A stretch of DNA of 64,000 nucleotides from Loxodes magnus (lineage: Eukaryota > Ciliophora > Karyorelictea > Loxodida > Loxodidae). Position numbers and translations under genes: made by a program. Positions 1 to 64,000 of the stretch are shown one piece after another (position 1 is the first letter of the stretch; each line of letters opens with the position of its first letter). The notes beneath the pieces are model-generated. The model made no database searches and was not told the DNA's origin. It was given only the letters and a program-made list of their open reading frames with translations. The stretch lies in assembly GCA_946699065.1 (NCBI GenBank), contig CAMPDV010000359.1:248001-312000 (forward strand), read 5' to 3'.

Positions 1-605
1 TGTTATGTTTTAATTTTCTCTTAAATCTATTTCTAAGAACTTTAATTAATTGTTGCCTTTTATCTCAATTTCTTCTTCTTAGATTTGCTTTTATTTTTTA
101 AAATTTAGTTTAGCTAATTTGTTAAAGCTCTATCTTAATAACCTTCTATCTCTTTTATCTTTCTTACTTTCCATAGATATATTTATAAAAAATGATAAAA
201 TAAAAAGAATTGTTTGTTTTTATTTAAATTAAGCCTTTTGATATCTATTTATATTTTAATCTTAACTTAATTTTTATTTCTATTTAAGAAAATTAGAATT
301 ATAGTTACTGAAATTAATTATTTAAAGCTTTTACTTTAAATTATATTATTTGGATATAAAATTACCTTTTATATTAATTAAGCTATTTTATATCTTATAA
401 TTGAAGCTTATAATTATTATAAGTGTCTTACTTTAATTTAAAGTGATTAAAGGATAAAATATACTATCAATTATTTAATTTTTAATACTTTTATTATTAT
501 TTCAATAAAGCAATACATTTTAGCTAAACTTTCAAATTCCTATCTTTTAATTATTACCAATACTTATAACAAACAATATTCAAATTTCTTAACTTATTAT
601 TATCA
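1..605. other. AT-rich intergenic DNA, no gene seen
   Basis: Very AT-rich sequence with no motif, repeat or amino acid composition that supports a gene on either strand. It ends where the GC-richer head of the SINE-like element begins. Confidence 0.5.
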
Positions 606-1012
606 AATGCATGTCCGCCGCCTAACAAAAACTACTAGGTAATCTGGTCCAGTGTATACTGCACTGCGAGTAATCTCGCACTAGATCCCACCACGGGGAA
701 GGGTGGATAAGCTCCGTTGAGATATGCCTAACTTACCCCGAAGGTTCTCTTTAGCAGTATGAAAGTTTTACTGACGGGCCTTCTAATTAATGACTTAGTA
801 ACTAATTCTTATTTGGACCTTATTCAAGAAGACTGAAACATTTGACTCAAGATTTAAGAATAATTTTTAATAAGAAGATTCCCCATTTTGAGAAGCTGAC
901 ATGACTCATTGGACTTCTAGAACTTTAACAAGAAACATGAGAATATTTTTCTTAATATTAAGTATTAATATTGAAAGAGCTTCGTGCCAATAAGGTTCTA
1001 CGCGCTCTATAA
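606..1012 (+). mobile_element. SINE-like retroposon, long copy 1
   Basis: A unit of about 400 bp that is clearly GC-richer than its surroundings at 606-780. The whole length aligns with 56450-56830 on the opposite strand, so it is a dispersed repeat. It ends with the hairpin tail at 976-1010 that is also the 3' end of the LINE at 53.0-55.9 kb, which fixes the orientation as +. The head holds hairpins that both copies keep. A CCACC/GGTGG stem with a 9-nt loop becomes CAACC/GGTTG in copy 2. A CAGTG/CACTG stem becomes CAGTG/CATTG, which pairs by G-U only when read in this orientation. I see no convincing tRNA A and B boxes, so the origin of the head is unknown. Read as a non-autonomous element mobilised by the LINE (inference). 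Confidence 0.65.
976..1010 (+). repeat. LINE/SINE 3' tail hairpin, copy a
   Basis: Sense sequence starts GAGCTTCGTGCCAATAAGG and closes with GCGCTC, then TATAAT and an AT-rich run. The outer GAGC/GCTC stem is intact. The unit is found at eight places in the window, always at the 3' end of an element. Confidence 0.7.
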
Positions 1013-1639
1013 TAATTTTTATTGATTTTATTATAAACTTTAGATTTCTAATTTGGATTTCTTTTATTTTTTGAGTAAGTAACTTTTTGTAAATTTTAAG
1101 AACAAAACTTTTGTTAAAGATACAAATTTTTAATAAAAATCTCCTATAATCTGTTATAAATGATTTGCAAATATTTTAGAAGAAGAAATTAATTTAATAA
1201 AAATGTTATTGAAATGAAGTTACTGACAGAAATCAATTACTTCATTTTAATTATGTTTATTAAGTTCAAGCATCGTTCTTTTCATCTTTCAACTCGCCTC
1301 TGTTGCTTCTTGCAATTTCTTGTTGTTCTTCTTTAGATTCCAATTATTTATTTCATTTTTTCCTACAATTTTTATTATTTTTTAGTAAATTAATGTGAAC
1401 AATTTTTATTTGAAGGTCTACATAAATTTATTTTTGAGAAGTGAAATGTTAGTTTATAAAGAGTTTATCATAATTTATTATTTTTTCCAAGTTTTCTCCA
1501 GCAAATTTATCAGAAACATTTCTAAGGGAATCCAAATAGTAGATACATTCAAAAATATCTTTAAATGAATCTTTTCTTCCGCGTAGACATAGCACATTTA
1601 CATGACATAATGACGTTTATATTGAAAATTACAAGATTA

Positions 1640-2960
1640 GGTGCTAAATTTAAAGAATGAAATTATTTCTTTCCTGTATTCCTTGTTAAGTTTAGTATAA
1701 TTTATTGGAGGAAATTTCTGAAATCCTTCAAGTTGCTCTCTGAATATATATGCAATGGGCATGTCTCTATAGTGTTGAGTTGCTTCTTAATAAAATTTGT
1801 TTCTTATTATATCTTCGATACATTTATCAATAGAAAGTTAGTTAGAAAACATAATTTTATCCTACTTATTAATTCCATAGAACTGAAACATCTTTTTTAC
1901 TTACTAAAAGTACTAAAATTTTTACTTACAATTGCATTCAAAGAGTTTTCCTATATCGGATTCTGAATAAGTCCTAGTTTCTTTCCATATTATAAAGTAG
2001 AATCGGAAAAAGCGTTAATTCATTATATGCTCAAAGGTAGTAAATTAAGGTCTATGTAGATTTCCTCCGTATTCAGCCATAGAAAATGCAAACAAGGAAC
2101 AGAGCATTTTGAAGTGTTAGGGAGTAGCATTCTTGTATCTACTGAGAGTATAGATTTATTTCTTTACCAATTTAAAATAATTTTAAGTCTTTTATTTACA
2201 ATGGTTGATAAAATTTCCATTTTCTTGTATTAAAATTCCAAGGTAAGTCACTTGGTTCTTCTATTTATTACGCTAGCCTTCCAGTTTCAAATCAATTCAA
2301 TTAATTTAGCTCTTTTATTTTTAATAAATTGGATCACTTCACATTTACTAGTGTTTAGTTACAAAAAATCCATTGAAAATTCTGTTGCATTAATCTTGGA
2401 AGTTACATCCTTTAAGCATGACAAGACAGGGCTATAAGGTCATCTCATGTTCTGTATATGAAGTTCATATTGTGCAGACTATTCCTAGTTGTGAGTTTCT
2501 TTCCTGCTAATATCTGATTACTATATCATAATATTGGAATAAAAATTCTGAATCATGTTAACTCTTTTTCATAACTCCATTGTTGTGATGAAGTCTGCAA
2601 GTAGTTTACCTATCAATGAGAAAAGAGGAATTCAGGTTATTATAGAAAGACCCTAGTACCAGTATCAGATCCAACGGAAGTTTTAAAATCCTTTAATGTT
2701 GAAAAAGTGTCCTTCTCTCAATGCTGTAAAACATCTTTTCTACATAAATAAGAGTGGAAAGCATTTGAGCCTTTCTCTTCACTCTAATAGAGGTATTAAA
2801 CTTTTATGAAATTCTTATAGTTTTAATATATTATTGATAAAGTAGTTCATTGTTAATTACATCTCTTCTCCAGCATATTTTATGAAGTCATCCTTTATTC
2901 CATCTAGCCCAGCTGCCTTGCCGTTTGGAATATGCTCAATGATTTCTTGAACTTCTTAAA
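1640..2960 (-). mobile_element. LINE reverse-transcriptase fragment, decayed
   Basis: Read on the - strand with TAA/TAG as Gln and TGA as Trp, this stretch shows reverse-transcriptase motifs in order: NGKAAGLDGIKDDFIKYAGE near 2870-2940 (the usual GKAPGPDGI block), then LIYVEKMFYSIERR near 2700-2780 (motif A, with the usual Asp changed to Tyr), SFYNNLNSSFLID near 2630, and WDDLIALS near 2410-2450 (motif C, with the usual Tyr or Ala before the DD changed). The changed catalytic region and the lack of a continuous frame say it is dead. It closely resembles the fragment at 4.5-5.6 kb, so both belong to one family, distinct from the LINE at 53-56 kb. Ends are approximate. Confidence 0.65.
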
Positions 2961-3649
2961 ATTGTAAAAATAAAAAATTTTATAAGTGAGATGGTAATTG
3001 ATAAGTTAAGGATCTTAATAAACGAGATTTATTTATTTTAATTAATAAATCAAAATATTTCACAAGAAGCTAATGACAAGAAGACTTGATATTCTAGAAA
3101 TGGAGAAAGCAAAAAAGGAAGAAGGAGTAATTAAAGATAAACGATGAGATAAAGACAAAATTAAGCAAGCGTTTAAAAACATTTTTATAGCCTATAATTG
3201 AAGGAAGCAATTCTTGCAATTAAAGACGTCAAAAAACTCCTTTAGTTACAATTTAGGTGAATTAAATTAATGTTGATTTAAGTATTTTTGAATATAATAA
3301 CATAAGATAAATAATATAATTATCTTAATCTCTATTATTATAATTGATACTAAATTTGTATTTAGTAGAATATATATAATATAAGATACTAAAATATCAT
3401 TTCTTTCATTTATTGCTATTATCATAATATATAATAATTTAATATAGCAATTATAATTAAACTTTATATTAGGTTAAAAATATTAAATAAGTCATATTAT
3501 TTAACTTACTAATTTTTTAATTAAGTATATAAAAGCTTACTTGTATAAAATTAAATTATTCCATTAAAATATAAATTTACCTCTAAGTAAATGTTTTATC
3601 ATTTAAATTTAACTAAAACAATCTTGTGACATCTTTTCATTGTTGGAAT

Positions 3650-3860
3650 TACTTCCTTCAATTCAAGATGTTATAGATTTATTTAAATGTTTTTCACTTC
3701 TTCACACTTTCGTTTTCATCATCTTCTTCATCAGTTTATTCCTTCTATTCTTCCTTTTACTCTTCTTGTTCATCTTCCTCCTTTTTATCTTCCTCATTCT
3801 CTTCATCTTTTTCTTGGTCTTTCACTTCTTCTCCTTAGTTGCAGAATTTTCTTATCAATC
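3650..3860 (-). repeat. Purine-rich low-complexity tract, acidic if translated
   Basis: The - strand is almost pure purine. One frame reads as a Glu/Asp/Lys/Gln-rich stretch (EEVKDQEKDEENEED and on). It could be part of a small acidic protein or simple low-complexity DNA. No domain or clear start supports a gene. Confidence 0.35.
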
Positions 3861-4499
3861 ATCTTTTTCCAGTTCAAATAATTCTAATCTCCTTTTAATC
3901 AACATCCTACGAAAAATTTGTATTTTCAGATCAATCTAATTTGTTTTTTTGAAATTAATTGATATAGTTTTGGTTATATGCTATTAGTCTTCTAACATCA
4001 CATTATCCAATCTTTGCTATTATCCATTCCCGCATGCCTATATAGCAATTATAATCCAAAATATGCTAAAAATTATAAAATTCTCCACAAATGCAATGGG
4101 GATTCTCGATAGAATAATGTCTATCTTGAAGGTCTTTTCGAAAGTTGTAGCTTTATGTTCTGAGTTTGTATATACTAATTATTTCTCTTCGATATGATTT
4201 ATTTAATTTAGGATAGGTAATTTAGGGGAATTATTATTATTAGAATTATTGTATAAATAATTTTGCAAAAGGCATCCTTTTTAGTCTTTAAGTGGTTGTT
4301 TTGTAGAATTAATGTTGAATCTTACTTTTAACATATTTCGTAAAATTATTAATGCTATTATTATATTCCTAATTATTAATATCTATTTCGTAATATTCAG
4401 ATAGTCATACTACTTAGTCTCTATATTAATAACCTTCTTATCAGTTATTCTTAAAAAGAGATCCTATTGTTGATAAAGGATGATTAATACTTTATTATC

Positions 4500-5640
4500 G
4501 TATTTTCTAAACAAATTTAAAAAACCTCAGAGCTATAATACGCTTAAATGCCATTCAGTTAAGATTTATATAACAAGACTCATTAAAAGTATTTTCAGGT
4601 GTTTAAAAGGCTTTTCTATCAATCTTATGTTTTTATCAATTTTATTTAATGTTGCAGTAATTCCATTTTAGATAGGCCAAGCTACTAATTCTCCTCCATA
4701 TTCTGCTTAGGAAGCGTGAACATTCTTCACAAAGTCTTAAAGTGTTAAGGTGTCACATTTTTATGCCTTGATAAAGTAAATACTTCCTTCTTCATAGCAG
4801 ACAGATATTTAATTGAGACCTGTTTGCAGTGATTAATTAATTCCTTTATTTAATGCAGAGTTACTCCTAAATATGAAATTTCCTATTTTATGAATGATTT
4901 CCAATCTTTAAGTTTAAGTTTTCCTCTTTTCTTTTATTTTTTTAGAAACTGAATTGTTTCATATTTATAAGCATTTATTTTAAGTTAAGTTCCATTAAAA
5001 ACTCTATTTGCTTAATCTATTCATTTTTACTTATTTTTTAGATTTTTAAAGGAGTATTAAATCATCTGCCCATCCTCTGCAAGCGAAACTATTACTGAAG
5101 CTGTTACATTTTAATCCAATACTATTTCCTTTACTTTTTATATATCTGATAACAGTATCATAGTACAACAGACCTAGCACTGGTACATGCGAACTTCCTT
5201 ACATTACTCCATTGCTATATTTAAGTTTTTTAGAATATCTTCCATCTATAAGGAATTAAGAACTTAGATTATTATAGAAAGATTCAAATGCTAATATCAA
5301 TCCTAACGGTAATTTAACTCGCTTCAGTTGATGGAAAAGCAAAATTCTTTCTATAGAGTCAAACATTTTTTCCACATCAATCAAAGTTGCTATTAGTTTT
5401 GTTTTTCCTTTGGTTTACTTTAGAAATAAATCTACAATTTATTGTATTACTCAAATCTACTGAGTAGTCTACTTCTATTTTAAAAATCCCATTTAACTTT
5501 TATGGATTAAGTTCCTTTAATATATCAACTAAAATAATCTTTTTAGGAGTATTCTATCATACAATTTCAGTTGGTGTTAATAAGAGAGATTGGTCGTAAA
5601 TTATTTCAATGATCTTTGTTGGGATTTTTTAAATCTGGCT
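4500..5640 (-). mobile_element. LINE reverse-transcriptase fragment, second copy of the family
   Basis: On the - strand, LIDVEKMFDSIERILLFHQL near 5300-5390 is a good motif A with the catalytic Asp, followed by LPLGLILAFESFYNN. Motif C appears as RGWADDLI near 5060-5100. Segments match the fragment at 1.6-3.0 kb in order and sequence. No endonuclease region or 3' tail hairpin is attached, so it looks truncated at both ends. This copy keeps the key Asp residues better than its neighbour, which suggests a somewhat younger insertion. Confidence 0.65.
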
Positions 5641-6774
5641 GGTTATTATTAAAATTGGGATGATTATTATTGCTTAATTATTATAATTATAATGACGAAA
5701 TGTAGTAAAAGTTTTGGTTAGTTTTCTTATCTACTCTTAGCTTAATTCTAGAATATGACTTTAAATGGTAATATGGTAGATTTGTCATTATTGTAGTTGT
5801 TCTGAAGTAATTGGTTTTTAATTCTATTTCACTATTTATTTTTTAATAATAAGGATTTTTAAGCTAAACTAAAATAATAATAAAGTATTTAGCTATGATT
5901 CTTAATAGGTTCTTTAAACTTAAATATCAAGTTATTTGAAAACATATCTTTAGCATTTTAACATATTCTAAGATATCTAGCTCTTTAGAACATTCTATAT
6001 CTTAATCATTCATAATCTTTTAAACATATTTTTTAAATTTAAGATTGCTCCAAGACGGAAAACTAATTTTTAGTCTAAAAGAATATTTCTATTCTTTTTA
6101 AGTTTTGTACAATAAACGTAAAAGCTTTAGAGTAATACTTAGTAGCTTTACAGGAATAAGAATGTATTTGTTTATTGGTTACTAGTTACTGTTTCTTAAT
6201 AGATTTCTTAACAAATTCATTATTTCTTTAGCTCTCTTTAGTTTAATCTTGTTTAAATCTATTCCTTTAATGTAATCAAGCACCTATATATAAATCCTTA
6301 TTAATCTAATGAATAAAATTTAGCTCCTTTAAATATGCAAAGGCCTCTAAGTAAGATCTTGATTATAATATTTGGTTGTAAAATAAAAAATAGGTATTGA
6401 TTGTTGGTATATTAAAAGAATTTTTGATACTCTTTTTAATAGTTTTAGGATATTATATTTTAAACTAATTTAGAATAGTAAGTAAGCATAGCGCTTATAA
6501 AGATACATTTTTATGATATTTCTATTGTTCATACTTATTAGTTTCTGCTTTTAAAGAATCATTATCTACATAATAGAGCAATTTAATCTGTTAAACTATT
6601 TAGTTTATTTTTCTGTAAAAGGTTTATTTCTTAAGGATTATTTCATTTTTAATTAACTATTTAAGATTTGCTTCTATATTTTGCATTCCACTATTGCAAA
6701 ATAATTATCTATTTTAGCTTCAAATTATAAGTCAATTAAGCACATTATATCTTAACTCTCAACCAATTACCCCT
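5641..6774. other. AT-rich DNA, no gene seen
   Basis: No family motif or stable composition on either strand. It separates the LINE fragment from a truncated SINE copy. Confidence 0.4.
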
Positions 6775-6935
6775 ATTCAAATAACCAGATTCCTCATTTG
6801 GAGAAGCGGAGTGACTCATTGGACGATCAGAATGACAACATAAAGTATGAGAACACTTTATTTGTTATCCAAATTAAAATTGAAAGAGCTGCGCGCCAAT
6901 GAGGTGCTACTCACTATAATCATATTTATTTAACT
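6775..6935 (+). mobile_element. SINE-like retroposon, 5'-truncated copy
   Basis: Matches the last 160 bp or so of the SINE-like element at 606-1012: the block ATTCCTCATTTGGAGAAGC, the block GTGACTCATTGGAC, the block AGTATGAGAA and then the tail hairpin at 6889-6922. The GC-rich head is missing, as expected for reverse transcription that stopped early. It ends in an AT-rich run with a TTTA repeat like the LINE end. Confidence 0.65.
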
Positions 6936-7559
6936 GAAATTAATTTAAGATAATTACGTACACTAGGATAGCCTGCTAAAATATGTTTTAGGCCTTTTTT
7001 CTTAGGTAATTTGACTAGTTTGATAAATTTAGGAAGCAAGGGCATTTGAATATTTCTATGATTAGAAGTAAATTGAAATAAATGAGTATAATTTAGAGTT
7101 AGAAATTAGTAAGCATTTTATAGTCCTAATAAGTAAATAGTTAATGATTTTAATTCTATCTGGTTTTAGTCTGTCATCTAATTATTTAATCTTTGATGTT
7201 TTTATATTGATATATATTTTATTAATTCTAAGCTATATTTAAATATCTCCTTTTTCATAATATATGCTTTATGAATTTGTCTCAAGCAATGTTTTATAGA
7301 TTAATCATCCTTATCTAATTTTAGTAAAAAGTTATAGCTTATAATATCTAATAGCATCAAGTATAAGTTTTCTATTTCCAATAATTAGAAGCAAGTAAAT
7401 AAAAAAGCTTTTATTTATATCGTGAAGCTTTCTTATTTTATTCAAATTTGTTAAAAATACTTTAGCTTTTTTATAATCTTTACTTAAGATTTAAGATACT
7501 ATATATCTTTCTAAAATTCAAGTCTCTCAAATTTTATATACTAATTCTATATCTCAAGA

Positions 7560-8045
7560 TACTTCTCTATTCAATTTACTCTAGATCCTACATCAAATAC
7601 AATCCTTATTTTCAATAAGTCATATCTAACCAGCTACTCTATTACCAAATCAAAAGTGCAAATCAGAATTAAACTTTACTTATTAGTCAAATCATTCATA
7701 ATCATCATCAGTAGATTAATGCTTCTTAGCTTACCATCAGTTTAACTCTTCAATCCTGCTAAATTATTTTTAAAAAAGAGTTATGGCAAGTTCCATCTCT
7801 TTACTACCAAACAGTACTCATTTATCACCCACTTCAGACCAGAATTTAAAGTTGCCACAGCTGACATTCTTTCGTTCCATGTTCAGAGAATATAACAAAG
7901 CAGTGGAGGATATTATCTATTACTGGCACTTTATTCCCTAACCTATGATGAAGCTATTCTTTACTTTGTCACACAATTGATGGCTTTAATTCCTTTGGAG
8001 GTTCCATCCACCAAAGCAAGCTGAGCAATCTAAAGTTTGGGAACC
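7560..8045. other. Coding-like stretch of uncertain strand
   Basis: This block is GC-richer than its flanks and translates into plausible globular protein on both strands under the recoded table. The + strand gives a run with FHLFTTKQYSFITHFRPEF and YSLTYDEAILYFVTQLMA. The - strand gives ILWTWNERMSAVATLNSG followed by LKWVINEYCLVVKRWN. I recognise neither and cannot choose between them from composition alone. It directly abuts the LINE 3' fragment that starts near 8075, so it may be a gene remnant that the LINE landed in. Confidence 0.3.
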
Positions 8046-8074
8046 TACATATTTTCGATTATAATATATATTCT

Positions 8075-8450
8075 TGAACGAAGGAAAAGAGGATACTTAG
8101 AAAAAATACCTTAAAGCAAAGAATTAGGAAAGGATAGCATAATTTTAAGAGGAAGCTTCTATGATTATTCAAATTTCATGTTCATTGATAAAGATAGATT
8201 AAGCAAATTAAATAATTAAATAGGATAACGAAATAAGAATTATAAAAAGAAGATAAAAAGAAGACCGACAATTAAAGCTATAATGTAAGAAAGGCAATTA
8301 TTAATGAACGAAGAAAGAAATAAACAATGGGATGAAATAAATGGGGAAATTTTTATGCCAAAAGGTATCTTGAGGAGATAGAAATTTTCTAACAATTTAA
8401 TAAGAGCTGGACGCCATTGAGGAGCTACGCGCTCTATAACTAATGTTTTT
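8075..8450 (+). mobile_element. 5'-truncated LINE, 3' end only
   Basis: The + strand translation runs parallel to the C-terminus of the LINE ORF at 53-56 kb: ERRKRGYLEKIPQSKELGKD here against KKGYLEKKIEWKKEIGKDY there, and FMPKGILRR here against FLLPEGLLEE there. It is followed at 8404-8437 by the shared tail hairpin. Only about 375 bp remain. It is the clearest evidence that the tail belongs to the LINE family. Confidence 0.65.
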
Positions 8451-9434
8451 TTAATCAAGATTTTCAAATAATTTAATCCGTCTGTAAATTTCCTGTAGTG
8501 TAAAACGCTGAGAAAAATTTAATTTAATTTTTTACGCGCTTTGTTACTTTTTCTTTTTAAACAGCACTACTTTCATCATTTTTTCATTCCGTTTTGCTCC
8601 ATTCAAAATTTTCTTCTTTCATCTTTTCCAAACTCTTCCAATTTCTCCATTTTCCTAATAAATTTTTTGCTATCAATTTTTTCCCTTTTCATCATTTTAT
8701 CTCCATCTCTCTTTTTATTATCTTATTATAAAAACACTCTCTTTAAAATTTTCTATCGTTAAACTTTAACCATTCACACTTTTTTCCCAACTTTTAGTCT
8801 CTCCTTTTTACTTTTTAGGTAGTTTTTAACAATATTAATTCCGTCACTCAAATCTCCTCTATTTAAAATACTGACAAAAAAACTAAATTTTGTTTGACAA
8901 TTTATATATAAACTTTTATATTCTTCATTTTAATTCTTAGTCATTCCATAAGCATAATCCCTCTTTATTCTCTTCATTTTCAAGTTTCTATTTAGATATT
9001 ATTTTTTCTTTTATATCAAAAATATTTTATTCATACAACATTCCTCTTCTTTGTACTCTCACAAAATAAACAATCTATACTCTACTTATTAACTCTACTA
9101 TTTTATTTTTCTCATTCTTTATCTATTCCCTGCAAACCATCCACTCCATTCTTTTTCTCACTTTGATTTTCTCAGTTTTCTATCAGATACAAAACTCAAT
9201 TATCTCCTCTTAGTTATCTTCAGCACTCCTCCCTCCTTCTAAATTTATTTCTTAAAACCCATCTTCTTAACTCTCTTTCTAACTCTTTTAAAAATAATAA
9301 ATTTAACTATTCTATAAAACTACGATATTTAGATCCCACTTATCTACTTAATCTTAAAGCAAAAGATATTTAAATATATAATAATTTATTTATCTTAATT
9401 CTAATTATAATTATTTCTATTTATCTCTAAAATC
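8451..9434. other. Pyrimidine-rich intergenic DNA downstream of the NLR-like gene
   Basis: T- and C-rich on the + strand with no domain I can identify. It lies just past the TGA that ends the - strand gene and probably holds its 3' untranslated region. No polyadenylation signal can be named with confidence. Confidence 0.4.
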
Positions 9435-12400
9435 TCAGCTCAATGAAAGCCATTCTTCATGGATAAGTCTCTCATTCCTCTCATCCATATACACTTCCTT
9501 AAAATCACATTCATGCACTTTCAAACCATTCCTTCCAATCATCCTCTTAATCGTATAACCCAGTGGACCCTTTGTTGTATCCCATATTTTTATTGTTTTA
9601 TCAGCACTTCCCGATATTAGATACTTACTATCACTTGTTATCGTTAAAGATAAAACGTAAGAAGTATGACCATTTAATGTTCTAAGAAGGTCATAAGTTT
9701 GCATATCCCAAATTTTTATTGTTTTATCCTTACTTGCCGATATTAAATACTTGTTTTAATTTGTTAATGTAAGAGATCTAACAGTTTTAGAATGTCCTTC
9801 CAATGTCTTTAAGAGATCATAAGTTTACATATCCCAAATTTTTATTGTTTTATCCCCACTTCCCGATATTAGTTACTTGTTGTCACTTGTTATCGTAAGA
9901 GAATAAACAGAATCTGTATGATCCTCCATTGTCTAAAAGAGATCATAAGTTTGCATATCTCATATTCTTACTGTTTTATCATAACTTCCCGAAATTAGAT
10001 ACTTATTTTCACTTGTTAACGTAAGAGATCTAACAGAAGAAGTATGACCTTATAGAGTCTTAAAGAGATTATAAGTTTACATATCTCATATTTTTATTGT
10101 TGTATCAACACTTCCTGATATTAGATACTTATTATCGTTTGTTATCGTTAAAGATAAAACTTAAGAAGCATGACCTTTTATTGTTCTAAGGAGACCATAA
10201 GTTTACATATCTCATATTTTTATTGTTGTATCACCACTTCCTGATATTAAAAACTTGTCATCACTTGTTAACGTTAGACATAAGACGATTCAAGTATGAC
10301 CCTCCAATACCTTTAGGAGATCATAAGTTTGCATATCCCAAATTCTTATTTTTTTATCTTCACTTCCCGATATCAGATACTTGGTGTCACTTGTTATCGC
10401 TAGAGATAAAATAGAATCTGTATGACTTTATAGAGGCTTAGTAAGATTCTCTATAAACACATTCCAAATTTTTATTGTTTTATCCCAACTTCCTGATATT
10501 AAATACTTGTTGTCGTTTGTCAACGCAAGAGATCTAACGGTTTTAGTATGACCTTATAGAGTCCTAAAGAGATCATAAGTTTACATATCCCATATTCTTA
10601 TTGTTTCATCCTCACTTCCCGATATTAGATACTTATTATCATTTGTTAACGTTAGAGATAAAACAGTTCGAATATGACCCTCCAATGTCTTTAAGATATC
10701 ATAAGTTTACATATCCCAAATTTTTATTGTCGTATCGTCGCTTCCCGATATCAGATACTTGCTGTCACTTGTTATTGCTAGAGATTAAACAGAATCTTTA
10801 TGTCCCTCCAATGTTCTAAAGAGTTCATAAGTTTGTATATTCCAAATTTTTATTGCTGTATCCTCACTTCCCGATATTAGATACTTGTTGTCACTTGTTA
10901 ACGTAAGAGATAAAACAGTATCTGTATGACTCTCCAATGTCTTAAAGAGATTATAAGTTTTCATATCCCAAATTTTTATCTTTGCATCATCACTTCCCAG
11001 AATTAGATATTTATCGTCACTTGTTATCGTAAGAGATTAAACAGAATCTATTTGACCCTCCAATGTTTTAAAGAGATCATAAGTTTTCATATCCCATATT
11101 TTTATTGTTTTATCCTTACTTCCCGATATCAAATATTTGTTGTCACTTGTTAGCGTAAGAAATCTAACAGAACCTGTATGGCCTGTTATTGTTCTAATGA
11201 GATCATAAGTTTACATATCCCAAATTTTAATAGTCTTATCCTTACTTCCCGATATAAGATACTTGTTGTCACTTGTTAATATTAGAGATAAAACATAAGA
11301 AGTATGGCCCGTTATAGTTGGCATTTAACCAAAATTAACTTATTTCATGTTTGCACCATTGAATTTGCAATTCCTCAGCCAAGCTCTACTAAAATTAGCC
11401 TTATTTAGATTTGAGTTACTTAAATCACAATGATCAAACACCGAATCACATAAATCTGCCTCAGGCACTTATATACTCGATAGATCTTGCTATATAAACT
11501 GATAATCCATCCAATTCAATATTGTTATACAATTAGCAGCCGCCTTTTATAAAGAGGAATTTGATTTTGTCATCATCACTATCTCCAATAGATTTGATTA
11601 AACTTAAGCTGTACAATTAATCTCTCTTATAAACTATTAGATCTCCTTTATATCCACTATTGAATACTTATTTATATTGTGAGTCTCTATTAAATTCAAA
11701 TCATTTTTTACTAGTTTAAGTATTAAACCTATGATATTCTTAGCCACATAGTAATCCCTTATAGAAGCATGAATAAACTCAAATCTCTTTTAATCGTTTT
11801 ACTCTTTTATCTATATCAAGCATCCTATATGATTGGAACTCTCAGTAATTTAATCAATTAATTACTAGATAGTTTAATCCATACTCTCTAACTCTACTTG
11901 CTTCTATAGCATCTAGTAAGCAGCATTTATTTAAATTTCCTCAAATAACGCTTTCAATTTTTTGATTTTTTTAGTGTCGTAACCTAAATTTTCCAACTTT
12001 CCTTATGTCTTTTCATTCCATTTATTAATAAATATCTCATATATCTTTGCCTTTTACACTTTTATGTCAACTCCACTCTTCAAATACTTTACTATTTCTT
12101 CTTCACTCATACATATATATAGCAAAAAGGGATTATTTAAAATTTCCATTAGGCCTGGAATTCTTTAGATTATGCTCATTTATTCTTTAACCTTTTCTTC
12201 CTCTACTTTTGACTATCCATTTGGATCTTGATTTGTATTTTAACTGATACTTTGATTCTATTTCCTTACGACCAACTTGATATATTATTCTATCTATTTT
12301 GGATCAAAAGGCTTGATATATAACTCTTGCAACTCTTGTACTTAAGCTCTTTCACTTTTAAAAGGAGAAAAGTAATGTTTATAATTTTCAGCTGTTAAAG

Positions 12401-14573
12401 CATAATTGATTCTACAAGTAATGATATATTTTGCTTAAGGATACTTAAGGTTTATTTGATTTTTATTTATTATATTTATATATTATCCTAATTCATCATA
12501 TGCATCTAATAGAAACAGTATTTTCCTAAACATCAAGTTTTCATTCTTTACTATTTAGTTGTTCTTTAGAGCAGTTTCTACTAACTTTACTTCAAATTCT
12601 TTTATTGATGGAAGATACACGTATATTGCTAAATATTCATGCTTCTACTCCAGATACTTTAAAGTTAAACTTTTCAAAAACAAAGATTTTCCTGAACCAG
12701 ATTCTCCCAGAAGTAATAAGCCTGTTTTATCCTCCCTGTCTAAAAAGTTCTAAATTTCAACTATGAGATCATTTTAAATCTAGGAACTATGACTAGGAGC
12801 ACATAATAAACTTACGTAATGCTCTTACTTTTCTTAGATCTCATTTTTCAAATAGTTTATCATGTTTTAATATATTTTACTGTCTATACCTTTTAGGGCC
12901 AGCCAATTCTCTTCCATAGTTTAGGTAAAATCAGTAACATGGGCTGGATTCTTAAGTATTTCCACTACTATCTAATGTTCCTTAATATTTTAGTTTAAGC
13001 TTTCATTCTTTTGTTTAAATGTTCTCTCTTTGTAAGTACAAGCTACTATATTATTTTCATTACTTAGTTCTAATAATTATTTCAAAGCAAAGTATCGAAT
13101 CTATCATTCTTTATCCTTACATAATTCTTCTAGAAGTTTGCAAGAGTCCTCTACCAATTCTTGAGTAGCTTATTTGTTTTTTATCATATGCTTCAGAAGA
13201 TAGCACGCCCTAAATCTTAAGTTTTAATTTCCTTATAAAACAATATTTTAGAATTCTACGAATCTTTCTTTGTCATATTACCTTGCTAGATCATATCCAA
13301 GGATATCTAAGGCTTTTAGTTTCAAAATTATCTTCGTATTCATTTTTTCATTTATCCATCCTTTTCCCCATACAAAGAAATCCTTTATTATGCAGATCGC
13401 CTCAGTATCTATAGCTCCAATTCCAAACGACAAAGCAACTCCCCATTAAGCAACCTTTAAAATCTTGCAAAATATACCGAAGTAATCATAATCTTTGTTG
13501 TCTGGAATATTCTCCAATATCATCTAACTGTATCTTAAGTCAAAATCTAACTCTGGACCTCCTATTCTCTTTATATTTACTAATTTTAATCCAGCTTCTA
13601 TTTTTAACATAAGATCCTTTTTCGTTTCTGCACTAATGAAGAAATCATTTTTATCCTCACTTTTAGAAGAGTTTTACTCCTTCTTCTAAAGCAGCATATC
13701 CATCAACTCTGGAAGGTTTCGTACAAGCTACTCCTTCAAGAGCTAAGACCAACCTTCAGTGTATTTATGAGAGATTATTTCTAAAAATTGATTTATAAGC
13801 ACCAAAGGATCATTTATATTGGCCAACTTATTTTTTTGAATGGTTTAAATTCCTTGTAGAACTAATTCCATCTTTTAATAGCTTAAGCCTTCTTTTAAGA
13901 GTTATAATCCTTCTTGATAAACTTTTTACTCCTCAGTAAATAAAATTTTTTATCCTTAATCAACCTTTTTATTGCTTCCTTAGTTTAGGGCTTACTAAGC
14001 TCCTTATGAGCTTTAATTTTTTAGTTATAAAGATTAAGATTCATTTACCTTCGAACTTCCACATCCTCCTCCCTGCAGTTTCATACTTTTTTAAAATTTA
14101 AAGTTTTAGTTTTATTTGATCAGCACAGCTCCTTAACAAGAAGTCATCTAAAAGTTTTCTTTCTGATGATTTGTTTCATTTATCTAAAACTCTTTAACTT
14201 CTAGTATTTCTGCGTTTACCAGATAAGAATAGCTTTGAATCAAGCTAACACTTTCATTACCTTTATAGTAACGTAAAGAGGTTTCTTCTGTTTGTTCATG
14301 AGTATACTTTTCCTCTAATCTTGGTAAAGTTTTTTAGTCTAAAAGCTCATTAAAACTAGATTTTATTATTAGTCTACTAGAACATTAGCACTCAACTTTT
14401 TTTAATGTCTTTTAATCCTTAATATTCGCGTCCGTTTAAAGTTGCTAGCCTAATTCGAGTAAAATATCATAAGATTTTAGAAATCCATATAATTATATTT
14501 AAGACTGAAAATCATCCCAGTTTCTCAGAATCTAACTGAAAATGAAGCAGCTTGAATTTTAGTCTCTAGACAT
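9435..14573 (-). CDS. NLR-like NTPase: HEAT-like, NACHT, pentapeptide and WD40 repeats
   Basis: One frame stays coherent for 1713 codons with TAA/TAG as Gln and at least one TGA as Trp (KDKEWQIRY). Residues 1-220 are Gln-rich and unrecognised. Residues about 230-570 form helical HEAT-like repeats. A Walker A motif, [18 protein letters not shown], lies near 623 and a Walker B strand, [13 protein letters not shown], near 690, as in NACHT STAND ATPases. Pentapeptide repeats ([16 protein letters not shown]) lie at about 1044-1075. Fourteen WD40 repeats of 42 residues follow, then a tail ending EEWLSLS and TGA. Proteins of this plan use nucleotide-driven oligomerisation with the WD40 blades as sensor; here sensing or defence is inference. 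The start at 14573 is the farthest upstream in-frame ATG with protein-like sequence after it; 14084 is an alternative. No frameshift seen in the parts I translated. Confidence 0.85.
9540..11330 (-). repeat. 14 WD40 repeats, 126-bp period
   Basis: Units recur every 126 bp, each with [20 protein letters not shown] and MQTYDL blocks. Fourteen units would make two seven-bladed propellers. Units differ at many sites, unlike the homogenised array at 57.8-60.4 kb. The Trp in IWD is TGG here rather than TGA. Confidence 0.85.
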
Positions 14574-16002
14574 TTTATAATATTTTAGAAGTACAAATTT
14601 GAATATCCAAGAAGATTAAATTAAATGTCAATTATAACTAATTACTCATCTATTCACAAGCTATAATCAACTACTAATTTATACTTCATCAATAACCAAT
14701 AGCAACACCAGATTTATTATAAGATACAACTAATCCATTTATACTAGTCAACCATATCCAAATAGTATTATTATCTCATTATTACCAGCTATTTATTAAA
14801 TTAAATATAATTAAGAATCATTTACGACCATCACCATTGCTTAGTTAAGACCACTCTACCAAGCTGAAATTTAAGACTTAAAACATTAACCAATCACAGG
14901 TCTAAAGAGACTATACTTTAAGAAGACCGAAGAAAAACTCTGACAAAAAGTAACAAGGCAAGCTTAAAAGCTTATTGATTAACTGAAATTTCATAAATTA
15001 AAATTTGTTTAGAGTTATAAAAAAGAGATTTTAATAAACCAATTTTAATTATTTAACTTTTAATTGCTTCTTTATTTATAACTTCTTGACATTAAATTTA
15101 TTTTAAAATCCTCTAAATTTTATAAGTTAAGATCATGTTTTAAATTTATTTAAGCGGAATTTAAAAAAAACTTTAAGATTTCTTAAAAATTGTGTGTCTG
15201 TTGTATAAGGACTTCCATTACGTATTTCATTATTTTCTTACAATAAATTCGTTTGTCTATAATTGTAGTTGTATATACTTTGGTCAAAATAGTGACGCCT
15301 ACTTCTAAAATTAATTTTTTGTATTCTCTTATGCAAATTAAATCTTAAGTTTTTCCCTAGATGCTTTTCTGATTACAAAAGTGAAATCTCTTTTTATTTC
15401 TTAATTATTTTATCTAATTTTTCATTTTCTTAAATCAGGATTTTATTGGTATAATTACATTGAATTATTAGAGTTAATATTACCATTATCATAAAGTTAT
15501 CTTTATTCTATTTAACAATTCTTCTTATCCAGGTTCTTTAAAGCTTACTTATAACTGTTTTTACTTAATGATCCATTAATAATAGATCTTCTATCTTTAT
15601 CCAATAGTAATTTTAGAATAAAAGTAGTATGCTTATATAATTCCATGCAAAAGCTAAATTTAACTGTCATGTTAGAGTTGTTTCAACAGCAATTATTATT
15701 CATATCAATATGATTAAAAAATTATATTTGAGATGTTTATTTTCTTTTAGCTTTAATAATTAGCTCTTAAATAATATCAAATAAGAATCCCTTCTAGTAA
15801 ATTTTCTTACGCTTATCTCTTCTTCCGTTATTTAATGCTTATTTGTAGCTGTTTCTGTATAGTCTGTAGAACTATATAGCATTAGTTTTATAAAATACTT
15901 AGCATTCTATTTTATCTAATAATTTTTGCTTATAAATAAATGAAGACTAATCCTTATAAAAATAATAGGTTAAGATTGAAAAAATTAAATTATTTAAAGT
16001 CA
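14574..16002. other. Intergenic DNA upstream of the NLR-like gene
   Basis: AT-rich. The - strand between about 15.2 and 15.9 kb translates into stretches that look vaguely protein-like in more than one frame, but no frame is better than the others and no motif appears. I call no gene. Confidence 0.4.
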
Positions 16003-16521
16003 ATGAATAAGTCTATATTAAATTAACCAAAAATTAACTTTACTATAATTCAGGATTTTCCATTTCCAGAAGCCATTAAGTATAAGCCACAATATCCCTA
16101 GAGAGGCTATGCTTGAGGATTTATCTTCTTCATCTAATCCTATGGAAATGACAAATCACCATTGACTCTGCAATATAATGCAGATATTATAAAGGCATAG
16201 ACTCAAATTGTCCTTATCGCAGTCTCATCTCCCAGAGAAATTAAATAAGTACGTCATCATACGAAACAATTCAAAGGGAGTAATATCCAAAATAATGACT
16301 TGGAGTTTGGTTCCTTGTACCAATTCCTTTGGGTGGCATATTTAGTTATTAAGAAAAAGTCTATTTTATAAAAGATTGAAGATAATTTTCTTATAAGTTG
16401 ATTAGAAATAAATGAATTGAAAGGCAAAGAATTTGAGTTTTTAAGATGATATAAAATATAATAAGGAAAATACATGATAAAATGTAAAAATAAGAATTTT
16501 TTACTAGTTTTATATTTTTGA
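16003..16521 (+). CDS. Small protein of unknown function
   Basis: The frame from ATG 16003 gives 172 residues with balanced composition: FPFPEAIKYKPQYPQRGYAW, then SPLTLQYNADIIKAQTQIVL, then SSPREIKQVRHHTKQFKG, then DLEFGSLYQFLWVAYLVIKK. TAA/TAG read as Gln and one TGA as Trp inside the first part. Two further in-frame TGA codons, at 16399-16401 and near 16450, are followed by more protein-like sequence, so I place the stop at TGA 16519-16521; an earlier end at 16401 is possible. No signal peptide, clear membrane segment or domain I recognise. The block is GC-richer than its flanks, which supports coding. Confidence 0.5.
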
Positions 16522-19460
16522 TGTATTATTTAATATTTTGATCTTAAATTTGTAAATTCCTTTTTTAATAAGCTAATAATAATATGTTCTTATAATTTTA
16601 TCTTTTCAATAGTTTTTAAAATTAGTTTTATCTAAATAATTTAAAATATTAAACTTATTTATTATTTAAGCTTTTATATCTAAATTTATTTTCATTTCTT
16701 TATTTATATAATTTAAATCAATCAATGTGGTGTCATCTTTAATAGGTTTGTTAAGAATTAACTTTAAAAATACTAAAAGTATTCTAAGGATAACTATTAT
16801 TTCTTTTATTCTCGAGATTCAGAACTTTCCAAATGTGAACTCCTTGCATATTCTAATTTCTTTAATATTGACTAAATAATAACATTCTCTCAAATTAGAT
16901 ACCATAATATCAACCAAAAAAAATGCCACTCCTCCATGCCCTTTCTTCTTCATCTTGAATCTGCTGTTTTGTTGGCTAACATGGAAAAGCATGTATATGA
17001 ACAGGAATAAAGGGACTAGGATTAAGAGTCCATCGCCAGTCGAACCCTCACTTTAGCGAGAATCTGGAATAAGTTGTCATCTACCTAAAACCCTATGGTT
17101 ATCATCCATATTTGAAATATATAATAAAAAGAAAATGTTGAATTTTAATTTTGATAGATGTGTTTATATATTTAAGAAGCTTTTAACTTCTTTTTAAATT
17201 TATAAATCTCCATTTCTCACTCATAAAATATATTATTTTATAAGAAAAATAAAATAAAAGATAATATTTGCTTTTTAACTAAAAGGATTTTAATAGCTAA
17301 AAATTAATATGAAATTGCTTTTTGAAAAAAATGAAGAGGCTTATAATTTAAAATCTTATAATTCAAATATTTTATAATATAACTAAGTTATATTTAAATA
17401 ACACACCCAAGGGGAATGGCTCAAGGTGCCTAAATCCAAGTCATTATTTTTAATAATTGTGCCCTTTGCATTCTTTAGAAAAGTTTTGCACCTATTTAAT
17501 TATTTCGAAAGATGAGACTTAGATAAGAATGATTAGAGTAAAATTTTCGAAATGCTTATGTTGGTCTGCAGAGTCGATAGTAACTTGGCATTGCCAATAG
17601 ATTAGGTAGAAGATTAATTCTCAAACATAAATTAAATTGAGAACTTTTATATTTTATTTGACAACTTCTGGAAGTCCAAAATCCTAAGCTCTTAAGCAAA
17701 TCTAATTTTAGCCTTAATTTTATATAATCTAGTTAAGAAAAATAGCATAATTAATAACTTTTATCTAACAAATTTTTAATCTAGAATTGCGAAACTATAA
17801 TTAAAGAATGATATATATAAAATTAAAATAAATAACTGTTAGGAATAATAAAATAAAAGCTATATTTAAAATATTTTATCACTACAATTATAAAAATAAA
17901 TACATTTCTATTTAAAAACATTATAAACATTAAAAACATTATAAATCAAACAAAAATAATATCAAATACAAAATTAATTAAACAACCTATAAACATTAAT
18001 ATCCTAAAATATAAACTATCGCTTCTATTTTCAAAGAAATATATTTAATTACAAATTTTTACCACAGATTGAAAAAACTAAAAATTAAAATCATAAGTTA
18101 AATCATTTTTATTTTGATTAAATTAAATATTAAAAAACTATAAAAAGAAAATAGAAAAGAAAATTACAAAAAATTATTTATCAATTTTATCTTTTTTGCT
18201 AACTTCATAGTAGATTAATAACAGAAAAAACTTAATAATTTAAAAACTTTAAAAACCTAAATAAAAGTTTAAAAAAGTTATTAAGATTAAAAAAAAGAAA
18301 TTTTACGATTTCAAGTTACTTAAATGACATTTTTTGTAATATTTTATCATTTTTATTGTATTTTTTAGAACCAATCTTATAAATATATTTTTACACTTTT
18401 TTTTAATTTAATTTGTTTATTTTTTGGCTAACTTAGATTTTAGAAATTTTTTAGATTAAAATTTTTTGTAAGATTTTTAAGTTTTAAATAGTAAATAATA
18501 TTTCAGACCAAAAAAATTTATGAATCTATGAGCATTTTTAAATATATATATTTTAAATATACTAGAAGTTTACTTAAGTTTTAAATATATTCTATAAATG
18601 ATAAATTAGAGATTGAAGAAGATAATAGAAAGCAAGAGAAAATGTTTACTATTTTGAAGCTTTAAATATAGCTTTTGTCTAAATTAAAAAATAATATTTT
18701 CTTTCAAAATAAAGATCTTTCTTAAAGAGTAAAACAGACATAGTCTTTGCAAACCTTTATATTTGAAAGATAAATTTGATAAGAGGTTAAATATAAAGTT
18801 ATTTATAATAAGCTCTCATTTCATTACTATCTTACGAGCCAGATGTATATTATTAAGTAGAATTATAAAAATATTATAGTATCTTAAACATTTTCAACTT
18901 GTCGCAGTATAACATAAAATGGGACACGTTGATTTCTCCAAATGGGGAATCTTCTTACTATCTTATTCTCATAAAATTTTTGATTAAACTTCATTATCTT
19001 TTCATAGTTTCAATCAATTAATGGAATAAGCACAAGAGATTTTATGGCACTTTATTAATAATATCTAAAGTTCTGCTCATAAAAGTAATTTCATTTGATA
19101 TTTTAATTATTTTGACAAAAATGATTAATAAACATCATCAAAGGAATATACTATAGGATAAAATATTAAAAATATATATACAAATATCTTAAAAAAATGA
19201 GTAGAAATTAAATTAAATCAAAGGAAAAAATCAAACCTAATATAGTAAGAAAATGTATTTTAAATATCTTTTAAAATTGATAGATAATAGGAATTATCTC
19301 CATTAATTTATTAATTGCTTTTCATATTTCAAATTTATTAGAATCTAATAATAAAAAAATATAGGAAAGAAACTTGATATGAAGATAAGAAATTTATTAA
19401 AAGCATCTAGAAAAATTTAGAAAATAAAAATATATTTTAAATGTAAAAAATTCTAATTTT
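16522..19460. other. AT-rich gene-poor DNA with two GC-richer islands
   Basis: Mostly AT-rich sequence without a gene. Two islands stand out: 16940-17105 and 17400-17635. The first contains GGACTAGGATTAAGAGTCC, an inverted repeat with a 9-nt loop. Neither island shows a protein frame, a tRNA fold or similarity to the SINE or LINE pieces that I can see. Confidence 0.4.
18915..18975 (-). repeat. Short relic matching the SINE middle region
   Basis: On the - strand, AAGAAGATTCCCCATTTGG followed by AGAA matches the middle of the SINE-like element near 870-900. Similarity fades on both sides and no tail follows, so this is a decayed fragment or a chance-preserved core. Confidence 0.4.
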
Positions 19461-19461
19461 T

Positions 19462-19740
19462 TTGTAATAAAGAGTGTGCAGCACCTCATTGGTACGAAAC
19501 TCTATCAAAATTTTTAATGAGCAACATCTCTCAAACTTATTTCTCTAAATGCAATGTGGTTTTTCAGTTTAAACATATTCTGGCATTTCGAATTCTTGAG
19601 CTTGGCAAATCCTTCATCAAGAAGACTCTTGGGACATTTTTTTCTTCTACTAAAGTTTATCCATCAGCAGCATTCTCTTCTAAATGTCTTGATGGTCTCC
19701 AAGCAGCTCCCAAGGTTAGGGCTTTCCCTTCTATTTAAAT
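19462..19740 (-). mobile_element. Retroposed piece carrying the LINE tail, copy d
   Basis: The tail hairpin lies at 19463-19498, read on the - strand. Its outer stem is GAGT/ACTC, where other copies have GAGC/GCTC. The attached 230 bp (19500-19735) are GC-richer than the flanks but match neither the SINE head nor the LINE ORF end. They may be a reverse-transcribed host RNA or another non-autonomous family using the same tail. A T-rich end at about 19740 marks the likely 5' boundary. Confidence 0.5.
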
Positions 19741-20195
19741 ATAATTATAATAATGATAATTTTTATAAATTTACTTACAATTTTTATTATTTTAAATAAA
19801 ATAAAAAAATAAGCAAAGTTATTACTTTTTAATAATCCTTAATTACATTAAGATTCATAAATCAATTTGCTTTGCAAAAAATATTATTAAATTTTAAAAT
19901 TAAAATTTTAGTATTTGTCTTAAATACTTTAAATTAGGAAGATAATGTTTATATTCTAAAAAATTAAAAAATTAAAAAATTTGAAAATTGTTGAACAACT
20001 AAAAAAAATTTGCATATATGAGTAAACTGAGTCAAAAAAGCAAAAATATTAATAAAATAGAAAGTTATAAAATATAATGAGTAAAAGGTATTTTTTAAAC
20101 AATAGATATATAAAATTTAAGAGCATAAAAGCAATCAATTTAGGACTCAGTTTATAATCTAAAAAAATTAATATTTTTATATTGAAAAGTATTAT

Positions 20196-20240
20196 AAAGA
20201 GCTGCACACTAGCAAGGTGCTACTCGCTCTATAATCAAGT
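20196..20240 (+). repeat. LINE/SINE 3' tail hairpin, copy e
   Basis: Sense sequence GAGCTGCACACTAGCAAGG then GTGCTACTCGCTC, TATAATC and TTTATTTATT. The preceding 400 bp are plain AT-rich DNA, so the element is either almost wholly truncated or its body has decayed. Confidence 0.6.
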
Positions 20241-20489
20241 TTATTTATTAATTAATTTTACATATTTAGAATAAAAATCTGGTTTAAAGAAGAGTTTTTC
20301 AACATCTCATTTAGCAAGAGAGAAAACCTGATGGATCTGTTCTTAAGATCGTTTTGGTTTTAACTAGACATTTTTCTTAATTAATAATAAAAGAGGAGAA
20401 AGAAAATAAATTAAAGAAATAACTCTCCGTACACTTCTCTAAGACAGACAGAAACACATTATACTTCTTGATAATTATAACTTAAAATA

Positions 20490-21115
20490 CCTCCGAAAAG
20501 GCAAAAACCAACAGAGGAATTAATAGTGTTAGTAAAAACACAACAAACAACAACTAAAGTGACCTAAACACAGAAAAAGTCTTTGAAGAACTAGAAGTAT
20601 ATGTAAAAATGATTTTCGACTAATTAGAACAGTTACAAAATAAGAACTAAATTTGAATAAATCCAACATAAAATAAATTTGCACGCTACGAAACTAAATA
20701 TGCATATATCCAGCAATAATCCCAAGGAGTAGTATGAAGTTAATATGGAGGAGCTAGACTAAGATCTATGAATAATAACAACAAAATGAAAAATTTTATG
20801 AAGAAAGAAATGATAAACTAAAGCAAAAAATAATAAAAAAATAGAAACATTTCTACATAAAATAGAATGATAAAAACCCTTAATGATCAACTAAAAATTT
20901 CAAGGAATGGAAAGAATTAAACACAAGTAGACTTTCGAAAAAAACTTTATTTGTAGTACATGTTACCTTTGGAGAAACAGTAAATAAGATAAGATTATAG
21001 TAATATTATTTGGAAAAACCTTCTACCTTTTGCTTAACAAATGACAGAAAGCTACAGAAGAAAATTAATAAAAAAATATATAATAAAGCTCAAATTGAAC
21101 GGATTTTAAGCTAGC
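20490..21115 (+). CDS. Possible protein-coding segment, unknown
   Basis: One + strand frame reads as a plausible Asn/Gln-rich protein with TAA/TAG as Gln: SDLNTEKVFEELEVYVKM, then FARYETKYAYIQQQSQGVV, then DFRKKLYLQYMLPLEKQQ. Base composition is distinctly less AT-rich than the flanks. There is no recognised domain. Start and stop are not fixed: no ATG clearly opens the frame, and a TGA that could close it comes only in AT-rich sequence farther on. It may be a host gene exon, a retroelement ORF or a remnant. Confidence 0.3.
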
Positions 21116-22004
21116 GAACCTGAGCTTTTGATCATTACTATGGGATTTAAATTTTTTAAAGAAATCTTTTTATTTATTACAAAAAAAATTTAATTTAATT
21201 TAATTGGAATGATATATACTTTATCTAAAAAATCAAACTAATTTTCATTAATATTTTTAACTCAGAAATTATAAATTTTGTTTTCAAATATTATCACAAA
21301 AATTTTTTAATTAATCTGGATCAAAATTATTAGGTAGTGTAAGAAGATCAAGCAAAAAACAAAATTAAATTTTCTGTGATCTAAAAATTTTCTAAATGTC
21401 TTCACTTAATTTAATTATTTAAAATTTTTTTTTTCATCTTAACTTGCTTTTAAAATTTCTATTAATTGATTTAAATAATTTCTTTCATTTTAATCTCTTT
21501 TCTCTTAAAAATCTTTTAATTCTAAATTTAATTTGTTATTGGTGTTGATAAAATTTGCTCATATTTTTATTGATAAAATTTAAAGTTTTCCTTTAATTAA
21601 TACATATGAAAAAAATATTAAATTATGTAATCTCAAATTTTATATTCTAAAAAACTATTTTTCTTTTTAAAAAATATTCTTTTAAATCTTATTTTTTTAA
21701 TGTAAAATTAAAAAAAGGATGAATATCCTCATTTTATTTATTATAAATAATTGAATGATAACTACATTTTTTGCTTTCACGTTTCTAGATTTTTTTCTCC
21801 TTCTTTTTTTTATAATATTTTACTCTCATAAATATTTTTTAAACTAAAACTCATAATATTCAAACCTTATTTGTTTTATTAAAAATATTTTAATAGATAT
21901 AAAAAAGTCTAATAAAAATATTTTATTTTAATCCTTTTTTCCTTATAATTAAAAAAATAAATTTAAAATTTTAGCTATAGAATATTCTAATATTAATAAA
22001 TAAG
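21116..22004. other. AT-rich DNA, nothing seen
   Basis: Long A and T runs with no motif, repeat or gene-like composition on either strand. Confidence 0.4.
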
Positions 22005-22300
22005 ATTAAAGAGTGCGTAGTATCTCAATAGCAGGCAACTCTTTAATAAAGATTTTTAAAGTAAATTTTTTTTTCTGAAGTCTACCACAGTATTAGCCTT
22101 CCGCGAGTCTTGTCTTCTATAGGGCCATGATGCAATGTTCCCTAAGAGAACTTTACATCTGGCATCTTTCATCATTAACGTTACTTGACGCCTCTTTAGT
22201 ATTGTCTTCTCTTGGCTTCTACCAAGATTCTTGTTCAATTCTCAGCCCATAGGTACTTCCTGGTGCTAGATCTTAAATAAATCTCAGTTGGAGGATTGTT
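22005..22300 (-). mobile_element. Retroposed piece carrying the LINE tail, copy f
   Basis: The tail hairpin is at 22012-22046 on the - strand, with the GAGT/ACTC form of the outer stem. The attached 220 bp (22070-22295) form a GC-rich island that does not match the SINE head, the LINE ORF or copy d as far as I can see. A short standard-code frame across it (MNKNLGRSQEKTILKRRQ) is probably accidental. The best reading is a non-LINE RNA copied with the LINE tail or a separate SINE family. Confidence 0.5.
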
Positions 22301-25300
22301 CCTTCCTATTTATTTATATATAATAATAATTTATTTCTTATATTAGACATATTTATTTCCAACTACCTGTATTTATCCTAAAATTTAAAATCTAAATTTT
22401 TCCTTAATTTTCACTTTATTCTATAGCATTTAGAAAAAATTAACCTTTTCTTTTCGCAAAATTTTAAAATTGATACACTTTTTTTAATTTTAAGATAAAA
22501 TTTTACTTAATAACTATATTATTTTTTGTATTTATATCTTTAAAAAAAATGATTAAAGAATTGATTTTTTAGTATTTTTACATTTTAAACTTATATTTTT
22601 TGCATTTTAGTTAAATAAATACATATATCATAAAAGTTCTCTTTTATTTATCTTTCTTTATAAATAAAACAATAAAACTAATTAATTTATTTTAATTTCT
22701 GCATTTTTATTTTAATTTAATAATTCTTTCATAAATTATATTTCCATCCTAAAATTTTTGTATAATATAAAAGCTTAAACAAAAGATATAATAATTTTTA
22801 AAGAGCTCGAAACATTTAATCTAAATTAGATTTTTATTTTTATAAGATAATATATTGAAATTTTTAAGATATTGCTTTGCTTTTATATGATAATTTTTTT
22901 AATTAAAATTATATTTTATATTGAAATTATTGAAATTATAAAGTTCATATTCTCTTTAACTTTTGAGTCAATATCATCTTCATATTCTCACTAGCCACTG
23001 TGTTCTCAAAACTACAGTTAACTATTTGCATTATGGATCTTTGTTGCAACTCATTCTAACTCCACTCCTGCTTTATTTAAACTCTAAACTTACCTTCTTT
23101 TATACTTGATTAGCTTATATATTTCTAAGTATACCTGATATATTTCACTTTCTTATTACTTTTTCCTATCCACCTGATATTAGATGATTAGAGTTTAAAC
23201 TTTTATATAAGTTTTAAATATCTGAAAGCTATTAAATAAAATTTGTATTTTGATAAATTTATTTATTCTTTAATATTTAAAATTATGAAATTATTTTTGG
23301 TTTTAAATGCATAAAGAATATATAGTATCATATAAATTAGTAGAATCTAAGTAGTTTTCAAAGTGGTTCAAATTAGAAAAATATATACAGTCAAATATAA
23401 AGTAAATTACTAATTAATATACCCCATTTTAAAGCTTATAGTTATTAAATTTGTCCTTTAGCTTTTATCTTTCTTTTCCTTTCACTCTAATTTTATGTTC
23501 TATTATATTTTTCTATTTTTACCATTTTATATTCCATTTTTTTAAATTATAATGTTTGTAGAAATCTTAAATTAAGTATTGAAAAGTTTAAATTTTATGA
23601 AAAATTTAACCTGATTTTACCATATAACGCTTCAACACATAGTGAGATGTATTTTATTTTCAAGTGAAATTTCTAAAAGTTACATATCCCTAATTTTTCA
23701 CTATTTAACATGAAAATTTTCTTCTTTAATACTTTTATAAAACTTTCAATGGTTAATCAAAATCTGAATTGTACACATTTTTTCTCAGTTGATTTTAAGA
23801 TTTTTTAATGAACAGAAAAAAATTGCTAAAGGTTATTTATTCTAAATAGCTTTTTTGAAATAAATTTTAATTATCTTCTAATGAAGTTTTTTATGATAAA
23901 AGCTTCTCAATAGTAATTAAAACAATTAAAAATATATAAAAGATTACGAAATGCTCTAAAATATCTATCCCTAATTTCTAAATTTAGCTTTATAGATTTT
24001 AATTAAATATCTATCTATCAATCTATTGTTGCAAGCTAGTCTAATCCCTTTTAAATTAATCTAATAAGTATTTTAAATTTAATATTCTTATAGATTTTAA
24101 TTTAATTATAATTTACTAGTTTATTTCTTAGTAATGTTTGCTAATTTTGTTTTAATAAAATGCTTTAATTTAGGTAATTTTAATAAAATTTTTTAAAGTG
24201 TTTCTAGATCAACTGAAAAGCTGGTTGAATGCTTATTTATTTTTACAATGAAAAATATGAAGTAAATACATTCAAGATGCCTTTTATAATGATAAATTTC
24301 CTTAAGTTTATCTTTTAAAGTCTATTTATTATATAAATTAATTTTACTTTAGTATCTTATGCCAAAAATATAATAATTCTATTGAAAATCATCTAAATAC
24401 TTTTAACATAATTTTTATCTCGGTTTTATAATTCCTCAAGATTGCTATAGTTTTGATAAAGTTTGAATCACTAAAAATTTAATTTTTTTTCATGAATATT
24501 TCCTTTTTTGTATTTCGATTGAGCTCATTGAAACTTTCAATCCAAAAAATTAATTCTTGTCAAATATTTAAAAAAGAATAAAATAATTAAAAAAGCTTTC
24601 GAATTTTATATAGAATAAATATAAAATTAACTAAAGAAAAAAAGATAAAATTCCTATATTAGATTCTTAATGCTTCTTGTACGATCTTAGATAAAAAGGC
24701 TTTTAACGATGGTAAAATGAAATAATTAGATATCTATTTTTAATAATTTTTAGCTAAAAAACAAAATAATAAGGATTATCAAAAGTTATTTAAAAAACGT
24801 AAAATAATTATAAGCTTTTATCTTTTATTTATTGGTCTTGTATCTTTGAAAATAGATTATGTATATTAAATTATTTTTCTCTACTAACGTTTTAAGATCA
24901 GTAATATTAAGCTAATAGACTAAAATTACTATACCTTTCCTTTATAAAAATTGTAGGATAGATGAAAAATTTATAATTATTCCTCTTTTATGATTTTCTT
25001 TGATAGAAAGCACTAAAATAATATTAATTTGCATCATTTTAAATTTGAAGAGAAGATGTTCTAGGTTTAATTAATAGAATGTATATAGAATAATAATGAA
25101 AACATATATAGATTTAGTTTTAAATAACTTGCTCTATAGCAAAATTTATTTAGACTAGCTATAAATACTTTTTTAATTATTTTAAAATTAAACATTTCAA
25201 AGAGTTTTATTCTAACTAGTATATAGTCATAATAAACTATAGAGTATAACTATATAATTGAAATATAGATATTTTTACATTAATTTTTAAAATAATTTCT

Positions 25301-28300
25301 TAGTCCAATGCTCTATGGATTTTGGAATGAACTAAATATAAAAAATACTTTTCTTTTTTACGAAATTTCTTTAAAAATTAAAAATTAAGATATTTTTATT
25401 AATTTACTCAGTTTTTAATTAAATTTTACTTATAAATTTTTGCGCATAACCAAATATTTCTTCAGTTTACTACCACCTTTTTTTTAATTATTTATTCCAC
25501 TTAATTTTACTCTTATTTAAACAGAAATTTTGCTCATATAATCTTTTACAGTCTAAAAGAATTGTTTATTTAAGTAACTTCTATATATTATAATTTTAAT
25601 TCAACTATATGACTTTAGTTAAATATTCCATTAGAATAAATTTGCATGTTTTAGTGTTTTTTTATTAAATCAATAGCTTAAAATTTAGATAAACATCACT
25701 ATAAAACTTTTTTTCAGATTGAATCTAATTTTATAATTAGCAATCTCAAATTTTTTTTCACTCTATATGTTAATACTAGTTTAAGTCAAAAAGAAAGGAA
25801 AAAAGTTTAATAAACCCATGAACTTATTATAAAAATACTTAGGCAAAGCTTAAGGGAAGTGATATAGCATTAATATTCCATATTCCAAATAAAAAAACGT
25901 AAATTTAATAACTTTAATGCAGATAATAAAAGCAAGTCCTATCTACTAAAAATATAGTTTTGTGCTTTAGATTTTATTACTACCCAGTTAAGCTATTTAG
26001 AAAAAATATGGAGCAAAATAAATGAGTTAGGCATACCACTAGATATAAAAGGAAAAATAAGCTCAACTTTATAAATACAAAATATAAGGGATTAAATAAT
26101 AATAGCACTAGAAAAACCTAACTATTTAAATAATTTAACTTCAAAGGTAATTTCTAAATAAACAAAATGCACTTAAGTATAAAAGGAAAAATTTTAATAC
26201 TAAATTGCTTAATTAAGTTTATATATCTAACTATTATTAAGACTAGAGAGTCTTATTAGATCGTATAAATTTTAAGAATTATAAGTAAAACAGATATTTA
26301 TAAAATATTAGCTTATATATATTTTTAGGGTTGTTAGATATTCAACCAAATTATAAAAAATTAACAATATTTAAGAAAATCATTTTAGTTTAATTTAAAT
26401 TTAAACTTGCAAAATTCAATTTAATAAAATATCTTTTAGAGGTAATCTGAATAAATAAAATGAAATTAGCCGATACAAAATGAAAAAAAGTAGAAGAATT
26501 AATAGAACTAGCCAAAAGATTAAGAATGGTTTTTATAAAGGTAAAGATATTTTATCTATATTCCTGAGGAAAGTCAAAATAAGTTAGAATAAAATTTAAA
26601 TAGCAATAATGGAAGTTGAATTTAAGAAACCTTTATATGACTTAGAGATATTTAGAATGGAGTAAAAGTTAAAGGCCAATATAAGAAAAAGTTTTTACTA
26701 GTTCGAAGAATTTTAAAGTATAAGTAACTTATAATAGTTCCCCATTAATTAAATTAATAAATAGAAAAGAATGTCAACTAACATATTAAGATGTTAATAC
26801 AAAGATAAAATTCTTTCTTAGAATAGATTAAATCCAATTTGAAATTAAAATTAATGATAACCTTTTTCAAAAATTTAATAGCAAACAAATTTAGAATAAA
26901 AAAGCTAAATGTCTTTTATTTTCATTAATTGGTCTTTCATTCATTATTCTCGAAAATTTCTTCTCTTGAACTAAAGGACGACTAAAGACTTCATTAATTC
27001 GCTATCCTTATTAATAATATATACTTCACAGTTAAGTTTGTTACATCTAAAGTTTTGTTTAAAATTGCTAATCTTAAATTTTTTACAAAATATTAACTCT
27101 AACTGAGTCACTTATATTTAAAACAGGTCTTTTATTATATTTTTTATAAATAAATAAGTTTAGTTTCTTCACCAGAATCTTTTATAATGGTGCTGCTTTT
27201 TACATATATAACATCATGTTTTTCTTTTTATACTTCATTATTATTCATTTTTTTGATATCCATAGGTATACTTCCCTGTTACACATTGATTTTTTAAATA
27301 ATTTCTTAGTATTTGGCATACCTTTCTATAGATTCTTTATTTGATATTGAAATTAAACTAAAATTTAAGCATTTGATCTCATCTAGTGTATATTTCATTT
27401 AAGATTATATCTATCTATTGTCTCCTCTAAAAAAGGAAATTAAATATTTCAATACTTAGTACAACTAAAATCACTTATCACCCCCTCGACTAAAAAAGTT
27501 AGAATAGAAAGAATCGCTAGGTAACTGAAGAAAAACGAAAAAAAAAACTTCGAAGTAGTTCTAATGGAAATATAACTTAAAGAGCAAATCTAAAAAGAGA
27601 AATTTAAAATATAATTAAAAATATAAAATAATTATTTACTAGATTTAGAAATCTTTTAACTAAATCTAAAATTAATTATATTTTTAAAAAAATTGTTAAA
27701 TAGTTGCAAAACGATTTATTAAAAAAGCATCTTAGAGGATTTATGTTCTTTTTACAAAACAAAAAAGACAAAAAAATCAGGTTTCTATTAGTTATTTGTG
27801 CTGGTATGAAAATAACTTGGAAAAATTAATTTTAATTTTAATTATCTAAGTGAAACATTCTCTTATTAACCAACTAATTATACCTTATAATTTAAATGAC
27901 TATTCATTAAGAAAATATTCTAAATTATTAATTATTTGTTTTAATTATTTGGATAGAATTTTATAAATAAAGCAAATTTAAACAGATGCAAATAAATAAG
28001 CTTTTAGTGTGAGATAATTTAAAATAAATAATTAAAATTTTACTTGGAAGTCTAAAAATTTAAATGTAATGCATAAAATTTATTCCACATAAATAAGTTT
28101 CTCCCATTCTTTAGCAATTAATCTATATAAATAAAAAATAATCATACTTCACGCTTTAACTTCTCTATTTTTATCACTCTAATTTTAATTTTATATTTTT
28201 AATTTTTTTATATTCTCATACTTCTTTTTCAAGAGAGGAAATTCTCAATTTATTTTTTTCATTTAATTCTATCTAAATATTTAAGATTGGAATTTAATAA

Positions 28301-29383
28301 AATACTTCCCAATTTATTCTTTTTTGACTTTATCCAATCTTTATATTTTTTTCTTTTTCTTAAATTAAATTTCTTATAGTTTTTCTTTCACTTATTGGTA
28401 GTATTATTAATTTCTATCATTTCTAAATAAAACTCTTCAATTGGTGATTTTTACTTTAAGTATAATAAATCCTTTTATAATCTTTAAATTTATATTTATA
28501 TTATTGATTCTTCAGATTCTATTTACTCTTTAGTAGATAATTTGTTGTTTTACTTAGTATAATTTATCGATGCTTTAGTGGTAGATATTTTATTCAGTTT
28601 CGATTGATTTCCTAAGCATAAGAATTTGTTCTTCTATCGATCTCTAAATTTTTTTTAATTTATATTAGCTGTCTAACAAACGATTTTGGAGACCATTTGA
28701 TTATAAAATAATTTGATTATGTCTTTATTTATCTTTTTATTCAATTTATTAATAAGTTAGTGAACTAAAAGCGAGGCTATTGCATAAGCTTCGTATACTT
28801 TTTCTTTTAAATATGTACTAAATACATTTTTCAAGTATCATCCACATTTCAAACTTATTGGAATACCTTTATGTCATATTTTTTTCGCATAAATCTCAAC
28901 TAAAAATTATATAAAAGATAGATGATATTTATTGCTTATATTATAGGAATTTAAGACAACTCTAGTTATTAAAATTAAACTTTTTGGAATACTTTTGATT
29001 AAAGTAGTTTAATATACTCTACTATCTTGATACTTTTAATCCAGAAATACCTGTTTCATTATATCTCTCAATCTACCATTTCAATTAAACTAATTAAATA
29101 TATATTCTTTAAGTATTAACTTAAAGCTAGAATTAATTATAACCTAGCTATTATAATTATAACTATATTTAATTAGATAAACTAATTTTGAGTATCAAGT
29201 GAAGAATAGAAATCTTTTTTTAAATTTCCTTTATAAATGAAGATTAAAGGAATATATATTAAACTTGTTTTTAAATTAAAGTTAATTAAATATTTATAAT
29301 ACATATTCAAGTATTATTGCTCTTTCTTGATTTTTGTGATGCTTCTAAATCATTTTTTTATTATTTTGGTAGTGATGTATAAT
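22301..29383. other. Long AT-rich gene-poor region with weak coding-like fragments
   Basis: Most of these 7 kb are AT-rich DNA without motifs. Two + strand stretches give protein-like runs under the recoded table: about 25960-26210 (SYLEKIWSKINELGIPLDI then KGKISSTLQIQNIRDQI) and about 26460-26740 (ADTKWKKVEELIELAKRLRM). Neither has a recognisable domain, start or stop. They could be decayed genes or retroelement parts. Nothing supports an intact gene here. Confidence 0.4.
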
Positions 29384-32300
29384 TCATAGATTACTTTCCC
29401 TTTTTTTTCTAAATGATCTATTTTTAAATTTAAATACTTTCGTTTTAAGAGAAAAATAAGCATTTAATTTGTTCTGGTGTCTTATTTTCCTAGCTTTACC
29501 TAGCTTATTATACATTTTCTTAAATTTGAATGTTTTATGCTTGCTATTCTTATACTTAATCTTCCTATTACTCATGCTTATCCCTATTGGTTTCAATATC
29601 TTCAAAATGAAAAGGACTATAGGTGTTATAATTTTATTAGGTATCTTCATTGCTCTACCTTTTTTCTTGCTTGATTAGTTAGATGATTTTAAGACTTTAT
29701 GATTATCTCGTTTAAATCAATTAAGTAGAATCTGTACATTTATCATTTTTTAAATCTTCTTCTTTTTAATAATTTATAAAACTTTCTTATTTTTTGCTTC
29801 CTTCATGTGTTTAAGCTGTAATTCCCTAAGGTTATAATGGGAAAAATTATTTAATATTTGTGTCTTATCCTTCATTTTATAATCGCTCAGTTTAGGCATA
29901 ATTCTATATTTTATTTTTAGTCTATATGCTTTCATATGATTACAGCATTAAGCTAACCATAAACTATTTTCAATCTTCTTCAGCTTGTACTTATATCTGC
30001 TACAACATAGATTTAGTGCAATACTATAAAATGATATTATCAACTTTCTCTACATCTTTTTAGATATTTTATTCCTATATCTCATTATATTAGGATTGCA
30101 ACTGCTATCTTATATTTTAACTCTTAAAATTAAAAGAGTTATTTAATGAAAGCTTTTAAGTAGCATATTACTGTATATTAGTATGCATCTATTACTTGGA
30201 TTCGTAAATCCTTATTATTCTCTCTAATTTTCTCTTTTGCTTTTCATTATTTGCTTACTCCTCTGAATATTAGGACTTACTATACTGTCTTAGTCAGATT
30301 AGTCAACTATGATAAGAAGTAATTGGGTAAAATTTTTCGTAATCCTGTATTAGTTACTTACCTCTACAAAATATTTTGCTTAGTTCTAATAAAAATTTTC
30401 CTATTTTTATTGGTCTACTATTATCTCTGCGAAATCTAGCTTCTTTATTGCATTGAAAAAAGTATTAATTGGAATTAAAATTAAAATAAGGGAGAGGAAA
30501 ATAGCGAATACTAGATAATATTTTCCTCCGGATCCATTAAAGTGGAAGAAGAAAAATCCACATAATGAGTAAATAAGCATGAAGATAGGTATTTTATCAA
30601 CGTTGCTGATGTTAAGGTAATCAGATATTTAATAAGGCATAGCGTATCGTCTTAAGAGATTATACTTATCAATTCAATAAATAAGCATAAATAAGGCTAA
30701 AACTAAAATGAAACCCAATGGGAAGATTACTGCATAAGCAAAGCAAACTATAATAATTTTGTTTATATCAGTATATCTCTAAGTAATATTAAATTGCTAG
30801 TCTTCCATTATCTTGTTAGCTTCATACTAGGAAACAAATTTGCCATTTTTTAGTTTACGTTTCAGGCATATTCTCTTTATTTTCTTCCAAAAGGAAAAAG
30901 GAAATATTAAACTTAGAAAAATTTCAAGAGCAAAAGCAATGTAACTTTAAAAAATTTTCTCAATTTGCACAAAAAAACTTTGGCTAAAGAATAAAACTAA
31001 GAAAAAGATGAACATTATAAGAGTACCTACCAAACTTTACTATATAGTCTTCTTGTTTGCCATTGACGCTATCAGTTTAGTGTAAGTGTCGTGCTTCTCT
31101 ATTAAGGAAAATTTGTTTATTAAAAACTCGAACAAAATATTAGTAATTTTAATAGCTATTGGTCCTAAGCCTATTATATAATAATTTTGAAAAAGGAAAA
31201 TTAGAAGGGAAGTTCAGAGCCCAAGCGAAACTAAAAAAAATAAAGATGATAATACTTTTTTAAGCTTCTTTTTTCTCTAGGTATATCCGAGATATTCCCA
31301 TTGAATATCACTAGGTTCCGGAGCCATTTCTGCGTATGGATAAAATTCTTCTTTGAACAAACGCTATCGTTAACTACTTAAGCATGAAAGTAATTTTGCA
31401 CAAAATCTTTTGAATCAATACTCGTTTGTACCTCCATACGCTTAAACAACTGCCCAGGCGTCTTCTTATTTCTGAAATGTAACAATCGCTTATTAAATTT
31501 ACTCTTTTTATCGCTCTTTTCCTTCTCCACTATATATCTTCACTTTATTTTAAATTTCTTTCTATAGGGAATCAATTCTTTACTAAACTTCTTCGCTTTT
31601 AGGTGTTTTTCTACATTTTTACAGTAGTTTTTTATACCATGGAATGGCTTTATCCTACGCACTTAAATACTATATCTCTTTTAATTTGATTTACTACTTT
31701 TCTAACTGTCTATATAATTTACAGATTGCATGCAAGTTAACTGGAATTAAGACTTTTTCAATGACTACTTTTTCGTTATTTAGATTCTAGACATTAGTTT
31801 CTAGAAATTATTTTAGTTCTTATTCTTTGATATTTGGTCCAAGATCCCTCAATCAAACCGAATATTTGGAGGGACTAATAATTTTTTGGCTTATCAAAAT
31901 AGAAAATCTTAAGAACTGTCACTTTATAAATATAAACCCTATAAAGAAGATTAAAATTATAAGCAAGTGTAGAATTCCAAAAAATGAAGGAATGTTATAG
32001 TTCATATCTCCTTCTTTTCTATAAGATTCAACTGAGCTTCTTTCTAAAAATCCTTTGTCTTCGTTTTCTCCATTCCATAAGCATGAAAAAAGAATAGGTA
32101 AGTTTAAGGAGAAAGCAATAAGCATTAAATAGATCAAATACTTTAAATAATCAAAATAAAGAGAGAAGCCTATCCCTAGTGGAGCTAATTCACTATTTTA
32201 GCAGCATAATTTATATTTTTCGCCCTCTGTTGTAAAGCCGCAACAATGACATTACTGTTCTTTTGATATTTTGCTTTCATATATTTTTTTCTCTTTTCTT

Positions 32301-32575
32301 TTTCTTATTTTTTTGGCTTTTTAGTGAATGCGTGCTTTTTCGTAATCCGCTCTTTCAGCTCCATTAAAATTTTATAATTCCTATTAAAGAAAGTCTATTT
32401 TTTCTTAATTTTATTGTGCTTCCTCAAATTTCTTAGGACTCTCATTTTAAACAATCTCAAACGTACTTTACTTAACATCAGTCTATGAATAATAACCTTT
32501 CTACTATTGCACCTCATTTTTTTACTCCTCTGGTTGCATCTAAATAACTAGCTAACTATTGCTGTTCATTTGCAT
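29384..32575 (-). CDS. TMEM63/OSCA-type mechanosensitive cation channel
   Basis: The frame is continuous for 1063 residues. Family marks appear in order: two N-terminal membrane segments (about 137 and 200); SPSKYSVWLRDLGP, matching the first strand of the cytosolic RRM-like fold; AIVTFQKQEDAWAVVQAY; EMAPEPSDIQWEYLG near 415, the family's AP-x-D-I-x-W motif before the pore helices; then about eight hydrophobic segments including PLGFILVLALFMLIYWIDKY followed by NLLRRYAMP. The family forms stretch- or osmolarity-gated Ca2+-permeable channels in the plasma or endomembrane. At least six Trp codons are TGA and all stretches tested need TAA/TAG as Gln. A basic C-terminal tail of about 350 residues is longer than usual. 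Start 32575 is one of three close in-frame ATGs (32569 and 32539 also fit). Stop TGA 29384-29386. Confidence 0.85.
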
Positions 32576-32691
32576 TAAAAGTCGTTAGTTCTTTTAAGTT
32601 ATTTTGCTAAAAATTTGACTGACAATAAATAAAAGCATAGATAATCTAATAAGCACTTTTTTTACTTATAAGTTATTACTCATTTATAGTT
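32576..32691. promoter_or_regulatory. Short divergent intergenic region
   Basis: Only about 116 bp separate the start of the TMEM63 gene (-) from the likely start of the membrane-protein gene (+). Both promoters must lie in or overlap this AT-rich gap, so a shared bidirectional promoter is likely. No specific element can be named. Confidence 0.4.
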
Positions 32692-35084
32692 ATGAATAGA
32701 AACCTTCCTTACAAGAAATGAATATTCTCCTCTTTAAAGTTATATTATAATACTACAGTCTTAGTAACTTTAGCTTCTATATTTAACTCATGTTAATACT
32801 TTGTTTAATCATTTAGACAGTTTACTTTGTTACTTGTAGATGCCTTTAAATTTCATAAGAAAGGATTAGGATATAATGTAATTATTGATAATTAGAAATT
32901 TATTCTTGTATAAGATATATTCAAATATTTTAAACGCACTAAGCGATAATTAAGAGGTTAATACTTCTAATTCTGATAATTTAGTGACTGTCTTGTGTAT
33001 GTAGTTATGAATTATATTCAGACTTAGTTTTTTCAAGTGAATCACTTACATTTTGGAATCATATAATAAATGATTTTAGAATAGAAACCAATATCTATAT
33101 GAAGTGGAAGTGAATAGGTAGTTAAGATTAAATCAATTAAATTGAAGTATAATTAAGTCTCTTTCAGTCAAAGATATATTTTAGATTTCTTTTAAATTTT
33201 ATATGCAAATTAAGCATTAAAATCAATTATTTCAAGTTTCAAGTCAATCATCCATTTTTTGATTAATAATACAGTCATAATATAAGGAAGCAATCAATTA
33301 GATAGGTAAAAACTTAGTTCTTAATAAATAAAACTCTAAGTTAAAGTTAAAGAACTGAATTTCTTATTCTTTATTCCTTTAATTATAAGAAAATTATCTT
33401 GTTAAGCAATTTATTTAAATAAAATTAGCTTATTAAATTGGTTTATAAGATCCTTCATATATAAACCATCATAGCAATCTTATTCGTTTTAATAGAAGTA
33501 TTTTATTTATTAAGATAATAATACCTTAAAAGTTCTATCAGTTCTCTTTTATTAGTCTTAGTTCCTACAATGTTATAATTCTAACTTCTCCTATAAAAAG
33601 AATTTCAATCTTTTATCTATATACTGAAACTGTAAATATTATTGCTGTAGTATATGTATGTTAATTTTCCTACATCTATTGGATTTTGATAGATGGTGTT
33701 TTTGAACAAAATATTCAAGATATGGAAATAGATTGAAAAAGGATTATAGTTGCAATTTATCTAATAAACTTCATCAAAATTTTCTCCTAACTTTAAATGA
33801 CATTATACCCCTCATCTTATACTATACTAACTTAAAAACTAAAATTGATTCCCTTATAGCTAACTCCCAAACAGTTAGAATCCTGTCAATTTGCAATACC
33901 TATCACAATCTTTATCTATTTAAAGATCACCTAAATTTTTTCCTTCAAGCACTATTTCCTTGATTAAAAATTTTTCTTTTAATCAAAGTCGGGTTATTTT
34001 CCCTTTTTACCTTCTTAATCAGATTTATTGCCTGAAGATATATAAAAATATTGATTATTTTATCTATTCTTTTAATTAATTTGGTACCATTTCTATAAAA
34101 AAACCTCTAATAAAATATTTCATTAATTTGCATCTCCATTAATTAACCTACAGTATAAAAAGCATTTACTCTCTCTGCAATATAGCTGATTATTTTTCAT
34201 TTTTTTTCTTTAATAGGATATAGATTTGATTATAGAAGCACCTACTATGAACAAAGCAAATCTGCATTATTACTTAAGATATATGTAAAGCTACTATAAG
34301 CTCTCTTTTTTCATATCTTAGCTACTAATACTCTTTTTTATTTTGTTGGCACATCTTTTTTTTCCAATTTGAATAAAATTTTAAATCTTTATTTAAAAAG
34401 CTTAATACAGAAGAAACTAAGCTAAGAATTACCCTTTGATTATAAAAAGATATAGTTATCAAATATTAAAGCTTTAAAGGAATTAAAATGAAGAATATAC
34501 TTTCTTAAACTTCTAAAATAGGATTTACCAAAGTAGATAGAAACTTGAATAATAAGGCTAAGAAATAATAAAATTTGTTATATGAAGCAAAATACCATCA
34601 TAATGCAAGGCTAGAAACATATTTCATATAAGCACTTAAAATCATTGAATTATCATTATCTAAATAATCAGTTTAATTAAAAAATCTGAAAAATAAGCTT
34701 AGTATATCTAAATTAAATAGCTATAAGGAAAATTATCTCCTAAGTTAAACTGAAAGAATTTATACGTAAAAAGTAAGAAAAACTTGATTTGACTAAGTTA
34801 ATTTATAAGAGCGCTCAAATGTAATTGAATGCATGCAATTCTTTTTATTAGCCTATTATATTTAGATAATTCTTCAATGATAAATTGGTCTGTTCGGTCA
34901 TTTTAAACTTTGTTAACTAGAAAATCCTTAGTAACTCTACTCTTCTTAGGTTTCTTCTATTAAAATCCCTAGAAAGCTTCATTTAGCATTTCAAATAAAA
35001 TAATTTAAGCATTATTTAATTTTACATTTATATCACAAGCAAACCAAAATAACTTAAAAGGCACTTTCTTAAGAAGACCTGTGA
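32692..35084 (+). CDS. Multi-pass membrane protein, unknown family
   Basis: From ATG 32692 one frame reads coherently for about 588 codons: SLKLYYNTTVLVTLASIF, LLLVDAFKFHKKGLGYNV, FLLTLNDIIPLILYYTN, then hydrophobic helices such as LIRFIAWRYIKILIILSILL and LLQALFFHILATNTLFYFVG. The frame then shifts. Removing a 17-nt GT..AG segment at 34455-34471 joins it to the frame KMKNILSQTSKIGFTKVDRN and a helical region ending LSQEDL before TGA 35082-35084. With the intron the protein has about 791 residues. It could run on, since the sequence after that TGA (WDLVTFKTRKFI) also looks like protein. A faint likeness to the loop before the first membrane domain of ABCC transporters is not enough to name it. 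Confidence 0.45.
34455..34471 (+). other. Candidate 17-nt intron
   Basis: GTTATCAAATATTAAAG starts with GT, ends with AG and is 17 nt long. Its removal changes frame by the amount needed to join the two protein-like frames on either side. Same length as the intron inferred in the RING-IBR gene. Confidence 0.45.
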
Positions 35085-37783
35085 GATTTAGTAACTTTTA
35101 AAACGAGAAAATTCATAAAGAGTAGTAGTAAATAGCTTATATTTTCATGATAGCTATACTATAATAAAATAAAAGGGGTATAATTAAAGGTTTCATAAAT
35201 TACAGTGTAAAGAGATTGTTATAAGATAAATAAATAAATCTTTGCAATCCATTTTATTATGGATTTATAGAAACCTCTTTTATCCAGCAATCAAACAAAA
35301 ATTAATTTGGATAGTTTGTGCGGTTTTACAAAGTATTACTATTATCATAACTCTAGGTTTAATACTAGCTAAAGAAATAATTCAAAAAGATGGAGAAAAT
35401 TTAAATAATTTGAAATAAAATAATAATTATTCTCTAAAATAAATCTAAAATTAAGATAAAATAATTTATTATAATATAATTAAATTAAACTATCATAAAT
35501 ATTTTGCTTTATTATTACAAGGAATTACCATTTATGAAAATTAAATTTTAAATATTAATATATTATTATTTTTATTACATTTTATTTCTATCTTGCATCT
35601 CTTAAATTTAATCTTAAAAAACAATAAATTACTATTAATATTAATAATTTATCTAGATACAACATAAAGTTAATATTCTTTAAGCATTTAATTGCTAACA
35701 TTTAATTATGAAATATTTTTCTATATAAGATTAATTAACAAAATTTTTATAACATTTATTTTTTACTCTTCTTATACAGATTTTCATTTGTAGGTTTAAA
35801 TACCTATATTGATGCAATAATTTAAATTAAAAAATTACTTTAAAGCTTATAACAGAAAATTATAAAATCTAGCAATTAAATATAAAATTATTTTTATTTA
35901 TGTTTTTATCAAAAATTGTAAATTTGTTAAAATTATATTTAGTTTGAATTTTATTTCTACCTTTATTATTAAATCAAATATAAAATTATATACATTTTTT
36001 TTACTTATAAAATTACTTTTATAAGATCTGTATTCAGAAGTTATTTTTTGCTATTTTAAATTATTTAATTTAAATAACAATTTTTAGAAAATTTTAAATT
36101 TAGATTTCTTTATAAACAAATATATTATAATAAAGATGCTATATAAAATTAAACGTAATTTTAAAATTTTGCTACATTTTTAGTTTTCTTAAAAATAGTA
36201 TAATTTAAATTTGTTTATTTATTAAATTATTTTATATTTAAATTATTATAATATTATATAATTAATAATATACATTATTATACTGAAAAAGTATGTATTT
36301 AAATTTATATAATTGTACTAAGAAAGCAAATAGTAATTTTTATTTCTCCATTATCATTTTTTATAAAATTGTAAAATAGATTACTTAAATCTAAAAGAGC
36401 TATTGAAATTAATTTTATTTAAGCTACTTTAATTTATATTTAAAATTATAATAATTTATATTTATTTCTAAAAGTTTTAAAATATTATATTAAAACATAA
36501 AATTTAATTTTTTATTTGTATATTTTTATTAACATTTTAGAAATTTTCTAATTACAGTTTTAATTAATAAGTATTATTTTAATTTCTTAAAAAATCAATC
36601 TTAATTTATTTACTTTTCAGTTTAATATAATTTTAATGTATTTTTTTTAACTTTCTAATTTGTTAAAAAAATTTAAATTTTTGTTTTATTTAATACTTTA
36701 AATTAAATATTAAAAGATCAAAATTTTATTTTTTGTAATCATTTATTAATTTTCTTATAATTATCTTTCATATGCATTATTATTCACTTAAATTTTATAA
36801 CATCAAAAACATATTTTTTGCAGTTTGATTTCCTTTATATTAAAAGTACAACAAAAAATGTATCTTATGTTTTTCCCTTTTAGAAATTACATAAATTTGA
36901 ATAAAATTTGAATAATTTTTGTATAAAAAGAAATTAAAATATTTCTACTATCTGTTTATAATGTTTTTATTTTTAGTTATAACTTTAATAATTTTAGATT
37001 AATAATTATGAAAAATTAAAAATTAATTTATTTAGAATTTATTTAAAAAATTGTTTTCATTTGTTTTATCAAGTTTGCATTAATTGATTCTGATGCTATT
37101 TAATGTTTTAACCTTGAATTCATATTTTTTTCTTAATTAATTTTATCTTAAATATTGTTTAAAAATAATTATTAAAATTAGTCTAAGAGTTAACAAAGTT
37201 TTAAACTGGAATATATTTATCAAAGCTTTGACACTAACAGCAATTTTTATTTTAGCACTTTTTTACCATAACTTCAATATTAATAGCATTGCCTTAGAAG
37301 AGTATTAATCTTTATAAGCTAAAGTTATTTTTTTGCTTTAACACATATAATAAAATAAAAGAAGATTCTTTATTTAAATTTATTTTTAAATAAAACCTGG
37401 GGAAATTGTGATTATTAATGTTTTTCTTTCTTATGTAAATAAATTATAAGCATAATATCAAATTTTTGATTTAATCTTAATAATATAATTATCTAACTTA
37501 TTTAAACTTATTTATAGATAAATTAATTCTATTTCTTTATCTAAAAATATTGCTTTATGAATCTATCTTTTTTATTTAAGCTAAAATATTCTAAAAATCT
37601 ATAAAGCCATCCAAATTTGCTATTAAAAGCCTTTCTAATTAATTATATATTTTAGATTTAATCTTAGCTTGCTTGCTAGTGTTATTTTTAGTGTTGGTAC
37701 TAAATAAATTTATTTTTTAAGAGTTATCACTATTTTTAAAGTACTTAGTTAGTTTATTTACATGGTAATTAATAAAGCTATAA
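35085..37783. other. AT-rich DNA between two membrane-protein genes
   Basis: Extremely AT-rich, with long homopolymer runs and no motif on either strand. The first 300 bp might still be coding if the upstream TGA is read through as Trp. The rest holds nothing I can support. Confidence 0.45.
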
Positions 37784-40700
37784 ATGAAAGCTATTTTAGT
37801 TTTATTTCTCTTTACTTTGGGACTTTCAGAATTAAATGTTCTAATCTCTGGAGATTAGTATGTTGAACTTCTTCCTTATGAAAACATAACTCTAAAAGCT
37901 AAAGCTTTTTATTAGAATGCCTAAGATATAAAGTACGTATGAACTTGCTAAATATAATAAGAAGTTCTTTAGTATGATGACAAGTTAGTAGATTAGATTA
38001 TAAGAACATGTAGTGCTTAAGGCCCCTAATTACTTATTTGTGCTTAGTCATTTCCAGTAGGAGCTTTTCTTGCTATTACAATAAATGCTTCTACATCTGA
38101 TGGAAGATTTGGACTTAGCACAGTCTAAGTACACATAACTCAAAGCCTTTACTCTCCAGTTTCTATTGGTCTTGAATAAAACGATTTTAATATAGTAAAC
38201 TAAGACTCTTTATTTGTCCTATATGCAAAAGTACGCGATTCTAATTTTCAAATTAAGTAGACTTCTTGAACTTAAAATCCTGGGAATATTGAAGAAGTTT
38301 CACTCTTCGAAACGAACTTAAATTTTATCTTAGTAAATGCTTCTAATCTAAATCAAAGTATGTAATATACTTATGTAATATAAGCATAAAATGCTAATGA
38401 TTTTACTTTCTTTGGTTAAAAGGTAGTTTATGTAAATAATGCTCCTAATTGTGGGTAATTTTTGGTAAGTCCTTAAAGAGAATTAGCATGAGAAACTAAA
38501 TTCTAAATTTAAAGCTTAAAATGCTCCGATTTAGAAGGAAACTATCCTCTGTAGTACCAATATTTTTATCTAACCAAGTCAAGTGAAGAATTGCCATTAA
38601 GCATAGAAAGTGAGCAGTAAGAATGAATTTTTAAGCTGCCTTAGTTTGCTAATTACTCTGACTAAAACTTGATAGTAGGAGTAAGTATATGTGACTAGTT
38701 TGAAAGTTGTACTAAAATGTTATAAACTATCTCAGTGCATAAGTCACTTTGAGATGTTAACTACGAAATACAAAATATCGAATATAGAGTCTTTAATTCT
38801 AGCTTAGAGAAAAAGAACTTTTTATATAACTTAGCTTTAGAAATGAGATAAAGCTCTTAGACTATTTTGAAACAGAATTAGATGGAGCTCTTGAAATAAT
38901 TATCTTCTAATATAAATACACTAGACTAGTAGAAAATAGCAATTTAGGGGTTTTAAGAAATTTATAGATTGATAGAATCTGAAGATATATAGAGATATAT
39001 TAACTACTTAGATAGATGTCTAGATTGAAATGAGAACTAAGAGCTTAAATTTGATTAGTTAAATTATATCATAATAATTATTGATAATCTATTGTATAAA
39101 TAGAGTAAAATAAATTAAAGGTAGATGATAGATGGGTAGCAAATGAAGTATAAAAATGAACGTAACAAAAGTTCCTTAAGATAACTAAACTAACCGAAAG
39201 AATAATTTAAAACAACAATCTGGCAAGTACTATTAAAATCTTCTTTACTTTTTGCAATGTCTAATCCGGTACCTAGTAAATGATACCCCTAGAAGCACTT
39301 ATGATTAAAGTCTAACTTAAATTTATCGATAGAGCTTGTTAGATGAAATCCCTTTTTCTTTGAAGATTTAGTTCCTAATTTTTAAGTTTATCCTATACCT
39401 GATAGAGGACGCTTCTCTATATTAACAAGTTTTAATAATAATCCTTGCGAAGATAGTTCATTAGAAGTGACTCATTTAGGTATAGAGATATACAAAGGCT
39501 GACAAATTATTGATAACAATTCTTGGTCTGGGTTAAGTATTCCCTTGAAAGAATCCGTAAGTACTGATTATACGCTTTATTTCTAAGAAACCAATATCGA
39601 AGAACTTGTATGCTAGATGTGAGATTCAGATCAATAAATCTGAACTAATGAGTTTACATGCTTTTTATAGAAAACAGATGAAGACTTTGTGTACGCTTGT
39701 AAATGTTAAAAATCAGGGATTTTGAGAATAAATTACAAAATCTCTTAAAGTTAGGAAGAGTTTCAATAATAAGAACATGAAGAAGAGTTGGAAGATGATG
39801 AGTCCTATGAGTAAAATATAAAGCCATCTACAAGCTTAGAGGATAATTAAGGCATAAATGTAGATTAATAAAGTTCTGAATATACTTCTAATGAAGAATT
39901 TTATGATAAATCAATTCCATTTTATACACTTCTATGCCTATCCTCGATTTTTACTTTTCTTCAAATATTCTATGTGGATATTTAAAATGTAATAACTTAG
40001 ACAATTAGAATAATACCTAAATTAATTAGTAAGCTCAGGTCAGTTATTCTAACTGATAGACATTATGTGATTATTTATCTCTAACTGGTCCATGAAAAAA
40101 ACTCAGTCTAAAAAAAAAATCAAGTATAACTCAATCCTTTTAATAGATTGAATAATAGCCCAAATTCGCTTTTTTACTAACCTTGCTTACGCTTCTTAAA
40201 GCACTAAGGAAAACAAATTGAATTTTAAAACTTCTTAGTTGCTATATGAATAGCTCTTATAGTAATAATCTGAAAGACTTTAAACATTTGCATACTTTTG
40301 AAGCTTTAAGGTATCTAGCGTTGCTTCGCGTTCAACTAGTAAAAGGCATAGCAGTTACAACCTGGATGAGCTTTAATTTTGACACTGAGAAATACTCTCC
40401 CTGGCTTTAAAGCTTTTTAATCAGCTACTTTCTTTACCTTCTAATTTTGGATCCTATTTTTACATACTTAATAATAAAGCTTATTTCTAAGAAGTACTTT
40501 TACTAGGCTTTGAATCATTATTCTCCAATTCAACCTATAAGTATTCAAAACTCTAGCAGTAATTTAGAGTTATCTAATGTTCCAGTATATTTAGCTTAGT
40601 AAGTATCTTCTAATACTCTAATGAATATCAACAATAACATTAACTAGGAGATTCCATTTATCTAAATTAATTGCTGTATTAAACCTTAAAATTGATAATC

Positions 40701-40956
40701 ATAAAGCTCATTAAGCGAGATTATGCCTGGAATGGCTTAGGAAAATTAACTTAATAATCAAGATTTAGAAAATGACTTGAGTGGTCAGCTTTAAAACTCG
40801 GTTTATATTCCATAATCTATAGAGAATTTATTACAACCTGGTAGTTCCTAAATGTTTGCAGGAAGTAGTTAAATTAGTTTACTTAATGTATAGGAAAACA
40901 ATTAAGAGATTAACTAGGAAAGTATTTATCAAGTAGATTAGAGATTTAACTTATGA
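37784..40956 (+). CDS. Polycystin-1-like membrane protein with REJ-type ectodomain and GPS motif
   Basis: About 1050 residues from ATG 37784 to TGA 40954-40956, with one 20-nt intron at 39989-40008. Residues 1-16 (MKAILVLFLFTLGLSE) are a signal peptide. The ectodomain has a REJ-like block NAPNCGQFLVSPQRELAWET then KFQIQSLKCSDLEGNYPLQY. A GPS-type motif lies near 610-650: Cys-x-x-Trp, a second Trp, then Cys and a Cys-x-Cys pair (CQMWDSDQQIWTNEFTC, YACKC). Both Trp are TGA codons. An acidic linker follows, then a membrane segment (IPFYTLLCLSSIFTFLQIFY), further hydrophobic helices and an Asn/Gln-rich tail. Polycystin-1 relatives are sensory receptors or channel partners in cilia and gamete membranes; the role here is inference. 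PLAT and polycystin pore regions are not evident, so it is a shorter member of the group. Confidence 0.7.
39989..40008 (+). other. Candidate 20-nt intron in the polycystin-1-like gene
   Basis: GTAATAACTTAGACAATTAG begins GT and ends AG. Upstream coding is clear in one frame to the first membrane segment. Downstream coding is clear in another frame (SYSNWQTLCDYLSLTGPW onward). Removing exactly these 20 nt joins them, giving FYVDIQN-NNTQINQQAQ. Confidence 0.6.
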
Positions 40957-41266
40957 CTTGTTTAGTTTAAAAGCTTTTTATATTAAATGATTATGATAAA
41001 GGTGTATAATCTATTAAATGAATAATAAGCTAAATATTTAATTATTATCTAAGCTAAAATAGAAAAAAGTTTAAGAGTAAAAGTAAGAATAAGCAACTAG
41101 AGTAGGATTAAATTACGTTACTACTTATTATGTAAATGGTAACATTTACAATGTGCTAAAGCTTGCTAATTCGCTTTTTTGTGGTATTTTGCATTTTTGT
41201 GTTTTATAGTTAAGATTATTTAAATAGATAACTATTTTAAAATTAAAGGTAATTATTAAAATCATC

Positions 41267-41272
41267 AAAAAA
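41267..41272 (-). terminator. RNA polymerase III terminator of tRNA-Asn
   Basis: Six T residues in a row on the - strand begin directly after the tRNA discriminator base. Confidence 0.7.
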
Positions 41273-41346
41273 CGCCACCGGGTGGACTTGAACCACCGAC
41301 CTTTTGGTTAACAGCCAAACGCTCTAACCTATTGAGCTACGGAGGC
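41273..41346 (-). tRNA. tRNA-Asn (anticodon GTT)
   Basis: The - strand folds as a full 74-nt cloverleaf. Acceptor GCCTCCG pairs with CGGTGGC, with a single U-U mismatch. The D arm is GCTC/GAGC. The anticodon arm is TTTGG/CCAAA around CTGTTAA, placing GTT in the anticodon. The T arm is GGTGG/CCACC around TTCAAGT. Internal promoter boxes are canonical (TAGCTCAATAGG and GGTTCAAGTCC). Its Asn identity is unrelated to the recoded stop codons. Confidence 0.95.
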
Positions 41347-41349
41347 TCT

Positions 41350-43900
41350 TATTAAACTATCTTTGCTTTCTTTAAATATTGTAATTAGATCTAACTTAGA
41401 AAAATTAATTGCAAATTATAGCTAGAAGAACGAAACATATCTACTTATGAAGAAAATTACACTTTAAACAAATAGATTGCGATTTATATAGATACTAATA
41501 AACTTAATTAAAGAATCTGGATTATTTACTATGATCTGAAGAATAATTTAATAGTGAGATAAATTTAATAATTACATTAATTTTCCTTTATCCCTTTTAA
41601 TTATTCTAAAATATTTAAAATGGTGAGCATCTATACAAATCTTTCTTTTTTATATTTAAGCTAGTTGCAAATCTTTTTAATTATAGGCTTTACCGAAAAT
41701 AATTTAATTAGATTCATATAAATATAATAAGATGCTTAACTTTCTTAAAAACCAAATAATAACTTTTAATACAAGCTCTTTAATTATAAACAGCAAACTA
41801 AAGCTTTTTTTAAATTATTAATTTAATTATTTTTTGTTTATTGTATAATGATTAATAATAGAGATGTATAGTTAGTCTAATTCTAAGTTATTCTTTTTTA
41901 TTTTATATTTATTATTAATTTTCCTTATGATTTATCTACTTTATTTTATTAGTAAAATTGAAATAAGTTTACTCTCTCCAATATAACTAAAGGCATAAGT
42001 ATATTTAAAACTTACTAATAACTTGATATTGTTTCTTAATCAATTTTGCTTTATGACTGTTAATACTTTTTTATTTTAAGTTTTACTTATAAAAGTGATT
42101 CATTGTAAATAATCTTTATTTTGATAATTTTAAATAACTGCACCTTAAAGTCTTATAATATCCTTATTATAAGCTTCTAAAATATATTAGCACTAACCTT
42201 AGTACTTTATTTAAAATATCTAAAATCTAAAAATCAGAAGTTGTAGTTAACTTTCATTCTCTATTAAACTCCTACTATTTCAGCTATCATTAAATATACA
42301 TAATTGCTTAATTTTTCTTGATTTAATATATTTATAAAGTTAATAATTTAAATATGCTATTAGTTATACTTCTTTTGTTTATATCTGTTTAAATCATTTT
42401 TAGTATTTATAGGATATATCATTTTATATATAATATGATGATAATTGGATTTATATTTATTATCTAAGATTTTCTTTTAAATTTTTCAATAAACTGTTTA
42501 GTATATTAAATAGCTTAAAATATCTTAGCAATTTATTAGACTTATTATCTAATTTAAACTTAAGACTTTTATACTCACATTAGATATCTAATTAATTTTT
42601 CTATAATTTTAGAAGAATTTATTTATTTCAGAAACTTAAAATTTAAGAAAATGTTAAAAAGATTAAAAGTATATTGATGACAATGACAGTCAAAGAAAAT
42701 TAATATGGTATAAATTAAGTTAAACCAAAAAATGTAAATTGAGATATTAATTATCTACTTATTAGTAAAATACTTAGATAAATAGAAGCAGAAATGAGTT
42801 AAATAAGAAAAATTGTTTAAGCAAATTAATTATTTAATTAAGAAGCAAGCTAGCTATATTTATTTTATAGATATTACCATATGCTTCTTTATAATATTTC
42901 TTTGATATATTTATGATTTGCTACTTGGAATTAATTATTTATATTCCAAAATCCTTTAAGCAGATTTAAGATATCTACTAGATCTATTTTAAGCTAAATA
43001 AATTATAAATACCTTAAACTATATAGCCTTATTTTTAAATTTCCTTTATACATAATTTATATACTTTTACCCTTTAAATTAAACTTAAAATTATTACAAG
43101 ATAATTTAGCCTCACTTTCCAGTTTAGACTCTAGCTTATTTCAAATTTCTTTATTTTAGTTTTATTAACAATTTAAATAATAAATTATTTAATATAGTCT
43201 AAGCATTATATATAATATGATATAAGTTGTATACTTATAGCTAAGTTACTCTTGAAATATTAGGTTAATCTTGTTTAATTAATTATTCTAGTACATAAGA
43301 TATACTTAGATGATACTTTAGTTCTATTTAATTTAGATTATATTTGCATAAAGTACAAAATTATATGCCTTATTATTAACCTTTATTCTACAATACTTTA
43401 TTGGTTTTTAATTAACTTAAACTTAAAAGAAAAAGAGTTAGATATAAGTATAAAAAAGCTTAAAATACTAACAATCATTTAAACTAAATAGCTTTATTTA
43501 ATTATCGAAGATGCATGCATAATTAACTAACAGATATTAAGACCTAAGTTATATAGTCTAAATTACTAATGTATAACTCATCTATAATAAAGTAGAGCAT
43601 TTGCTAATTAAATCTGATATCATAAAGTAAATAGTAAATAGTCTAATTTATAGTTATTTAGCACAGGATTGCTTTAGTAAATCTGAAATTAATATAATCA
43701 TAAGTGTGATATAAAAGGTTCAAGTATATACACTGTTAGAGCATTAATAATATAAGATACTAAGTTCTATAGATATGATAACTATGAAAAAGCTAGAACT
43801 ATAATAATAAAATAATTTGCAAATTATATAAAATCAACAAATAGAATTAGACTAAGCAGAAGCATCAATTAAATAAATAATTTAGCTACATTTATTACAT
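41350..43900. other. AT-rich DNA, no gene seen
   Basis: Extremely AT-rich with no clear motif. The last part may be the eroded body of the LINE whose 3' end is recognisable from about 43930. Confidence 0.4.
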
Positions 43901-43929
43901 AAAAGAATAAAAATTAATTTATATACTTA

Positions 43930-44490
43930 GAACACAATTAATATTCTTTAGAACTGATCTCTCAGAAAGACACACTGATTAAGAGGAAATATTATGTATT
44001 TGTAAGCAATAAGAAAAATTTGAACACGTCTTTGATTGCTAATATTACAGATAAATTATAAAAGAAAACAAACTTCAGATACAAGAAAAATTATAAAATC
44101 TAAGCACAAACATAAATCTGAAAAGAAGGAAAGAATAAATATCATAAGAAATAGAAAAAAACTTGAAATAGATGCTAGAATATAACCAACTTTTAATAAA
44201 TTAAGAAACAGAAAAGAATAAATAAATATTATAAGATATTGATCTTAAGATAAAAAGCATGGTCTAGAATAAAGCAAAAGCATTAACAAATAACTTGATT
44301 TTAGGAATGAATGAGCTAAAACTAAATCCATTAGTATTATGAGAATAAAGAAGAATTAAAATAATTATTTTAATATGAACAAAAATTAAAGAAGAAGAGA
44401 AAAAAAAAATCAAATCATAACAATAATGAAGGTCAAAGAGTTTAAGAAGGAGAGTGATAACATAAAAAATTATTTTATTAAGCTGAAAGG
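43930..44490 (+). mobile_element. LINE 3' end, decayed
   Basis: The + strand translates to SERHTDQEEILCICKQQEKF then EHVFDCQYYRQIIKENK. The Cys-x-Cys and His-x-x-x-x-Cys arrangement with the following helical Gln/Lys-rich tail matches the zinc-binding region that ends the ORF at 53.1-55.9 kb, although sequence identity is low. The usual tail hairpin is not found after it, so it is either a different LINE family or has lost its end. Confidence 0.45.
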
Positions 44491-46731
44491 CGAACATTAT
44501 ATAATTTAATTTAATTAATTATTCTTTTAAAGTTTCTTAATTCTCTATTAAATTTTTATAATTATTATATTAATTTTCCCTTAAGCTCTGTTAAGAATAT
44601 AGGTTGTTTATATACTTAAAATTAAAAATAATATACTAATGATATAATAAAATGATATGACTAAATTATAGAAATAATAAAGATAGTAAAACGTTTAAAT
44701 AAATAGATTTATAAAATTATATTATAATATCTTTAAATTAATGAGAAAATAACTTTTTTTTCCTTAACTATCTAAATATTTTAAATGAATGATACATAGC
44801 TAGTTATATATTTTATGAAAGGCATATTTAATACTAAGTATTTAAAGATTCTTTATAAGTATACCTAACTTTGATTTAATTTATTTGTATTTAATAACTC
44901 TTTACTTTCAACGAAGATTATGATAAACATAACTTTTCTTCTATTTGTTTTTTCATTCCGTATAATATTCAAATTATTAATAAAATTATCAATAGATTAT
45001 CCTTTAAAATAAAATTTGTAGATAAATTAAAAATTACAAATTAGGATATTTTTATTATTTACTTAGATTTTTATAGTATTTTTTTATAAATTGTTTAACC
45101 AAATATATTTTGATTATGCTAGTAATTAATTTCATAAATAGATCTTTATTTATAGCAAAGTTGTTTATTATTTAATAACTTTAATCTTTATTTTATCCCA
45201 GTAGTTGCTAAGTAATTATTTATATATACACAAAAATTGATTATTTAAGTTTCTTCTATATATTATCATTATATTGGTAAAATAGTGGAATCATTTTTCA
45301 TTTATAAAATTCTTCTATAGGTATTAGATATATATTCAATTATACTTACTTTTATTAATTATTGACTAAACTTATATTTAATTTCGCGTATCACCTCAAT
45401 AATGCGTAACATTGTAAAAGAAAATAAATAAACTCAAGATATTCTTCCAAGATAATTTTGGTGATAAATGTTCTTCCATTGTTTTTCAATCTCATACTAT
45501 TTTTCTTCTCCAATCTTCTACAGAGTTTCATTATTTACCAGTCTTTCTGCCCTATCCTACATTATATGCTTTTTAGATTTGTTTTCTTTTAATTCCTTAA
45601 ATAATTTACCTATAATCTACTTTTATTTTTACATCATTTATTAACTTAAAATTTAAATTACATAATCAATAGTTTATTATAAACTAAACACTTTTTAATA
45701 TTTTGATATAGAAATATTTATACAAAAAAAATTACAACTGAAGAACTGCCATATCGTTAATCCAACTTAATTGAGGAAATTAAAATGATTACCGAAGTAA
45801 CAAAGACTGATATTGTGTTTAATATATATATATATTATTAAATTAAAAAAGTTTAAATTGGAGTTTAGTGAACTTGGAGGACTTTCAACCTCGTGTTCAC
45901 ATGACCGGTTTGATAACCTGGCTGGAACCTGCTCCCTTCAGAACTCTTTCTTCAGTCGCCTTGGATTGTGTACCACTTCGGTTTGTAGATTTGACCTCCT
46001 GGCGGATAAAATTAGTTACAGAATTCTCGTCTAATCTTATCCTAATATTAGTACTATTATTTTTCTTATTATTTTCTATTCCAGTACTATTATTTAATTA
46101 ATTTCAATTTCTAACATTGTCTATATTTATATTCAGTTTGTTTGCATACAAAGCATCTTGGTTTATTCCCAATTCATTTCTTGTCTGGACTCCTCGGTAA
46201 GATTGTAGCACCATTTTGTGTTTAATTAAGTAAAAAATGAAATAGTAATTTAAATAAATAAAATATTTTAAATAATAGAAAAAATAAAAAATTTTATCTT
46301 TCAAAAAACGAAATTAGAAGATAGAAAGATATTGATATTGCAATTTAGCCCAACTTTTGATAAAACAATATTAAGTATTAAAAGACTAGAAAGAAAAAAG
46401 AATCAGAGAATTTGAAGATAATTACCAGGATTTTATTTAAATAGCATTAGAGCATACATTAAATGATTTGAGATAGAAGAGTCCTTAGGGAGACGGAGGA
46501 AGAGTGTAATTATATACTTTTATCAACTACTCTTGTAAACATATATACATAAAATGCTTATATCAGAAAGAAAAGTCATATAGAAGTTATGAGAGAGGAG
46601 TATATTTGTAGTATGTAGTACATTAAATATACTGTTTATGTTAGAAAGCTTATATTATAAACTTAAATTAATAAGCTAGAAATTATTCTATTGTTCTTAT
46701 TCTTAAACCTGTCTCCATTTTTATAAAAGTA
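44491..46731. other. AT-rich DNA with an unexplained GC-richer island
   Basis: Most is AT-rich and empty. The segments 45870-46060 and 46125-46215 are clearly GC-richer, with blocks such as CTGGCTGGAACCTGCTCCC. They carry short open frames on both strands in several frames, so protein coding cannot be told from chance. They do not match the SINE head or the LINE tail. A structured RNA or an unrelated retroposon is possible. Confidence 0.4.
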
Positions 46732-47858
46732 ATGAAATCAAACTTACAGTTCAAAGAATTAAGTTTGGACGCTGGTATTGAAGAAGCTAGCAAGTCTTGA
46801 AAGGATGGATTTTTCTCCTTTGGAAATGGAGATTGGTATATGAGTTAGTGTGAGAATGATAAAATGTAAGGCTTAGGGGTTTATTATTTTTTGAATGGAG
46901 ATGAGTATAAAGAATTTGAAATAAAGGGAAAAAGGAAGGATTAGGGATTTTGAAATATTAAAATGGGGATTGCTATAAAATATCTTGATTAAACGACAAA
47001 TAGTATGGATAAGGAGAATTATATTGTGCAAATGGATAAGTATTAGAAGGGATATGAATTGAAGGTATCTAAATCCATATCTTTCAAATATAGATGAATC
47101 TTAGTCCAATTTAACAAATCCTTCAAACTAAAATTCCTTAAAATTGCCCAATTAAAATCATAGAAATGATTAGAAATTGAAGATGAAGAATTGATTTGAA
47201 TGTTACAGAAAGGTGAAATAGATGAAGAAGAAGAAATAAACCTTTAATTAATCTAGTTTGAAAAATTGGATAATTTAGATTAAGAATAACTTGATTAAGT
47301 AAATAACTCTAAAAGGGGTGAAAATTAATATACAGTATTAAACGAAGATAGAAAATACGAATGCAAATGCTGTTGTAAAGTTAATTTTATTTCGGAAATG
47401 AAAACTTTATACTGTAATCATCGATTTTACAATGAATGTTTGACATAGTACATTTAATCTTTAATTGACATAAGAAAATTTAAGACTGAAGATATTGTTT
47501 GTCCAGAGTGTAGAGCACCTTTAGACGAAGGAATGTATGGGAATATTGAGCCTAGTATTATCATTCATGCTATTAGTAAAGAGCAGTGAGAAAAAATTTG
47601 TTAATTTAGAATTAACGAAATTCCAAGCGCAATGTAATTATTTAATTTAGAAGATGCCCTCAATAATTTTGTAATAGTAAGTTTGAAATACCCAAAGAAG
47701 CTATTTCTATTTTTTGCATAGAATGTTAAACGATCACGCACTCTATTTATTACGATCGCGAATTGGTATTAAAATTATTTCTTTTATATGTTAATCCATA
47801 AACAAAGCATTTTTAATCTAAATTTTCTACTTTTTATTAAATTCTTATAATCAACTGA
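46732..47858 (+). CDS. MORN-repeat and RING-IBR-type protein, candidate E3 ubiquitin ligase
   Basis: About 369 residues after removing a 17-nt intron (47634-47650). Residues 23-90 hold MORN-like repeats (GFFSFGNGDWY, MQGLGVYYFLNGDEYKEF, GFWNIKMGIAIKYL). A RING-type finger starts near 208: Cys-x-Cys-Cys (YECKCC), then LYCNHRFYNECLTQYI and VCPECRAPLDEG. After the intron comes IBR-like sequence IRCPQQFCNSKFEIPKEAIS followed by IFCIECQTITHSIYYDREL. RING-IBR proteins pass ubiquitin through a thioester on a later RING2 domain; no RING2 is visible before TGA 47856-47858, so activity is uncertain. TGA is Trp at several sites, including 47587-47589. MORN repeats often tether proteins to membranes or the cortex. 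Confidence 0.65.
47634..47650 (+). other. Candidate 17-nt intron in the RING-IBR gene
   Basis: GTAATTATTTAATTTAG begins GT and ends AG. Removing it restores the first cysteine pair of the IBR-like domain (SAIRCPQQFCNSKFEIP) in the same frame as the RING finger. Without removal the domain lies in a shifted frame and lacks its first Cys. Confidence 0.65.
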
Positions 47859-47938
47859 TTTTGCTAAATTATAGTTTTTATCTATAACATAATAATTTAA
47901 TAATAATGCTATGCTACCTTAATTTTGCTTGCCATGAA

Positions 47939-48292
47939 TCAAAATTTTTAAATAATTTCACAGAACATTTTTTAAAAAACCATTCTTGCTTCTTTTTCTT
48001 CCGATTCTTCTCCTGCATCAACTTATTCTTTCATAAGTTGCATTATTTTTTCACTTAATATGTTCGAGTCTATTTCTTTTATTAAATCTTTTTTATTAAA
48101 GATAAATTACTTTTATTTTGCTATTTCCTTTAATTTTAAATAATTCTTTAATAGGAGTAATATATTATCTTCTTCATAATTTCTATAATTTACTATCTTT
48201 CTTCATCCATTTAATTTCTAATGTAACTTACTTATGTTAGCTTTAAAGCATTTTTCTTAGATTTTTAAAATTAGTTTAATCATCAAATTCAT
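47939..48292 (-). CDS. Small helical protein, unknown
   Basis: ATG at 48292, TGA at 47939-47941, 117 residues. The sequence is coherent and amphipathic: KCFKANISKLHQKLNGWRKI, VNYRNYEEDNILLLLKNYL, KKDLIKEIDSNILSEKIMQ, then an acidic EQVDAGEESEEKEARMVFQK. One TGA reads as Trp (NGWRK) and several TAA/TAG as Gln. No named domain. It converges with the RING-IBR gene, whose stop lies 80 bp away, and starts 47 bp from the next + strand frame. Confidence 0.5.
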
Positions 48293-48339
48293 TTTTAACT
48301 TATATTTTCATTTTAAAGTCACTGACTATCTATGTAGAT

Positions 48340-48798
48340 ATGAGATTCAATTATTTGTATATATCTTATGTGGCTTATTATAGAGAGCTTCATTTATAAA
48401 ATTTGAATGAAAAGTATGGAAAATATGATGAGTTAGTTTACCATTATATTTTTGTTAAATATTTGAATAGAGACTAACAAAGATGAGAGTATGTTTTATT
48501 TGAAATGCAGACTATTAAAATAAAATGATTACAGGATTTATATAAATGCTTTAAATCTCTAGATCAAGCTGATTAAGCAATTTTTAACTATTTTATTGAA
48601 ATATATTCTGAGAATCATAAAGCGAAGCTTTAAATTAACATATTTTATAGATGTTCAAGCTTTTGAATATAAATTATCTGCACTATCAAATTTGATAAAA
48701 TCCAAATTAAGAAAATAAGCAACTTTAACCGTAAATGTTTTTAGGGATTTATTGGTATTAAACATAAAATTCTAATTTGAGTAAAAAAGGGAAAGTGA
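48340..48798 (+). CDS. Possible small protein, unknown
   Basis: ATG 48340 to TGA 48796-48798 gives 152 residues. The first 100 are convincing: ISYVAYYRELHLQNLNEKYG, KYDELVYHYIFVKYLNRDQQ, DLYKCFKSLDQADQAIFNYF, with TGA as Trp. The second half is Ile/Lys-rich and less certain, so the true end may be earlier or an intron may be missed. No known domain. Divergent from the neighbour at 47939-48292. Confidence 0.4.
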
Positions 48799-49583
48799 TA
48801 AGAAAGGCAGATACTGCAAGTAAATAGAACTACTACAATTAAATTTATTAATAATATCATTATATCTTATTATAGATTGATTTTTCAAAAAAATTAAAAT
48901 AAATAGTTTAAAATAATCGGATAGCTTAGGCTAAAATTATGATGGAAGCGAGATTTCTAACTATCTGATTACGTTTCTAAGCCTTAAAAATACTAATTGA
49001 ATTAAATATTTTGAAGGGAACATATCTAGACAATTATTTGAATGATAAATGCTCAAAATCTACAATTAAGGAGTATTCTTCTTTCTCATTTCAGTTCTTG
49101 CTTAAAGAAAATGATCAGAAGAATTTTCCAGTTATTTTAATTATATACCACACAGAGTAAGCAGCACTGAGAGAGCTTCTTTTTCAAAAGAAATTTAAAG
49201 TTGTTTTCTTTTATAATAAATCAGTATATTGATTTATTTATTACAGAAAGCTTAAATTAAAAATATTTAGAAAAAAATAAGATGCTTTATTATATATGTA
49301 TACATTATGTTAAATGTAAGAAAATGCGTAGCTTATTCACTATGGTATTACATTTTAATATTTTAATATCTGATATTGATAAATATGATGATTAAAATTT
49401 AATATGATGACAAAGTTTGAAAGTTTAGACTATAAGTTGTGTTTAGATTATACACCATATATTATGAATTAATTCTCATTTAAACAGAATTATGATTGAT
49501 ACGTATTATTATCTAAATATCTAGTTTAATTTTAACCTAAATTCTATATATTTAAAATTCTAATTCAGAAAAAGGTTTATCGA
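48799..49583. other. AT-rich DNA, nothing seen
   Basis: No gene-like composition on either strand. It holds the region downstream of the zinc-knuckle ORF. Confidence 0.4.
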
Positions 49584-50471
49584 TCATCTAAAATTTAACG
49601 TTAAACACTTTATTTAATTATTATAAAGCTTACTTTTCTTAATTACAAATAATTAATGGAAAAAACATTTTACGTTAATAAAAAAGTTAAAAAAAGTTAA
49701 AAAAAGTTAAAAAGCTTTGTTAAAGCCTTAGTAGTCAGCCATCTGACCTATTCTATCAGCTTGTCTCCATTAGTTTGTCTTGAATTTCTACTAGGCTTAG
49801 TTAGGCAGTGTATCACTTCATTAGCGCACCATCCTTTAATATTCTGAATAGTTTTCATCTTGCACTTAGCGTTCCTAATTATTTATCCAAGGATTAAGAT
49901 TTGAATTAAAGAATTTTTTTCTATAAATTTTTCCGCTTTATGTTGGATATATCCTAAATAGTTTTCTAAAAATATCTTATTTATTCTTTCTTTAAATTTC
50001 GCTTAGTTAGTTGCAGTATTTTCATTGGTGTTATTTATTGCACACGTAGCATTTTATTCTTATTTTAAATTATTATTCATGTAACACTTATTTAATTTAA
50101 ATTTACTACTTATTTTAAATAAACGTTTACTGCTTATTTTAATTTGAGGTTTCATTTTCTATTTCCATAGGATCTGATTAATTCTGTTAAATCGAAAATG
50201 GCGTAACCTGAATTTATTATTAAATTTAAAGAATTCTTTGTTCCAGTTTGTCTTCTATTTCTTATGATTATTAATATTGTTTCTCAAGCAAAGATGTTAT
50301 TAGTTTTTCTAATTTTTCTACTTTATCAGTGAGGTATCTATTTTTAAACATAAACTCTTTTAATGACTTAGATAATATTTCTATTTGAGTTTGTGTCGGA
50401 AGTTTTTTTAGTTCTGGATTTCCAAGTGGTTAATGTTCGTCATATCAATCATATTTCTCACTTTCACTCAT
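49584..50471 (-). CDS. Coiled-coil and zinc-knuckle-like protein
   Basis: ATG 50471 to TGA 49584-49586, 295 residues. The N-terminus (ESEKYDWYDEHQPLGNPELK) leads into a coiled coil (TDKVEKLEKLITSLLEKQYQ, SQEIEDKLEQRILQIQ). Near 160 lies CYVCNKQHQWKYC, a C-x2-C-x3-H-x4-C knuckle one residue shorter than the usual nucleic-acid-binding type. The C-terminal part is Gln-rich (SEYQRMVRQWSDTLPNQAQQ, WRQADRIGQMADYQGFNKAF). Coiled coil plus knuckle is the layout of many retroelement ORF1 or gag-like proteins and of some host RNA-binding proteins; no reverse transcriptase is adjacent. The last 30 residues after NKAFQ are low-complexity and the functional end may be near 49690. Confidence 0.5.
49681..49714. 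repeat. Short tandem repeat, 10-nt unit
   Basis: Three to four copies of a unit of the form AAAAAAAGTT. It overlaps the low-complexity 3' end of the zinc-knuckle ORF. Confidence 0.7.
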
Positions 50472-50562
50472 TGTAATTATTTCGCTTTTTTATTTTTTAG
50501 AGAATTTTCCTGTTTAAATGTTCTGTTCAAAGTTCTGTTATTTCTTAGAAGCAATTTTATGT

Positions 50563-50592
50563 ATAATTTAATAATAATAATAATAATATTAA
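50563..50592. repeat. AAT microsatellite
   Basis: Run of AAT/TAA triplets between the two - strand ORFs. Confidence 0.7.
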
Positions 50593-50627
50593 TTTTAAGT
50601 TTTCCGTTTTAGGGATTTCCAACCCCG

Positions 50628-51536
50628 TCAGGAATGCAGCAGTTCATGCTCCCTGGTGTTAAATATAAAAGTTCGGGTTGCCCAATTTTAGCGAGATTGG
50701 GAACTCGGATTTTTCCAAGTTTTCCCTCCTTTAACTTGCCTTAATTCCATCTTAATCTTGTATATTGAACTATCCGGGTCGCAATACATTCTTTTCATTC
50801 TTGCTTCTTGCTTCTTCTTTTTTTCTTCTTTTGTTGCTCTTGTATTCAATAGTTTCTTTATTTCTATTAGAATTTCTAACACTTCCGATAAAAATGTCAT
50901 ACGCTTCCGCAGCAGAAACATTTCTTTTTTTTAAAATTATTTTTCTTGATTTGTTTGCTCTTTCTAGGCTTCGATTTCCATTTGTATAGCTCCAGTTTCG
51001 CTTTACTCTTTCTTAAAAGTTTACAATTTCTCTTCTACTTTTCCGAGTCTGCTATCCAGTTCAGTCTGTTTCTAAAGCTAATTTTAGGACTCGTTAGTCT
51101 GACTTTGTGAGATATTCCAAAAGGCGTTAAGATCTCTTTCCAAGGACAAAAGTCTTGACTCAATTCCTTCTGCTAGGTCTAGCTTTGCCATCAGCATATC
51201 ATTGTCCTTTTTCAATCTCTTGACCTCTTCCTAGAGGTTCAGTACCACTTTGATGAACTACTCCATGCTCATCTGACCAGAAGGGTTGAACTCTGATACC
51301 TTCTGGTGGAGAACAGACTTCATCTGTTTCCTCGGTTTCTCGCTTGAGGTTGGAGTTTCCGTGTGTATATTCTTCAAGGTTGGCTTTCGTTCGTTTTGTT
51401 AGATTCCAAGTTGTTAGTTCAGTGTTGGTTAAGGTTGTGATAGAGAAGATTGTTAAGATTTGGTTTCTTGCTTCCTCCCTTCCTTTTTGGCTTAGGAAGA
51501 GGTGGTATAGAAGCCTGACTTGAAACCTTCAACCAT
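50628..51536 (-). CDS. Coiled-coil protein, unknown
   Basis: ATG 51536 to TGA 50628-50630, 302 residues, clearly GC-richer than the flanks. A low-complexity N-terminus (KSQQSSLSQPQPTLNQQLG) leads to ETPTSSEKPRKQMKSVLHQ, then FNPSGQMSMEQFIKVVLNLQ and a long coiled coil (EEVKRLKKDNDMLMAKLDLA, ESRLLSLERDLNAFWNI, LDSRLGKVEEKLQTFKKE). A basic segment (EEKKKKQEARMKRM) and a short tail ending HELLHS follow. It lies 156 bp upstream of the zinc-knuckle ORF on the same strand, so the two may form one unit, for example an ORF1-like pair of a non-LTR element. No enzyme domain is present. A host gene is equally possible. Confidence 0.5.
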
Positions 51537-53017
51537 TTTTTTATAGAAAAAAAATTTTATTTCAAATATTAAAGCTCATTACTCAATTAATTAAAATAGC
51601 TTTATTAATAATAGAAATAAATTAAAATTTCTATTTTTAAGATATTTCAAATTTATTTGCTTTTTGCTAAATAAATTTTATGGTCGAAAAATTAAAAATT
51701 CTATAAAATTTGTGCAGATATTCTCTTCACTAATTCAGCCTGACATTGTTAACTATTCCTATTATATCTTTTTTATACCTAAATTTGGAATCAATCTTAC
51801 TTTAATAAGACAGTAGATAAATTTTTTGGTGTTCTTTAGAAATTTAACTTTACTGATTTTCAGTGTTACCTGGAATTTTAATCAAATTTTTTAATTTCTA
51901 ATATCTTTAGTTTTTATTACTTAGCGAGATATCTTGTCTTTTGGATATTTCTCAACAAAAAAATTACTCTCTGAGTCTATAAATAAAGTTTAATAACTAC
52001 ATTGTAATTGTTCTCTATTTCTTTTTATTCTTTTCAATTATTTTTTTTATTTATATTATATTAGAATATTTTTTTCATAAATCTGTATGATTCTGATTAA
52101 TTTTTTCTCTTTTTTTATTAAATATACGGTTGAATATCAGTAAGAGTTTTTCTTAATTTTATTTATATATTTACCAATCTTTGACAGTTCTATTTTTTAG
52201 TTCACTCCTAATTCATTTAGACTGTTTATCTTATATTTCTTTAATTTGTTTATAGTAATCTCAATTTGTGCTTTTTATTCTTTAATTTTTTTATTTTAGT
52301 TGATAGATTGACTAAATTAACTATATAAAAGAAAATATACTTAGTACAGATAATTTTAAGAGAATATAAGCACATTTATATATAAAAAAATAGTTTACTG
52401 TAATGTTGCCAAAGATTAATAGAGTTAAACTAATATGTATCCAGCTTAAAATGATATCTTATAAATTTTATATTTGAAACAAATTTAACTATTTAAAAAG
52501 AAAATAGGATATAATTAGAATACATTTCAGTCAAAAAAATAAAACTTCAATAGATTTTACTTTATACTAGATATTTAAGTATAGTATTTAAACTTTAAAT
52601 AAATCATTTTGAAAAAATTTAAAGTATTCTTTTATAGAGAAATTAAAGAGAAAATAAGCTATTAGAATTAAACAAAATAGAAATGATTAATATCAGTACC
52701 TAGTTAGTAACCAATTAAGTTCTTAGCAAGCTAATTTCAACTCAAAAAGGCTTTTATAAGAATGATTGAGGAACTATAAAAGAAATTAAAAATTAATAGC
52801 TTGATCTTTCCTTTTAAGAGTTATAAAATCTAAGATAAAATTAATTTAAATGTAAGAAGCTGTTAATAATTAATTATTATATAAAAGTTGAACGTTAACT
52901 TGATGATTGGGCAAGAATATCTTAAAAATGAAAGAAGATATGGTTTAGTCAATTTTCAAGAATTAAAAATAAAATTAAGCTAGTTAGATTATTTAATTAT
53001 GTGAATTATTTAATTAA
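51537..53017. other. AT-rich DNA between the coiled-coil ORF and the LINE
   Basis: No motif or coherent frame found. It contains the AT-rich DNA into which the 3' end of the LINE was inserted. Confidence 0.4.
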
Positions 53018-53046
53018 TAAATAATAAATAAATAAATTTGATTATA

Positions 53047-53083
53047 GAGCGCGTAGCACCTCGTTGGTGCGCAGTTCTTTAAT
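53047..53083 (-). repeat. LINE 3' tail hairpin, reference copy
   Basis: Sense strand AACTGCGCACCAACGAGG then TGCTACGCGCTC, with an inner GCACC/GGTGC stem. It is the 3' end of the LINE and the anchor for the seven other copies. One base of the outer stem differs here from the GAGC form. Confidence 0.75.
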
Positions 53084-53090
53084 AAATGTT

Positions 53091-55890
53091 TCAATACATG
53101 TCTATTTCTTCAAGTAAGCCTTCAGGTAATAAAAATTCTTCTCTTATTAGTTCCATATCTTCATCATTTTCTTCTTCAATATCTCTTGTTCTTCTGTCTT
53201 CTATCTATCTACGTTTTATTGATTCTTTGTTACAAGCGTCCATTATTTTTTTTTACATACTTTGCTAATTTTCGTTTCTAATTCTTTTCTTCTTAATCAA
53301 ACTTTTATAAACTCATAAAAACTATCCTTTTCCTGCTCTATAATCTTTTCCTATTTCTTTTTTTCATTCAATTTTCTTTTCTAAGTATCCTTTTTTTTCT
53401 TTTTTCTAATATGTTTTTGATATAATCTTTTATTATCAAGTCAGTTTTAGCTCTTTTTTACTCTTCTTAGATTCTAATGAATTTTTCGAATTTTGCCGTA
53501 CCTCATATTATATCAAATAGTTCCATTCCTTGTCTTTCTACTCCTATTGTTCTTAACTTTCTAATACATATTTATCTATTTTCTTTGTATTCTGAGCATT
53601 TTTCTATGATATGCCTTTCTTTTTCTCTTGCATCATTACAGAAAGGGCATTTGCTTGTCGCAACTAGGTGTCTTTCTTTTAAACAATCCTGGCTCCCATT
53701 ACATCTCGTTCTTATTCTAAATATGTAGCATATTTCTTCTTTTCTATTTTTATTGCATCTCAGGTAATTGGGTGGTCCTACTACATATTCATCAAATCAT
53801 GTTTTTCTATACTGTAGAGTTGTTATCATTTACTCCATTCTTTCTCTATCTTCTATGTATACTCTATGTTCTCAAATTGCACGATTAATGTTTTTCTTCC
53901 TTTTTTGATTATTATTACCATCATCTATAAATATATTTTTGTCTTCAATTTTTAATTCTAATTTTATTGTCGTGCAGTATTGTTCAAAAATAAAGTTCTC
54001 TTCTTTACTTAGGTCGAACATTAATCCATCTACTGTTTTTCCTTAGTTACCTATTAGTCTGCCTCTTAATCTCAGCGTTTTCTGCCATAGGTAATGTTTA
54101 AATTTCATAAACTGTAACTCGTATTCTAGCATCTCATTTTACACTTAGAAAGGGGCATCTATGATTGCTCGTAAAGATTTTCTCTATATTATTTCTAATT
54201 GTTCCATCACTTATTTTCCTACAAATTATTCATAATATGGGATAACTTCTGTCCCATAGCTGAATACTGAGCTTACGAATGTTTTTATCATTATACCTGC
54301 GTTATATGGTGTTAATCCCTTATTCATTGTTATTTTACCCAGTATTCATGTTTACATCTTTTATGCTGCTTCTAGTCTGTTCTCCATGTGTTTTTAAAAG
54401 CTGATGGTTTCTTCTATTATATGCCCTAGGTACTAAAAGGACGTTACTCTTTCGATTCTTAAGTTTTCCACCTCAATAGTATTGCCTATATTTTCTCAGT
54501 TTCTATTTTCTGCTGCTTTTCATATCATTCATTTTGTTTTATCTGCAATTTCCAGTTTGTATTTTTCTGCCCATGAGGTTAAATTTTTGATTACTTCCTC
54601 TAATTATTCTCATTCACTTATTAAGGCTAGGTCATCTGCATATGCAAAACATCCTGCATATATTTCTTGTGTTTATCCCTCTTAGTTTTTAAAGTCTATC
54701 GTAATTCCTAGCTTTTAATATTCCAAGCTATGGAGAAGTCTTGCTATTATTAAGTTAAATAGTCTTGGCGACGTTATGCTTCCCTGTTTTAGTCCTTTAT
54801 TTGTCGCGAATGATTTTGCTATTTATTCATTGATTTTAAGTTTAATTTCTTCTTCACAGTAGAAGTTTGCTAGGAGTTTAATTATCTATTCCGGTACTTT
54901 TAGATCGTTTAGGATTTATCATATATCTTTTCTTTGCACCGAGTCGTACGCTTTTTTAATATCAACAAATATTACGAAAACATCTTTTTTGTTCCGTATT
55001 GATCATTCCTATACTGTTCTTAGGTTGAAAATTTATAGTGAGCATGATTTTCCTTTTTTAAAGCCATATTAATATTCGCTTTCATCATTATGCAGATATC
55101 CTTATAGTTGCTAGAAAATTCATGCATCTACTATTTTTAAAGCATGATTCAGTAAAGAGATTGGTCTATAATTCATCGGGTTCATCTGTCTCCTTTTTTG
55201 TATATTAATATTATGTATTATTATTTCATCTCTTAAGGTATTACTCCCTCTTAAATCATCTTAACTATCATTTTACATGTACTTCTGTTAGTTTTTTCTC
55301 GCCTGCTAATATTGTGCCTACTTGTATTTCATCAGGTCCTGCTGCTTTTCATTTCGCCAATTAGTTGATGATTTCTCAAATTTCATATTCGTTTACCACT
55401 ATTTATCTCTTGTTTAAGAATTTAGTTGGTAGCGTATTATCGCCATCTTCATACAGTTTCTACCATTCATTCCTGAAAGTATTAACATCCTCTTTTAATA
55501 AGGGTACTCATTAATTATTTTTTCTATTAAGTAAGCTTTTTAGTTTCTTTCACATATCTGCTAGACTTCCTTTATTTACATTGTCCATAAATAGGTTTAG
55601 TTAGTTTCTTTTATCTTTTTTTCTTGATTAAATGTATTCTTATCTTACTCTTTGGTATTCTCTTTGATTCTCAATTTATTGATTTTCATTTATTTGTTCT
55701 CTGTTCTTTACCCTTTATTTTAATTGTTTGCTGCATTTTCTAAAGATTTTATTACACTATTTTGTTGTTTCTGAATATTTATATATCTTAGAGTTTTATG
55801 CTTTGAATTTTCCACATACCATTTAAACTCCTTCTTATATCTTTTTCTTTCATCATTTATAAATCTATGTGCTGTTTAGGTTCTCAATAA
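53091..55890 (-). CDS. LINE reverse transcriptase with C-terminal zinc-binding region
   Basis: Reverse-transcriptase blocks follow in order: KAAGPDEIQVGTI near 55330; MNYRPISLLNHALKIVDAW near 55160; FVIFVDIKKAYDSVQRKDIW near 54965 (motif A); NKGLKQGSITSPRLFNLII near 54790 (motif B); CFAYADDLALIS near 54635 (motif C, catalytic Asp pair); SFQYLGHIIEE near 54430. A CPFCNDAREKERHIIEKC zinc-binding region typical of LINE C-termini lies near 53640. The tail is acidic (EEENDEDMELIREEF) and ends at TGA 53091-53093. Catalytic residues are present. The region upstream of the polymerase is helical and Gln/Lys-rich without an identifiable endonuclease. Gln is often TAA/TAG and Trp often TGA, so the element is adapted to this host's code rather than newly arrived from a standard-code genome. 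Confidence 0.8.
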
Positions 55891-56449
55891 TAAAATTAGA
55901 ATAGTTATATATCCAATTTTATTGTCAAGAACCATTAATTTCAATCTCTATTTATAAATAAGATCAGTATCAATTAAAATAAATAGATAAATATCATAAG
56001 AATATGATTATTTTACTTTATTCAATTTAATATGCTAAAGAAGACAATACAGTGAGCTAAAAACTTATTTCATGTACAAATATAAAATGGAAAAAAACTA
56101 TCTGCATATGAGGCATATTACTTAAGAAAAAAAGAGCAAATATTCTAGAATTAGTTCACTGAAATATGAATTAAATATCTACTAATAATTAAGCATTTAG
56201 AACTTTATTTTTATATAAATTTGATATTATTCTATCAATGAAGCACGACGTCATTAAAGCTTCGAATCAATATAAATTTTTTAGATACAGAGTTTTTTTC
56301 AATTGAAAATGTAAGAATTATAGAGTGTAATTAATTTTAAATATGAGATAGATTCTGGCTAAATGGAAACTCGATTTTATCTAAACTGTATGTTCGATTT
56401 CTTCTTATTAAAGTTAAGAAATAAATAAATTATAAAATACTTATTATAC

Positions 56450-56830
56450 CTTGTTAATGCGTAGCTCTTTTAATATTATAATTAAAAAAATTTTCTCATA
56501 CTTCTTGTTTTCATTTAGCAGAACAATGAGTCATTGTTAGCTACTCTAAATAGCAATCTACTTATTAGAAATTATTCTCGAATCTTGAACCAAATGCAGT
56601 ATTCTTGAAAAAGAACCAATTAAGAATTAGTAATTAAGTCGTTAATAGGCTAGTCAGTAAAATGTGTAAACTGCTAGAGAGAAATATCGGGTAAAATAGG
56701 TTTACAACTTAAGAACTTGTCAACCGTTCTCCTTGGTTGCATCTAGTGCTAGATTATTCGCAATGCCACATACACTGCATCAGATTAACTATTAGTTCTA
56801 CTAAGCAAACGACATAATTATTTTATATAA
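56450..56830 (-). mobile_element. SINE-like retroposon, long copy 2
   Basis: Full-length homologue of 606-1012 in the opposite orientation, diverged by many substitutions and small gaps. Landmarks shared in order include AGTGTAT, AATCT, GCACTAGAT, TTTTACTGAC, the AAGATT block and ATGACTCATTG. The tail hairpin at 56450-56480 has lost its last bases. Substitutions in the head keep the hairpins paired (see copy 1). Confidence 0.65.
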
Positions 56831-57748
56831 TATTTTAAAACATACTATATAAAACAGAGTAAAAATATTAATACTTTATAGATTAAAAATACTAAATTTT
56901 GAAATTATACTTAGAGAAACAGAAGTTGAAATATATAATCAATTAACAAAGATAATTTTTAAACACTACTTTAGCTTTAACTAAAAAAATGAAAATAAAA
57001 TAATTTATTTAATTTTAAGATTTTAATACTTTTAATTATGACCATAAGTTAAAAGTATTAATTTAAATTCAATGATTATTAACTTTAATTAGAAATAAAT
57101 GAATAAAAAGATTTAAAAGACTAAAATAAATATTAAATGAAAATTGTTGAAATAATAATAAAAATTATAAATTTTTGAAAAAAAAATACTAATAAATTTT
57201 AAGAAAAAATAAAAAAAGGTTTAGTGTCGCTATAAAAATCAAGAAATTGAAAGAAAATAAAATAAGAGTGCAAAAGTAATTTTAGAAACAATTTAACTTT
57301 CATAAAGAAAAAAATTATGTTTTTATAAATTTTTTTACTGATAATGCATGTTTAAAAAAATTAGAAAAAAACAATTTAAAAAAAGTAAAAAAACTTAAAA
57401 AAATATAAAAACCTTTAATGATCTTAAAAACATATAAGTCTTGTAATGTTTGAGTAAATAAAAAAAAATTTATAAATTTTATATCCAGAATAGAATTTGT
57501 CCTAAAAGAAAGTTAAAAAGAATTTACTTTAAAAAACAATAATTACGAAGTCTAAAAATTTTTTAAGAATAAAAAAAAAAAATTTGAATTTTTCTTTATT
57601 TTAGAATAAATTTTTTTAAATAACTTTGTATTTTCAAATAAAATAAAAGTAATGATGAGAAAATCGATTAAATCAAAGTAAGAAATGAAAAAATAAACAA
57701 ACAAATTAAAGAAAAAAAAAATAGAATATGTATGAGAAATTTTAAAAA
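56831..57748. other. A-rich DNA upstream of the WD40-TRP gene
   Basis: Dominated by A runs on the + strand. No gene or motif visible. It must contain the promoter of the downstream gene. Confidence 0.4.
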
Positions 57749-60700
57749 ATGAAAAGGATAAAAATAATTTTTTTGGATCTTTTAGAAATAGATACTATGA
57801 AAGGTCATACAGATTCTGTTTTTAACGTTGCTTTCAGTCCTGATGGAAATAAACTCGCTAGCTCTTCAAAAGATAATACAATTAAACTCTGAAACCTTTA
57901 AACAGTGCAAGAAATAATAACACTCCAAGGACATACAAGCTATGTTTTTAACGTTACTTTCAGTCCTGATGGAAATACTCTCGCTAGCTCTTCTGGTGAT
58001 TAGACAATCAAACTCTGAAACCTTAAAACACTCTAAGAAATAATAACACTCCAAGGACATACAGATGATGTCTTAAACGTTACTTTCAGTCCTGATAGAA
58101 ATACACTCGCTAGCTCTTCAAAAGATAAAACAATCAAACTCTGAAACCTTAAAACACTCTAAGAAATAATAACACTCGAAGGACATACAGATTCTGTTTA
58201 AAACGTTACTTTCAGTCCTGATGGAAATACTCTCGCTAGCTCTTCTTATGATAAAACAATTAAACTCTGAAACCTTAAAACACTCTAAGAAATAATTACA
58301 CTCAAAGGACATACAAATTCTGTTTAAAACGTTGCTTTCAGTCCTGATGGAAATACTCTCGCTAGCTCTTCAAGTGATAAAACTATCAAACTCTGAAACC
58401 TTTTAACACTCTAAGAAATAATTACACTTAAAGGACATACAAACTTTGTATTAAACGTTGCTTTCAGTCCTGATGGAAATACTCTCGCTAGCTCATCAAG
58501 CGATAAAACTATCAAACTCTGAAACCTTTAAACACTCTAAGAAATAATTACACTCAAAGGACATACATATTTTGTTTATAGCGTTACTTTCAGTCCTGAT
58601 GGAAATAAACTCGCTAGCTCTTCCGGTGATAAAACAATCAAACTCTGAAACCTTTAAAAACATTAAGAAATAACAACACTCAAAGGACATACAAATTCTG
58701 TTTTAAACATTGCTTTCAGTCCTGATGGAAATACACTAGCTAGCTCTTCAAGTGATAAAACAATTAAACTCTGAAACCTTAAAACACTCTAAGAAATAAT
58801 AACACTCAAAGGACATACATATTATGTTTATAGCGTTGCTTTCAGTCCTGATGGAAATACACTCGCTAGCTCTTCAAAAGATAAATCAATCAAACTCTGA
58901 AACCTTAAAACACTCTAAGAAATAATTACACTAAAAGGACATACAAACTATGTTTATAACGTTGCTTTCAGTCCTGATGGAAATACTCTCGCTAGCTCTT
59001 CAAAAGATAAAACAATAAAAATCTGAAACCTTTAAACACTCTAAGAAATAATAACACTTAAAGGACATACAAATTCAGTTTTAAACGTTACTTTCAGTCC
59101 TGATGGAAATACTCTCGCTAGCTCTTCAAGTGATAAAACAATCAAACTCTGAAACTTTTAATCACTCTAAGAAATAATTACATTCGAAGGACATACAAAT
59201 TCTGTTTTAAACGTTGATTTCAGTCCTGATGGAAATACACTCGCTAGCTCTTCAAGTGATTAAACAATCAAACTCTGAAACCTTTACACATTCTAAGAAA
59301 TAATTACACTAAAAGGACATACAAATTCTGTTTAAAAACGTTACTTTCAGTCCTGATGGAAAATACACTAGCTAGCTCTTCAAGTGATTAAACAATTAAA
59401 CTCTGAAACCTTTAATCACTCTAAGAAATAACAACACTCAAAGGACATACAAACTATGTTTAAAACGTTGCTTTCAGTCCTGATGGAAATACTCTCGCTA
59501 GCTCTTCTTATGATAAAACAATCAAACTCTGAATTCTAAAAACACTCTAAGAAAATATTGCACTCAAAGGACATACAAATTCTGTTTAAAACGTTGCTTT
59601 CAGTCCTGATGGAAATACTCTTGCTAGCTCTTCTTAAGATAATACTATTAAACTCTGAAACCTTTACACACTCTAAGAAATAATTTCACTCTAAGGACAT
59701 ACAAACTTTGTTTATGGCGTTACTTTCAGTCCTGATGGAAATAAACTCGCTAGCTCTGCAAAAGATAAAACAATCAAACTCTGAAACCTTAAAACACTCT
59801 AAGAAATAATTACACTCAAAGGACATACAAATTCTGTTTTAAACGTTGCTTTCAGTCCTGATGGAAATAAACTCGCTAGCTCTTCAAGTGATAAAACAAT
59901 CAAACTCTGAAACCTTTAATCACTCTAAGAAATAATAACACTCGAAGGACATACAAATTCTGTTTATAACGTTGCTTTCAGTCCTGATGGAAATAAACTC
60001 GCTAGCTCTTCTGGTGATTAAACAATTAAACTCTGAAACCTTTAAACACTCTAAGAAATAATTACACTAAAAGGACATACAGATTCTGTTTAAAACGTTA
60101 CTTTCAGTCCTGATGGAAATAAACTCGCTAGCTCTTCAAGTGATTAAACAATCAAACTCTGAAACCTTTAAACACTCTAAGAAATAACAACACTCGAAGG
60201 ACATACAAATTCTGTTTAAAACGTTGCTTTCAGTCCTGATGGAAATACTCTCGCTAGCTCTTCTGGTGATTAAACAATCAAACTCTGAAACCTTAAAACA
60301 CTCTAAGAAATAATTACACTAAAAGGACATACAGATTCTGTTTAAAACGTTACTTTCAGTCCTGATGGAAATACACTCGCTAGCTCTTCAAAAGATAAAA
60401 TAATCAAATTCTGGAATCTTTAACCTATATATTCTTCTCTTTAGTTTAGGTTTTTTTAGTATTCCGATTTTTTCTAAAAAGTAGTAATTCTAGTTTGGTC
60501 TTTTTTTTTTGCCTTTATAATAAGATTCATTGTTACTTTTACTAAATACTTGGTTCAATTTATTTTCTTCTAACATTTAAATGATATCTTCATGAAATTG
60601 CTAATTTACAAAATTTTTGTTTACTCCTCTTCATTTCTGTTCTTTTTTGGGAAAGACTGAGATTTTAAAATAAGCTATTAAAATCTTTTAAATATAGTTG

Positions 60701-62523
60701 CGTACTGATATTTTTGGCCATTCTCCTCTATTTTATTCTATTTTTTACTAACATTAAAGCACAACTGATTTACTCTTGGATTACATATCTTAACTTGATT
60801 ATAATGAATTTTTAGTTTAAAGAGCTTCATTATAATCTTTATAACTTGATTTTATTGAAATTATACGTAACTCTTCTACTTTTTTGGATAATTTACTTAG
60901 AAATCTATTTTATTTTGACTAAAATCTTCGCGAACATCTTTATGTTCAGTAAGATTAACGTATTAAATTCGCTGACTTTTCTGTTTAAAGTTTCAAATTA
61001 TTTTAGTAGTTAATTCCTTGTGATAATTTATAATAAACTACTTATTAAAAAGATTTAACTCTCAAAACAACTTCTTTGATAGAACACTAATCTAAAGAGC
61101 ATCTTAAAATATGTACATCTTGGTTCAAACTACCTTCTGTAGTTGGATCAGATTAAAGCATTGAACTATTGAATTCATTCTTAGACTCAAAATATAAAGA
61201 TCTATACAAACATAAAATAATAAGAAGTTATATTAATTTAAAGTGAAATTACTTATGATATGTAATCTTTGGTATTTCTTGTTTGATATGACTTAATCTA
61301 TTTCTTATTGTGATTTTGATGATTAAACCTTCTTGCTTTTATTATCTTGCCTTGGTTTTATTGGTGCTAGTAAATGGTTGCTTGCTTGCTTGGGAATTGC
61401 TTTAAATTAGAATAACAAGATTAGATTATTTTAAGGATGCTTGGAATATAGTTGATATTACTAGAATCATTTTTATAATTCCTAGGATATATTTTAGTGC
61501 TTTTGACATCTAAATAGAAACATTTAACTGAATTTTTCTACTATTGAACTTAATGCGTGGAATTATGGCCTTTAGATCATTTGACGAAACAAGATATTAC
61601 TTAAAGCTGATTTTAGATTCCTTTACAAAATAAGATACTTCCTTACTATAATGGTTTACACCACACTGGCATTTGGCCTTCTATATATTACAGCAAAGGG
61701 TGAAGACGTCTCATTTAAAAGCTTATGAATTTCATCTTTTGATTTGATAGCAGGAGATTCAGGAGTATTTGATAGGGAAGGATTGGATATCATATATACC
61801 ACATTCCTGTTAGCTGTTATTTTAAATGTAGTGATAATGCTTAATATGATAATCTCTATTCTAGGAGATTCCTTTGATGAGTTTTAAATTTAGCAAGTCT
61901 ATTATGACTATAGAGAAAAGACTTAAGTTCTTCTTGAGATAGAACAGATCCTTTCCTTATTAAATCCAGAAAATAAGGAGTAATATCTTCATATTTGTGA
62001 TAATTATTATCATGAAGAAGGTTTTGGATGGGAAGGAAAAGTTGCAGATGTAAGAGAGTGCATCAAAAAGACTTAAGATAAAATAAACGAAAAATTGATT
62101 AAAACACTAAGAAATTAGATACTCTTGAAGGGAAAATACTAAGAATGATACTCTTAAAGCAAATAATGGTATATTAAAATACTCTTGAGAAAACAACCAA
62201 AGAAATAGAGATTCTTAAGACTTAAACAAGCTCTATGGATGAGAAGATGAATTCTATGAAAGGAAAGATGAATTCTATGGATGGAAAGATGAATTCTATT
62301 GAGGAGAAAATCCAAGAAATAGATATTCTTAAGACTTAAACAAGTTCTATTGATGGGAAGATGAATTCTATGGATGGAAAGATTAATTCTATTGAGGAGA
62401 AAATGAAAGAAGTCGAACTTCTTAAACTTCAAACAAGTTCTATCGATAAAAAGAATGGACTCGCTTGAAGAAAAACTGGACTCCCTTATTGGGCTGCTAA
62501 ATGCAAAGTCCTAAATAAAATGA
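57749..62523 (+). CDS. WD40-repeat/TRP-type cation channel fusion, frame interrupted
   Basis: The N-terminus [20 protein letters not shown] opens into 21 WD40 repeats (57803-60420). A linker with [20 protein letters not shown] follows, then a six-helix channel domain from about 61270: [77 protein letters not shown], a pore loop [18 protein letters not shown] and S6 [19 protein letters not shown], the TRP/polycystin hallmark. A repetitive coiled coil ([14 protein letters not shown]) ends NAKS before TGA 62521-62523. Family members are non-selective cation channels gated by cytosolic domains. Six apparent single-base shifts lie near 59330, 59362, 60455, 61625, 62105 and 62447, mostly in A or T runs; the first three sum to zero. 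Either the gene is decaying or these are sequence errors. Confidence 0.8.
57803..60420 (+). repeat. 21 near-identical WD40 repeats, 126-bp period
   Basis: Starts of GHT fall at exact 126-bp steps, except one step of 128 bp between 59315 and 59443. Consensus blocks are [24 protein letters not shown] and TLQEIITL. The Trp of LWNL is TGA in the first 20 units and TGG in the last. Differences concentrate after GHT, before NV, at Ala/Thr before FSPDG, at Thr/Lys in GNT/GNK, and at the residue before DKT. Silent sites are almost identical, so the array was recently amplified or is being homogenised. Twenty-one units fit three seven-bladed propellers. Confidence 0.9.
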
Positions 62524-64000
62524 CTCTAGAATTAAAATAAAATTATTACTTAATGTTTCAAAATAATTTTTTGCATTAAATTCTCTTAATTAACAAACTT
62601 TTTTAAAAGATATAAATCACTTAAAAGATGAATTAAATATAACTATATCAAGCAATTGATAGTTTTCTAAATAAATACTTGATATAAATTACTTTAAGTC
62701 TGTATATATTATTACTCAAAAAGTTTATTAATATATTTTATTTGCTATAGTAAATAATCAAAATCTTGTAAAATCAAAAAAATTAAAAAAGCTTTAAAAT
62801 CTATACAACGATAGTAAGTATTACTATAAAGCATAACTGTGATTTAGCATTAGCTCAATATAAAGAATCTAAATTAATTAACGAAATTGATACTCGCAAC
62901 ATTCTAGTAAAAAACTTATAAGAATGTAATTGTTGATTTGATGGATTAAAATTTTAAGACATGGAAGTTAATGAGAACGTTAAATATGTCTTGAAGCTTA
63001 ATTAATTAATTTAAAAAATTATTAAAAATTTAGTTCATTTGATACAAAAATTAAAATCAGTAACCTTAATAACCCATATGACTCCTCATTCTATAAGAAA
63101 AGTAAAAAGTTTACTTAATTTTAAATTGAAAGGAAGAAAAAAACATTTATCAGTTTTATCCGTTTTGCTTTTAGCTCTAATTATCTTGATTTTATATTTA
63201 TTTCTCATGTGATACTTTTATAAAATTTGGATAAAAATTCTAAAGCATAATTCCCTCAGGACATTTATTACTCCATTTTCTTTTTTACTTTCAATACAGA
63301 GAAAAGTACACTAGCAAGCTTATAATCTTAGAAGATTAAAAGATTAAAAAATAACTTCAAATGTAATAAATTTGCACTTTGATAAGTGGAAAACTTTTGT
63401 TTCAATATTTGATTTTAATTATAGTTATTTATATAACTGAATCCTTATTAAGTTTACTAATTAACTATCAATTATTTGCTTTTTTAAAAATAATTTAGTC
63501 CTTTAATTTAAAAAGCTTACTTAATGGTAAGTTTTATAATTTAGCAAGAATTTAGCAAATATGGCTCGAAGATTCTAAGTGTACAATTAACTGTAATAGA
63601 GTTTTATTGATATTTAAATATCATTAATGTTAAGCTATTATATTAAATTTAATAACTAATATATCATTATTCTTAAAAGAGAACTGCAAGACAATAAAAA
63701 TTTTCCCTTAATATAGAAAATGAATATGCTAGCAATATCATAAAATAGTTTTCGAAAGAAACTTTAAGCATCAATACACTCTTTGATAAATTATCTAAGA
63801 TATATATTAAAATTAAAATTAATGAACAATCAAATCATATAATAATTAGTAAATATAATAGCATTATTATTACGAAAATACATAATAATACTATATACTT
63901 TCAATATGAATAAGACTTAAAGGATTTCAAAATATCAAATTCAAATTATTTCCAAAATATTCCCAACATATTTAATATTATTCCAAATTAAGACAATAAA
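62524..64000. other. AT-rich DNA to the window end, no gene seen
   Basis: AT-rich on both strands. No motif or coherent frame was found. Confidence 0.4.

Follow-up and report, generated by a model that had tools for sequence, protein, structure and literature searches.

The genetic code used in the 64,000-nucleotide stretch of Loxodes magnus DNA analysed here (the window, C359:248001-312000) is NCBI table 27, the code already published for karyorelicts. An earlier note, made from the sequence of the window alone, had read TAA and TAG as Gln and TGA as both Trp and terminator, and had attributed the DNA to a Loxodes-like karyorelict. The observation was confirmed and the interpretation is supported, table 27 (TAA/TAG = Gln, TGA = Trp or stop) being stated for karyorelicts including Loxodes in the accessible text of PMC11441545, which also gives 706 Mbp for the L. 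magnus macronuclear assembly. The genome searched here comprised 705,730,643 bp in 7,843 contigs, and the code was confirmed independently from its DNA alone, with no RNA or protein; the finding is mainly such a confirmation of a published code. Very probably the data as a whole are explained by table 27 together with the tRNA genes, the UGA stop at 3' ends and the altered eRF1 described below, and the window would then be L. magnus macronuclear DNA using this table. Seah et al. 2022 is said to be the paper that established the karyorelict code for the class.

Stop-to-stop frames of at least 150 aa numbered 0 in the 64 kb under table 11, and 206 under table 6. Coding segments in the window were located with a small codon HMM, and ten of them were run against Pfam, which supported WD40 in both WD40 genes, PHM7_cyt in a TMEM63-like gene, REJ in a polycystin-like segment and RVT_1 in two LINE segments; among these ten, two channel segments gave no Pfam match. 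The names NACHT, GPS, channel and TMEM63 go beyond these Pfam matches and are presumptive in all that follows.

One gene of the window contains a run of 21 WD40 repeats of 42 codons (57800..60447, plus strand), in which the invariant Trp was encoded by TGA 20 times and by TGG once (60412), exactly as the earlier note had claimed. The frame of this gene changes near 59335-59362. A TRP/polycystin-like channel segment, recognized by eye and without a Pfam match, lies downstream of the repeats (61130..62094, plus strand), and the candidate stop TGA (62521..62523, plus strand) is plausible but is reached only via several frame changes and without a homologous C-terminus. The second WD40 gene, NACHT-like by eye and supported by WD40 profiles (9435..14528, minus strand), had 13 matched repeats, with TGA at the invariant Trp in three and TGG in ten. 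Five in-frame TGA precede its candidate stop TGA (9435..9437, minus strand), which is plausible and likewise lacks a homologous C-terminus as anchor; the last sense TGA (9962) is 175 codons upstream of it.

The TMEM63/CSC1-like gene (30303..32593, minus strand; PHM7_cyt 32.8 bits, cut-off 27) contained in-frame TGA at 31921, 31855, 31417, 31216 and 30676. Three of them are the codons which had been noted in KWQF (31921), VWLR (31855) and YWID (30676); their place in the frame was borne out, and as to conservation of the Trp, the protein, with X at all three codons, had no match among solved structures. Its candidate stop TGA (30305-30303, minus strand) is uncertain, since it follows a 17-bp intron-like stretch (GT...AG; 30345..30361, minus strand) close to the 3' end of the gene, and another such stretch, of 18 bp, occurs just past it. 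The 17 bp equal the mode of intron length of L. magnus given in the accessible text of PMC11441545. In the window, the intron motif CTAAT showed no enrichment (7 matches vs a Markov mean of 4.65).

In the polycystin-1-like segment (38531..39898, plus strand; REJ 25.6 bits, cut-off 25), TGA was present at both Trp positions of the GPS-like motif, at 39620 and 39641, slightly to the left of the 39640-39670 given before. One LINE reverse transcriptase segment (53941..55887, minus strand; RVT_1 118.4 bits) carried eight TGA and six TGG in frame.

The identity of the residues was then read from four proteins aligned to solved structures; one was part of a WD40 gene of the window, and the others, two actins and eRF1, are encoded elsewhere in the genome. 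TAA, TAG and TGA were all entered as X, which kept the alignment from being biased towards any residue. TGA fell on Trp at 11 of 13 sites, and TGG did so at 8 of 12. TAA fell on Gln at 17 of 38 sites, two of the 38 being on gaps, and TAG at 4 of 16, the control codon CAA giving 4 of 13, and CAG 0 of 3. Rough binomial chances were 1e-15 for TGA with Trp, 3e-13 for TAA with Gln (36 ungapped TAA) and 0.007 for TAG with Gln; in the small sample of 16 TAG sites, Gln was the commonest aligned residue. By these counts TGA is comparable to TGG, and TAA and TAG are comparable to CAA. Of the 11 matches of TGA with Trp, nine belong to WD40 repeats of one gene and the remaining two to actin L096, where both TGA on non-Trp template residues also lie, within one variable stretch. 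The counts are not independent, since they draw on repeats of one WD40 gene, and those for gene ends below draw on many actin and LC8 paralogues with two identical LC8 ends. A fifth protein, the TMEM63-like one, was entered likewise and had no template.

An ordinary ciliate code (table 6, Tetrahymena type), with UGA as stop only and in-frame TGA arising from pseudogenes, sequencing errors or introns, would fit the frame changes in the WD40-channel gene and the absence of internal TGA from the best 43 of 96 actin/Arp matches. It is nevertheless very improbable, because TGA was found at conserved Trp, in 20 of the 21 WD40 repeats and twice in actin L096, as well as at a Trp-like site of the LC8 gene L129. 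Moreover, internal TGA occurred in 4 of 21 LC8 matches, three of which reach the last profile position with E-values of 1.2e-20 or better.

Because the window's own gene ends are weaker evidence, the role of TGA as stop was tested in conserved families from other parts of the genome, with the stop anchored by conserved C-termini. A total of 34 ends were read. Twelve were actin/Arp ends, taken from 96 matches (ten spread over the ranking and chosen without sight of their ends, together with L095 and L096), 20 were from the 21 matches to LC8 dynein light chains, and two were from eRF1. TGA stood at or just past the conserved end in 30 of the 34, TAA in two, both Arp1, and TAG in none. By family, TGA was 0-2 codons past the conserved C-terminus in 8/10 actin/Arp genes, 2/2 further actins (L095, L096) and 18/20 LC8 genes; in 2/2 eRF1 copies it came directly after the aligned region. 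In LC8 L117, TGA came first at the seventh codon and TAA at the fifth, while L127, a weak match (31 bits), had no TGA at its end. The claim that genes end at TGA thus holds in conserved families elsewhere in the genome, with the ends in the window standing as candidates, and TGA may not be the sole terminator. Of the features of table 27, UAA as Gln, UAG as Gln, UGA as Trp and UGA at gene ends were found.

Both meanings of TGA could be observed in one gene. In actin L096, TGA encoded two conserved Trp and occurred again right after HRKCF; the nearer sense TGA preceded the stop by 36 codons, and a Trp lying 20 codons upstream of the stop was encoded by TGG. In LC8 L129, TGA lay within the PVWNCVVGRNFG stretch, which we take to be an LC8 motif with a Trp-like position, 36 codons before the TGA stop. 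Among the genes read, 36 codons was the nearest distance of a sense TGA to an anchored stop. Near-stop Trp in LC8 genes was TGG in 7/7 cases (p ~0.004 vs the gene segments of the window, ignoring kinship, and with one TGA past a candidate stop included in the segment count). The positions in L096 and L129 and the TGG counts of LC8 agree with the published depletion before stops, in which, according to the accessible text of PMC11441545, coding UGA and UAA are depleted over about 20 codons ahead of the stop and UAG is not. Specialists may find the actin and LC8 families useful, their paralogues having sense and stop TGA in the same protein at fixed distances.

The GC content of the 42 nt after the 30 TGA stops was 0.198; for L. 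magnus, coding GC of 33.5% vs 18.6% in 3' UTRs, with a mean 3' UTR of 53 bp, is given in the accessible text of PMC11441545. The present genes have much in common with the karyorelict code of Loxodes, Parduczia and others (table 27; Seah 2022, Swart 2016, L. magnus genome 2024), where UAA and UAG are likewise Gln and UGA is Trp or stop; in the actin and LC8 ends that were read, no sense UGA occurred near the stop, and the DNA after the stop is AT-rich. They differ in that two Arp1 genes here appear to end at UAA.

These Arp1 genes carried TAA exactly at the conserved end, one as HSKTF-TAA (L105/L107, C10) and the other as HYKTC-TAA (L106/L108, C193). The best match of L107 was to Arp1/centractin chains, and the alignment extends to residue 369 in a chain of 370 residues, which places the TAA at the C-terminus of Arp1. 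The TAA is followed by an in-frame TGA after 23 codons in one gene and 40 in the other, the two tails are unalike, and GC fell across the end from 0.357 to 0.207 and from 0.326 to 0.233. Judging from these sequence features, the two genes likely terminate at UAA, and 'UGA only' may be an incomplete description. The abstract of Seah et al. 2022 reportedly allows that UAA may be the stop in a small minority of transcripts, and with the two Arp1 genes such residual termination could be tested directly.

A code closer to that of Condylostoma (table 28-like), in which UAA keeps a stop role near 3' ends and two codons are ambiguous, has a probability not far below even. The TAA at the conserved C-terminus of these diverged paralogues, with their unalike tails and the GC drop, speaks for it, as does the published depletion before stops of coding UAA and not of UAG (accessible text of PMC11441545). 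However, the ends read were overwhelmingly TGA, and both TAA belong to one gene family. TAA is also common in AT-rich DNA, the rough chance of finding it in both Arp1 genes being 0.004 if the exact position is required and 0.03 if a distance of up to three codons is allowed, and an Arp1 tail of 23-40 codons running on to a TGA is a possible alternative. As far as the accessible literature describes it, Condylostoma magnum (table 28) shares with L. magnus three stop codons read as amino acids, UGA as Trp, the absence of any tRNA-Trp(UCA) found and termination by 3' context. UAA and UAG are also stops in that species, whereas in the ends read here TAG was found in 0/34 and TAA possibly serves in 2/34, a pattern different from table 28 proper. 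Table 27 remains the preferred reading.

The tRNA genes which could support the table 27 code were identified in the genome. The pattern for UUA and CUA anticodons gave 274 matches vs 36 for the control; two of them (L092, L093) folded as tRNAs with a TTA anticodon, and the CUA anticodons were seen as many pattern matches, none folded. UAA and UAG would be translated by tRNAs with UUA and CUA anticodons, presumably charged with Gln. For tRNA-Trp(CCA), 128 matches were obtained in the genome vs 6 for a reversed control, and among the matches listed 97/100 had the same 30 bases. Head-to-tail arrays were present on C67 (at least 48 matches, ~187-bp unit) and on C148 (at least 49, ~241 bp). In the C67 array, ARAGORN folded this tRNA with a 4-bp anticodon stem, A27/C43 being unpaired, and 402/407 tRNA-Trp calls in overlapping loci were one sequence, the other five being a shorter variant; the C148 copies are presumed to have the same 4-bp stem. 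A single differing tRNA-Trp(CCA) was found on C110 (L130), with a full 5-bp anticodon stem and a weak T stem. By analogy with published work on such tRNAs, UGA may be read as Trp by the abundant tRNA-Trp(CCA) with an anticodon stem of only four pairs. A 4-bp tRNA-Trp is reported for Loxodes in the accessible parts of NAR 2026 and G3 2025, citing Swart et al.; in the accessible parts of the Loxodes and ciliate literature, neither tRNA-Trp amplification nor a 5-bp copy was found mentioned. Trp is not the only such case, because tRNA-Lys and tRNA-Ala were also multicopy, some in arrays.

A tRNA-Trp(UCA) was not found by the one pattern applied, which covered a single spacing in the macronuclear assembly and gave 53 matches vs 48 for the control. 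The commonest UCA match, a 24-copy repeat with a tRNA-like T loop, was rejected, since its anticodon stem pairs in 1/24 copies, about chance.

Two copies of eRF1 (L040, L041) were found on C196; L039, the best eRF1_1 match, reads as Pelota by eye and was rejected as eRF1. Compared with human eRF1, L040 keeps GTS and NIKS and carries E55A, T58R, S60Q, S70A and Y125F. Motifs of stop recognition are given as GTS, Glu55, TASNIKS, Ser70 and YxCxxxF in the accessible text of PMC12153298, which also reports Ser70Gly for the eRF1 of Blastocrithidia. No mention of these L. magnus residues was found in the accessible parts of the Loxodes literature. The decoding parts, tRNA and eRF1, are thereby catalogued for specialists.

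Blastocrithidia nonstop resembles L. magnus in its 4-bp-stem tRNA-Trp(CCA) and in having eRF1 substituted at the position of human Ser70, by Gly in Blastocrithidia and by Ala in L. magnus, and a code of its type (UAR = Glu, UGA = Trp only, UAA as stop) could be proposed on these grounds. Such a code is extremely improbable for L. magnus, even more so than the ordinary ciliate code: TAA fell on Gln far more often than on Glu (17 vs 2 of 38 sites), TAG did so 4 vs 2 times in 16, and nearly all gene ends examined carry TGA instead of TAA. The 4-bp form is, in the accessible literature, the only tRNA-Trp of Blastocrithidia, and L. magnus also has one 5-bp form.

Returning to table 27, how sense UGA is told from stop UGA had been called an open question by the earlier note. 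An answer has in fact been put forward; in a published model (Swart 2016, accessible parts), tRNA and eRF1 compete and proximity to poly(A) matters, and near-stop depletion is reported. Near the mRNA 3' end, the altered eRF1 identified above would outcompete tRNA-Trp at UGA, leading to termination; the competition and the role of poly(A) proximity are taken from the literature, and the present data are compatible with the model and cannot prove it.

It is tentatively proposed, with somewhat less confidence than for the table 28-like code, that UAA and UGA are both context-dependent stop/sense codons, with a balance set by the dosage of tRNA-Trp against the altered eRF1. The dosage would then consist of about 100 or more copies of the 4-bp-stem tRNA-Trp beside a single 5-bp copy reading mainly UGG, and the counterweight would be the eRF1 with its five changes, which lie within the stop-recognition motifs or adjacent to them. 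If UAA still terminates at 3' ends, as it seems to do in Arp1, this would explain why coding UAA is depleted near the stop but UAG is not.

Two minor features of the sequence around the stops were also recorded. The first four stops were all TGAG, and a TGA-G stop context was rejected after the +4 base at 30 stops was counted as G 11, T 11, A 5 and C 3. Back-up TGA after the stop occurred in frame in 10 of 390 codons, a weak excess over the two remaining frames (5 and 7 of 360).

A TGA at or just past the gene end was missing in four of the 34 ends anchored on conserved C-termini (actin/Arp, LC8 dynein light chains and eRF1), namely two LC8 genes and two Arp1 paralogues, L107 (C10:669500-670300) and L108 (C193:129250-130050), in each of which a TAA stands exactly at the conserved C-terminus.

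In-frame TGA was absent from the 43 top-scoring actins, which are near-identical, and from the 30 top tubulin matches (the copies in both sets are not independent), while TAA and TAG were present within both sets. Among the divergent paralogues matched by actin or tubulin, many carried one to four in-frame TGA and some had none. The lack of TGA in the top actins and tubulins may mean that strongly expressed genes avoid this codon.

The tRNA-Trp(CCA) pattern gave 128 matches genome-wide, and long head-to-tail arrays of this tRNA were located at C67:482323-491201 and C148:155464-168698 (loci L010-L038). The folded C67 copies have a 4-bp anticodon stem, and a single divergent copy on C110 (L130) has a 5-bp one. 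Another sequence, which combines a UCA loop with a T loop resembling that of a tRNA, occurred in 24 copies, dispersed or in tandem, on C336 and 12 other contigs, with anticodon-stem pairing possible in one of the 24.

For the putative RING-type ubiquitin ligase gene (window 46348-47766), which was assigned by eye, a RING-type domain was not found by Pfam, the sole match being sub-threshold and unrelated.

Several frame changes at A runs were observed in the WD40-channel gene (window 59335-59362, ~61640 and ~62450), which appear to be either indels from sequencing or assembly, or signs of a gene in decay. Near-identical WD40 repeats, some containing TGA, form long arrays on C1503, C119, C9 and C620.

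Both eRF1 copies on C196 (L040 and L041) carry a second in-frame TGA three codons past the stop, which is common to the two although their farther-out flanks have diverged.
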